A DNA stretch of 55,022 nt from positions 1 to 55,022 of the forward strand of contig JAIPAR010000002.1 in assembly GCA_021739985.1 (NCBI GenBank), given 5' to 3'. Of this stretch, positions 1 through 55,022 are shown one piece after another (position 1 is the first letter of the stretch; every line of letters starts with the position of its first letter). A program made the position numbers and the translations under genes. Below the pieces are notes generated by a model. It was not told the DNA's origin. It made no database searches and saw only the letters and a list, made by a program, of their open reading frames with translations. The stretch is from Bacteroidales bacterium (GTDB lineage: Bacteria; Bacteroidota; Bacteroidia; Bacteroidales; M50B96).

Positions 1-398
<398 letters not shown>

Positions 399-460
399 AC
401 GTACAAGCTTTGCTAACTTTTGATTTACATTTTTAATTGTCAATAAAATATTGAAAATCT

Positions 461-567
461 TCAGGTGACTATAGCATTGGGGTCCCACCTCTTCCCATCC
501 CGAACAGAGAAGTTAAGCCCAATCGCGCCGATGGTACTGCATTGTGGGAGAGTAGGTCGTCGCCGAC
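461..567 (+). rRNA. 5S ribosomal RNA
   Basis: Typical 5S sequence: tcaggtgactatagcattggggtcccacctcttcccatcccgaacagagaagttaagcccaatcgcgccgatggtactgcattgtgggagagtaggtcgtcgccgac. Lies directly after 23S. Ends approximate. Confidence 0.96.
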
Positions 568-571
568 TTTC

Positions 572-605
572 AAAAACCTCAGCGAAAGCTGAGGTTTTTT
601 TTTGC
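572..605 (+). terminator. Rho-independent terminator of the rRNA operon
   Basis: Perfect stem aaaaacctcagc / gctgaggttttt with gaaa loop followed by a T-run. Confidence 0.9.
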
Positions 606-657
606 CCTTTTCGCTAGTTTCATCTAATTTTAGCATTATTTTGTCGTTTATTTGACT

Positions 658-2481
658 ATGAAAAACTTATGTGCTTTGCTTCAACTTTCGCTTGCTTTTC
701 TCCTTCCCTGGAACAATTCCTTCGCTCAAACTAATCCCATTGACTCATCCCTGGTCTCAACTCAATTTCAACCGGATTTTAGATTACAAACAGACTCTAT
801 AACTGTATCTTCACTCCTTTTTTTTCAGCAACTTAGCCCTTCTGTTTACCCATTCCTACGTATCCAGGCAGGAAATGAAGGCCAACATTTAGCCCCCATT
901 TCTTTTTCATCCTTTTTAGGTACAAAATATTCTTCTTTTTCATCAGTTCCCCTGCATTCAGAATTACCAGCTTTCCGGCCAACGTTGACTTCAAAATGGC
1001 CATTTTCATTCATTGAGTATTATCAGGCCGGGGCTTCTGATGAAGCGTATCAAAAGCTTCGTGTTATCCACGCCAGACAAATTAATCCCAATTTAATCGC
1101 AGGATTTTCAGGGGGAACTCTTTCTTCTAAAGGATCGTTTGTTCATCAGGAAGCTAAACTGTATGATTTTACAATCTGGTCTCGATATAACCTAAATAAG
1201 TATTCACTCCATGTCTCCGGGGTTGTTAATTCTTCCAAAAACCAAGAAAACGGTGGCCTGGAATCAGATTCTCTTTTTATCAACCAACTATTTGATTCTC
1301 CTAAGTATGATTTGAACGTAAATCTTACGGATGCTCAACTTATTCAGCAAAACAAATCCTTATCTATTCTTAACCGGTTAAGTCTTGATAAAGATTCGAC
1401 TACTAGCAATCATACATTGAATTGGCTCCTCTTTTACACTCAATCTGATCGCTATTTCTCGGATGGTGGCTCTAATGAATTTTATTACCAATCTTTGGGT
1501 TTTGATTCACTAATTAATGCAGATTCTGCTTTTCATAAACAGGTAGGATCAACAATCGCTTATCAATTCCTGACCGATTCTTCATCCTTTTTGCATACGA
1601 TGCAACTGTCCACTAATTATGCCTATCAACAATTCCGACATCAAGTAGATACCTTTGTTTTTCATAATCTGGACGTGACAATCGATTTCGAACTAAAACC
1701 ATTCCAAGCGTTCTCCCTTAAGGCAAAAGCTTGTTATGTGTTATCAGGATGGCATCAGCATAATTATCAGTTGAATGCACATGTCCAAAAACTTTTCTCA
1801 AACCGTAGTTCCATCACGACAGGGATTCAGACTGAACGACAAAATCCCGATTTCCTGCTTATCCAACAACTTTCTACTTATTATGGAGTTGATTCTCTTT
1901 CTGCATGGGTTAATTCTTTCGCATTTGTTAATTGGTCAGATATTACTGACCGATTTCAGATTCGAGTTCAAGCAGGATTTGGAAGTAACTTTTGGTACTT
2001 TCAATCATTTGATAGCTTCCATTTTCAGGAGAATCCCATAATGTACGCAGAAGCAATGGCTTCGTATCGTACTCAGAAAAAATGGTTTCAATGGGACTCT
2101 AGAGTTCTAATTCAGGTAAACAAGTTAAGTGCTTACAGTCTTCCTGCCTGGCAATTGAACACACGCTTTGCGTTTAAAGGCTCCCTTTTTGAACATAAAG
2201 CTAAATTTCGTGCAGGAGCTGAGCTTTTTGTGAATGATGCTCACTATTTACCTTTTTATAATCCGGTATTAAGTCTATTTGGTCAGCAAAGCAATTATGA
2301 GCAGGCGATATATCCACTTGTAAATGTGTTTTTACTATTTGAGATAAAAACAGCGCAAGTTTATTTAAACTATGAAAACCTGACCGGGCTTCTATACCCT
2401 GAAAATCTTATGATTGCTTATCAATATCCATTCCCATTACCCAGATTTGGTTTTGGAATAAATTGGTTTGCTTTTGATTAA
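658..2481 (+). CDS. Putative outer-membrane porin-like beta-barrel protein
   Basis: ORF with signal peptide; aromatic-rich alternating beta-strand sequence ending in F (…YPFPLPRFGFGINWFAFD), typical of Bacteroidota 'putative porin' proteins. The track start (652) is a TTG; ATG at 658 is more likely. Confidence 0.6.
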   Translation: MKNLCALLQLSLAFLLPWNNSFAQTNPIDSSLVSTQFQPDFRLQTDSITVSSLLFFQQLSPSVYPFLRIQAGNEGQHLAPISFSSFLGTKYSSFSSVPLHSELPAFRPTLTSKWPFSFIEYYQAGASDEAYQKLRVIHARQINPNLIAGFSGGTLSSKGSFVHQEAKLYDFTIWSRYNLNKYSLHVSGVVNSSKNQENGGLESDSLFINQLFDSPKYDLNVNLTDAQLIQQNKSLSILNRLSLDKDSTTSNHTLNWLLFYTQSDRYFSDGGSNEFYYQSLGFDSLINADSAFHKQVGSTIAYQFLTDSSSFLHTMQLSTNYAYQQFRHQVDTFVFHNLDVTIDFELKPFQAFSLKAKACYVLSGWHQHNYQLNAHVQKLFSNRSSITTGIQTERQNPDFLLIQQLSTYYGVDSLSAWVNSFAFVNWSDITDRFQIRVQAGFGSNFWYFQSFDSFHFQENPIMYAEAMASYRTQKKWFQWDSRVLIQVNKLSAYSLPAWQLNTRFAFKGSLFEHKAKFRAGAELFVNDAHYLPFYNPVLSLFGQQSNYEQAIYPLVNVFLLFEIKTAQVYLNYENLTGLLYPENLMIAYQYPFPLPRFGFGINWFAFD

Positions 2482-2582
2482 AACTAAGTGTTTAATAATC
2501 AAGACAATCTGTTTAATTCTTCAAAGAATTGTTAAAAAAATGTGTTTTAAAACAATTTCTATAATAATATCAAAAGAGGTGT

Positions 2583-2733
2583 TATCTTTGTAACGAATGC
2601 TTGTTAAATAAATCAACAGATAAAACTTAAATAGAAGATTTTAGTGATTTTCTATTTCAAAATATAGGGGGATAGTAAGTTCTCGACTTACTAATAGGGG
2701 GTTATGGACATTCGTCCATGCCCCTTTCTTTTT
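2583..2733 (+). ncRNA. Candidate small RNA gene (promoter-like -7, three hairpins, terminator)
   Basis: TATCTTTG (2583-2590) matches the Bacteroidota -7 consensus TAnnTTTG. Stems at 2629-2638/2648-2657 and 2673-2680/2686-2693, and a final stem 2696-2709/2714-2725 followed by tttcttttt. Lies between two convergent genes. Confidence 0.4.
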
Positions 2734-2742
2734 GCTAATCGG

Positions 2743-3417
2743 TTATCTGGATTGCTTAATTTGAGCAGGCTTATCCCCGAATACATTGTATTTTTTCAAC
2801 ATCTGTTCCATTTCGCTGATAATCATGGCTGTTGCACCCCATATATGATACTCACCGATTTGATAATATGGAACGATTACTTCCTTCCCATCTTTTAGGA
2901 ATATTTTCTCTTTTTTGTTTATATCATCAAACAAGTCATTAATGGAACATTCGATGATTCCTGCAACTTCAAGTGAGTTAGGTATGAAATCAGGTACTTG
3001 ATTAAGGCAGGCTACAAAAGGCTGGATATAATATCGACTCGCCGGAATAAACAAAGAGCTTAATTCTCCTGCCAGATTTTTTAAATCGCAATGGATGTTT
3101 AACTCTTCTCGAGCTTCCCGACATGCTGTTTCATATAATAGTACATCTTCAGGCTCATATTTTCCTCCAGGGAAACTGATTTGTCCACTGTGAACCGTTT
3201 TATCAATAGTTCGTATCATGAAACAAGTAAACCATTCATTCCTGCGTGGATAGAGTGGAATTAATATTGCACTCAAAGTACTTTGTCCTCCTATCATTTC
3301 AGGCTTGTGCAGCCTATTTGATGGAGCCATACGTTTTTGAGCTTTAAACCCGGGAAGTGTTCTGGCTAAGGCAAAGGCTACCTGTTCAGGGATGGTATAT
3401 TGTTCCGGCATGTTCAT
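2743..3417 (-). CDS. Nudix hydrolase, CoA pyrophosphatase-like
   Basis: Nudix box in FPGGKYEPEDVLLYETACREAREELNIH. Confidence 0.85.
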   Translation of the reverse strand: MNMPEQYTIPEQVAFALARTLPGFKAQKRMAPSNRLHKPEMIGGQSTLSAILIPLYPRRNEWFTCFMIRTIDKTVHSGQISFPGGKYEPEDVLLYETACREAREELNIHCDLKNLAGELSSLFIPASRYYIQPFVACLNQVPDFIPNSLEVAGIIECSINDLFDDINKKEKIFLKDGKEVIVPYYQIGEYHIWGATAMIISEMEQMLKKYNVFGDKPAQIKQSR

Positions 3418-3447
3418 GCAACTAATGTAAACAATATTTTTTTAAAG

Positions 3448-3485
3448 ATAAAAAAAACGCTGCTATCAAATTGATAACAGCGTTT
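3448..3485 (-). terminator. Rho-independent terminator of the ECF sigma operon
   Basis: Minus strand aaacgctgttatcaa-ttt..-ttgatagcagcgttt (one G.U pair) followed by a T-run. Confidence 0.85.
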
Positions 3486-3505
3486 CAACTATTTGTTATG
3501 GATTA

Positions 3506-4054
3506 TTAATCCTCAAGCATCATGCAAGGGCGGTCTTCAAAGTCCTGATTACGACCCATTCTCCCTTTGTTTCCCCTGCCATTTTTTATGCCTTTCCCAT
3601 TTTTCATTCCTTTTCCGCTGGCTAGTCTGGAGTCAAACAATATACGTTGCTCTTCTGTAAGGAGTTCACGAATGGATAAATGTACCTGGCTTCTTTTCTT
3701 GGCAATTTGTACTTTTAGCGCTCCTATAGCGTCAATTTGTGCATCAATTTCCTTTACATTTGGACTATCCATTGTTTGTAAACTGATTAAACGCGCTTTT
3801 TTTTCACGAAGTTGATTCTTTAATTGAATCATTTCCTTCTGATGATTTAGCTGAATGGTTTTGATTTTCGCTTTCTGATCGTCGCTTAGACTATCAAAAA
3901 AAGGATGGTCCTGATCAATTCGTGCCGTCCCGGGCCTATCATTGTCTAAATTACGATTTCCTCTCATACCGGGCTGGCTAAATGCACTGAGGGAAGTAAC
4001 TAGAATGGCCATTATCAATAGCATTCCGGCTAGATTTTTAACTTGGGTTTTCAT
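3506..4054 (-). CDS. Spy/CpxP-like periplasmic protein
   Basis: Signal peptide; FFDSLSDDQKAKIKTIQLNHQKEMIQLKNQLREKKARLISLQ and LLTEEQRILFDSRL resemble LTxxQ motifs. Confidence 0.65.
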   Translation of the reverse strand: MKTQVKNLAGMLLIMAILVTSLSAFSQPGMRGNRNLDNDRPGTARIDQDHPFFDSLSDDQKAKIKTIQLNHQKEMIQLKNQLREKKARLISLQTMDSPNVKEIDAQIDAIGALKVQIAKKRSQVHLSIRELLTEEQRILFDSRLASGKGMKNGKGIKNGRGNKGRMGRNQDFEDRPCMMLED

Positions 4055-4066
4055 GGTGTGATTTAA

Positions 4067-4651
4067 TTAGTTTAACTTATTACGGTTGGGTCTATTTTGT
4101 CTGTTTTCTCTATTATCATGTCTATTCCGAAAAGCTTTTGGAGAATCAGGCCGACCAGATCTCCTTTCCTGGATAAACATCTCATCGAATAATCCTCTTA
4201 ATCTTTCTTTTTGAGTCTCGTCACAATAACTCGCAAGTCTTAAGAAATGATTGAGTTTTAGTTTTTCAATTTGATTATGATATTGAATGATTTTTTCATG
4301 CCGGAGATGAATCTGCTGACTATCTTCAGGTTGATCAAAAATCAAATTAAAAATGTGCTCGTTTTCAAAGGAAATAGAATCTCTCAAGCTACGCATACTA
4401 CTAAAATGTGATATTCTCTCTTCCTTAAATAATTGAACTTGCTCATCATTCAAATCCAGTTCATTTATTAAGAAACGGGTATTTCTTTCGAGTATAGCCG
4501 GTGGTTCCTGGGAAGGATTTGGTTGGTTTAATGGTTGGATAGGATTAAGTCTTGGATAGAACATCCAGATGCTTCCAATTGAAATTACATTAATAACAAT
4601 TAAAAGGAGAATGATCCACTTATAGATTTTCGTATTATTGAAGTAATTCAT
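4067..4651 (-). CDS. Membrane-anchored periplasmic CpxP/CnrX-like protein
   Basis: N-terminal TM segment; ELDLNDEQVQLFKEERISHFSSMRSLRDSISFENEHIFNLIF is typical of heavy-metal-sensor/CpxP-type helical proteins. Confidence 0.55.
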   Translation of the reverse strand: MNYFNNTKIYKWIILLLIVINVISIGSIWMFYPRLNPIQPLNQPNPSQEPPAILERNTRFLINELDLNDEQVQLFKEERISHFSSMRSLRDSISFENEHIFNLIFDQPEDSQQIHLRHEKIIQYHNQIEKLKLNHFLRLASYCDETQKERLRGLFDEMFIQERRSGRPDSPKAFRNRHDNRENRQNRPNRNKLN

Positions 4652-4657
4652 GGCTTT

Positions 4658-4972
4658 TTATTCTAGGGTTGCTACATAATCATCTTCCACATCAAAATAC
4701 TCAGACGCCAATGTGGTAAGTTCGTTTTGCCGCTTGTTTTCATTGGCCTGATTAAATGAAATAATCATGACGAAACTGTTGACTGTCATCAGCAATATAA
4801 ATAGACTGATTACCAGGCTGCGGCTTTGAAAAAGTGTGGGTTTATGATTAGTATGAAGTTTTTCTTCAATCGAATCATACAAATCTCCGGTGAACTGATA
4901 ATGTTGCGGATTATCAAGCAACGAAAGAATGTCTTCCGTTTGCTTCCTTGTATGGTTTGCTTGAGATTTCAT
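4658..4972 (-). CDS. Small single-TM protein, candidate anti-sigma factor
   Basis: 104 aa, cytosolic N-terminus then one TM (SLVISLFILLMTVNSFVMIISF), located directly downstream of an ECF sigma gene. Confidence 0.4.
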   Translation of the reverse strand: MKSQANHTRKQTEDILSLLDNPQHYQFTGDLYDSIEEKLHTNHKPTLFQSRSLVISLFILLMTVNSFVMIISFNQANENKRQNELTTLASEYFDVEDDYVATLE

Positions 4973-5072
4973 AATTTAATAGACGTTTCTAATTTGGAAA
5001 ACTTTCATTCGTTTACTCTTTTTAAGGATTCTTCCTTGGTGTCAATTTATTGTTTGTTTGGTTTAATTCTGC

Positions 5073-5651
5073 CTATGTTAAATATTGATACTTGGAAATT
5101 AGAATTTCTTTTAGGTTTTTCTTGGATCGATGAATAAGTGATTCAACGGATTGAAGCGAAGTTTCCATGATTTCAGCAATTTCCCGGGCACTTAAGTCTT
5201 CAAATTTATTTAGGGTTAATGCAATCCGCTGATTTTCTGGTAATTTCTGGATAGCCTCATGTAGGATTTTGTGTTTTTCTGTTAATTCTAATTCTTCTTG
5301 CTTATTTAGGTCAACAGACGGAATAGGGATTTCTTTATCTTTGAATGGGTTGAGAAGCGGAATCAGATTTTGGATTCTTTTTTTTCGATTTTGCTTTCGA
5401 AGATGGTCGAGAGATTTGTTAATACTGATGCGATAAATCCAGGTACTTATTTCTGATTCTTGTTTGAACGTTGAAACAGAGCGAAATATCTCAATAAAAA
5501 CTTCCTGGGCAATGTCTTCAGCATCTTTTTCATTTTTCACAAAACCATAGCAAGTCCCGACTACTTTATGCTGATACGACTCAATAAGTTTTTTAAAAGC
5601 CAGCCTGTTTCCTGCTTTTAGCTCATCAATTAGCTTAGTCGTATCTTTCAT
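5073..5651 (-). CDS. RNA polymerase ECF-type sigma-70 factor
   Basis: Sigma-70 region 2 (DAEDIAQEVFIEIFRSVSTFKQESEISTWIYRISINKSLDHLRKQNRKKR) and region 4 (LPENQRIALTLNKFEDLSAREIAEIMETSLQSVESLIHRSKKNLK). Confidence 0.95.
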   Translation of the reverse strand: MKDTTKLIDELKAGNRLAFKKLIESYQHKVVGTCYGFVKNEKDAEDIAQEVFIEIFRSVSTFKQESEISTWIYRISINKSLDHLRKQNRKKRIQNLIPLLNPFKDKEIPIPSVDLNKQEELELTEKHKILHEAIQKLPENQRIALTLNKFEDLSAREIAEIMETSLQSVESLIHRSKKNLKEILISKYQYLT

Positions 5652-5779
5652 ATAAAATCAACTAATGACCATTAGACGCCCCGAAATACCAAAACTTGTG
5701 AGATGGGTGTGAAAACATGTTAAAATTGGGAAAAATTAGCAAAAAAAAAGAGTGTCAGTTGGATGACACTCATTGAAGT

Positions 5780-5853
5780 GGGCGATACTAGGCTCGAACT
5801 AGTGACCCCCTGCTTGTAAGGCAGGTGCTCTGAACCGACTGAGCTAATCGCCC
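5780..5853 (-). tRNA. tRNA-Val (anticodon TAC)
   Basis: Cloverleaf read on minus strand: GGGCGATTAGCTCAGTCGGTTCAGAGCACCTGCCTTACAAGCAGGGGGTCACTAGTTCGAGCCTAGTATCGCCC; anticodon loop CTTACAA. Confidence 0.95.
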
Positions 5854-5868
5854 TTATTAAAAGCGCTG

Positions 5869-5899
5869 CAAAGATAGATTTCTTTTTTTTACTTCCAAA
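5869..5899 (-). promoter_or_regulatory. Promoter of tRNA-Val (Bacteroidota -33/-7 type)
   Basis: Minus strand TTTG - N19 - TATCTTTG, an exact match to TTTG-N19-TAnnTTTG, about 15 nt upstream of the tRNA 5' end. Confidence 0.75.
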
Positions 5900-6026
5900 T
5901 AGCTTAGCAATCTTTTCCGTATTTTTTTCTATGAAATTTTAGCAGGAGGCATATTCTCGACTAATAGTCAGAAGAAGCAGTTTATCAGTATAAGGGAGGA
6001 TAATGTTAACCTATTGGATGTTTAAT

Positions 6027-7328
6027 TTATTCCTCTCTCAAGTATTCGCTTAGAAAATCTGCAACTACAAAAGTAGATCCTCCAATATAAATTAAATCAT
6101 TTGGTTTTGCCTGTTTGATAGCTGAATGATATCCAGCCAGGACTGTTTCAAAACAAGAACCTTGCAATCCCAGTTTGCTTGCAAAATCTGCCAACTCGAA
6201 ACTATTCAGCGATCGCGGCACAGATGATTTAACGAAGTAGTAGTTAGCCTTTTCCGGTAACAACTGTAATATATGGAACACATCTTTATCATTAACCATT
6301 CCAAATATAATGTGCAGCTTTTCAAATGATAAGGATTTTATTTGAGCAAGTACAGCCTGAAGCCCTGCTTCATTGTGCCCTGTATCACAAAGTACAGTGG
6401 GAGATTCCTGTATGATTTCCCAACGTCCCATGAAGCCAGTGTTTCTTTTCACATACTGAATCCCTTCAATAAAGTGCTCTGATTTTAAATTAAATTTGGT
6501 TTTCAATAAATTATAAGCTTGAAATACCGTGCTTAAGTTTTTCTCCTGGTAGCTACCACCAAGTTCGCTAATCCCTTCCATCATTATCCCGTTTTCTCCC
6601 TGAATCTGGTATTGATAAGAGAAAATGCCTGTCTTTATCAAAACGGTCTGCCAGGTTTCAGACGCAAATTGAATAGGAGATTGTTTAAGTTTTGCCTTTT
6701 CAAGGAATACTTTTTCCGTTTGAGGATGATACTCACCAATTACAACAGGTGTATGCGGCTTAATAATTCCTGCTTTTTCGCCGGCTATCTCTTCAAGGCT
6801 CACACCCAGAAACTGCGTATGGTCGAGTGAAATATTGGTGATAATGGATAATTCCGGAGAAATTATATTGGTTGAGTCCAGTCTTCCTCCCATGCCAACT
6901 TCTATGATGGCAATTTCTACAGCTTCTTTTCTGAAAAAATCAAATGCCAAGGCTACTGACATTTCAAAAAAACTAGGCTTAATATGTTGAATAAATGATG
7001 AATGGTCCTCCAAAAATTGCACAACTGCTTCTTTGGGGATTTTATGTCCGTTCACACGAATTCGCTCCCGGAAGTCAACAAGGTGTGGACTTGTATATAA
7101 TCCGGTTTTATATCCGGCAGTTTGAAAAATGGAGGCCAGGAAATGGCTGACCGAACCTTTTCCATTCGTCCCGGCAACATGAATGGTTTTGAACTGCTGG
7201 TGAGGATGATTCAAATAGTCATCCAAAGCAAGTGTATTGTCAAGATTGTTTTTATATGCTTCTTTTCCAATACGATGAAACATTGGTAACTGACTGTACA
7301 TGAAGTCTAAAGCATCTTGATAGGTCAT
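6027..7328 (-). CDS. folC: Bifunctional folylpolyglutamate synthase/dihydrofolate synthase
   Basis: HVAGTNGKGSVSHFLASIFQTAGYKTGLYTSPHLVDFRERIRVNG and AIIEVGMGGRLDSTNII are hallmark FolC motifs. Confidence 0.95.
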   Translation of the reverse strand: MTYQDALDFMYSQLPMFHRIGKEAYKNNLDNTLALDDYLNHPHQQFKTIHVAGTNGKGSVSHFLASIFQTAGYKTGLYTSPHLVDFRERIRVNGHKIPKEAVVQFLEDHSSFIQHIKPSFFEMSVALAFDFFRKEAVEIAIIEVGMGGRLDSTNIISPELSIITNISLDHTQFLGVSLEEIAGEKAGIIKPHTPVVIGEYHPQTEKVFLEKAKLKQSPIQFASETWQTVLIKTGIFSYQYQIQGENGIMMEGISELGGSYQEKNLSTVFQAYNLLKTKFNLKSEHFIEGIQYVKRNTGFMGRWEIIQESPTVLCDTGHNEAGLQAVLAQIKSLSFEKLHIIFGMVNDKDVFHILQLLPEKANYYFVKSSVPRSLNSFELADFASKLGLQGSCFETVLAGYHSAIKQAKPNDLIYIGGSTFVVADFLSEYLREE

Positions 7329-7419
7329 TTTTCTAAGGCAATAATAATCGACTTTTATTCGGCAGCAGATAATTAAAATGTAAAAGCAAATTTTGCGTGA
7401 AAGTAAGAAAGCGGAGGAT

Positions 7420-7457
7420 AAAAAAAAAGAGGTTAATTCTGTGAAGAACTAACCTCT
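7420..7457 (-). terminator. Rho-independent terminator of the sdhCAB operon
   Basis: Minus strand agaggttagttct-tcac-agaattaacctct followed by a T-run. Confidence 0.8.
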
Positions 7458-7481
7458 GTAAGAAAAGTGCATTTTCAATAT

Positions 7482-8225
7482 TTAGTCTTGCAGTTTAGCT
7501 TTTAGGAATTCACGATTAAATCGCGCGATGTGAGCGATGGAGATGCCTTTGGGGCATTCTGCTTCACAGGCTCCGGTATTTGAGCAATTGCCAAAGCCAA
7601 GTTCGTCCATTTTGGCAACCATTGCTTTTGCTCGTCTTTGTGCTTCCACTTTGCCTTGAGGCAATAAGGCCAATTGAGATACTTTTGCTGAAACAAAAAG
7701 CATGGCGGAGGAGTTTTTACAGGTAGCCACACAAGCTCCGCAACCAATGCAGGCTGCAGCATCCATTGCTTCATCAGCATCAGCTTTCGGAATTGGGATT
7801 GCATTTGCATCAGGTATTCCTCCTGTATTGACAGAGACAAATCCTCCGGCTTGTAGAATCTTGTCAAACGCACTCCGATCGACCATCAAATCTTTGATAA
7901 CCGGGAATGCAGCAGCTCTCCAGGGCTCTATGGTGATAGTCTCTCCATGGCTGAATTTCCGCATGTGTAATTGACAGGTTGTCACTAATTCATCGGGTCC
8001 ATGTGCGCGACCATTGATATATAAGCTACACATTCCGCAAATTCCCTCCCGGCAATCGTGATCGAATGCCACGGGTTCAATGTTTTGTTGAATAAGCTGT
8101 TCGTTTAATACGTCCAGCATCTCAAGGAATGATGAATCCTTAGAAACATTTTTGATGGTATATGTTTCGAATTTTCCTTTGGTCCCGGCATCTTTCTGAC
8201 GCCATACTTTTAAAGTCAAATCCAT
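7482..8225 (-). CDS. sdhB: Succinate dehydrogenase/fumarate reductase iron-sulfur subunit
   Basis: [19 protein letters not shown] (2Fe-2S) and [11 protein letters not shown] … [15 protein letters not shown] clusters. Confidence 0.96.
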
Positions 8226-8263
8226 TTTTTTTCTATTTAAGTGATTAAAAATTGCAGTCCGGA

Positions 8264-10204
8264 TTATTTATAATTACGTTGTTTAACCTCGATATTTTCG
8301 TAGATTAAATCTTCTTTGAGCAGTACAGGATCAGTTTCATTTCCCATAAATTTCCAGGCTGCTACATATTTGAATGTATCATCGTAACGCAAGGCTTCTC
8401 CATCAGGCGTTTGAAATTCTTCTCTGAAGTGTCCGCCGCAAGATTCTTCCCGATGCAATGCATCAATGGCCATCAATTCGCCTAATTCTATAAAATCAGC
8501 AACCCGATTTGCTTTTTCAAGTTCAATATTCATGCTTTCCGGGTTTCCGGGGATACGTAAATCAGACCAGAATTCTTTGCGCAAAGCTTTAATTTCTTCG
8601 ATGGCCGTTTGAAGACTTTTTTTTGTACGGGACATTCCTACCTTATCCCACATGATTTTACCAAGTCGTTTATGGAAGGAATCAACAGATTGATTTCCTT
8701 TGACAGCCATCAGTTTTTCTATTTGTGCTTTGGCTTCTTTTTCAGTTTGAACAAATTCTTTAGAGTCCACGCTCATGCGGGGAGTGTGAATTTCAGAGGA
8801 CAAATAATGTTGAATCGTATAAGGTAATACAAAATATCCATCCGCAAGTCCTTGCATTAATGCGCTGGCTCCCAGTCGGTTTGCACCATGATCTGAGAAG
8901 TTTGCTTCGCCGATGGCAAATAAACCGGGAATCGAAGTTTGTAATTCATAGTCAACCCAAATTCCACCCATTGTGTAATGGATAGCCGGGTAAATCATCA
9001 TAGGAGTTTTGTAGGGATCTTCATCTACAATTTTTTCATACATCTGGAACAAATTGCCATAACGCTCTCTGATTTTATCAATCCCCAGGCGTTCAATGGC
9101 TGATTTAAAGTCCAGATATACAGCTAGTCCTGTGTTTCCAACGCCAAATCCGGCATCGCAACGTTCTTTAGCCGCACGTGAAGCCACATCGCGAGGAACC
9201 AGGTTCCCGAAAGCAGGATATCTTCTTTCCAAATAATAATCTCTCTCTTCTTCTTTAATATTTTCGGGTCTTAATTTGCCTTGGCGGATATTCTCGGCAT
9301 CTTGCTGATTTTTCGGTACCCAAATGCGACCATCGTTACGAAGACTTTCACTCATGAGGGTAAGTTTCGATTGAAATTCACCATGCACAGGGATGCACGT
9401 AGGATGAATTTGAACGAAACAAGGATTTCCAAAATGAGCACCACGCTTATAGGCTCGCCAGGCAGCACTTCCATTTGATCCCATTGCATTCGTTGAAAGG
9501 AAGAAAACGTTTCCATAGCCGCCGGTTGCAATTACGACAGCATGGCCAAAATGTTTTTCAATCTCTCCGGTAACCAGATTTCGAGTAATAATGCCTCGCG
9601 CTTTACCATCAACAAGGACCAAGTCAATCATCTCGGTACGATTGTACATTTTAACGGTTCCGGCAGCAATCTGGCGGTTTAATGCACCATAGGCTCCAAG
9701 CAGCAACTGCTGTCCGGTTTGACCACGTGCATAGAATGTTCGGGATACTTGAGCGCCTCCAAAAGAACGATTATCAAGTAATCCACCATATTCTCTGGCA
9801 AAAGGAACTCCTTGTGCAACGCATTGGTCAATAATACTTGAGCTCACTTCAGCAAGGCGATATACATTGGCTTCACGAGCCCGATAATCTCCTCCTTTAA
9901 TGGTATCATAAAATAAACGAAAAACGCTGTCCCCATCATTTGGATAGTTTTTGGCAGCATTGATACCTCCCTGAGCCGCAATACTATGTGCTCTTCGGGG
10001 ACTGTCCTGATAACAGAAATTCTTTACATTAAAGCCTAATTCGCCAAGACTAGCTGCTGCAGATGCACCCGCTAAGCCGGTGCCAACAACAATGATATCC
10101 AATTTACGCTTGTTGGCTGGATTAACCAAATTTTGGTGTGCTTTAAAATGGCTCCATTTTTCAGCTAAAGGGCCATGAGGTATTTTTGAATCTAAATTGC
10201 TCAT
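8264..10204 (-). CDS. sdhA: Succinate dehydrogenase/fumarate reductase flavoprotein subunit
   Basis: [107 protein letters not shown]. Confidence 0.97.
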
Positions 10205-10223
10205 ATTTCAATATTTAACAGTT

Positions 10224-10898
10224 TTATTTAAATAAGAGAACATAAATGGGCAGAATCGCAAATCCAACTCCTATGAGTATAGCATATAATAAGCCCAGCG
10301 TAGAGAGTCTCTTTCTCCATTTTTGATTACTCAGTCCCAGGGTTTGGAAGGAAGACCAAAATCCATGACTTAAATGTAATCCAAGAAAAACAGAAGCAAT
10401 AATGTAAATTAAGCTAAACCATACAATTTTAAATTTCTCGACAACAAGCGTGTAAGTGTCGTGGGTAGCTTGTCCATGGAGAGTTGTTTCAGGAACTGCT
10501 CCTTCACCACCAAATTTAATCTTAATGTAAAAATCGGCCAGGTGAACAGCCAGAAAGGTGAGAACCAATGCACCCAGAATGTACATGTTTTTACTTGGCC
10601 AGGAAGAGCTTTCAGAATCATTTCTGACCGCATATTTTTCTGGTCTTGCCCGCTGATTTTGAAGGGTTAGAATAGATGCATACAGAATATGCACGATGAA
10701 ACCAACTCCAAGCATAGGCTCTATGATTTTTATGATCGGATTTGTTGCCATAAAATGTGCTGCTGCATTATATGCATCAGGACCTACCAAAATCATTAGA
10801 TTCACCACCAGATGAACTAATAGGAAAACGATAAGAAACAATCCTGTGATGCTCATAATCAGTTTTTTACCGATAGATGCGCTGAATAAATTGCTCAT
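10224..10898 (-). CDS. sdhC: Succinate dehydrogenase cytochrome b subunit (b558 type)
   Basis: Five TM segments with conserved His; start of the sdhCAB cluster. Confidence 0.9.
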   Translation of the reverse strand: MSNLFSASIGKKLIMSITGLFLIVFLLVHLVVNLMILVGPDAYNAAAHFMATNPIIKIIEPMLGVGFIVHILYASILTLQNQRARPEKYAVRNDSESSSWPSKNMYILGALVLTFLAVHLADFYIKIKFGGEGAVPETTLHGQATHDTYTLVVEKFKIVWFSLIYIIASVFLGLHLSHGFWSSFQTLGLSNQKWRKRLSTLGLLYAILIGVGFAILPIYVLLFK

Positions 10899-10950
10899 AA
10901 ACTGTTAAAAATTAGTAATTAGTAAGAAGCGTAGAATAATTTTATCTTCG

Positions 10951-10981
10951 CAAATGTAATTAAAAGTAGATAGGAGTTCAA
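10951..10981 (-). promoter_or_regulatory. Probable promoter of sdhCAB
   Basis: Minus strand TTG - N20 - TACATTTG (TAnnTTTG -7 consensus), about 53 nt upstream of the sdhC start. Confidence 0.55.
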
Positions 10982-11022
10982 CCAACATCCCTAGATATCT
11001 CGATATTTAAATTAATTCTAAA

Positions 11023-12312
11023 ATGCGACAGGAATCATTGCCCTCAACTTTTTTTTCGAAAAATCGACAAGAATTGTGTCAGTTGGTCGAATCAAAATCC
11101 ACGATAATCCTTTTTTCGAATGATTTGATGTCTCGAAATGGGGATCAATATTTTCCTTATAGACAAGATTCTGACTTCTACTATTTGACCGGAATAGAGC
11201 AAGTAAATTCTACATTGGTCATATGTCCGGATCATACTGAAACGGCTCTTCGTGAAGTGCTTTTTATTGATAAACCTGATCCGGATAAAGAAAAGTGGAA
11301 TGGTTCATTGTTAATCCGGGAACAAGCAAAGGATATATCTGGAATAGAAAATGTGTTTTATTTGGAGGATTTTGAAGGATTAATTCCTCAGTTCTTAATG
11401 CAATCAGTGAATATATATCTTAATTCAAATGAATACCCAAAGTATAATTCACAAGTTCAATCTAAAAATCATCGAAATGCATTAATTCTGATGCAAAAAT
11501 ATCCCCTCTTCTCCTTCAAAAGGTTGCAGCCACTCCTGATTTCGATGCGTTTGATTAAAAAACCGGAAGAATTAGGCCAAATTAAAATGGCCTGTTCAAT
11601 TACGAATAGATCCTTTAAGCAGGCATTAAAAGTACTTCAACCGGGGATAAAAGAGTATGAAATAGAAGCTGAAATTTTAGCTGAGTTTATTCGACAGGCT
11701 TCAGATTCTCCTGCTTACGCACCAATTATTGCAAGTGGCAGAAATGCATTGATTTTGCACTATATTAAAAACGCTGCAGTCTGTTTGGACGGTGACCTGG
11801 TTTTAATGGATTTTGGGGCAGAATATGGAAATTATGCATCTGATTGCTCACGTACAGTTCCGGTAAATGGACGGTTTTCACCTAGACAAAGGCAAGTATA
11901 TTCCTCAGTGTTAAAAGTCTTTAAGGAAGCAAAAAAACTTTATATCCCCGGGAATTCAATTCAAGCTATTAACCAACAGGTAGCAGAATGGTTACAAGAT
12001 GAAATGGTACAGTTGCAATTGCTTACCAAACATGAAATTAAACAGGCCTTACCGGGGAAAGCCTATATGAAATATTATTATCATGGTGCTGCTCATTTTA
12101 TGGGACTTGATGTGCATGACCCCGGAGGCAAGGAGATAATCTTGCAAGAAGGCATGGTTCTTACTTGTGAGCCTGGATTATATATTCCCGAAGAAAATCT
12201 TGGAGTTCGCATCGAAAATGATATCTTAGTCCATTCGAATCCTATTGATTTAATGGAAGAAATTCCTGTTGAAATAGAGGAAATTGAAAACCTTATTTGT
12301 TCATTAAAATAG
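11023..12312 (+). CDS. M24 family Xaa-Pro aminopeptidase (aminopeptidase P-like)
   Basis: APP N-terminal domain (FPYRQDSDFYYLTGIEQ) and M24 metal ligands (LVLMDFGAEYGNYASDCSRTVPVNG, HGAAHFMGLDVHDPG, LTCEPGLYIPEENLGVRIENDILV). Confidence 0.92.
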   Translation: MRQESLPSTFFSKNRQELCQLVESKSTIILFSNDLMSRNGDQYFPYRQDSDFYYLTGIEQVNSTLVICPDHTETALREVLFIDKPDPDKEKWNGSLLIREQAKDISGIENVFYLEDFEGLIPQFLMQSVNIYLNSNEYPKYNSQVQSKNHRNALILMQKYPLFSFKRLQPLLISMRLIKKPEELGQIKMACSITNRSFKQALKVLQPGIKEYEIEAEILAEFIRQASDSPAYAPIIASGRNALILHYIKNAAVCLDGDLVLMDFGAEYGNYASDCSRTVPVNGRFSPRQRQVYSSVLKVFKEAKKLYIPGNSIQAINQQVAEWLQDEMVQLQLLTKHEIKQALPGKAYMKYYYHGAAHFMGLDVHDPGGKEIILQEGMVLTCEPGLYIPEENLGVRIENDILVHSNPIDLMEEIPVEIEEIENLICSLK

Positions 12313-12318
12313 TAAAAT

Positions 12319-13704
12319 ATGTTTCAGTCATCAGTTTACGCAAATCGCAGGAATGCACTGCGTTCCGGTATGTCATCAGGTTTAGTCCTGATTCCGGGTA
12401 ATAATGATTCCCCGATGAATTATCCTGCAAATACCTTCACTTTTAGGCAGGATAGTAATTTTTTATACTTTTTCGGATTAGACCATCCGGGCTATTTTGG
12501 AGTGATGGATATCGATACCGGCAAGGATTATATTTTTGGGGAAGATGTTGATATCGATGATATTATTTGGATGGGACCTCAGGATAGTCTGGCAGAGAAG
12601 GCCCTTTTTGCAGGCGTTGAATTTACAGGGAAGGTGTCCGAAGGAATGGATTTCATGAAACAGGCTATCGCCCTGGGAAGAAAAATCCATTTTACCCCTC
12701 CCTATCGGTTTGATAATCTTCTATTCCTTGAAAGAATTCTAGGCCTAAATCATGCCTGGATAAAGTCTTATGCATCCGTTGAATTAATTAAAGGAATTGT
12801 CCGTTTGCGTGAGGTTAAAGAAGATGTTGAAATTCTGGAATTGGAAAAAGCTGCAGCAATTGGCTATTTGATGCACACAACTGCTATGCGGATGGCAAAA
12901 CCCGGGGTGGTGGAGCGTGAGATTGCTGGAACTATGGAAGGAATTGCACTGGCTGCCGGAGGCGGAGTTTCCTTTCCGGTGATTCTTTCAGTGAATGGAG
13001 AGACCTTACACAATCATTATCATGGAAATACACTTACCGCTGATAGATTGTTGCTCTGCGATGCCGGAGCTGAAACAGCTAGTCATTATGCATCCGATTA
13101 TACGCGAACCTTTCCGGTTTCCGGGAAATTCTCTACCAAGCAACGGGAAATCTATGAGATAGTCCTGGCTGCAAATAATAAGGCCGCTGAAATGGCTGCT
13201 CCCGGAATTGCCTACCAACAAGTTCATCTTGCTGCGGCCAGAGTAATAGCTCAAGGTCTAACCGATTTAGGATTGATGAAAGGCAATGTGGATGAAGCTG
13301 TGAAGGCAGGTGCTCATGCCATGTTTTTCCCGCATGGACTCGGTCACATGATGGGACTTGATGTGCATGATATGGAAGATATGGGTGAAAATTTTGTAGG
13401 ATATGATAACGAAATACAACGGATAAACCAATTTGGAACAGCTTACCTCCGACTGGGCAAAAAGTTAAAGCCAGGATTTGTGCTTACCAATGAACCAGGG
13501 ATTTATTTCATTCCAGCTCTTATACAAAAATGGGAAGCGGAAAAAATAAATTCCGAATTTATTGATTTTCAAAAAGTTAAACAGTATCTAGGTTTTGGAG
13601 GAATTCGGCTGGAGGATGATTTACTAATTACACAACAAGGGAATCAACTCATTGGGAATCGAATCCCCATCACGGTAGAAGAAATAGAGCGTTTCATGGC
13701 ATAA
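12319..13704 (+). CDS. M24 family Xaa-Pro aminopeptidase, second tandem paralogue
   Basis: LLLCDAGAETASHYASDYTRTFPVSGKFS, FFPHGLGHMMGLDVHDMEDMG, LTNEPGIYFIP…GGIRLEDDLLIT. Confidence 0.92.
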   Translation: MFQSSVYANRRNALRSGMSSGLVLIPGNNDSPMNYPANTFTFRQDSNFLYFFGLDHPGYFGVMDIDTGKDYIFGEDVDIDDIIWMGPQDSLAEKALFAGVEFTGKVSEGMDFMKQAIALGRKIHFTPPYRFDNLLFLERILGLNHAWIKSYASVELIKGIVRLREVKEDVEILELEKAAAIGYLMHTTAMRMAKPGVVEREIAGTMEGIALAAGGGVSFPVILSVNGETLHNHYHGNTLTADRLLLCDAGAETASHYASDYTRTFPVSGKFSTKQREIYEIVLAANNKAAEMAAPGIAYQQVHLAAARVIAQGLTDLGLMKGNVDEAVKAGAHAMFFPHGLGHMMGLDVHDMEDMGENFVGYDNEIQRINQFGTAYLRLGKKLKPGFVLTNEPGIYFIPALIQKWEAEKINSEFIDFQKVKQYLGFGGIRLEDDLLITQQGNQLIGNRIPITVEEIERFMA

Positions 13705-13724
13705 ACCCTGATAAATGAACTGAT

Positions 13725-13772
13725 AAAAAAGGCTGTCAAGGAAGCAATAGTTCCCGATAGCCTTTTTTTTTA
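13725..13772 (+). terminator. Rho-independent terminator after the aminopeptidase pair
   Basis: aaaaaaggctgtc … gatagccttttttttt stem with T-run. Confidence 0.8.
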
Positions 13773-14086
13773 TAATGAATCTCTTCAAAGGCTTGTAAAA
13801 GCTAATAAATTCAATAAAAAATAAGCGCATGAGGTTGAATAATATAAAAAAATAGATTATGTTTACTACTTGTATAAATTGGACTAGAAAATAACCAATT
13901 AAATAAGAATGATAGTTTTTAACTCGCTTGATTTCAGGCAAGTAGTGAATTATGGATTTGTTGCGTGTACTTATTCTTTAATAAGAAAATCAGTACATGA
14001 AATGATTTTGGGCGTTTTGGTAGCATGATTAAAAGGAAATAAAAGCATAAAAAGTACAGAATAATTAATAATTTAAACTTAACATT

Positions 14087-17000
14087 ATGAGAAACTCTAC
14101 AAATCTCGTTCAATTACCAAGCGGTAATGTTGTTTTCTCAAAGGTTAAATGGGTCGGGCTAATGCTCTCTCTGTTTACCCTATTGATGATAAACTTCAAT
14201 TCTTCTCTGGCGCAGCAGTGTGGTGTTAGTGTAACTTTTCAGACATCTGATTTCAATGGATCCGACGTTACTTGCTTCGGAGCAACAGATGGTTCTGTTA
14301 AAGCCTTACCTATCGGAGGAGCCACCTTTCAGTATCAGTATGCATGGGCGTCCAATACTGCAATCCCAAACCCTGGGAATAGCCAGGTTTGGTACAATCT
14401 TAGCGCTGGAACCTATACGGTAACAGTCACAGATATTAATATGTGTACTGCCGTCGGAACTGTTACCCTCACAAATCCTGCGGCACTTTCAATCACTGGT
14501 GTAACACATCAAGATGTAACCTGTAATGGGGAAGAGGATGGCTCAATTTCTGTTACCGGAGTCACTGGAGGGATGATGGATGTTAATCAAACCTATTATT
14601 ATTATTGGTATTTGACTGGCAATACGGATGTCTTTATTCCTGGCACCGGCAATAGCACTTCAATATCTAACCTATCAGGAGATTCCTACAAAATCGTTGT
14701 TGTTGATGCTAACAATTGTCAGGATTCTGAAATAATCGATGTTTTTGAAGCTGAAGGAATGACTAAAACAGGTGGGGCAATAACCCATCCATCCTGTTTT
14801 AATTATGAAGATGGCGAAATTGCCAATGTTATTATGGACGGTGGAGTTCTACCTTATTCCTACCAATGGTATAAAAATGGTAATATTCTTGTAAATGAAA
14901 CAACTGAGGGAATATCAAATATTGGAGATGGAACTTATACACTTGAAGTTACGGATCATGATGGATGCTCAAAATCATATACATTTAACGTAATAGAGCC
15001 AGCAGCAATCACTGCTAATGTTGTTTTAGTTGATGCAATTTCTTGTAATGGTACAAATGATGGTTCTTTAACTGTTGATATTTTACCTGTCGGCGGAATT
15101 TATGATATTATTTGGTCTGGATTAAATGTTAATGGGAATACAAATTTAACTATATCGAATTTGGTACCGGGAACCTATAGCGTTCAGGTACAAGATAACA
15201 ACGGCTGTCCTGCAACAGGTTCTGCCAGTGGCGATCCTAGTTTACCCGGAACCTGGACTTATGTCAATACAGGTATAAATCATACCTTCTATCTGGCTGC
15301 TGCCGATTATGGAATGATTGGAGGAACTCACCAAATTAGCGCAGGCGACTACCTGGGAGCTTTTGTTGGCAACCTTTGTGTTGGATATGCAGTTGTTGGA
15401 GCGGATAATACAGTTCTTACAGCATGGGCTAACGATTCTGAAACCGGTGGTAAAGATGGATTTGATAATGGTGATGTAGTTGAATTCAGATTATTCCGTC
15501 CTCTCGTAGATGAGTTTGTGATGGATAATGCAACTTTCGAAGTTATCCCGGGTACTGTTTCTAATGGAACGTTTTATGAAGAAGGTGCTTCTGTATTAAA
15601 TGGTCTTTCATTTCAAGATGTTTATCCAACTTCCAGTATTGCAATGACTCTCACTCAGCCAAGTGTTCTTATGGGATCAGCTGTGCCTACACATGTTTCA
15701 TGTAATGGTGATGAAGATGGCTCAATCAATTTAACTGTATCAGGTGGAACTTCACCTTATACTTTTGTATGGTCTCTTAATGGGTTGGTAACTGAAGATA
15801 TTTCAGATTTAGATGCAGGTAACTACATAGTCACAATTACAGACCATAACAATTGTGAGACCACAGCCAATGCTACAATCACTCAACCTGCTATTCTGTC
15901 TTTTAATGGTTCCGCTACAATTACTGACGTAGCTTGTCATGGTTTAAGCACTGGAATTATTCAGGCTCCTGCTATCGCTGGTGGAACAAGTCCTTATACT
16001 TATTTATGGAGCAATGCTGCTACAACTTCAAGTGTAACTGGCTTAAATGCTGGAACGTATGATTTAACTATTACAGATGCGCATAATTGCACCATTACTG
16101 ATTCATATGATGTTAACCAACCCGCTGCTGCACTTGCTGCATCAGGTATTACCACCAACATCAATTGTTTTGGTGATTTATCCGGAGGTATCAATTTGTC
16201 AGTTACTGGTGGAACAGCTCCTTATTCTTTTGCATGGTCCAATGTTGCAATTACAGAAGATCTCTCAAATGTAGCAGCAGGTAGTTATACCGTTACCGTT
16301 TCCGATGATCATTCATGTACTACTGTTGAGACTTTCCTTCTAACTCAACCGGTTGCAGCTCTTTCGTTCACCAATATTACGCTTTCGGAATACAATGGTT
16401 ACGGAGTTGAGTGCCCCGGAGATGATAATGGATCAATTAGTGTTTCAGTAACCGGTGGTTCTGAACCTTACAATTATAGTTGGTCAACAGGCAGCACGTT
16501 AAACAATATAAACACGTTGAGTGCAAATGTGTCATATGTGTTAACAGTTACTGATAATAAGGGTTGTACGCTTACAACTAGCCAAACACTTACTGAACCT
16601 GACGCATTATCCTTTACTAATGTGAATGAAAATGTACATTGTGTTAATGGTTCAAATGGATTAATAAATCTGACGGTATATAATGGTGTAACACCTTATA
16701 CTTATAGTTGGAGTAATGGTCAACAAACTCAAGACATTAGTTTACTTGTTGCAGGAAATTATAGCGTAACAGTTAGCGATGCTAATGATTGTCAACATGT
16801 TGAAAATTACACAATTACAGAACCATTAGCAATCTCAATTACAGAAGATTTTTCAGATTATAATGGCTACAATGTTCAGTGTAATGGTGGTGATAATGGA
16901 GAAATTGAACTTACTGTTTTAGGTGGGACTGCTCCTTATTTCTATGGATGGAGTCATGATGTGAATGCAACCACTGCTCTTGTAACAGATTTAGAAGCTG

Positions 17001-20000
17001 GAAGTTACACGGTTACCGTTACAGATGCATTTGGATGTACAGCTACCGAAATTTATACACTGGATGAGCCTACCGCAATGGTCGTTCAAGTTACTCCGAG
17101 TCCTGCTCTTTGTAATGGAGATGATAATGGTTCCATTCTTGTCAATATCGCAAATGCCATTGGAGATGTAACTATTACCTGGAATGGTGGGGGGCCAGTC
17201 ACTATTGACGAACTCAACAATGATTCTTATGGTATATTAGGATTATCTGCTGGTACTTATACGGTAACTGTTCAAGATGAAAATACTTGTTCAGCAGGAT
17301 CTGCTGTTGCCGCAACTCCTACAGGTTGGGACTATGTTGAAAATACGGGAGCTGATCATCAAATGATTGTACCTGTTGGTGGATTATTTGAAATCGCTCC
17401 AGGGATTCCAGTACAGAATGGCGACTATTTAGGAGTCTTCTTCGATGATAATGGTGATAAAGTTTGTGGTGGATTTCTTATCTATGATGGTGTAAATAAT
17501 TCTTTTGCAGTATGGGGAGATGATATTTTTACCATAGAGAAAGATGGCTTTTTAGAAGGTGAAGCTTTTGTATGGAAGATATTTAGACCTTTTGCCGGAG
17601 AATTTGATGCTTTTGTTACTTATGCTCCAATTGGTGGTTCTGTATTCAATACTAATTTGTTTGAAACAGATGGAACCTCTGCCATTACTGCCATGAATTC
17701 CAATATTGATTATGGTGAAGTTAACATCACAACTGCTGTAGTTAGTGAGCCGGAAGTGTTAGAAATAGTAAGTATGGTTGCCCCTTTAATTCAGTGTCAT
17801 GATGAAGTAACTAGTATTACAGCTAATGTTGAAGGTGGTACACTACCTTATACCTTTACCTGGTCTGGTGATGCATCAATAACTTCAGCAATTACGAACA
17901 AAATTGCCGGTACTTATGATGTAACAGTTACTGATGCAAATGCTTGTACGGCAATTGCACAGAAAGTAGTAAATAATCCAGACGCTATTGTATTCACTAT
18001 TGATACAGATGATGTTCTATGTTATGGGGACAATACTGGTTCAGCAGTTATCGCTACTGAAACTGGCGGATACGCCCCTTATACTTATACTTGGGAAGCT
18101 GGTCCAGCTACCTTGGCCTTTGGCACTTATCATGTTACTTTAACTGATGCTCAAGGTTGTACGGAAGTTGAAACATTCAATATTAATCAACCAGACACAT
18201 TAGTTACTACGGCTGCGATTACTCACGTTCTTTGCAATACAGCTGCTACAGGACAAATAGTTTTGACTACTATCGGTGGCACTGCACCTTATGATTATGA
18301 GTGGAGCGTTCCTGGTAATACCAATACAATTAGTAACCTGGTAGCTGGTTCCTATTCTGTCACCGTTGAAGATTTTCAAGGTTGTTTAAATATTCATACT
18401 ATCGCAATTACACAACCAGATCCTATTTCAATTTCTCAATTTACGATTAGTGATTATAATGGGTATGGTGTAAAATGTAATACAAGCACTGAGGGATTCG
18501 TAAATATTACTCCTGCAGGTGGGGTTGCTCCTTATTCCTATGAATGGTCTGATGGTCAAACCACACAAAACGCAATTAATCTGGCTGGTGGCTTAGGTGT
18601 AGTATATGATGTTACTATTACCGATCACAATTCATGCACTTTCACTAGTCAATCTTATGCGATTACTGCTCCTGATGCACTTTCTGCTGATGCTATCGTT
18701 ACTTCCTCTTTCAATACAAACATAGGAGGTCCATTTAATACTTCATGTAATGGTTTGGATGGAGAAGCTGAAGTTGCTGCAAATGGTGGTGTTGGAAATT
18801 ACTCCTATGAATGGAGCAATGGAGACTTAACTACTGAAATTGATGGACTTGCTGGTGGTACTTATACTGTAACAGTTACGGATGCAAATGCATGTACTAT
18901 TACTGATGTCATTACGGTTACAACTCCCGGACCTGTTAATGTTGAAATCAATCATGCTAGTGATTATAATGGTTTCGATGTAGCTTGTTATGGAGGTTCC
19001 AATGGCGGAATCCAATTAGATTGGGATGGTGGCGTTGGTGAATTCGATATCTACTGGGTAAACTGGGGCAATAATAGTAACTTAAATATTGCAAATCAAA
19101 CAATTACGGTTAACACATTCCCGGCTGGTACATTCTATGCTGTTATTGTTGATGCTAATGGATGTGCTGCTCAATCTTCTACAATTACTTTAGATCAGCC
19201 AACCGAAATTACTTTACCAAATCCTGCCGCATTTGCTCCTACATGTCATAATGGTAATGATGCATATATTGATATTACTAATATCACTGGTGGCTTTTCC
19301 GATGGCTTACATCCTTATACTGCTTCTTGGTTCTTCCCAAGTAATATTCCTTTCTCTTTGGGTCTGGTGCATACTGGTTTATCACCTGATATTACTTATA
19401 CTGGTCAAGTTACTGATGGAAATAATTGCTCTAAGTTGATTTATGTTACTACACCAAATATTTCTGAAATTGAGGTTAGTAATATCGCCGTTACAGATGT
19501 TTTATGCAATGGTGCCAGTACAGGTGAAATTACCGCTGATGTAATCGGTGGTCATGGTAACTATACTTTTGGAACCAACTTTGCAGGTCCTTATACGGCA
19601 AATGAAACAACTGGTTTAGCTGCTGGTACCTATACTTTATATGTTCGTGATGCACAAAATTGTACAGTTAATGTACCCAATATTGTTGTGGAAGAGAATT
19701 CACTTATTGTTCCAACAGAAGCAATTACCCATGTTGCATGTAATGGAGAAGCAAATGGTGCAATCACAATTACAACACTTGGCGGAATAGCTCCTTATTC
19801 ATATATATGGGCTGCACCAGTAAATTCAACAAATAGTGATATTGCTGGTCTTATTGCAGGTGACTATACAGTTACGATTACCGATAGCGAAAGTTGTGAA
19901 CGTTCATTTACCTATACTGTAACTGAGCCGGATGTACTTGAAATAACTGCTGCTATTGAAATTGATGCCAATTGCTACAATGCTGCCACTGGTCAAGTTG

Positions 20001-22819
20001 CTTTGACTCTTGCCGGAGGAACACTTCCTTATACCTATGCTTGGAGTAATGGCGCAGACGCTGCTACTAATTCCAACCTGGTTGATGGTTCTTATACCGT
20101 AACAGTTACTGATGCTCACAATTGTACAGTAACCGGTACATATACAATTACCGAACCTGCTGATTATACTTTTGTTGGAAGTACAACTACCAATGTTTCT
20201 TGCAATGGAGTAAATGATGGTGCAATTAATCTATCTATTCAAGGGGGTACTGGAATTATCGGATCTTTTGGATGGTCAAATTTAGAAACTACCGAAGACC
20301 TTGCTAATCTTATTGCTGGTACTTATACGGTTACTTTTGATGATGCTAATGGTTGCGATGGTACCACAGAATTCACGATAACTGAACCAGATGAGTTAGA
20401 AGTTTCGTTAATTAAAACAGACATCACCTGTAATAATTATAATGATGGTACTATTAATGCTACTATCGTTGGTGGAACTGAGCCTTACATTATCAAATGG
20501 AATAATATTCTTTCACCAGAAGATTTAATGGGTCTTGCTGCTGGTGTTTATGATATTGAGATAGTAGATGCTCATTCTTGTGTAGCAACAGCTTCAATTA
20601 CTATTAATAATCCTGCTGCCATTCTGTTAAGTGCAGATATCACTCCGGTGGCATGTTTCCAAGGTAATACTGGTGAAATCGAAATTACAGTTACAAATGG
20701 TGTTGGCCAATTAACTTATGCATGGACTGGCTCCGCTTCAACTTCTGCTATTGCAGAAAATCTTGAAGATGGAACTTATGCTGTTACTGTTACTGATGCT
20801 GGTAATTGTTTCGCTTCATTGGAAGGTTTAATCGTAGTTGAACCTACGCAGCTTACTTCATCTGTTCAAGTAATTGAAGAACAGTGTGTGAATTCAAATG
20901 ATGGGATGGCATTAGTTACAGGTTTAGGTGGTAATGATTCCCAAAATTATACTTACGTATGGAGCATGATTGGTGCTGGCACAACTGATACCGAATCAGG
21001 TATCGAGCCTGGTACTTATTCGGTTACGGTTAGTGATTACAAAGGATGTACATCAGCTAGTGTGTTTACGATTGATGCTGCTGTTCCAATGTCACTATCT
21101 TTAACTGCTATTGATGCTAGTTGTGAAAATAATACCACAGGTAGTGTAAGTGTACTTGCAACTGGTGGAACAGAAGTTTTTGACTATGAATGGTCAAATG
21201 GCTCTTTGCTTGGTAGTACAGGTGCTGTTGGTACAGGTACTTATTTTGTTACCGTTACAGACGGAAATGGTTGTACGGCAACTGGTTCTAAAACTGTCGA
21301 GGCTGATTTCTACTTCAACTTTGATAACGCTGTAAGTTCACCGGTTAGCTGTAATCAGGATGCTGATGGTAGCATTTTAGTTAATTTTGATAACTCACAG
21401 GCAGAGCATTATAGCTTCCAGTGGTATAATGCAAATCACATCGCTATTGGTGGAATTATCAATAATGCATTCACCACTACACTTGCCAATCAGGCAGCTG
21501 GAGACTATTTCCTGGTTGTTACAGCTTATCCTGCAAATGCTTGTTCAAAAGAGTATTCTTTCTCTATTACGGAACCTGACGAATTGTTAATCAGTAATTA
21601 TAATATTACAGATGCAAATTGTTATAAAACCAGTGATGGAGCAATTGATATCACAGTAACAGGAGGAAATGGAGGAAATACTTACAAGTGGATTAAAGGA
21701 GCGAATTTTATTGGAACAAATCAGGACATTACCGGCTTAAGAGCTGCTAATTACCAAGTTATTGTTACCGATAGTAAAGGTTGTTCAGTTATTGGACAGG
21801 CTGTCGTAGGGCAACCTGACTTCCTGACAACTTCATTTGCCAATACAAATGTTAGTTGTTTCAATGCTGGTAATGGTTTAATTAATCTTTCCGTAATTGG
21901 CGGGACCGCTCCATTTACTTATGCTTGGGGTGGTGGAATCACAACGGAAGATCGTTCAAATCTTGCACCGGGTGCATATAATGTGGTAGTAACTGACATC
22001 AATGGTTGTACAACTGCAAATACGATAACAATTACTCAACCTGCTATTTTAGCTGTAACGGATATTAGTCAATCAATTGAAAATTGTGACGAGGTCACTT
22101 TACAAGCTGATGTTACAGGTGGTACTTTACCTTATTATTTTAGTTGGGCAGATAATAATGCCTATGCACCTTTGTTAAGTCAAAATGAAACCATGTTTAC
22201 TGACAATGAAGATGTCTATTACCTGAAAGTCGTTGACGGTAATGGTTGCGTGATTGAGTCCACAGAAATTGTTGATTTGCCAACTCATATTGGTGTAAAC
22301 ATTACTCAAACACACAACAACATTAGTAATGTTTATGGAGCTATTGCAAATGTTACTAATGGAGCTGGAGGAACAACCTATTCTTGGAATACAGGTTCAA
22401 CGCTATCTGTCATTGCAAACCTAAATGTAGGATCAACTTATACTGTAACGGTTACAGATATGAATGGTTGTGAAGACACTGATGACATACAGATTGTTGC
22501 TGTCATGATTACTGATAATACCAATACTCCTGATCAAGATGTTACCTATTTAGAAGGTAATGATTTAATTTTGACAAATGTGGTGGTTTATCCTAACCCA
22601 AGTGCGAACGGAATATTTACCGTTCAAGTTGATCAGATAGATTTATCACATAGCTTCATCAATGTTGTTGATGCACTAGGAAGAATTGTATCTGCTTCTA
22701 TTACTTCTAAGAACTCTCAGGTAGAAATAAGTATTCCAGCAACTGTTGGTGTATATTACCTGCATATTATTACTGAGTCGAATGCTTTGATTACTAAACA
22801 GTTAATCATTAGCGAATAG
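14087..22819 (+). CDS. Giant SprB-repeat secreted protein (2910 aa) with C-terminal T9SS type A-like sorting domain
   Basis: N-terminal signal region; ~30 repeats of the form ITHVxCNGxxDGxIxLxVxGGTxPYxYxWSNGxxTxDLxxLxAGTYTVTVTDxxxCTxTxxxxIxxP (SprB repeat); C-terminal VVYPNPSANGIFTVQVD…GRIVSASI…VGVYYLHIITESNALITKQLIISE. Confidence 0.93.
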   Translation: MRNSTNLVQLPSGNVVFSKVKWVGLMLSLFTLLMINFNSSLAQQCGVSVTFQTSDFNGSDVTCFGATDGSVKALPIGGATFQYQYAWASNTAIPNPGNSQVWYNLSAGTYTVTVTDINMCTAVGTVTLTNPAALSITGVTHQDVTCNGEEDGSISVTGVTGGMMDVNQTYYYYWYLTGNTDVFIPGTGNSTSISNLSGDSYKIVVVDANNCQDSEIIDVFEAEGMTKTGGAITHPSCFNYEDGEIANVIMDGGVLPYSYQWYKNGNILVNETTEGISNIGDGTYTLEVTDHDGCSKSYTFNVIEPAAITANVVLVDAISCNGTNDGSLTVDILPVGGIYDIIWSGLNVNGNTNLTISNLVPGTYSVQVQDNNGCPATGSASGDPSLPGTWTYVNTGINHTFYLAAADYGMIGGTHQISAGDYLGAFVGNLCVGYAVVGADNTVLTAWANDSETGGKDGFDNGDVVEFRLFRPLVDEFVMDNATFEVIPGTVSNGTFYEEGASVLNGLSFQDVYPTSSIAMTLTQPSVLMGSAVPTHVSCNGDEDGSINLTVSGGTSPYTFVWSLNGLVTEDISDLDAGNYIVTITDHNNCETTANATITQPAILSFNGSATITDVACHGLSTGIIQAPAIAGGTSPYTYLWSNAATTSSVTGLNAGTYDLTITDAHNCTITDSYDVNQPAAALAASGITTNINCFGDLSGGINLSVTGGTAPYSFAWSNVAITEDLSNVAAGSYTVTVSDDHSCTTVETFLLTQPVAALSFTNITLSEYNGYGVECPGDDNGSISVSVTGGSEPYNYSWSTGSTLNNINTLSANVSYVLTVTDNKGCTLTTSQTLTEPDALSFTNVNENVHCVNGSNGLINLTVYNGVTPYTYSWSNGQQTQDISLLVAGNYSVTVSDANDCQHVENYTITEPLAISITEDFSDYNGYNVQCNGGDNGEIELTVLGGTAPYFYGWSHDVNATTALVTDLEAGSYTVTVTDAFGCTATEIYTLDEPTAMVVQVTPSPALCNGDDNGSILVNIANAIGDVTITWNGGGPVTIDELNNDSYGILGLSAGTYTVTVQDENTCSAGSAVAATPTGWDYVENTGADHQMIVPVGGLFEIAPGIPVQNGDYLGVFFDDNGDKVCGGFLIYDGVNNSFAVWGDDIFTIEKDGFLEGEAFVWKIFRPFAGEFDAFVTYAPIGGSVFNTNLFETDGTSAITAMNSNIDYGEVNITTAVVSEPEVLEIVSMVAPLIQCHDEVTSITANVEGGTLPYTFTWSGDASITSAITNKIAGTYDVTVTDANACTAIAQKVVNNPDAIVFTIDTDDVLCYGDNTGSAVIATETGGYAPYTYTWEAGPATLAFGTYHVTLTDAQGCTEVETFNINQPDTLVTTAAITHVLCNTAATGQIVLTTIGGTAPYDYEWSVPGNTNTISNLVAGSYSVTVEDFQGCLNIHTIAITQPDPISISQFTISDYNGYGVKCNTSTEGFVNITPAGGVAPYSYEWSDGQTTQNAINLAGGLGVVYDVTITDHNSCTFTSQSYAITAPDALSADAIVTSSFNTNIGGPFNTSCNGLDGEAEVAANGGVGNYSYEWSNGDLTTEIDGLAGGTYTVTVTDANACTITDVITVTTPGPVNVEINHASDYNGFDVACYGGSNGGIQLDWDGGVGEFDIYWVNWGNNSNLNIANQTITVNTFPAGTFYAVIVDANGCAAQSSTITLDQPTEITLPNPAAFAPTCHNGNDAYIDITNITGGFSDGLHPYTASWFFPSNIPFSLGLVHTGLSPDITYTGQVTDGNNCSKLIYVTTPNISEIEVSNIAVTDVLCNGASTGEITADVIGGHGNYTFGTNFAGPYTANETTGLAAGTYTLYVRDAQNCTVNVPNIVVEENSLIVPTEAITHVACNGEANGAITITTLGGIAPYSYIWAAPVNSTNSDIAGLIAGDYTVTITDSESCERSFTYTVTEPDVLEITAAIEIDANCYNAATGQVALTLAGGTLPYTYAWSNGADAATNSNLVDGSYTVTVTDAHNCTVTGTYTITEPADYTFVGSTTTNVSCNGVNDGAINLSIQGGTGIIGSFGWSNLETTEDLANLIAGTYTVTFDDANGCDGTTEFTITEPDELEVSLIKTDITCNNYNDGTINATIVGGTEPYIIKWNNILSPEDLMGLAAGVYDIEIVDAHSCVATASITINNPAAILLSADITPVACFQGNTGEIEITVTNGVGQLTYAWTGSASTSAIAENLEDGTYAVTVTDAGNCFASLEGLIVVEPTQLTSSVQVIEEQCVNSNDGMALVTGLGGNDSQNYTYVWSMIGAGTTDTESGIEPGTYSVTVSDYKGCTSASVFTIDAAVPMSLSLTAIDASCENNTTGSVSVLATGGTEVFDYEWSNGSLLGSTGAVGTGTYFVTVTDGNGCTATGSKTVEADFYFNFDNAVSSPVSCNQDADGSILVNFDNSQAEHYSFQWYNANHIAIGGIINNAFTTTLANQAAGDYFLVVTAYPANACSKEYSFSITEPDELLISNYNITDANCYKTSDGAIDITVTGGNGGNTYKWIKGANFIGTNQDITGLRAANYQVIVTDSKGCSVIGQAVVGQPDFLTTSFANTNVSCFNAGNGLINLSVIGGTAPFTYAWGGGITTEDRSNLAPGAYNVVVTDINGCTTANTITITQPAILAVTDISQSIENCDEVTLQADVTGGTLPYYFSWADNNAYAPLLSQNETMFTDNEDVYYLKVVDGNGCVIESTEIVDLPTHIGVNITQTHNNISNVYGAIANVTNGAGGTTYSWNTGSTLSVIANLNVGSTYTVTVTDMNGCEDTDDIQIVAVMITDNTNTPDQDVTYLEGNDLILTNVVVYPNPSANGIFTVQVDQIDLSHSFINVVDALGRIVSASITSKNSQVEISIPATVGVYYLHIITESNALITKQLIISE
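15248..15613 (+). other. Nested ~120-aa module, copy 1, inside a SprB repeat
   Basis: GTWTYVNTGINHTFYL…ISAGDYLGAFVGNLCVGYAVVGADNTVLTAWANDSETGGKDGFDNGDVVEFRLFRP… shares its motif order with copies 2 and 3. Confidence 0.75.
17324..17706 (+). other. Nested ~120-aa module, copy 2, inside a SprB repeat
   Basis: GWDYVENTGADHQMIVP…VQNGDYLGVFFDDNGDKVCGGFLIYDGVNNSFAVWGDDIFTIEKDGFLEGEAFVWKIFRP…. Confidence 0.75.
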
Positions 22820-22830
22820 CAAACTAATAT

Positions 22831-22860
22831 TAATCGGATGGTGGTAACACCATCCGATTA
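22831..22860 (+). other. Intercistronic perfect hairpin between the two giant genes
   Basis: taatcggatggtg-gtaa-caccatccgatta: 13-bp perfect stem, GTAA (GNRA-type) loop, no following T-run. Confidence 0.85.
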
Positions 22861-22883
22861 TTAAATAAATAAATATTAGCCAT

Positions 22884-25800
22884 ATGAAAAAGTACTACAT
22901 CTTATTGTCACTTTTTATTTCGGTAGCATTAAGTTCTTTTGGACAACAAGTTTTGTTACAGGAGAATTTTAATAGTGCTGCAGCTATACCTGCTGGTTGG
23001 GAGACCATCTTAAACGATGGGACTGGTAATCCTTCGGAATGGGAGGTTGGAAGTAATCTCAGTTCAGCCTCTTTTGTTATTCCTGCTAATGATGGAAATT
23101 ATGCGGTATCTAATGATAATGCTTGTTCCTGTAGTTTATTGGCAGATAAAATAATCACTCCGAGTATTAATTTCACTGGAGTAACCGGCGCATTCCTTCG
23201 ATTTAAATCTTTTTTACCAAGTCAATTATATCCTAGTGATTCAAAAGGATTTATTTTCTTAGTTGATGCTGGTAATAATTTTATATTCGTAGATGAAATC
23301 AATACAAATGTTTCCTGGACTACTACAGAGATTCCTCTGACTGCAGCAAATGGAAATATGCGAATTGCTTTTGTACATTCGGATTCCCTGGCCCTTGCAG
23401 ATTTTGGAGGCTGGGCCATTGATGATGTTCAAGTTTTAGTTCCATATTCTCATGATTTAACTATCACCTCACTTATCTCACCTGTTTCAGGATGTATGAC
23501 AAATAGTGAAGCTCTTGCCATTAGCATTAAAAATGTGGGTACACAAATAGCTAACAATTTTTCAGTAAATTATATTCTCAACGGGGGCACTCCGGTTAAT
23601 CATAATTTTACAAATCTTGGTTTAGCTAGCGGGCAGGTACATAATTATACTTTTTTGGATCCTGTTAATCTGAATGGTGGTGCAGCTAATAATATTGTTG
23701 TTTCAGTTGTTTGGGCCAATGATTTAAATGTTTCCAATAATAGTCTCAGTTCTATTGTTAGTCGCGATTCTACTTTAACGGTAGGTACAATCGAAACATT
23801 TAATGGAAACACAAGTTATATGTATGATGTTGAAGCGAATGCGAAAGCTACAGCTTCATTATCAAATAGTCAGGCCGTTTTAGGTGGCATAAATGCACCA
23901 GGATGGACGGGTGGAGTTGGAAATACAACTGCAGCGAATGCATGGAATGATAATTCTGCGTTTCATTCATCTGTCGTACTAGCTTGTAATGGTGGTCAGG
24001 TTCCGCAAATCAATAAAAGTTTAGAATTAAGCTTTGATTTACGTCAGGAGACTGGTTCATCTGTTTTATACAATTGGTTTGGTGTATTTGTCAACAATGT
24101 ACAAATTGCTGATCAAAATGGTGTGTTAAATTTTAACCCTTTAACACAAAATGCTGATATTTTCGTTACACGAACTTTTAATCTATCCGCATTTAAAAAT
24201 ACCGCATTTACTTTAGAATTACGTGCCAGTACTAAAAATTCAACTGATAAAGTATTCATTGACAATATTATAGTTAATGAAAGAAATGAGTTTGATGCCG
24301 GCGTTGTTTCCATTTTGTCACCTGAATCAAATTGTGGTTTGACTGCTACTCAAAATTTGCAGTTGACAATCAAAAATTATGGACTGACGTCGCTTATCAA
24401 TGTGCCGATTTATTATCAAGTAGATAATGGTACAGCTCAACTTGCTGGTATTTATGCTGGTCCTTTAGCAATAGGTGCAACTAGTTCAACAATTACTTTT
24501 AACAATTTACCGATGAGTGCGTTGGCAAACGCAGGTTCACATACGTTAAAAGTATATACTTTTGTTTCTGGAGACAATCTAAATAGTTCGAATGATTATC
24601 AAATAATTAATTTGATTAATCAGCCTGAAATTGCAATTTTCCCTTATGAAGAAGACTTTGAAGGAAATTCAAACTGGTCCTTCTCCGGTACGAATTCTAG
24701 CTGGGAGATTGGTATCCCTGCAGGTGTCGAGATTACTCCAACGGTTGCAGGCTCTAAGGCTTTAATTACAAATGCTGACGGTAATTATAATTATAATGAA
24801 GTTTCTTATGCTACTTCACCTTGCTTTGACTTTACTTCATTATCGAATGCATATATCGAATTTAGCCTAAATGTTCATTCAGATCCAGAGGATGATGGAG
24901 CTCAAATTCAATATTCTATTAACAATGGAGCATGGACATTATTGGGGACTGTTCCTGCACCTCCAAACCCAACAAATTGGTATTTTGATAATGTAACTTC
25001 TTTAGGAAATACCGGTGGATGGTCTGCTGAGACAAATGAATGGATAACAGCAAGTTATGATTTGGGCAATGCTCCATTTGCAAATGCTGCCAATGTACGC
25101 TTCCGCGTAAAATTTGCTTCTGATAATGATAATACGGGTCCATTAGGTAACGTAGATTATGATGGGATTGCAATTGATAATATTTATATTGGCGAATCTC
25201 AAGCAAACTTTGATTTGAAAGCAAATGGCATTACTGCTCCATCATCAGGTAGTAACTTAAGCAATTCGGAAAGTATATCAGTTTTGGTTACGAATACTGG
25301 TCTCCAAGCAATTACTTCCTTTAATGTTTCTTATCAGGTAAATGCATTACCTGTTGTTACAGAAACATTTAACCAAGCCATAGCTTCAGGGGCTAGTGCA
25401 ACTGTAACATTTTCTACAGGAGCTGATTTCTCTACTGTTGGCACTTATACTATTACAGCAACGGTTGATTTAGCTGCTGATGGAAATGTTACAAATAATT
25501 CAACTAGCTCAACAATCATTAATGAATTATTAGTTAATACCTATCCTTATACAGAGAATTTTGATGGACTGAATCACCAATGGGTATCTGGAGGTGTATT
25601 TAGTAGTTGGCAACTCGTAGTACCAACAGGTACATCGGTAGTTGGTGATCCATTAACAAGCCCTGCTACAGATTTAGTATGGGTAACCAATGCTAATGCT
25701 GGTGGGTATTATAATTCGGAAAATAGTTATGTTCAAAGTCCAGAATTCGATTTCACGAATTTAATAGAGCCCGCTGTATCTATGCGTATTTCGTACAATA

Positions 25801-28800
25801 CGGAACCAGATAGTGATGGCGCAAGACTGGAAATATCAACTGATGGAGGGATTACTTTCTCTGCTGTTGGTGTTCTGGCAACGCCTCCCAATGTTGAAAA
25901 CTGGTATGTAAACCCGGTGGATGCTTTTGGTGGAGCCGCAGGATGGACTGGAACAAGATCATGGGTTAATGCTACTCAGGATTTAACTGCTTTTGCCGGT
26001 CAAGCCAGCGTTATTTTCCGCGTGTATTTTAAAGCAGACGCCAATGTTAGTGATGAAGGATTTGCTTTTGATGATTTTTCTGTAATTGAAGCAGCTCCGC
26101 ATGATTTGGCCGTAACAGCCTGGACCACGCAACCAACAGGTTGTGGTTTAACTAACGCTGAGGCTATTACAATAACTGTTCAGAATAATGGTGTGTTTGC
26201 AGAAACTGAGTTTGATGCAACATATACTATTGACTTGGATGGAAATTTGGTCACTGTTACTGAAACGGTAAGTGGAATTAACCTGGCTCCAAATACCAGC
26301 ATGAACTATACTTTCCAACAGCTTGCAAATTTTGATGCAACCGGAAGTTATGTCTGCTCTGCTACGGTTACTATACCTAATGATGCAAGTGCCGGAAACA
26401 ATACGGTTAACGAGATTATCAACAGCTTTGATGTGATTTCAACTTTCCCGGCTGTTTATACATTTGAAACTTCAGATGGAGGTTGGTTCACAGGTGGTAC
26501 GAATAGCTCTTTTGAGTTAGGTGTGCCTGCTGCAGGTAACACTGTTATCAATGCAGCTGCTGAAGGTGCTAAAGCGTGGGTTTCAAATTTAGATGGTAGT
26601 CATAATGCTAGTGAAAATTCATACCTAGAAAGTCAGTGCTATAACTTCTCCGGCATCTTAGTTCCTGCTATTAGTTTCGATTACATTATTAATACTGAGA
26701 TTTTCAATGGAACTATTGCTTTTGATGGTGCTCGTCTGGAAGTTTCTATCGATGGTGGTACAACATGGTCAGTTGTTGGAAATGTAAATGATACAACAAA
26801 TTGGTATAATTATGCCACTATTAGTAATTTTAACGAAACTCAAGGTTGGGCGGGAACAACAGCATCTTGGACTCACACTACTTATCAGTTAGATAATTTA
26901 GCGAATGCTCCAAGTGTTAAATTTAGATTTGCCTTCAAAACAGACGGATTTAACACCAGTCTATATGAAGGCTTTGGAGTTGATAATATCCGTATTTTTA
27001 ATGATATGCCAAATGATGTAGCTGTTACAGCTATAGCTAGTTTGGATAATTGTGAGTTCATCAATGATGTGGATGTGACAATAACTGTTAAGAATTTTGC
27101 TGTTGGTTATACCCATATGGCAGGAACTCAGATTCCAGTTTCTTTCACATTTGATGGAAATACGTATAATGAGAATCTTACTTTAGCCGCTAATTTAGCC
27201 CCTGGTGAAACAGTAAATTATACTTTTACTGCCACAATTGATATTCCAGCTGCTAATTCTTATGCTATAAGCGCTACAACCAATTTGCAATTTGATTTGG
27301 ATGGTGCCAACGATGAGTTTACTACTTCTTTCAATTCCTATGCTACTCCAATCCTGAGCGAAACGATTACGAATGTAACCTGTTTCGGTTTAATGGATGG
27401 TTCTATAGCTTTAGCAAACAATCCTGGATTCACCTATTTATGGAGTGTTAATGCAAATAGTGCTATCACCGAAGGAGTATCTAATCTAGCTGCCGGCAGC
27501 TATTTTGTTACTATAACAAGTGGCAATAATTGCGTTCTTGAAGCTGGTCCTATCCTTGTAACAGAACCTACGGAGCTTACTGCTTCTGGTGTTTACACAA
27601 ACGCCACTTGCAATGGAGCAAGTGATGGAAGTATTGATGTTACAATCAATGGTGGAACCTTGCCTTATTCAGCGATTTGGAATGCTGGAGCTTATACCAG
27701 CGAGGATTTAAGTGGTATTGGAGCAGGTGTTTATACGTTAGTTATTAGCGATGATAATTCTTGTACCGAAACATTGAGTTTCACGCTAATTGATGCAACT
27801 TCTCTTCCATTAACTGAGGCATTTGAAGGATTAGCTCTTCCTGCTGGTTGGGCTAGAAGCCAACATGCTTCTTCAGTTGGTTGGGAGTTTGGCACGAATA
27901 TCAATCATGCAACTTTGCCGTTCTTCGCTATTCCTGCACATACCGGATATGCTGCTGCTAACGACAATAAAAATGATGATTTTTCTGCTGCATTAAACCT
28001 TGCTACCGAAGATCGATTAATAACTCCACGGTTGGATCTCAGTGGGTACACTCATGTAAATCTGCAATTTGATGCTTTCTTTGAAGGATTTTCAGACATT
28101 GCAACTTTTGAGGTTACAATGAATGGAGGTACGTCTTGGAATACAGTATGGACATTAACTTCAAATTCAGCCTGGCAAGAAGATTTAAGTATCAATCTGG
28201 ATGCTTTCATTGATCATTGCGATGTTCAATTTGCATTTAAATACAATGATGGTGGCGAATGGGGAAATGGTTTTGCGATTGATAATGTATCAATTGTTGG
28301 AACAGTACAACCTCAGTTTGATTTGGCTGCAACAGCTATTATCGCACCTGCCGGAAATTCTTGTACATTTACTGCTAATGAGCCTGTTACTGTTAGTGTT
28401 TCGAACCTGGGAACTGATTTAGCAAGTGGCGCAAGCCTGGCTTTAGAAGTAAATGGTCAAACACTGGCTACTGAAGTACTCCCAAATATTAATAGCGGTG
28501 CTACTATAAATTACACCTTCTTAACCGGCTTTAACTTTGATGCTGCAGGCAGCTATGCTATTACTGCTTCGATTGTATGGGTTAATGATTTAGAGGCAGG
28601 AAACAATACCGTAAGTGGTAGCCTTGTTTCTTACCCAACCATTTCTTCTTTCCCATATATGGAAGATTTCAATGATGGTGATTTTGATGCATTTGCAGTT
28701 AGTAATGGAGCAGAGGCTTCAGCAAGTTTTGCGGGTGGTGCTTTAGTTTTTGCTGGTGGAAATCCTCTTATTGGATGGACTGGCGGAGCCAGTGCAACAG

Positions 28801-31800
28801 CATTAAATGCATGGAATGACAATACACTTCATCAGGCTGCTGGTACCAGCTATTGTACAATTGATGCTACGAACATGAGTAGCCTTGAATTATTGGTCGA
28901 TGTAAAACAAGTGTTTGCAAGTTCACCTACTAATTCATGGTTTAGAGTTTTGGTTAATGGGGCTGCTGTTACTGGCAATTATAACCCAATTACTGCCAAC
29001 GATTCATATCAAACAATTACTGTAGATTTAGATGCTTATCTGGCTGCTCCGTTTACATTGGAATTCCAGACTGCTAATAATACAGCTAATGATAAAGTCT
29101 ATCTGGAGAATATTCTGATTCGTGAAAAACAAGCGGATATTGCCTTAACTGGTATTAGTATTGGGAACCCTGTCTGTAGTTTTACGGCTAATGAAACAGT
29201 TAGCGTCACTTTAGTAAATGAAGGTGGCTTACCGTTAACCGGTTTTGATTTAGCTCTTGCTGTTAACGGATTTACGGTTGCAACTGAGACCTATTTAGGA
29301 ACAATAGCTGTAGGTGCATCTGCGACTTACAATTTTACTGATGTTGACTTATCTTCTCTTGGACAGATTGAATTAGTTGCAACCGCGACTCTCGCTGGAG
29401 ATATTGATAATCTAAATAATTTCAGTAACTTATCAATCTATAATACACCAGTTTATTCAAGTTATCCATTTATTGAAAATGAGTTAAACTTTGAAAACTA
29501 TTGGTTAGCAGGTGGTACTAATTCATCTTGGATTTTCACAAATGGTGTATGGGAGACTGGAGCTGGTGCTCTTAGCTATAATAATAATGAAAGTTCAGCA
29601 ATCACTTCACCTTGTTTTGATTTCACAAATCTTACCGATCCGGTTGTTCAATTTGATCTGAGCTATGTGACAGAAAACAATGTTGACTTTTTGAAATTTG
29701 AATACAGTGTTAATGGAGGTGCATGGACTACGCTTACCAATGCATTAGGTGCTACAAATTGGACCATTAGTTCAGGAACATTTGCTTTGCAAACCTTAAC
29801 TGCTAACACAGGCTTGGGAGGTAATTCATCTGTTAAGTTTAGAGTTTCAATTAATAGTGATGAGGCCGATACTTATACCGGAATTAGCTTTAGCAATTTC
29901 AGAATATTTGATATGCCAGATTTAACTATCACTAGCATTACACCTGCAACTGTTTGTTCAGATGCTGATTTCAATGTTTCGATGACTGTTAAAAATGCTG
30001 GTGATCAATTATTAGCATCTGGGACTTCGCTAACTTTAGCCTATACGATTAATGCGCAAACTACAACTGAAACCTTTACATTAGGAAGCGATTTGGCTGC
30101 CGGTGCTTCCACTTTATTTGTATTTACAAATTCAAGTGTTATCACTAATGTTAATCCATATGCAATTTCTGCTATCGTAACTACCAATTTCGATTATAAT
30201 ACTGCAAACAACACATTTAATGGTTCCGTGGACGTAATTCCTGCTCCAGTAATTGGTGCAGCTACGAATATTGGATTATGTGAAGGCAATTCAATTACAT
30301 TAACTGCAACGGGTGGTGTAACTTACGTATGGTCAGGCGGTGTTGTTCAGGGAGTTCCTTTCTTCCCAACTCAAACTACAACCTATACGGTTACAGTTAC
30401 AAACGCATTAGGTTGTCAGGCAACTTCAGAGGTATTGGTAGAAGTTCATCCATTACCAGTGGCCAGCGCAGGTCCTGAACAATTTGTTTGTTCGGGCTCA
30501 ACAGCTGTTGTTACAGCAACAGGAGGTACAAATTACCAGTGGATAAATGGAGGTAATACTGCTTCATTCTCTTATGTGGTAAATAGTACAGAGACTTTTT
30601 CTGTAATTGTCAGCGATGCTAATGGATGTAGTGATTATGCTGTAGTTACTGTTAATGAATTGGATTTACCAATTGCAACAGTTTCCCTTGATGAAACAAT
30701 TTGTTTAGGAGAGGAAGCTACACTTATTGCTGGTGGAGGTAATTCTTACACATGGAGTTCAGGTGATAACACGGGAACGGCACTAGTGAGTCCTCTTGTG
30801 ACAACAACTTATACCGTTACTGTTTACAGTTTGGAGATGTGTGAAGACATTGAAACTGTTGATATTACAGTTATAAATCCTCCAGTAATTACAGTTGCAG
30901 ATGTAGCTGGAAATCATTGTTACCAAGGTACCGAAGGTAGTATCGATTTGACCGTAACAGGTTCAGCACCTATAACCTATACCTGGGAAAATAATGTTTC
31001 CACGACTAGTTCTGTCGATAACTTGCCAGCTGGAAATTATACTGTAACTATACAAGATTCGTATGGAACTCAGTGCCAGATTGTAGCTACCTACACAATT
31101 ACCCAGCCTAATGGGGCTGTAGTAGCAACTATCATTGATAATTCAGGTAATACTGGTTACGGAATTGGCTGTAACGGTGGAAATGATGGTTCATTGATAG
31201 CATTTGGAATGAATGGCACGGCACCCTTTGATTACGTATGGAATAATAGTGTGAACACTGCGATTAATCCTGGGTTAGAAGCAGGTTCTTATACTGTTAC
31301 TGTTACAGATTTTTATGGTTGTACAGCAACAAGTTCATACATGGTTACAGAACCTGATGCAATTAGTTCAACCATTAATGTAACTGATGTTACATGTAAT
31401 GGAGCACAAAATGGAGTAATTTCTGTTTCTACCTTAGGTGGAGTTCAACCTTATACATATACTTGGGGTCCATCGAATACAATTACTGCAACTGGTACTC
31501 TTTCTAACTTAAGCGGTGGTGCCTACACAGTATTGGTAACTGACGCAAATGGTTGCACCTGGACTGGAGCCACTAATGTATTTGAACCAACAGCATTATC
31601 TTATAACACTGTATTACAATCAAGCTATAATGGTTATGGCATTAGCTGTCCTGGTGGCAATAATGGCTATATTGAGGTTGAAGGTATTGGCGGTAATGGG
31701 AATTATAGTTTCAATTGGAGTCAAGGTGCAACTTCAGCATCACTTACTAATCTGACTGCTGGAACTTATACTGTTACCATTACAGATGCGAAAGACTGTT

Positions 31801-34800
31801 CAGTTACTCATTCTTATATATTAACTGCTCCACTCTTTATGGCAACCTCTACGCAGGCCACAATGGTTAGTTGTTTTGGTGGCTCAAACGGAGCAATTAA
31901 TCTAAATGTACTTGGAGGAGTTTCTCCGTATGCATTTGTTTGGTCATCTGGCCAGCTTAGTGAGGATCTTACAGGTATAACTGCAGGAACCTATACCGTT
32001 ACCATATCTGATGATAATGGTTGTACAACCACAAAATCTGCTACTATTACTCAACCATCTCAATTAGTGACCAATGCAACAGTAAGTAGTAATTGGCACG
32101 GAGCGGATGTTTCGTGTCCAGGCAGTGCTGATGGTTCTGCAACAGTAAGCGTAAGCGGTGGAACTAGTCCTTACTCATACCTTTGGACTACAGAGGGAGG
32201 AGGAATCACACCAACAGTTAATGCATTGGGAGCTGGAACTTATTCGGTTACTGTAACGGATACAAAAGGTTGTACCTCTGTATCAACAGTTACATTAGTT
32301 GACCCTACTCCAGTTACTGCTACAGCTAGTGCAACAAGTTCTTATGGGCCAATGGCTTACAATGTATCTTGTTTTGGAGGGAATAATGGTTCAGCTACTG
32401 TTCTTGCAAATGGAGGTACCTCACCATACACATACGAATGGTCACAGCCAAGTGGTAATTTAGCAACAGTAAATACTTTAACAGCAGGATTAAAAACCAT
32501 CACGGTTACAGATGCTAATGGTTGTGATGTGACAACCACTGTTACACTTACTGAACCTAGCGCATTGGTTGCGGATATTAATGTTGTAAATACTATTTCT
32601 TGTACGAATGATCATGATGGCTCACTTACAGTGCTTGCATCTGGTGGAGTAGGAGTTTATTCATACCTTTGGAGTTCTGCTTTAGGTACAAGTTCTACTA
32701 TATCTGGACTTGGTGCGGGGAGTTATTCAGTAACTGTTAGTGACGAAAATGCTTGTACAGTTATAGATTCATATACATTGACAAATCCAGCACCTGTTGT
32801 TGCTGACTTAGTAATTACATCAAACTATAATGGATACTCAGTTAGTTGTAATGGCTCAACCGATGGTTCTTTACAAATAAATGCGAGCGGTGGAACAGGT
32901 ACTTATAGTTACCATTGGAATCATGATGCTGCTAATAACACCAATATTGCAGTTGGCGTACCCGCTTTAGCTTATATTGTAACTGTAACTGATAGCAAAG
33001 GCTGTACTGCCTCTGATTTTGTTCTAATGACTCAACCTGATGCTCTTGCATCTGTTGGTACACTTTCAAACTATAATGGATCAGGTGTTTCTTGCTTTGG
33101 TTCAAATGATGGTGAGATTAGTGTAGTAACTTCGGGTGGGGTTGGTGCATTAACTCTCAATTGGAGTAACGCATTAGGCAATTCTTCATCGGTAACCGGA
33201 TTATTTGCTGGAACTTATACTTTAAGTGTTTCCGATATCAATAATTGTGTGTCTAGTTTTGATTATATCCTTACTGAACCAGTTGCTTTATCAGCAGTTT
33301 TCACATCCTCAGATTTCAATGGATTTGATGTTAGTTGTAATGGTGCTTCCGATGGCATTCTTACGGTTGCTGGGGTTGAAGGTACCAGTCCTTATACCTA
33401 TGTTTGGGGTGATGGTTCAACCGATGCTACAATTTCAGATTTGACTGCAGGCATCTATTACGTAACTGTTACTGACGAGAACGATTGTACATTTGCTACA
33501 TCTTTCACTCTTATTCAACCAGAAGTATTTGCAGTAGCAAGTGTTTTCGCTACCTCTAACTATGATGGATATAATGTATCCTGTAGTGGCAATACTGATG
33601 GCGCTGCAAGTCTTACATTGAGCAATGGCATTGAACCATTCATTTACGAATGGTCAAATGGAGAAGTAGGCAGTTCACCGATTGAATTAGCTGGTGGTTT
33701 ATCAAGTGTTACGGTAACGGATGCAAATAATTGTGAAGCTATTGGACAGGTTATTCTGACTGCTCCAGTCGTATTTACAGCAAGTGCTGTAGTTACAAGC
33801 AATTATAATGGTTTAGATGTTACTTGTAACGGTTCAACCAATGGAGTAATTGAAGCTATGCCGGGAACTGGTTTTGCACCATTTACTTATATATGGTCAA
33901 CTGGTGCAACAACCAAAGTTGTTAGCAATCTTGGCGCAGGCACTTATTTTGTCACCGTTACTGATAACCATGGTTGCGAAACAACCAGTTCAGTACAAGT
34001 TACAGATGCTGCACCTATTTCTTACACATTTGTTCAGGAGAATGTAGATTGTCATGGCAATAATAATGGAAGCGTTGATATAACGGTAAATGGAGGTACT
34101 AGTGGAAACTATATGTATTTCTGGAGTAATTCAACCAATGGGGAAGATGTAAATAATCTGGCTCCTGGTATGTACTACTTCCTCGTTATTGATATGAATT
34201 GGTGTCACAAGGTTTCAGAAATCTTCATGATTACAGAACCGGACCAGTTATTGGTTGATGCTCAGGTTACATCCGATTATAATGGATTTGGAGTAAGCTG
34301 TAATGGATCTGCTAATGGTGAAATTGAAGCTACAGTTACCGGTGGGGTTCAGCCTTATACTTATAGCTGGAATGGAAATGTATCAGGTGCTACTTTAAGC
34401 TCAGCTACTGCTGGCAATTATAATGTCCTCGTTACAGATGCAAATAATTGCGTTGCTAGTGCTTCTGCGATTGTAACAACTCCAGACCCAATTGTTGTCG
34501 ATATTATTGCTTCAAATTATCATGGCTTTAATGTAAGTTGCAATGGTGCTGCCGATGGTATCGTTACCGCAAGTGTATTAAGTGGTGGTGTTAATCCATT
34601 TACATATTCCTGGTCTGGTGGTTATTCAACTTCACAAGTTGGAAATCTACCTGTAGGAAATTATGTAGTAGTTGTTACAGATGCTAGCGGATGTACAGGA
34701 ACTGCCAATATTACTTTAACAGAACCTGCAAGTCTTAATGTAGCCTTATCATCATTAGCCAGTTATGGTGGGTTTGATGTTAGCTGCTCGAATGGTGCAG

Positions 34801-37800
34801 ATGGAGAGGTTGGTACTGTTGTTAATGGTGGCGTTGGGCCATACACTTATACCTGGAATACAGGAGCTGTTACTTCCACTGTTAGTGGATTATCAGCTGG
34901 AATGGCTAGTGTAACAGTTAGCGATGTGAATGGTTGCTTAACTACTGGTTCAATTATCTTGACTTCCCCGACATTGCTCGAAGCCGAAATTTCGGTTAGT
35001 CAGGAAATCACTTGTTTTGGAGCATCAGATGGCGCATTAACAGTTGCTGTTAACGGTGGTTTTGCCGGATATACCTATATGTGGTCAACAGGTGCCGTTG
35101 GATCAATGATTTCTAATGTTCCTGCAGGCTTATATTCTGTAACTGTTACCGATGCATTAGGATGTAATACTGTTGCAGAATTTGAATTCACTTCAGTAGC
35201 ACCTATGATTATGACTGTAGATGTTACCAATATTACCTGTAATGGATTAACAAATGGAAGTGCAACCGCTAATGTAACTGGTGGAACCGCTCCTTATTCG
35301 TTCTACTGGAATAATGGTTCAACTAATTCAACTTTAACAAACCTAAGTGCTGGTTTATATTATGGATTTGCACTTGATGTTAATAATTGTGCTACTAATT
35401 TTGTTCCATTTATGGTTTACTCGCCGGCTAGTTTAAGTCTAACTGCTAACGTCTCCAATGTAAGTTGCAATGGAAATAACGATGGTACAATCGATTTAAC
35501 GGTAAACGGGGGAACAGAGCCATTTACTTATAACTGGTCAAATGGAGCAAATACTCAGAACTTAACAGGATTAGACGGTGGTGATTTCACGGTTACTGTT
35601 ACAGATGGTGGAAATTGCGAAACCATTAGTACATTTACTGTACTTGAAGGTGATGCCTTTGTTGTAAATGTTGTTTCAACTGATGCAGATTGCCAGAATG
35701 GTGGTTTTGGTTCAGTAGATATGACGATAACAGGTGGTGTTCAACCCTATACTGTCACCTGGTCAACCGGTGAAAATACTGAAGATTTGGCTGGATTAAG
35801 TGCAGGAACCTATACAGTTACTGTACTGGATGCAGGTGCTTGTAGTTTTACCCATACGATTTCTATCGCAAATGTTAGTCCAATCACCGTTAGTGCAATT
35901 GGAACAGATGTAAATTGCTACGGAGGAAACGATGGGGCAATTGATCTTACTGTTGGCGGAGGAAGCGGAAACTATTATTATAATTGGGTTGGACCAAATT
36001 ACGGCGTATCAACTCCATTTACATGGGATTGGTTTAATACAGGCGCAAATCATACGATTTTAGTGCCTCCGACTTTAGATGTTAATCTGAATGGAAGCCA
36101 AATTGCAGTAGGCGATATCATTGGTGTATTCTATGATAACAATGGTGTTCTTGTATGCGGTGGATATGCTGAATGGACTGGAGATGTTACTTCAATTGCT
36201 GCATGGGGAGCCGAAACAGGGCTTGATAATGGATTCCAGGATGGAGAAGCCTATACCGTCAAAGTATGGCAAGCTGCTACTGGATTAACCTATGATGTTA
36301 CTGCGGTATTTGATTTAGCTTTCCCCAATGGCGCTACGTATGCGTTAAATGGAATGTCAGGATTTGAATCATTAAGTGCTGCGATTCCTTCTGATTTAAG
36401 CAACCTTACTGCTGGAACTTACTCAGTTATTGTTTCTGATTCTCAGGGATGTACAGGTACAGCAACAGCAATTGTGGAGCAACCCGACCAATTAAATATA
36501 GCAGTTAGTTCAACTGATATTTCCTGTATGAATTCAGTAGATGGAACGGTCTCAGCTATTGTTAATGGCGGAACAGGTTCATATTCCTACAACTGGAGTA
36601 ATGGTGGTACGGATGCTAGTCTTGTCGGTTTGAGTTCAGGAACTTATGATTTAACAGTAATGGATGCAAATATGTGTTCCATGGTTACTTCAGTTGAAGT
36701 TAATGCGCCCGCATTCTTTATGGCAGGAATGACTATTAATCCAACCTATGTTGGTGGCAACAACGGGGAAATTGATCTGGTTGTAACAGGTGATAACGGA
36801 CCATTTACTTATTTGTGGAGCAATAATGCTACTTCGCAAGATTTGACAGGTTTAACAGAAGGAACTTATGCTGTTACAGTTTATGTTGGAGCATGTAGTT
36901 ACACTGCTGAATATATTCTGCTTTCAGGTGAAACACCAGATGCTCTCATTGTAAGTGCTTCTGATGTAAGTCAGGTTACTTGTACGGGAGGCTCAAATGG
37001 TGCCATTGATATCAGTGTGTCTGGTGGTGTTCAGCCATATAGCTATAACTGGAGTAATGGTTCTCAATCACAGGATCTTAGTGGTTTAACTGCAGGAACC
37101 TATGTTGTTACTATAACTGACGCTGCTCCAATTATGAGTACAGTTGTTGAAACATATATCATTTCAGAACCTGTTTCTTTGATGACCATGACTTATGTGA
37201 CGGATGAAGCAACATCTTGCTTAAATGATGGTTCGATTGACATTACAGTTGAAGGCGGAACATCTCCATATGTATTTAATTGGAGTAATGGAAACACAAA
37301 TGAAGATTTGTTAGCTGCCGGTGGAGGTCTGTATTTCGTTGAAATTACAGACGCTAATGGTTGTACATATCAATCTGCATCGATAGGTATTGTTTCTTTC
37401 GAAATGGATCTTAGTATTTCAATTACACCCAATACTTGCAATGGTGGTAGCGAAGCAACGGTATCAGTAATTGTAAATAATCAACTTCCTCAATCTTTCT
37501 TATGGTCAAATAATGCAACGCTTGATTATGTTGAAAACCTGACAGCAGGTACATATCAAGTTACTGTTACTGACTATTATGGATGTAGTGTAGTAGAAAG
37601 CGTCGTTGTTACTGATCCTAATCCGATAGTTGTGTCTATTGCAACTGGTAGTATTGGTTTTACAGCCACTGTAGTTAGTGGTGCAACAGGACCAGTAAGC
37701 TATATGTGGAGTAATGGTAAACCTTATCAAAGTATTAAAAACCTGGTTTCAGGAACAACATACTGCGTAACGGTTACTGATGCAAATGGTTGTACAGGTA

Positions 37801-38138
37801 CAGCTTGTGCTGTTTGGGGAGCTGCTTCAATGCCTATGGCTAGTAGTTTAACTAAAGATGAAATCGTTGCAAGTTTAACTGAGGGTGATTTCAATCTATA
37901 CCCAAATCCAACTCAAGATGGTAATATTACTATTGGCTTGCCAGCCGTTGAGTTAGATAACATGTTACTTGAGGTATATGATAATACTGGTCGATTATTA
38001 TTTGTTGAGAATTATTCTCACTTATATGATTCGAATGTAAGCTTATCTCTGAATATTAGGGATGCTGGTATTTACCATGTACGAATGATTCTGAATAATA
38101 GTCATGCGATTAACAAACGGATGATTGTAGTCAGATAG
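22884..38138 (+). CDS. Giant multidomain secreted protein (5084 aa): MAM/choice-of-anchor-like + CARDB-like array, Ig/PKD-like domains, ~29 SprB repeats, T9SS type A-like sorting domain
   Basis: N-terminal signal MKKYYILLSLFISVALSSFGQ; repeated …FP(Y/F)xExFEgxxxxW…SSWE…FDFTxLxxPxIxFxLxYxTExxxDGAxLexSxxGGxxWxxxG… modules each followed by a …DLAVTxIxxPxxxCxxTxxExVTVxVxNxG… module; long SprB array; C-terminal FNLYPNPTQDGNITIGLP…AGIYHVRMILNNSHAINKRMIVVR. Confidence 0.93.
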   Translation: MKKYYILLSLFISVALSSFGQQVLLQENFNSAAAIPAGWETILNDGTGNPSEWEVGSNLSSASFVIPANDGNYAVSNDNACSCSLLADKIITPSINFTGVTGAFLRFKSFLPSQLYPSDSKGFIFLVDAGNNFIFVDEINTNVSWTTTEIPLTAANGNMRIAFVHSDSLALADFGGWAIDDVQVLVPYSHDLTITSLISPVSGCMTNSEALAISIKNVGTQIANNFSVNYILNGGTPVNHNFTNLGLASGQVHNYTFLDPVNLNGGAANNIVVSVVWANDLNVSNNSLSSIVSRDSTLTVGTIETFNGNTSYMYDVEANAKATASLSNSQAVLGGINAPGWTGGVGNTTAANAWNDNSAFHSSVVLACNGGQVPQINKSLELSFDLRQETGSSVLYNWFGVFVNNVQIADQNGVLNFNPLTQNADIFVTRTFNLSAFKNTAFTLELRASTKNSTDKVFIDNIIVNERNEFDAGVVSILSPESNCGLTATQNLQLTIKNYGLTSLINVPIYYQVDNGTAQLAGIYAGPLAIGATSSTITFNNLPMSALANAGSHTLKVYTFVSGDNLNSSNDYQIINLINQPEIAIFPYEEDFEGNSNWSFSGTNSSWEIGIPAGVEITPTVAGSKALITNADGNYNYNEVSYATSPCFDFTSLSNAYIEFSLNVHSDPEDDGAQIQYSINNGAWTLLGTVPAPPNPTNWYFDNVTSLGNTGGWSAETNEWITASYDLGNAPFANAANVRFRVKFASDNDNTGPLGNVDYDGIAIDNIYIGESQANFDLKANGITAPSSGSNLSNSESISVLVTNTGLQAITSFNVSYQVNALPVVTETFNQAIASGASATVTFSTGADFSTVGTYTITATVDLAADGNVTNNSTSSTIINELLVNTYPYTENFDGLNHQWVSGGVFSSWQLVVPTGTSVVGDPLTSPATDLVWVTNANAGGYYNSENSYVQSPEFDFTNLIEPAVSMRISYNTEPDSDGARLEISTDGGITFSAVGVLATPPNVENWYVNPVDAFGGAAGWTGTRSWVNATQDLTAFAGQASVIFRVYFKADANVSDEGFAFDDFSVIEAAPHDLAVTAWTTQPTGCGLTNAEAITITVQNNGVFAETEFDATYTIDLDGNLVTVTETVSGINLAPNTSMNYTFQQLANFDATGSYVCSATVTIPNDASAGNNTVNEIINSFDVISTFPAVYTFETSDGGWFTGGTNSSFELGVPAAGNTVINAAAEGAKAWVSNLDGSHNASENSYLESQCYNFSGILVPAISFDYIINTEIFNGTIAFDGARLEVSIDGGTTWSVVGNVNDTTNWYNYATISNFNETQGWAGTTASWTHTTYQLDNLANAPSVKFRFAFKTDGFNTSLYEGFGVDNIRIFNDMPNDVAVTAIASLDNCEFINDVDVTITVKNFAVGYTHMAGTQIPVSFTFDGNTYNENLTLAANLAPGETVNYTFTATIDIPAANSYAISATTNLQFDLDGANDEFTTSFNSYATPILSETITNVTCFGLMDGSIALANNPGFTYLWSVNANSAITEGVSNLAAGSYFVTITSGNNCVLEAGPILVTEPTELTASGVYTNATCNGASDGSIDVTINGGTLPYSAIWNAGAYTSEDLSGIGAGVYTLVISDDNSCTETLSFTLIDATSLPLTEAFEGLALPAGWARSQHASSVGWEFGTNINHATLPFFAIPAHTGYAAANDNKNDDFSAALNLATEDRLITPRLDLSGYTHVNLQFDAFFEGFSDIATFEVTMNGGTSWNTVWTLTSNSAWQEDLSINLDAFIDHCDVQFAFKYNDGGEWGNGFAIDNVSIVGTVQPQFDLAATAIIAPAGNSCTFTANEPVTVSVSNLGTDLASGASLALEVNGQTLATEVLPNINSGATINYTFLTGFNFDAAGSYAITASIVWVNDLEAGNNTVSGSLVSYPTISSFPYMEDFNDGDFDAFAVSNGAEASASFAGGALVFAGGNPLIGWTGGASATALNAWNDNTLHQAAGTSYCTIDATNMSSLELLVDVKQVFASSPTNSWFRVLVNGAAVTGNYNPITANDSYQTITVDLDAYLAAPFTLEFQTANNTANDKVYLENILIREKQADIALTGISIGNPVCSFTANETVSVTLVNEGGLPLTGFDLALAVNGFTVATETYLGTIAVGASATYNFTDVDLSSLGQIELVATATLAGDIDNLNNFSNLSIYNTPVYSSYPFIENELNFENYWLAGGTNSSWIFTNGVWETGAGALSYNNNESSAITSPCFDFTNLTDPVVQFDLSYVTENNVDFLKFEYSVNGGAWTTLTNALGATNWTISSGTFALQTLTANTGLGGNSSVKFRVSINSDEADTYTGISFSNFRIFDMPDLTITSITPATVCSDADFNVSMTVKNAGDQLLASGTSLTLAYTINAQTTTETFTLGSDLAAGASTLFVFTNSSVITNVNPYAISAIVTTNFDYNTANNTFNGSVDVIPAPVIGAATNIGLCEGNSITLTATGGVTYVWSGGVVQGVPFFPTQTTTYTVTVTNALGCQATSEVLVEVHPLPVASAGPEQFVCSGSTAVVTATGGTNYQWINGGNTASFSYVVNSTETFSVIVSDANGCSDYAVVTVNELDLPIATVSLDETICLGEEATLIAGGGNSYTWSSGDNTGTALVSPLVTTTYTVTVYSLEMCEDIETVDITVINPPVITVADVAGNHCYQGTEGSIDLTVTGSAPITYTWENNVSTTSSVDNLPAGNYTVTIQDSYGTQCQIVATYTITQPNGAVVATIIDNSGNTGYGIGCNGGNDGSLIAFGMNGTAPFDYVWNNSVNTAINPGLEAGSYTVTVTDFYGCTATSSYMVTEPDAISSTINVTDVTCNGAQNGVISVSTLGGVQPYTYTWGPSNTITATGTLSNLSGGAYTVLVTDANGCTWTGATNVFEPTALSYNTVLQSSYNGYGISCPGGNNGYIEVEGIGGNGNYSFNWSQGATSASLTNLTAGTYTVTITDAKDCSVTHSYILTAPLFMATSTQATMVSCFGGSNGAINLNVLGGVSPYAFVWSSGQLSEDLTGITAGTYTVTISDDNGCTTTKSATITQPSQLVTNATVSSNWHGADVSCPGSADGSATVSVSGGTSPYSYLWTTEGGGITPTVNALGAGTYSVTVTDTKGCTSVSTVTLVDPTPVTATASATSSYGPMAYNVSCFGGNNGSATVLANGGTSPYTYEWSQPSGNLATVNTLTAGLKTITVTDANGCDVTTTVTLTEPSALVADINVVNTISCTNDHDGSLTVLASGGVGVYSYLWSSALGTSSTISGLGAGSYSVTVSDENACTVIDSYTLTNPAPVVADLVITSNYNGYSVSCNGSTDGSLQINASGGTGTYSYHWNHDAANNTNIAVGVPALAYIVTVTDSKGCTASDFVLMTQPDALASVGTLSNYNGSGVSCFGSNDGEISVVTSGGVGALTLNWSNALGNSSSVTGLFAGTYTLSVSDINNCVSSFDYILTEPVALSAVFTSSDFNGFDVSCNGASDGILTVAGVEGTSPYTYVWGDGSTDATISDLTAGIYYVTVTDENDCTFATSFTLIQPEVFAVASVFATSNYDGYNVSCSGNTDGAASLTLSNGIEPFIYEWSNGEVGSSPIELAGGLSSVTVTDANNCEAIGQVILTAPVVFTASAVVTSNYNGLDVTCNGSTNGVIEAMPGTGFAPFTYIWSTGATTKVVSNLGAGTYFVTVTDNHGCETTSSVQVTDAAPISYTFVQENVDCHGNNNGSVDITVNGGTSGNYMYFWSNSTNGEDVNNLAPGMYYFLVIDMNWCHKVSEIFMITEPDQLLVDAQVTSDYNGFGVSCNGSANGEIEATVTGGVQPYTYSWNGNVSGATLSSATAGNYNVLVTDANNCVASASAIVTTPDPIVVDIIASNYHGFNVSCNGAADGIVTASVLSGGVNPFTYSWSGGYSTSQVGNLPVGNYVVVVTDASGCTGTANITLTEPASLNVALSSLASYGGFDVSCSNGADGEVGTVVNGGVGPYTYTWNTGAVTSTVSGLSAGMASVTVSDVNGCLTTGSIILTSPTLLEAEISVSQEITCFGASDGALTVAVNGGFAGYTYMWSTGAVGSMISNVPAGLYSVTVTDALGCNTVAEFEFTSVAPMIMTVDVTNITCNGLTNGSATANVTGGTAPYSFYWNNGSTNSTLTNLSAGLYYGFALDVNNCATNFVPFMVYSPASLSLTANVSNVSCNGNNDGTIDLTVNGGTEPFTYNWSNGANTQNLTGLDGGDFTVTVTDGGNCETISTFTVLEGDAFVVNVVSTDADCQNGGFGSVDMTITGGVQPYTVTWSTGENTEDLAGLSAGTYTVTVLDAGACSFTHTISIANVSPITVSAIGTDVNCYGGNDGAIDLTVGGGSGNYYYNWVGPNYGVSTPFTWDWFNTGANHTILVPPTLDVNLNGSQIAVGDIIGVFYDNNGVLVCGGYAEWTGDVTSIAAWGAETGLDNGFQDGEAYTVKVWQAATGLTYDVTAVFDLAFPNGATYALNGMSGFESLSAAIPSDLSNLTAGTYSVIVSDSQGCTGTATAIVEQPDQLNIAVSSTDISCMNSVDGTVSAIVNGGTGSYSYNWSNGGTDASLVGLSSGTYDLTVMDANMCSMVTSVEVNAPAFFMAGMTINPTYVGGNNGEIDLVVTGDNGPFTYLWSNNATSQDLTGLTEGTYAVTVYVGACSYTAEYILLSGETPDALIVSASDVSQVTCTGGSNGAIDISVSGGVQPYSYNWSNGSQSQDLSGLTAGTYVVTITDAAPIMSTVVETYIISEPVSLMTMTYVTDEATSCLNDGSIDITVEGGTSPYVFNWSNGNTNEDLLAAGGGLYFVEITDANGCTYQSASIGIVSFEMDLSISITPNTCNGGSEATVSVIVNNQLPQSFLWSNNATLDYVENLTAGTYQVTVTDYYGCSVVESVVVTDPNPIVVSIATGSIGFTATVVSGATGPVSYMWSNGKPYQSIKNLVSGTTYCVTVTDANGCTGTACAVWGAASMPMASSLTKDEIVASLTEGDFNLYPNPTQDGNITIGLPAVELDNMLLEVYDNTGRLLFVENYSHLYDSNVSLSLNIRDAGIYHVRMILNNSHAINKRMIVVR
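36018..36383 (+). other. Nested ~120-aa module, copy 3, inside a SprB repeat of the second giant protein
   Basis: FTWDWFNTGANHTILVPP…IAVGDIIGVFYDNNGVLVCGGYAEWTGDVTSIAAWGAETGLDNGFQDGEAYTVKVWQ…. Confidence 0.75.
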
Positions 38139-38142
38139 ATGC

Positions 38143-38184
38143 AAAAAAAAGAAAGGCTGTCTCGTGGAGGCAGCCTTTTTTTTT
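38143..38184. terminator. Bidirectional Rho-independent terminator, first of a tandem pair
   Basis: aaaggctg…cagccttttttttt; T-rich tracts on both strands. Confidence 0.85.
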
Positions 38185-38225
38185 GAGTATAATCCAAACT
38201 CATTTGGATTATACTCAATTTTTTT
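38185..38225 (+). terminator. Second tandem terminator after the giant genes
   Basis: gagtataatccaaa-ctca-tttggattatactc (14-bp perfect stem) followed by aattttttt. Confidence 0.85.
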
Positions 38226-38240
38226 AAGAACAGGTTGTGA

Positions 38241-39023
38241 TTAATCTAAGAGTTGAAAGGAATCAGCATCCATCCATGCAGGAAATTTTGCTCGAAAATC
38301 TTGAAGCATGGCGCCATCAAGTTCTATGGTTTCAACAAATTCTTCTGATTTGGTATGTGTTGAAATGATTTCACCTCGAGGATTTACAACTGCAGAGTTC
38401 CCCGTGTACTTTAAACCTTGTCCATCAGTTCCTATGCGATTTACACCAATTACATAAGCTTGATTCTCCAAGGCTCTTGCCTGTAGCAGAATCGTCCAGG
38501 CCGCAGCCCGTGAAGCCGGCCAATTGGCAACATAGACTAACACATCGTAATTATTGGTATTTCTGGCCCAAACCGGAAATCTTAAGTCGTAGCAAATTAA
38601 CGCTTTCATATGCCAATTCCCTATGTTGAATATAGGGGATTTCCTTCCTGGCAGAAAGTGCAGATTTTCATCAGACATTCTGAATAGGTGTTTTTTATCG
38701 TAATATCCTTCTACCTTGGCACCAGAGCTTAAAATAAAGCGATTATAGCAGCCTTCGGGTTCATGAATGATTAAGGAGCCACATACATAAGCTTGCTTGG
38801 TATTTGCCAGCTTTTGCATCCATTTAAGGATAGGCCCGTCCATAGTTGTTGCATTTTCTTTAGCTGACATTGTAAAGCCTGTTGTAAACATTTCGGGCAG
38901 GACAATGAGGTTCGTTGATCCGGGAGCAATTGAGGTGAGTATATTTTCCAGGTGCAGGAGATTTTGATCAGGATTTTGCCAGATGATATCCTGTTGAACG
39001 ATAGTAACTTTCAGATTTTCCAT
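38241..39023 (-). CDS. Nitrilase-superfamily amidase (omega-amidase-like)
   Basis: Catalytic motifs: LPEMFTTGF (E), YDKKHLF (K), ALICYDLRFPVWARN (C). Confidence 0.9.
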   Translation of the reverse strand: MENLKVTIVQQDIIWQNPDQNLLHLENILTSIAPGSTNLIVLPEMFTTGFTMSAKENATTMDGPILKWMQKLANTKQAYVCGSLIIHEPEGCYNRFILSSGAKVEGYYDKKHLFRMSDENLHFLPGRKSPIFNIGNWHMKALICYDLRFPVWARNTNNYDVLVYVANWPASRAAAWTILLQARALENQAYVIGVNRIGTDGQGLKYTGNSAVVNPRGEIISTHTKSEEFVETIELDGAMLQDFRAKFPAWMDADSFQLLD

Positions 39024-39097
39024 ACATATCAGTTTAATTTCAAGCCAAAAAGGATTTCAAAGATAATAAAGACATGGTTTATCTTATGGATAAGGAA

Positions 39098-39127
39098 TAA
39101 AAAAGGCTGCCCAACGGACAGCCTTTT
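39098..39127 (-). terminator. Terminator after icd (minus strand)
   Basis: Minus strand aaaaggctgtccgttgggcagcctttttt. Confidence 0.75.
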
Positions 39128-39147
39128 GGAGCGAATAAATGCATGAA

Positions 39148-40377
39148 TTATGCATTCAATTTCTTTTGCAGATTAATATCGAGTGCATCCAGGAATGCTT
39201 CGGTAGTTAAATAATGTTCGGGTTTCAAATCGGCTCCGTAAATGGTTAAAGCCAGGTCTTTGGTCATTTTACCTTCTTCAACAGTTTCAATACAAACATT
39301 TTCCAGCGCATGACAGAAATTGATTAACTCTTGATTATTATCTAGTTTTCCGCGGAATTCGAGTCCACGAGTCCATGCAAAAATAGAAGCAATAGGGTTT
39401 GTAGAGGTAGGCTTTCCTTGTTGGTGCATGCGGTAATGACGGGTTACTGTACCGTGAGCAGCTTCAGCTTCCATGGTTTTACCATCCGGGGTAACAAGCG
39501 TAGAAGTCATGAGGCCTAAAGAGCCAAAACCTTGAGCCAGGGTATCAGATTGAACGTCGCCATCATAATTTTTAGCTGCCCAAACAAAGGCGCCTTCCCA
39601 TTTTAAAGCAGCAGCAACCATATCATCAATTAAACGATGCTCATAGGTGATGCCTGCAGCCTCGAATTGTGCTTTGTAGTTTTCCTCATAAACTGCCTGA
39701 AAGATATCTTTGAAACGACCATCATATTTTTTAAGGATGGTGTTTTTAGTTGATAGGTATAATGGCCAATTTTTCATCAAAGCTTGATTGAAGCAGGAAT
39801 GTGCAAAGCCGGTAATGGATTCATCGGTATTATACATAGCCATAGCAACTCCATCCCCTTCAAAATTATAGACTTCAAATTGTTGTTTTTCACCTCCATC
39901 GGTCGGTTCAAAAGTAATTGTCAGTTTACCTTTACCTTTAGTCACAAAGTCAGTTGCACGATATTGGTCTCCAAAGGCATGACGTCCGATGCAAATTGGA
40001 TATTTCCAGCCGGGAACCAGTCTAGGTACATTTTGAATCATAATAGGTTCACGGAAAACGGTTCCGCCTAGAATATTACGAATAGTTCCGTTGGGTGATT
40101 TCCACATTTTCTTTAGGCCAAATTCTTCGACTCTTTGTTCATCTGGTGTAATGGTAGCACATTTAATACCAACGCCATACTTTTGAATCGCATGAGCTGA
40201 ATCAATAGTAATCTGATCATCAGTTTCATCCCTTTTTTCAATCCCCAGGTCATAATATTTAATATCGAGGTCGAGATAAGGAAAGATTAATTTGTCTTTG
40301 ATTGCTTGCCAGATGATTCTGGTCATTTCATCACCATCCAGTTCTACAACGGGATTAAGTACTTTGATTTTTTTCAT
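39148..40377 (-). CDS. icd: NADP-dependent isocitrate dehydrogenase (eukaryotic-like type)
   Basis: [117 protein letters not shown]. Confidence 0.96.
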
Positions 40378-40556
40378 TACACTGAATTTTGGAACGTACT
40401 ACAATATCAATTTAGTTAATTAGCAAGATGATACAAGGTTATAGCCTGATAATCATCCGGACAAATGAATACATCTATGTAGTGATATATCTTCATTTAT
40501 CAGGTTGTAAAAATAGACAGCTTGCCTTTATTTTCAAAAAGTTTCGGTATCAAAGT

Positions 40557-40916
40557 TTAGCTAAGAATCAAATGTTGTAATTCACTTTCCAATTCTTCAA
40601 TAATTATTGGAGCAATTGTATCGAATTCCTGCACCAGGGTTCTCATTTCATCGACATCGCCATTGGTATGAGCGAGCTTTTCGAGTTGATTCATTTTGAC
40701 AGAAAGCTCAACAAGGCCGACCAGTGGGAGTTTTTGTTTCGCCCAATAAGCTGATTCTGCGAGTTTATATCGGCTGCCATTGGAAAAATATTCGATTAAT
40801 TCAGTTCGGTACATTTTTACATTCAGGATAGACAGACGAAGCATTTCGGCAACAATTGTCATGTTTCCGGCTGCATGTTTGTAAAGGTAGTCGAGGTTGA
40901 TATATTGATAAGTCAT
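40557..40916 (-). CDS. Small Hpt-like helical protein
   Basis: DYLYKHAAGNMTIVAEMLRLSILNVKMYRTELIEYFSNGSRYKLAESAYWAKQKLPLVGLVELSVKMNQLEKLA resembles the Hpt helical pattern, with no His at the expected site. Confidence 0.5.
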   Translation of the reverse strand: MTYQYINLDYLYKHAAGNMTIVAEMLRLSILNVKMYRTELIEYFSNGSRYKLAESAYWAKQKLPLVGLVELSVKMNQLEKLAHTNGDVDEMRTLVQEFDTIAPIIIEELESELQHLILS

Positions 40917-40944
40917 GATCTGGATAATTAGTGAAAGGGCAAAA

Positions 40945-40978
40945 ATAAAAAAATCCCGTTGTAGCGGGATTTTTTTAT
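40945..40978. terminator. Bidirectional Rho-independent terminator
   Basis: aaaaaaatcccg-ttgtag-cgggattttttt. Confidence 0.85.
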
Positions 40979-40994
40979 TCGGATGAGGGAAGAA

Positions 40995-42800
40995 TTAGTT
41001 AGTGGCTTTTTCCAGACGTTTCATGATAGAGAAGATGAAAACAGCAGATACCAGACAAACAGTAATGAATATAGCCCATAATTGCCATAATTCGATTTTA
41101 CTCCAGAATGTACTACCAACGAATAGGAGTTTATTCCCAACTGCAGTGGCAAGCAGCCATCCACCTTGCATAAGACCCTGGAAGCGTTGAGGAGCTACCT
41201 TTGATACAAAGGATAGACCCATTGGGCTAAGGAAAAGCTCAGCAATGGTAAGTATCAGATACGAGCTAATCAGCCAGCTTGGCATAATCCGGGATGAATC
41301 CGGGACAGGTGCACCGTTAAGTTCATGAGGAGAAATCAGTCCAATAGAGCCGACTAAAACAACCAGAAATCCAATAGAAGCGATAATCATACCGATACCA
41401 ATTTTCCGTGGAGTTGAAGGTTCTTTTTTAATTTTATTCAACCAGGCAAAGGCACCCATTACCATTGGGGTAAGGAAAACGATGAACAAAGGATTGAATG
41501 ATTGGAATACTTCAGGAGCAATAGGATTGCTGGTTTTGAAGGTTGTAGTGAAATAATAAGTTAAAACACCACCTGCGATAACCATGGCAGCACCAATCAG
41601 TTTGCCGGATGTTTTTTGTTCTTTACCGAATAGGAGGAAGAAACCGCTTAAACCTGCAATAAAGGCCAGAATAGAAGGTAGTGTAAAGAAGATATTATAG
41701 AAAGGCCCAACTTCTTTGACAATATAATCGCGTGCAAAGAAGGTTAAGGTTAATCCATTTTGATGGAAAGACATCCAGAAGAAGATAACAACGAAGAAGA
41801 CCAGAATTAATGAAGTTACTTTTGGTTTTTCCTCTTTGGTAGAAGACATCATAATCCAGGTTACAAAGGCGCCGAATAATCCGAAAGCCATTCCCGTTGC
41901 GAGATCTTTAACAAAACTAATAGCGAAAGCAACAGCAGCACCAACGAGGAGAGCAACAATAGCCGGAGCTAATTTGGATTTCTTTTCTTCGTTAGGATCA
42001 ACTGCTTTTACAGCTTGTTTTTCTTTATTAGGAAGTAATTTTCCGAAGGCTAAATAAACCACTAATGAAATCACCATAGCAATAGCGGCGATACCGAAGG
42101 CAAAGTTATATCCTCTTGAGAATATATCGATGTATTGCTGGGCAAATGCAGAAAGGTCTGTGATAGGGCCATTGATACTGACAGCGTTAGCCAGTTCCTG
42201 AAATTTAGTCGTATCAACAACCTGAGTATTATTTGCTATATCATTGATGTATTGATGGCATTGTGCAGGTAAACTTCCATCGTGATGGAATCCGTTCTTT
42301 TCGAGCCACCAGTTACGAACGCCGGTAGCAGCAAAAGGAGCGAAGAACGCACCCACATTAATCCCCATGTAAAACAGCATAAACGCTGAATCCCGAAGAC
42401 TTGAATATTTCGGGTCGTCATATAGCTGACCAACAACAGCTTGCAAATTACCTTTGAACAATCCATTTCCAAATGCAATGGTAAACAAAGCAATCAAAGT
42501 TAAATTGAGCGTTAATCCCTCAATAAACAAAGCAGCATAACCGGCAAGCATAATGAGAATCCCAAAGAAGATTACCAGTTTATACTTTTTTGTGGTATCG
42601 GCTAAAATCCCTCCAATTAGGGCTAATGCATAAATGCCGAAATAAAACCAGCTATAATAGTCTCCTGCTTCGCCTTCGCTCAGGCCAAATTTTACTTGCA
42701 GGAACAAAACCAGAATAGCCATCATGGTGTAAAACCCGAAGCGTTCCCCCATATTAGCGAAAAACGCAACAAATAGTCCTTTTGGATGTCCTTTAAACAT
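40995..42800 (-). CDS. POT/PTR-family peptide MFS transporter
   Basis: MFKGHPKGLFVAFFANMGERFGFYTMMAILVLFLQVKFGLSEGEAGDYYSWFYFGIYALALIGGILAD; multiple TM segments. Start placed at ATG 42800 rather than ORF start 42857 (see findings). Confidence 0.9.
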   Translation of the reverse strand: MFKGHPKGLFVAFFANMGERFGFYTMMAILVLFLQVKFGLSEGEAGDYYSWFYFGIYALALIGGILADTTKKYKLVIFFGILIMLAGYAALFIEGLTLNLTLIALFTIAFGNGLFKGNLQAVVGQLYDDPKYSSLRDSAFMLFYMGINVGAFFAPFAATGVRNWWLEKNGFHHDGSLPAQCHQYINDIANNTQVVDTTKFQELANAVSINGPITDLSAFAQQYIDIFSRGYNFAFGIAAIAMVISLVVYLAFGKLLPNKEKQAVKAVDPNEEKKSKLAPAIVALLVGAAVAFAISFVKDLATGMAFGLFGAFVTWIMMSSTKEEKPKVTSLILVFFVVIFFWMSFHQNGLTLTFFARDYIVKEVGPFYNIFFTLPSILAFIAGLSGFFLLFGKEQKTSGKLIGAAMVIAGGVLTYYFTTTFKTSNPIAPEVFQSFNPLFIVFLTPMVMGAFAWLNKIKKEPSTPRKIGIGMIIASIGFLVVLVGSIGLISPHELNGAPVPDSSRIMPSWLISSYLILTIAELFLSPMGLSFVSKVAPQRFQGLMQGGWLLATAVGNKLLFVGSTFWSKIELWQLWAIFITVCLVSAVFIFSIMKRLEKATN

Positions 42801-42835
42801 GTTTATCAGTTTTAGTGTTAAATTGTTAAGCAGGA

Positions 42836-42865
42836 CAAATATAAAAAGCTTTTTCAATTATCAAA
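42836..42865 (-). promoter_or_regulatory. Probable promoter of the POT transporter
   Basis: Minus strand TTTG - N18 - TATATTTG, about 36 nt upstream of ATG 42800. Confidence 0.6.
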
Positions 42866-43042
42866 GAGGCTTTTTCCGACCTTGAAAAATCTTCCGATAT
42901 GTTTTAAAAACTATAGCATATATCATGAATTTGGTATGGATTTTTTAATACTTTTCGCACCTTCTGCTTCGTTTGTTTAAAAATGCCTGAAATAGCAGGA
43001 AAGACAACGGGATAACTAAATTGAATTGAAAATATTGGGTAC

Positions 43043-44554
43043 ATGACAAAGATAGCCACCTCCGGACAGATAAGGGAAGCTGATGCTTTTACTATTGAAA
43101 ATGAGCCGATTGCATCGATTGATTTAATGCTTCGTGCTGCTGAACAGCTCCGAAACAGCATTATCAACCGGTATTCAAAGAATAGCTGTTTTCAACTTTT
43201 CTGTGGGCCGGGGAATAATGGAGGAGATGGTTTTGCTCTAGCCATTTTATTATTGGAATCGGGCTATCAGGTTGAAGTTTTTCATCCAAAAGCTGAGTTA
43301 TTATCCGATGACGCAGCCTGTTTTTTTCAAAGGCTGAAGCATACTTCAATCCCCTGTCTAGATTATTCCCGCAATGTGTTGGATATTTCTATTCATCCAG
43401 ACGCTATTTTGGTGGATGCCTTATTTGGTACAGGTTTGAGTCGTAAACTGGAAGGCGATTATGCCATTTTGGTAGATTTAATGAATCAATCAGGAAATTC
43501 CATCATTTCCGTAGATATACCTTCCGGGCTTTTTTGTGAAGATAATTCAGGGAATGATTTGGAATCTGTTATTCATGCCAGCCTGACTTTGAGTTTTCAA
43601 TTTCCAAAGCTTGCATTCTTTTTCCCTGAACATGCGGCTATCCTTGGAGACTGGGAAATTTTGCCGATTGGAATCCATCCTGAGTTTATAGAATCTATGG
43701 ACACGCAGTACCATCTACTAATTCCTGAATTTCTGCGAACACGATTACATAGTCGCAAAAGATTTGATCATAAAGGAATCTTTGGACATGGATTTTTGGT
43801 AGCCGGAAGCTATGGTAAAATGGGTGCTGCGATTTTGGCAGGAAAGGCATGCTTAAGGTCTGGTGTTGGTTTATTGACCATTCATGTTCCCCGGTTTGGG
43901 TATGATATTATTCAGAACACCCTTCCGGAAGCCATGGCCAGTATTGATAAATATGATAAACTTATTTCCAAGATTCCAGGTTGTGATGGATATACAGCTG
44001 TTGGTATTGGACCCGGTATCGGGAAATCCATGTACACGTATCAAGCCTTAAAAGATTTGTTTCAGCGAAGTACTTGTCCTTTAGTTATTGATGCGGATGC
44101 GATAAATTTATTAGCTGAGCATCAGGAATTACTCGATATCATGCCGCAGGGATGTGTATTAACTCCTCATTTTAAAGAGTTTGAACGCTTGGTAGGTCCA
44201 TCTGCCAATCATTATGTTCGAATTCAAAAGCAGATTGAGTTTGCAGAGAAGTATCAGGTGGTGGTTGTTTTGAAAGGAGCCCGTACTTCTATTGCAAGCC
44301 CCGATGGAAGCTGCTATTTCAACATAACAGGAAATCCCGGAATGGCTAAAGGTGGCAGTGGGGATGTTTTAACAGGGATTGTGCTTTCTTTTCTGGCTCA
44401 GGGCTATTCCGCACAGGATGCTGCTATGCTTGCTGTGTATCTTCATGGATTGGCAGGTGATTTTGGCAAAGCTGAGTATGGTGAAGAAGCTTTGCTTCCG
44501 GGAGATACCGTTAATATGCTTGGCAAAGCATTTAATACTTTAAAAGGGATTTAA
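43043..44554 (+). CDS. nnr: Bifunctional NAD(P)H-hydrate epimerase / ADP-dependent NAD(P)H-hydrate dehydratase
   Basis: YjeF_N: FCGPGNNGGDGFALAILL, DALFGTGLSRKLEG, SVDIPSGL; carbohydrate-kinase-like C-terminal half: VVLKGARTSIASPDG…GNPGMAKGGSGDVLTGIV. Confidence 0.95.
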   Translation: MTKIATSGQIREADAFTIENEPIASIDLMLRAAEQLRNSIINRYSKNSCFQLFCGPGNNGGDGFALAILLLESGYQVEVFHPKAELLSDDAACFFQRLKHTSIPCLDYSRNVLDISIHPDAILVDALFGTGLSRKLEGDYAILVDLMNQSGNSIISVDIPSGLFCEDNSGNDLESVIHASLTLSFQFPKLAFFFPEHAAILGDWEILPIGIHPEFIESMDTQYHLLIPEFLRTRLHSRKRFDHKGIFGHGFLVAGSYGKMGAAILAGKACLRSGVGLLTIHVPRFGYDIIQNTLPEAMASIDKYDKLISKIPGCDGYTAVGIGPGIGKSMYTYQALKDLFQRSTCPLVIDADAINLLAEHQELLDIMPQGCVLTPHFKEFERLVGPSANHYVRIQKQIEFAEKYQVVVVLKGARTSIASPDGSCYFNITGNPGMAKGGSGDVLTGIVLSFLAQGYSAQDAAMLAVYLHGLAGDFGKAEYGEEALLPGDTVNMLGKAFNTLKGI

Positions 44555-44718
44555 ATTTTGATATCCTTTGATTATCAATCCATTCGATTCCGTTTTATCC
44601 ATTTTTCAAGTAAGATGATTATTAGTTGAGTCGAAGTAGGTTGTAAGATATCTGGAATTTTGGCAGGTGATTTGGGCAGAAATGTTTAATATCGCCGGGT
44701 AGAATTAATTACTGGTTT

Positions 44719-45918
44719 ATGAAAAGATATTCTGTTATTGCTATCCTGCTTGCTATTGGGCTAACATCTTGTAATTCAGTCAGAATCATTCCGCTGGATG
44801 CCTATAAAGCTCATGAAGCCTATGATCATGCTGTTTTATATAACCTTCCGAAAAATCAATTTCATTTTGAGATTAAAGTAAATGAAAGGCAGTTGATTCC
44901 AGGCGAATTTTCAGCTTATAGCCAGGAGTTGCTTGGCATTCAGCCGGTAACGGAAAAGCAGGAGTCTTCATGGCGTATTGCGGATATTTCCATTGAAATG
45001 CAAGCAGTTCCTGATTCAACGCAGTATTATATGATTGATCAACCAGGTAGAACTTTCCTGGCTTATCCCCATTTCAGTCCTTCTGGCCTTCTTTTATCAT
45101 TTAATGCAGATGTTCCTCAGGCAGATGAAAATTTCATACGAAAAGGTAATATTGAGGGTGAACTGTCGATGGAGTTGCAGCAGTCAGGTGCTTTGATTAA
45201 TGCTACGGAAGAGCGTGTGGATACTACTTATAAGTATTTTGATACGGATACGGCTTCCTTTAGGGTACCTTTAATCCGCAAGAGCGTTGTTTCGAAATCA
45301 TCACGCGACCAGGCTCAGGATGTTGCCAAAATGTTGCTTGAATTGAGGGAAGAAAAATTTAATTTGTTAATGGGAGAAGAAAATGAATTCCCAGATGGCC
45401 GGGCATTTGAAGTTGCTTTTAACGAGTACGAACGAATCGAGAATCAATATTTGCCTTTATTTATGGGCAAAACCAGACAACAAAATTTCTTTTATCAGTT
45501 TAGTTTTCTTCCGGACACTCAGAGTGTTAAGGATGGCGTTGTGCTTGGTTATTTTAATGATAAAACCGGATTTTCCGGTGTGGGGACAAACCCGGCAGAT
45601 GCTGTTATACTTCGGTTTGAATTGATAAATTCCCCTGCTTTGTTTGACTCGCTTGCTGTGGCGATTGACTCTGCCGGATATAAAAATCCCGGACTTTACG
45701 TACGAAATCCTGCAACTTATCGATTGATTATCAGTCATAAAAATAAAGTACTCGCACAGGCTGTTTATCCAATTTCTCAACTTGGAAAAGTGTACCAATT
45801 TCCTGTTAAAGATGTTTTATGTGATAAAACATACATTGAATTTTATCCGGAGACAGGCGCAATTAAAAAAGTAAGTCGCTCTGAATCAAACTATAAAGAA
45901 CACAATCCTAAGTTTTAA
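44719..45918 (+). CDS. DUF4831-like lipoprotein
   Basis: Lipobox IGLTSC; pattern DHAVLYNLPKNQFHFEIKVNERQLIPGEFSAYSQELLGI resembles the Bacteroidota DUF4831 family. Confidence 0.6.
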   Translation: MKRYSVIAILLAIGLTSCNSVRIIPLDAYKAHEAYDHAVLYNLPKNQFHFEIKVNERQLIPGEFSAYSQELLGIQPVTEKQESSWRIADISIEMQAVPDSTQYYMIDQPGRTFLAYPHFSPSGLLLSFNADVPQADENFIRKGNIEGELSMELQQSGALINATEERVDTTYKYFDTDTASFRVPLIRKSVVSKSSRDQAQDVAKMLLELREEKFNLLMGEENEFPDGRAFEVAFNEYERIENQYLPLFMGKTRQQNFFYQFSFLPDTQSVKDGVVLGYFNDKTGFSGVGTNPADAVILRFELINSPALFDSLAVAIDSAGYKNPGLYVRNPATYRLIISHKNKVLAQAVYPISQLGKVYQFPVKDVLCDKTYIEFYPETGAIKKVSRSESNYKEHNPKF

Positions 45919-46943
45919 GGTGTTGATTTTTGATAGGATGCTTTAAATTCATCCCATGTTTTTGATTGATAGGCATTACTGGCAAAGTAATGCAGAATCA
46001 GGTCGGTATCTGTTTTATTGATAAATCCTTTGACTTTATTGATAATCATAGTTTTTTCATCCATCATAAGCAAGGTAGGATAATACATCTCTCCATTCAG
46101 TAAGGCAATTGGAAGTTGATGCGGATAGTTGGGCATTTTAAGCTCATTCACAAAGGTCCTTCCGGATACTGTAACTGTATCAGTCCGTTCCGCAAGCATT
46201 TTTACGGCATAGTAATTTTGGTTGATATAATCGGTAATAGCCGAATCGGTAAGAATGGTGGCATTGTACAGCAGCGAGCTTACGATAGTGCCTGAGTAAA
46301 TGGAGACAATTATTTTGCGGGGTTCCTTTTGAACTTTTTCAATGGCATCTTCAAAGCTTATCCAGTTGATACGGTCAACTGGCAAAGCTTGTTGGTGATA
46401 CACCGATTCAAAGCTTTTATTGAAATCGTCATAAGGAGCCGATTTATTGACCTGTTCGGAGAAGTAAATAAGGATAGGTTCAATTTGCTCGGGCTTAAGG
46501 TATCCTGCGACCGGGTAGTTATTGAATTTTTCATCAATATAAACCAAGGTTGGGTAAGATAAGCGTCCGTTGAGCAACTCATTGGCTAATTCATGAGAGG
46601 AACGACGTCCGGTATTTGGATTTACATACTTTTTCCCCCGATACATGATAGTGTCAAATCCTTCGGCATTGAATTTTACAGGATAGAAGCGGGCATTGAT
46701 AAAACCAGCTATATTCGGGTCAGCGAAAGTAGTAGTATCCATCACTTTACACCATCCACACCAATCGGTATAAGCATCGAGCAAAATGGTGCGAGGCTCT
46801 TTTTCCTGTTTGATGAGGGCCTCTTCCAAGGTCATCCAATTAACAAGACTTTTTTTCGGAGTTTGCCCTAAAGCCGGAAACTGGAAAATCAATAGAAATA
46901 GAATGGCTGATGCCAGGAGTTTATGGAAGGATTTATTAGTCAT
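45915..46943 (-). CDS. Thioredoxin-family protein with two tandem thioredoxin-like halves
   Basis: First half has DAYTDWCGWCKVMDTTTF (CxxC); second half is co-linear with it but lacks CxxC. Confidence 0.85.
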   Translation of the reverse strand: MTNKSFHKLLASAILFLLIFQFPALGQTPKKSLVNWMTLEEALIKQEKEPRTILLDAYTDWCGWCKVMDTTTFADPNIAGFINARFYPVKFNAEGFDTIMYRGKKYVNPNTGRRSSHELANELLNGRLSYPTLVYIDEKFNNYPVAGYLKPEQIEPILIYFSEQVNKSAPYDDFNKSFESVYHQQALPVDRINWISFEDAIEKVQKEPRKIIVSIYSGTIVSSLLYNATILTDSAITDYINQNYYAVKMLAERTDTVTVSGRTFVNELKMPNYPHQLPIALLNGEMYYPTLLMMDEKTMIINKVKGFINKTDTDLILHYFASNAYQSKTWDEFKASYQKSTP

Positions 46944-46951
46944 ATGCAGGA

Positions 46952-49147
46952 TTATCTGTTTTTAAATTCATTGATACCATGATCCAGAAATTGGATGAAT
47001 TCCTGGACATTCAGGTTATATCCCCGAGGTTTAACTAAAACTTGTTCATTCTTATCAAGCAAAACATAATAGGGTTGAGCATTCACGTTATAGCGGGTAA
47101 TTTGCATATCTGCATTTTTCTTGCCCAGTGTTTTCTTCAATTTTCCATCAAATGAAGATGTAATCCATTCTTCTTCCGGAAGTTGAATCTTTTTATCATC
47201 AACATACAAAGCCACAACTATAAATTCATTCTTGAGACGTTTCAGAACTTCCGGATCAGACCATACATTAGCTTCCATTTCCCTGCAATTTACACATCCA
47301 TGTCCGGTAAAATCGATAAAAAGAGGTTTGTTTTGGGCTTTGGCGCAAGCAAGAGCCTGATTATAATCGAAAAAACCTTTTAATCCATGAGGAAGGTGCA
47401 ATTGGTCGGCATAGTTGGGTGCCTCACAGGGAGCTGCATCTGAGGATTGATTAGCTGTTGAAACGTTTCCGGATTGGAGTTGGTCTTGAATAGAGAAAGA
47501 ACTTTCTATTATTTTATCATCAATATCAAAGTCATGTGTAGCAGCCGGGGGTAAATACCCTGAAAGTGCTTTTAAAGGCGCGCCAAACATGCCGGGAATC
47601 AGGTAAACGACAAAAGTAAAAGTGATGATTGCCAGTATCAGGCGAGGTACTTTAATATGAGGCAGTGGACTGTCATGTGCAAACTTCAGTTTACCAAGCA
47701 GATAGAGGCCCATCAATGTAAAAATAACTACCCAGAAAGCAATATAAATGTCACGGTCAAGTAATCCCCAATGGTAGGTTTGATCAGCTACACTTAAGAA
47801 TTTCAGACCTAAAGCCAATTCGATGAATCCCAGAACAACTTTCACAGAATTGAGCCAGCCGCCGGATTTCGGCAAGGAACTTAACCAACTTGGGAAGAAA
47901 GCGAAGAGGGTAAAAGGAAGAGCAAACGCTAAGGAGAAGCCAAACATACCTACTATCGGTTTCAGGATAGCGCCACCGGCTGATTCAACAAGGATTGCTC
48001 CAACGATTGGGCCTGTACAGGAAAATGAAACAAGTACAAGGGTGACAGCCATGAAGATAGCTCCCACGATGCCGCCTTTATCAGCTTTTGCATCGGATTT
48101 ATTAACCAGACTGCTTGGCAGAACAATTTCGAACATGCCGAGGAAAGATGCTGCAAAGAATAGGAAAATCAAGAAGAACAAGACATTCGGAATCCAGTGC
48201 GTGGATAGGAAATTAGCAAATTCGGGTCCGGCAACAACGGCCAGAATGGAACCAATAAAGGTGTAGATGGCAATAATCGAAAATCCATACACAATGGCTT
48301 GCACTTGACCTTTGGCCTTGTGTTCTTTATCTTTCATGAAGAAGGTAACCGTCATTGGAATCATCGGGAATACGCAAGGAGTAAGGATTGCAGCTAGTCC
48401 GGCCAGAAAAGAAATAAAGAAGAACCACCAGAGACTTTTCCCTTCGGTGCTATCGTCATCCATGTTTACCAGGGTAGGCGTGCCGGTTTTGCTTGTATCT
48501 GCTGCCACTGTTTGAGTTGCATGAAGGCTGTCAACGGAGCCGGCTGCAGAGACAGGGTTATTTCCCTGAGCAGGAACAGTTTCAGCGGATTCGCTTTTCA
48601 TTTCAGATACCTGGAAGCTTTTTACCTTGGGTTCTGTTTTGATTGGCTCAGTAGCTTTTTGGCCGGAGCCTCCATTCACAGAGATTGTTAAATCGTTGTT
48701 CCCCGGCACGCATCTTCCATCAATACATGCCTGATAATCAGCGTTTAAATCAATATTGAATCCTTTATCTTGAAGTATTTTTATCTTTTGTTTAAAGATT
48801 ACCGTCCCTTCAAAATACAAATTGGTGATTTTGAACACTTCGTCCCATTCCTCCTTTGGTTTAGGCTCGGTAACTTCTCCGATTCGCTCATAATTCTCTG
48901 ATGGTTGAAATTCAAAGATTAAAGGAAGCGGACCACCTTCCGGTGTTTTCTGGCTATACAGATGCCAATGCTCTTCAATGGTCGCAATTAATTGAATCTC
49001 AGCATTTGCCTTGTCTAGTTGTACCAGTTTTGATTTCCAGGTAACCGGAGTTTCAATTTGAGCGGAAAGACTGAGGTGGGAGAGAAGAACTATTCCCAAC
49101 AACGAGAGGAAGAATCTGATTGGTGAAAAAGTTTTTTTGGCCATCAT
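46952..49147 (-). CDS. dsbD: Protein-disulfide reductase DsbD family (thiol:disulfide interchange)
   Basis: N-terminal nDsbD-like domain, TM core (LTPCVFPMIPMTVTFFMKD, SFSCTGPIVGAILVES), C-terminal thioredoxin domain FTGHGCVNCREMEANVW. Confidence 0.92.
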   Translation of the reverse strand: MMAKKTFSPIRFFLSLLGIVLLSHLSLSAQIETPVTWKSKLVQLDKANAEIQLIATIEEHWHLYSQKTPEGGPLPLIFEFQPSENYERIGEVTEPKPKEEWDEVFKITNLYFEGTVIFKQKIKILQDKGFNIDLNADYQACIDGRCVPGNNDLTISVNGGSGQKATEPIKTEPKVKSFQVSEMKSESAETVPAQGNNPVSAAGSVDSLHATQTVAADTSKTGTPTLVNMDDDSTEGKSLWWFFFISFLAGLAAILTPCVFPMIPMTVTFFMKDKEHKAKGQVQAIVYGFSIIAIYTFIGSILAVVAGPEFANFLSTHWIPNVLFFLIFLFFAASFLGMFEIVLPSSLVNKSDAKADKGGIVGAIFMAVTLVLVSFSCTGPIVGAILVESAGGAILKPIVGMFGFSLAFALPFTLFAFFPSWLSSLPKSGGWLNSVKVVLGFIELALGLKFLSVADQTYHWGLLDRDIYIAFWVVIFTLMGLYLLGKLKFAHDSPLPHIKVPRLILAIITFTFVVYLIPGMFGAPLKALSGYLPPAATHDFDIDDKIIESSFSIQDQLQSGNVSTANQSSDAAPCEAPNYADQLHLPHGLKGFFDYNQALACAKAQNKPLFIDFTGHGCVNCREMEANVWSDPEVLKRLKNEFIVVALYVDDKKIQLPEEEWITSSFDGKLKKTLGKKNADMQITRYNVNAQPYYVLLDKNEQVLVKPRGYNLNVQEFIQFLDHGINEFKNR

Positions 49148-49461
49148 GTTATAGTTAAGTTATAGGTTCAAAAAAAGAACATAATGCGCTGTAAAAGAGA
49201 AAGTATAATTATATCTAGATATATAGATATAAGATATAACTCTACCTCATAATAAAAACGCAAGGCAAAAATAGAATAATTTGGATGCTAAAAAGAGATG
49301 GAATGGTCAGGAAATTCTAAAAGATACTTAAAATAAGTTTTTTTAACAGCCCAAGATGCCTGATTCTTAATATAACCAACCCGTAATATGAGGGTATTGA
49401 ATCAGGTAAGGATATTACTCTTAAGGTTTTAAATGATATCAGTGGATAAACTTACCAGGAA

Positions 49462-51024
49462 TCAGGTTAGAACATCTTTTTCATTTTGATCAGTGAAACG
49501 ATATTCAAGCATGGCAAAACTAGCAACAGCTTTCACTTTTAGTTTGACTTTGTATTTTCGGGCCCATTGATATCGAATCGAAAAAATATTTTTGGTAAGA
49601 TGCGATTCGATGTAAGGATGGACTTTGAGTATGAATGAGTTGAGCGATGGGTTTTCGCGGAGGATATACTTTAGGTTATTTTCGATTTCATCGATAAGGA
49701 GAATGCTGGATTGAATTTCGCCGGAGCCATGACAGCTGGGGCATTTTTCAACTACATCAATATCGGTTTCCGGACGAACACGCTGGCGGGTAATTTCCAT
49801 AAGTCCGAATTTGCTCAACGGAAGGATGGTATGTTTGGCCTGGTCGGATTCCATCAGAAATTTCATCTTTTCATAGAGAGCATTTCGGTTGGAGCCTTGT
49901 GTCATGTCAATAAAGTCAATCACAATAATTCCGCCCATATCGCGAAGTTTAAGTTGACGGGCAACTTCTTCAGCGGCTGACATATTCACTTCTAAAGCAT
50001 TAATTTCCTGATTTTGGTCTTTTTTACTTCGATTTCCGGAATTAACATCAATCACATGGAGGGCTTCTGTATGTTCAATGATTAGGTAGGCACCTGATTT
50101 AAAAGTAACCGTTTTACCGAAGCTGCTATGAATTTGTTTATCGACGCCAAACTGCTCAAAAATCGGTGATTTCGAAGTTACGAGTTTAACAATTTTGGAC
50201 TTTTCGGGGTCAATGGATTCAACATAGGCTTTAATTTGGCTGTAAATGATAGAATCGTTTACAAAGATATTGTTGAAAGAGGAATTATAGATATCACGGA
50301 CGATTGCAGCAGAGCGATTAAGTTCGCCCATAAAAAGCTGAGGTGCAGCCAGGTTCTTGATATTTTGGAGGGAAGTTTCCCAGCGTTCCACCAGTCCTCG
50401 AATTTCATCGTCGAGTGTAGCGACGCGTTTATTTTTAGCTGCTGTACGAACGATGACGCCGTAGTTATTGGGTTTAATACTTTTAATCAACTTTTTCAGT
50501 CTGAGTTTTTCCTCATCTGAAGTTATTTTTTGGCTGATAGAGATTTTATTGGAGAAAGGGATTAGTACCAGGTTTCGGCCGGGGATTGACAATTCGGAGG
50601 AAAGTCTGGGACCTTTCGAAGAAATGGGTTCTTTAGCGATTTGTACCAGCATCAGTTGTCCTTGTGAAAGGACATCGGTAATTTTCCCATTTTTATTGAT
50701 ATCTCCAACCGGATTGAAGGTATGGAAAGGGGGGAGTTGCTGTTCAGAAAGCGCTATTTGGAGGTAATTGGCCATTGAATTAATCTGGGGGCCGAGGTCC
50801 AGATAATGGAGAAATGCATCTTTTTCATAGCCGACATTGATAAATGCGGCATTTAGACCTGGCATTATTTTCTTGACCTTTGCCAGATAAATATCTCCAA
50901 CTGCAAACTGGATATTATTTTTCTCCTTAAAGAGACCGGTAAGAATTTTATTTTCAAGGAGAGCAATTGCTGTTTCGGATTTGGAAACATCAATAATTAA
51001 GTCCTTTTCTGTTTGATCGGACAT
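49462..51024 (-). CDS. rng: Ribonuclease E/G family (RNase G)
   Basis: S1 domain (VGDIYLAKVKKIMPGLNAAFINVGYEKDAFLHYLDLGP), DVNSGNR, GGIIVIDFIDM, CPSCHGSGEI. Confidence 0.95.
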   Translation of the reverse strand: MSDQTEKDLIIDVSKSETAIALLENKILTGLFKEKNNIQFAVGDIYLAKVKKIMPGLNAAFINVGYEKDAFLHYLDLGPQINSMANYLQIALSEQQLPPFHTFNPVGDINKNGKITDVLSQGQLMLVQIAKEPISSKGPRLSSELSIPGRNLVLIPFSNKISISQKITSDEEKLRLKKLIKSIKPNNYGVIVRTAAKNKRVATLDDEIRGLVERWETSLQNIKNLAAPQLFMGELNRSAAIVRDIYNSSFNNIFVNDSIIYSQIKAYVESIDPEKSKIVKLVTSKSPIFEQFGVDKQIHSSFGKTVTFKSGAYLIIEHTEALHVIDVNSGNRSKKDQNQEINALEVNMSAAEEVARQLKLRDMGGIIVIDFIDMTQGSNRNALYEKMKFLMESDQAKHTILPLSKFGLMEITRQRVRPETDIDVVEKCPSCHGSGEIQSSILLIDEIENNLKYILRENPSLNSFILKVHPYIESHLTKNIFSIRYQWARKYKVKLKVKAVASFAMLEYRFTDQNEKDVLT

Positions 51025-51060
51025 ATACTAAAAGAGGTAAGGATTAAAACGATTCTAAAC

Positions 51061-51099
51061 ACAATAAACCTAAAGAGAATTTTTCTTTAGGTTTATTGT
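51061..51099 (-). terminator. Stem-loop between the small basic ORF and rng (putative terminator/processing element)
   Basis: 16-bp perfect inverted repeat acaataaacctaaaga … tctttaggtttattgt with 7-nt loop; weak T-tract. Confidence 0.6.
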
Positions 51100-51125
51100 A
51101 TCACAAAAGACATAAATGAATCAGA

Positions 51126-51218
51126 CTATTTTCTCTTCTTATGTCTGTTTTTTCTAAGGCGTTTTTTCCTTTTATGGGTAGCCATTTTATGTCTTTTTCT
51201 TTTTTTTCCGCTTGGCAT
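51126..51218 (-). CDS. 30-aa highly basic protein, candidate small ribosome-associated protein (AURKAIP1/COX24-like / Bacteroidota-specific r-protein)
   Basis: Translated by hand: MPSGKKRKRHKMATHKRKKRLRKNRHKKRK*. Starts 26 nt after the HU stop; absent from the ORF track because of length. Confidence 0.75.
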   Translation of the reverse strand: MPSGKKRKRHKMATHKRKKRLRKNRHKKRK

Positions 51219-51244
51219 GATATTCTGGTTGTGATTTAAATAAA

Positions 51245-51520
51245 TTAATTTTTCACCTTGCTCATAAAGGTCTTAGCTGGTTTGAAAGCCGGAATGTTAT
51301 GGGCAGGGATAATAATGGTAGTGTTTTTGGAAATGTTGCGAGCAGTTTTTTCAGCTCTTTCCTTGATGATGAAACTACCAAATCCTCTCAGGTACACATT
51401 TTTACCCTTTGATAGGGAACCTTTAATCGATTCCATGAACGATTCAACAGTTTTAAGAACAGTCACTTTTTCAATTCCGGTGTTCTTAGAAATTTCGTTT
51501 ACGATATCAGCTTTTGTCAT
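51245..51520 (-). CDS. HU/IHF-family DNA-binding protein
   Basis: MTKADIVNEISKNTGIEKVTVLKTVESFMESIKGSLSKGKNVYLRGFGSFIIKERAEKTARNISKNTTIIIPAHNIPAFKPAKTF. Confidence 0.96.
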   Translation of the reverse strand: MTKADIVNEISKNTGIEKVTVLKTVESFMESIKGSLSKGKNVYLRGFGSFIIKERAEKTARNISKNTTIIIPAHNIPAFKPAKTFMSKVKN

Positions 51521-51572
51521 TTTATAAAAACTTTAATTATCAAATACTTACAATTCCTTTTATTTAGGCTTG

Positions 51573-51580
51573 CAAATATA
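51573..51580 (-). promoter_or_regulatory. -7 element for HU gene
   Basis: Minus strand TATATTTG (TAnnTTTG), about 53 nt upstream of the HU start. Confidence 0.5.
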
Positions 51581-51614
51581 AAGCAATTTCTTTTAGAAAT
51601 AAAACGACAGTAAC

Positions 51615-51622
51615 TATTTTTG
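51615..51622 (+). promoter_or_regulatory. -7 element for mutY operon
   Basis: TATTTTTG (TAnnTTTG) just upstream of mutY. Confidence 0.5.
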
Positions 51623-51634
51623 CATAAATAATTT

Positions 51635-52714
51635 TTGCAAGCATTTCAATCTGTGAATTTTACTGAAGAATTACTGAGTTGGTACGCTCAACATGCACGT
51701 ATTTTACCCTGGAGGGAAGATACCAATCCTTATCATATCTGGATATCGGAAGTGATATTGCAGCAAACCCGTGTTAATCAGGGAATGTCGTATTATTTGC
51801 GATTTGTGGAGAAATATCCGGGAGTTGGGGAGCTGGCTGCTGCTGAGGAAGAGGACGTTCTAAAACTATGGCAAGGGCTTGGTTATTACTCCAGAGCACG
51901 GAATTTGTTGGAGACTGCACGTGTGATTCATCGGGATTATGCCGATTTATTTCCGGGAAGATACGTTGATTTGATACGATTAAAGGGGATAGGAGAATAT
52001 ACTGCTTCAGCAATAGCAAGTATTGCATTTGGGGAAGCTGTTCCTGTGTTGGATGGCAATGTATTTCGTGTATTAGCGCGGGTATTCGGTATCGAAGAAC
52101 CTATCGATTCCACTTCCGGAAGGAAGGTGTTTAAAGCACTGGCTGCTCAGCATTTATCGATCCGGTATCCGGGAATGTACAACCAGGCTGTCATGGAGTT
52201 TGGTGCGTTACAATGTGTGCCTTTGAATCCTGATTGCGAAACATGTGTTCTTCGTGGAATGTGTAAAGCCAAAGAATTGAATTTGCAATCGAGACTTCCG
52301 GTGAAACAATATACCGGGAAGGTTATGGAAGTTTATCATACCTACCTTATCCCATTAATGGGGGCAAAGACAATTATGGAGAAACGGAATACCGGCGGTT
52401 TATGGAGAGGACTGTATCAGTTTCCGTTAATTGAGTCTATCGAAAAGCCTGATCAGTTAAAAATTGTAGAACATACTTTATGGAAGCATTTTGCAGGACA
52501 AGATTCACGGCTTACTTTTTTACCTGATATAGATATTCATTTACTTAGTCATCGAAAAATTTTTGCCAACTATATACTAATTTACAGGTCAGATGAACCC
52601 ATTTTGCCCGATGAGCATTATTTTTTCATTGACCAGTCAGAATTGCATAAATTGCCTGTGTCCAGACTCATGGAGCGCTTTCTGGAAAATAATATTAGGC
52701 GATTTCATGGTTGA
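51635..52714 (+). CDS. mutY: A/G-specific adenine glycosylase
   Basis: PWREDTNPYHIWISEVILQQTRVNQGMSYYLRFVEKYP; HhH LKGIGEYTASAIASIAF; 4Fe-4S Cys cluster CVPLNPDCETCVLRGMC. Start is TTG 51635 or GTG 51653. Confidence 0.95.
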   Translation: MQAFQSVNFTEELLSWYAQHARILPWREDTNPYHIWISEVILQQTRVNQGMSYYLRFVEKYPGVGELAAAEEEDVLKLWQGLGYYSRARNLLETARVIHRDYADLFPGRYVDLIRLKGIGEYTASAIASIAFGEAVPVLDGNVFRVLARVFGIEEPIDSTSGRKVFKALAAQHLSIRYPGMYNQAVMEFGALQCVPLNPDCETCVLRGMCKAKELNLQSRLPVKQYTGKVMEVYHTYLIPLMGAKTIMEKRNTGGLWRGLYQFPLIESIEKPDQLKIVEHTLWKHFAGQDSRLTFLPDIDIHLLSHRKIFANYILIYRSDEPILPDEHYFFIDQSELHKLPVSRLMERFLENNIRRFHG

Positions 52715-52802
52715 GGGCAATGCTAAAATTGCTTACATTTGTCACCCGGGACATGGGGGATGATTGTATGCAGAGTAAAAATCCATTAAATCATTGTTGG
52801 TT

Positions 52803-53216
52803 ATGTTAAACAAAGTAATGTTGATTGGAAATGTGGGGCAAGATCCCAAGGTGAAGTACATTGATTCAGGTGTCGCAGTTGCAAGTTTTACCCTGGCTAC
52901 TAACGAAACGTACAAAGGGAAGAATGGCGAAAAGACTACCCAAACCGAGTGGCATAATATTGTTATGTGGCGGGGTTTGGCTGAAACAATCGAAAAGTAT
53001 GTGAAAAAAGGCGACAGGCTGTATATCGAAGGTCGCTTAAGACATCGTTCGTACGAACAGGATGGCGTTAAAAAGTACATCACTGAGATATATGGAGATG
53101 TTATGGTTATGCTTGGTGGGCAACGAGATTCCAAGCCAGGTGATCAGGATACGCATATACCAGCCCCACCCGCCATGGATACCTCAATCCCGGATGCAGA
53201 CGATCTGCCGTTCTAA
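52803..53216 (+). CDS. ssb: Single-stranded DNA-binding protein
   Basis: MLNKVMLIGNVGQDPKVKYIDSGVAVASFTLATNETY…; acidic tip DADDLPF. Track start 52794 is TTG; ATG 52803 preferred. Confidence 0.95.
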   Translation: MLNKVMLIGNVGQDPKVKYIDSGVAVASFTLATNETYKGKNGEKTTQTEWHNIVMWRGLAETIEKYVKKGDRLYIEGRLRHRSYEQDGVKKYITEIYGDVMVMLGGQRDSKPGDQDTHIPAPPAMDTSIPDADDLPF

Positions 53217-53239
53217 TGTCTCACTAATCGGAGTATAAC

Positions 53240-54922
53240 TTGGATGCACTAACGGGTGAAGACCCATTACCATTAACCTGGATTTGGACACTGAATCAGA
53301 ATGAGGGGAGCATTCTGATTTTAGCGGTGTTATTGGCTATTTCAGCCTTTTTTGTCTTGTTTTTTTCGGGGTCTATACCTGCATTTCGCTCATTGTTACC
53401 TTCATTCTCTTCCCCGGGACGTCTAACGACTACATCCAATTCTATACAAGCCGAGGATCTAGAGTCAAATTCTACAAAAGATTCAAGTTTATCTTCCGTT
53501 TCAGTTACCGGGCAAGGAAAAGCAGAAGTTGGAAATGCATCTATGCAAGCCTCTTCTGTTTCAGTTACCGGGCAAGTAAAAGCAGAAGTTGGGAATGCAT
53601 CTATGCAAGCCTCTTCCGTTTCAGTTACCGGGCAAGGAAAAGCAGAAGTTGGAAATGCATCTATGCAAGCCTCTTCCATGTTATCCAGCCATTTAATTGA
53701 GGGTGTAGCAGGTCATGAATCGTCCAAGCTACCACCCAGGCAATCACAGAAGGCTCCTATAAACGCTTCCGGCGTTTTATTTTCAGAAGGGAAGTCAGAT
53801 TTAGGCTTGGGAAATCCACCGGATAGCTTGCAAATCAAGGCAATCCTACAATTTCTTTCCATATTTTCAAATATATTCTTTGCTAGCATCGCATTCTTAT
53901 TAGGACTGGGATTCCTTGTGATATCCGGCTTCTCCCTGGCATGGATGATAGTATTAGATTTTGCTGGAGTTTTTTTACTCCTTTACCTTTTACGTTTATT
54001 TTCCAGTTATGTAGCTCTGAAAAAGCCCGCCTATGTCCTTCGTGTTTGTTTACCATTTATCCGAACCTTAGCCCATGTTATTGTTTTTTTAACTTCCTAT
54101 TATAGTCAGGCAATCCGAAGAACTATTCATAAACATCTTACCCCACAGGCAATTACGATGGATGAACTATCGGAAGCAATTGAAAATCAAGCTGAAAAAA
54201 ATGAAGGTGAAGCTAAGATTCTTAGGAGTATTGTTGAGTTTGGGGAAGTGGAAGTAAAAGAAGTGATGAAATCACGAGGAGAAGTAGTTGTCTTGGATAT
54301 TGCATTTACATTTAAACAATTGCTGGGAGAGATTATTGAAAGTGGGTATTCCCGGATGCCTGTTATTGACCAAAGTTTTGACCAGGTTGCCGGGATTTTG
54401 TACATTAAAGATATTTTACCCTATTTACAGGAAGGGGATGATTTTACCTGGCAGCATTTAATCAGGCAGCCCTATTTTACGGTTGAAAGTAAGTTGTTAA
54501 GTGATTTACTCGAAGAGTTTAGATTTCAAAAGAATCATATGGCAATTGTAGTTGATGAATATGGAGGGACTAGTGGGATTATTACATTGGAAGATATCTT
54601 AGAGGAAATTGTTGGTGAAATTACCGATGAGATGGATGAAGCCGAAGTAACTTACTCTCAAATCGGGCCATATACTTATCTTTTCGAAGGAAAAACCCTA
54701 TTGAATGACTTTTTACGGATATTAGGAGAGGAAAGCGATTATTTCGATGATTATAGGGGAGAAACAGAAAGTTTGGCCGGTTTAATTCTTGAGAAAACAG
54801 GAGTAATTCCTGAAAAAGGATGCGAGATTTCCATTCGTGAATACTTTTTTAGAATTAAAATGGTTGATTCGAGAAGAATTAAACAAATTGAAGTCAACGT
54901 GAACAAATCAACAAAATCATGA
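53240..54922 (+). CDS. gldE: Gliding motility-associated protein GldE (CBS-domain/HlyC-CorC-like transmembrane protein)
   Basis: VKEVMKSRGEVVVLDI, SGYSRMPVIDQSFDQVAGILYIKDILPYL, VVDEYGGTSGIITLEDILEEIVGEITDE; adjacent to ssb and gldD, the known Bacteroidota order. Confidence 0.88.
   Translation: MDALTGEDPLPLTWIWTLNQNEGSILILAVLLAISAFFVLFFSGSIPAFRSLLPSFSSPGRLTTTSNSIQAEDLESNSTKDSSLSSVSVTGQGKAEVGNASMQASSVSVTGQVKAEVGNASMQASSVSVTGQGKAEVGNASMQASSMLSSHLIEGVAGHESSKLPPRQSQKAPINASGVLFSEGKSDLGLGNPPDSLQIKAILQFLSIFSNIFFASIAFLLGLGFLVISGFSLAWMIVLDFAGVFLLLYLLRLFSSYVALKKPAYVLRVCLPFIRTLAHVIVFLTSYYSQAIRRTIHKHLTPQAITMDELSEAIENQAEKNEGEAKILRSIVEFGEVEVKEVMKSRGEVVVLDIAFTFKQLLGEIIESGYSRMPVIDQSFDQVAGILYIKDILPYLQEGDDFTWQHLIRQPYFTVESKLLSDLLEEFRFQKNHMAIVVDEYGGTSGIITLEDILEEIVGEITDEMDEAEVTYSQIGPYTYLFEGKTLLNDFLRILGEESDYFDDYRGETESLAGLILEKTGVIPEKGCEISIREYFFRIKMVDSRRIKQIEVNVNKSTKS
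53492..53671 (+). repeat. 3 x 60-nt in-frame tandem repeat in gldE
   Basis: Units 53492-53551, 53552-53611, 53612-53671 encoding SSVSVTGQ(G/V)KAEVGNASMQA; units 1 and 3 read identical, unit 2 differs at three positions. Confidence 0.97.
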
Positions 54923-55022
54923 TTCGATTGCCATTTATATTTTCCGCCAGGATTTGGTCTATGTTAATGCTGGGAAGCCTCCTGGTACTTTTTTCTTGTC
55001 GGAAAGATTATATTCCCAAGCC
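54919..55022 (+). CDS. gldD: Gliding motility lipoprotein GldD, 5' end (truncated by window)
   Basis: MIRLPFIFSARIWSMLMLGSLLVLFSCRKDYIPKP…: lipobox then (R/K)xDYxPKP; ATGA overlap with the gldE stop. Confidence 0.8.
   Translation, partial: MIRLPFIFSARIWSMLMLGSLLVLFSCRKDYIPK

Follow-up and report, generated by a model that had tools for sequence, protein, structure and literature searches.

Giant proteins that combine SprB repeats with a type A tail are common and unexplained, and SprB-repeat proteins with T9SS tails have previously been noted as unexplained substrates (PMC7073777). The window analysed here, a stretch of 55,022 nt that is an entire contig of a 1.9-Mb, 60% complete MAG of an uncultured Bacteroidales bacterium, holds two such genes in tandem and raises the question of whether they form a unit and whether their products are gliding adhesins or something else. 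As the sequence-only reading had described, ORF A (2910 aa) and ORF B (5084 aa) are both on the + strand and lie 64 bp apart. We consider it fairly probable that they constitute a two-gene operon for two giant T9SS cargo proteins, which would serve as static, adhesive surface fibres or be shed into a matrix, with an intergenic hairpin setting their ratio. Proteins of this kind are known already; the novelty lies in the kept two-gene arrangement, its private hairpin and an expanded nested domain that has no family model. The synteny, the hairpin, the nested domain and the MAM-like/CARDB head of B had escaped the sequence-only reading. The genes and the parts of their products are located as follows (window coordinates):

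14087-22819, + strand: gene A, 2910 aa; SprB-repeat stalk and type A tail, with orthologues in G001 and G002 (see below)
14087-14212, + strand: extended signal peptide of A, MRNSTNLxxLPxGxxxFSKVKxxGLM..., from the alignment of A orthologues; putative cleavage site
14219-22501, + strand: 31 SprB repeats of A, ~78 aa each, by our own profile (Pfam gives 25 stretches)
15248-15622, + strand: nested domain, slot 1 of A, inside an SprB repeat after its second Cys
17321-17710, + strand: nested domain, slot 2 of A, in another SprB repeat at the same insertion point as slot 1
22586-22810, + strand: T9SS type A sorting domain of A (PF18962, TIGR04183)
22884-38138, + strand: gene B, 5084 aa; MAM-like/CARDB head, SprB-repeat stalk and type A tail
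22953-30263, + strand: head of B, eight MAM-like modules with a CARDB-like domain after each
30279-37805, + strand: SprB-repeat stalk of B (Pfam and our own profile)
36018-36389, + strand: nested domain, slot of B, inside an SprB repeat in the loop after the Trp strand; same place in the G002 orthologue
37896-38129, + strand: T9SS type A sorting domain of B (PF18962, TIGR04183)

Domain scans detected SprB repeats and sorting domains in both proteins (PF13573, PF18962 and TIGR04183), as the sequence-only reading had anticipated. The Pfam model of the SprB repeat (PF13573, gathering score 28) matched A with 613 bits (E 3e-189) and the C-terminal half of B with 657 bits (E 5e-203), and a profile of our own, built from the repeats themselves, placed 34 repeats in the whole of B. 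The description of the two proteins as SprB-repeat giants thus stood for A and for the C-terminal half of B, but the first half of B turned out to be made of MAM-like/CARDB modules. This head of ~2,400 aa consists of eight homologous units, in which Pfam found CARDB five times above threshold along with matches to InhA-like MAM and to the Reelin subrepeat, and it includes two SprB repeats (27318-27806). Most SprB repeats carry two cysteines ~50 residues apart, a spacing that suggests one disulphide per bead. The extended signal peptide was found in four family genomes at the start of A only, except for one weak match (E 0.42) that spans a stop.

Both sorting tails belong to class A. Por_Secre_tail (PF18962) was above its Pfam cut-off in A (E 2.5e-13) and in B (E 5.5e-14), and the NCBIfam type A model TIGR04183 (cut-off 23) gave 44.5 bits (E 1.2e-11) and 37.9 bits (E 1.3e-9), respectively, while the type B model TIGR04131 (NCBIfam) matched neither protein; ten type B tails occur elsewhere in the same genome. 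The contrast that had been drawn between these type A tails and the type B tail of SprB is correct. So is the underlying premise that the genome possesses a T9SS, since SprA (TIGR04189) is present with 2602 bits, accompanied by 93 matches to the type A tail. SprA was also found in three relatives from the family, which encode full-length GldJ and full-length PorU; of PorU, our own 60% complete genome holds fragments only.

The pair is not a product of chance, because two other genomes have these same genes in the same location, the Bacteroidales MAGs M50B96 (G001) and Tobar12.5m-G22 (G002, JAIOYV01). In G002, which belongs to another genus of the same family, the block pepP (M24 peptidase)-A-B-nitrilase-IDH-POT-YjeF is present, with an A of 5351 aa, a B of 6102 aa and a gap of 73 bp; in G001, from the same genus, the block begins identically and A is complete, the contig ending inside B. 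The gap between A and B is thus kept at 64-73 bp in three genomes. Only our own genome, G001 and G002 gave homologues of the start of B that exceed 36% identity across the full query, and the stretch examined beside pepP contained no such pair in seven genomes from other families within the order. The proteins themselves have drifted far, with orthologue identities of 37% for A and 39-47% for B. As best matches of single repeats are uninformative for orthology, we used path scoring instead, comparing collinear with permuted repeat order: the order in A was collinear between our genome and G001 (z 11.6), between our genome and G002 (z 7.2) and between G001 and G002 (z 7.7), as was that in B between our genome and G002 (z 9.2). 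The repeat arrays are accordingly old and differentiated by position, and the greater length of A in G002 apparently reflects a gain of ~30 repeats. We rejected gene conversion between A and B as well as a tandem duplication of recent date: median repeat identity was 36-39% within a protein and 36-40% between species, and the A versus B control showed weak collinearity (z 2.3). The gene pair is old and conserved across two genera, and because pair, gene order and hairpin were kept while the proteins drifted apart, we regard it as real and selected. In this respect it differs from the SprB-repeat type A substrates encoded beside TANFOR toxin genes, which share the repeats and the sorting tail: A and B gave no TANFOR match, and they form a syntenic two-gene unit with a hairpin conserved across two genera (PMC7073777).

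Elements that would delimit a transcription unit surround the pair, and a hairpin lies between its genes:

13725-13768, + strand: intrinsic terminator following the peptidase gene upstream of A (inverted repeat I14), left boundary; dG -20.7, z -5.0, U run after it
13835-13865, + strand: candidate promoter TTG-N20-TATGTTTA, Bacteroidota-type -33/-7
22832-22859, + strand: intergenic hairpin AATCGGATGG-N8-CCATCCGATT; 13-bp stem, 4-nt loop, no U run, z -7.1
38146-38183, + strand: intrinsic terminator behind B, right boundary; dG -24, z -5.6, U run after it

The candidate promoter resembles the -33/-7 promoter of Bacteroidota, and its TTG and TTATGTTTACT are invariant and equally spaced upstream of A in three genomes; a generic sigma-70 promoter scan returned nothing beyond chance level. 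No promoter-like site was identified before B. The co-expression that had been proposed for the pair hence gains support from one conserved promoter-like site, the flanking terminators and the kept gap of 64-73 bp, and A and B are probably co-transcribed as one operon, the promoter ~220 nt upstream of A presumably driving transcription of the two as far as the terminator that follows B. Directly after this terminator lies a second palindrome, a perfect one of 16 bp (TTGAGTATAATCCAAA/TTTGGATTATACTCAA, window 38183-38218), which was not seen behind the B of G002.

As opposed to both flanking terminators, the intergenic hairpin lacks a U run; it starts 12 nt past the stop of A. Our own genome (G000), G001 and G002 each have one occurrence of its pattern, which in every case stands between A and B; it is absent from the fourth family genome (G003), and a reversed control pattern had zero occurrences in the genomes searched. 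A family-wide repeat element was ruled out by this single copy per genome. All 13 stem pairs are kept in the three sequences, and two apical pairs are altered on both sides in a compensatory manner, although this conservation rests on three sequences (n=3) and a DNA palindrome would show a like symmetry. Identity across the three genomes was 85-92% in the stem and 62-75% in the rest of the intergenic stretch, so that the surroundings are fairly conserved too. The hairpin has the conservation and the place, behind the upstream gene, that are expected of an intercistronic stabilising stem-loop (SRPS). In the cip-cel operon of Clostridium cellulolyticum, which encodes a large surface complex and has intercistronic stem-loops, such structures at the 3' ends of the genes determine the ratio of the subunits; ratio control was experimentally demonstrated there, whereas for A and B we have the conserved hairpin alone (PMC4423207). 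By analogy we infer that the hairpin tunes the A:B ratio, most likely by shielding the 3' end of the A mRNA, and on the cip-cel model the A mRNA would outlast the B mRNA. An appreciable, if smaller, chance attaches to the palindrome being a DNA operator or an attenuator before B rather than an mRNA-stabilising hairpin: it is near-perfect and conserved, and symmetric changes preserve a DNA palindrome and an RNA stem alike. The compact 4-nt loop on a 13-bp stem so close behind the stop of A is, however, what is expected of a 3'-end hairpin, and the position of the promoter-like site, before A, also speaks against an operator of B.

What, then, of gliding? SprB of F. johnsoniae, a gliding adhesin of 6497 aa (PMC9870892), shares with A and B the giant size, the PF13573 repeats and T9SS export, but it has a type B tail and the shuttle/anchor SprF, whereas the tails of A and B are of type A and their scanned neighbours include no PorP/SprF gene; the MAM-like/CARDB head of B and the nested domain of both are further differences. 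In F. johnsoniae the type B tail of SprB directs any cargo to the gliding machinery, and SprB given a type A tail becomes immobile or is shed; type A tails there lead to static anchoring or to release, which is complete with the tail of AmyB (PMC12618676). As the tail decides the fate of its cargo in that organism, A and B should be static or shed fibres. That one or both would instead be mobile adhesins driven by the GldLM motor, counterparts of SprB or RemA, is unlikely in our view, although SprB repeats, full-length GldJ in the family and a gldE-like ORF in the window would suit it, and although RemA is an adhesin with a type A tail that is nevertheless partly mobile and involved in gliding (PMC12618676). 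RemA and AmyB resemble A and B in this tail, and hence in the PorV shuttle, but their bodies, a lectin adhesin and an amylase, are unrelated (PMC12618676). Against mobility stands, besides the halt that a type A tail imposes on SprB, the fact that a type B tail (CHU_C) and an adjoining PorP/SprF gene do accompany other SprB-repeat proteins encoded in this genome. One of them (C7; L067:2629-12121), a beta-helix/PKD/SprB-repeat protein of 2852 aa, ends in a type B tail and is followed by a PorP/SprF gene, and from its sequence it appears the better candidate for a mobile or gliding adhesin. The sequence-only reading had also pointed out that gldE and gldD share the window with the pair, a proximity from which nothing about gliding can be read. 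The pair is preceded by succinate dehydrogenase and two M24 peptidases and followed by nitrilase, isocitrate dehydrogenase and a POT transporter; the gldE-like ORF, next to mutY and ssb, is separated from the pair by 15 kb with housekeeping genes in between, and scores 326 bits against the curated GldE cut-off of 376, and gldD is at most a possible stub of 34 codons at the contig end. Given the other tail class and a gldE 15 kb off among unrelated genes, a role of A and B as gliding adhesins of the SprB type is improbable. The gldE-like ORF itself (window 53240-54922) has no recognisable N-terminal part, and a 60-bp unit repeated 3.1 times (SSVSVTGQGKAEVGNASMQA; 53492-53677) stands in place of the membrane domain. 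DsbD-like and thioredoxin-like proteins are encoded at window 45915-49147, 8 kb from the cysteine-rich giants, probably by coincidence.

A different comparison arose from the fold of the repeats. A model of an SprB-repeat pair (pLDDT 96) showed two Ig-like beads in tandem, and in a fold search with it fragments of GhpA, the grappling-hook protein of Aureispira sp. CCB-QB1, ranked 1, 3, 4 and 9. GhpA is likewise a giant T9SS chain of Ig-like modules and gave the best fold match, and its size and secretion route are similar, so that A and B might form a multimeric hook or cell-to-cell fibre that holds other cells. We regard this as quite improbable: the Foldseek match to 9flw (E 3.6e-5, TM 0.55) has an unspecific score that any tandem Ig chain could reach, GhpA, a protein of 5898 aa that forms a heptamer, comes from one gene and not from two, and the likeness is at the level of single domains. 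With no full-length similarity (no phmmer match; profile E 0.084), it is a likeness of parts and not of membership. The SprB-repeat profile also matched the phage neck-whisker/head-decoration proteins 9occ, 5lxk, 8zvi and 9e99 (E 5e-6 to 1e-4), hinting that Ig-like beads are common to phage decorations and T9SS giants. It is similarly hard to credit, if a little less so than a hook, that the cell releases A and B as matrix or scaffold proteins and does not hold them at all. Full release does follow from some type A tails, such as that of AmyB (PMC12618676), and AmyB-like and RemA-like outcomes are indistinguishable from sequence; but the relatives carry the attachment sortase PorU, and an architecture of stalk plus head suits anchoring.

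For the operon of static or shed fibres that we prefer, the course of events can be sketched on the model of P. gingivalis and F. johnsoniae. A and B would be exported first by Sec and next through the SprA translocon, helped by PorV, the shuttle for type A tails, and PorU would remove the tails and anchor the proteins via their C-terminal end. The SprB repeats, folding as Ig-like beads, may give a stalk of very roughly 100-150 nm, which in B would carry the N-terminal MAM-like/CARDB head at its far tip, where it would probably bind the ligand; in A, binding is likely to fall to the nested domains of the outer part.

The nested domain is represented in A and B by three stretches of ~125 aa. 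It matched no Pfam model, and a comparison with PDB sequences gave no convincing match; an AlphaFold model was all-beta with moderate confidence (pLDDT 77) and retrieved no PDB fold at E < 0.001. The slots in A and B are identical in the orthologues. Gene order, repeat order, nested domains and an RNA element have thus been kept at ~37-47% protein identity, which argues that selection acts on the arrangement itself and makes concrete questions testable: does RNA set the ratio of two probable giant adhesins, and what is the ligand of the nested domain? A bolder version, in which A and B are subunits of one heteromeric giant fibre with a ratio fixed by the hairpin, and the nested domain acts as a novel binding module, expanded in this lineage, that slots into SprB-type Ig beads, seems to us rather doubtful, though less so than gliding, release or a hook.

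The nested domain is hyper-expanded in this Bacteroidales family: we counted 28 copies in our own genome and 45, at least 71 and 56 in three other members, as compared to at most five copies in 3 of 56 other genomes of the order and 1-5 copies each in 25 of 395 other genomes sampled from the phylum. With dozens of copies per genome in one family, it deserves a family model. The genome with at least 71 copies, Tobar12.5m-G22 (G002), carries them in open frames of up to 7308 aa, an extreme repertoire of giant surface proteins, and proteins with the nested domain often have a second, shorter and diverged relative of it, of the GDEIGVF type, further downstream (L038, L039, L043, L044 and L048).
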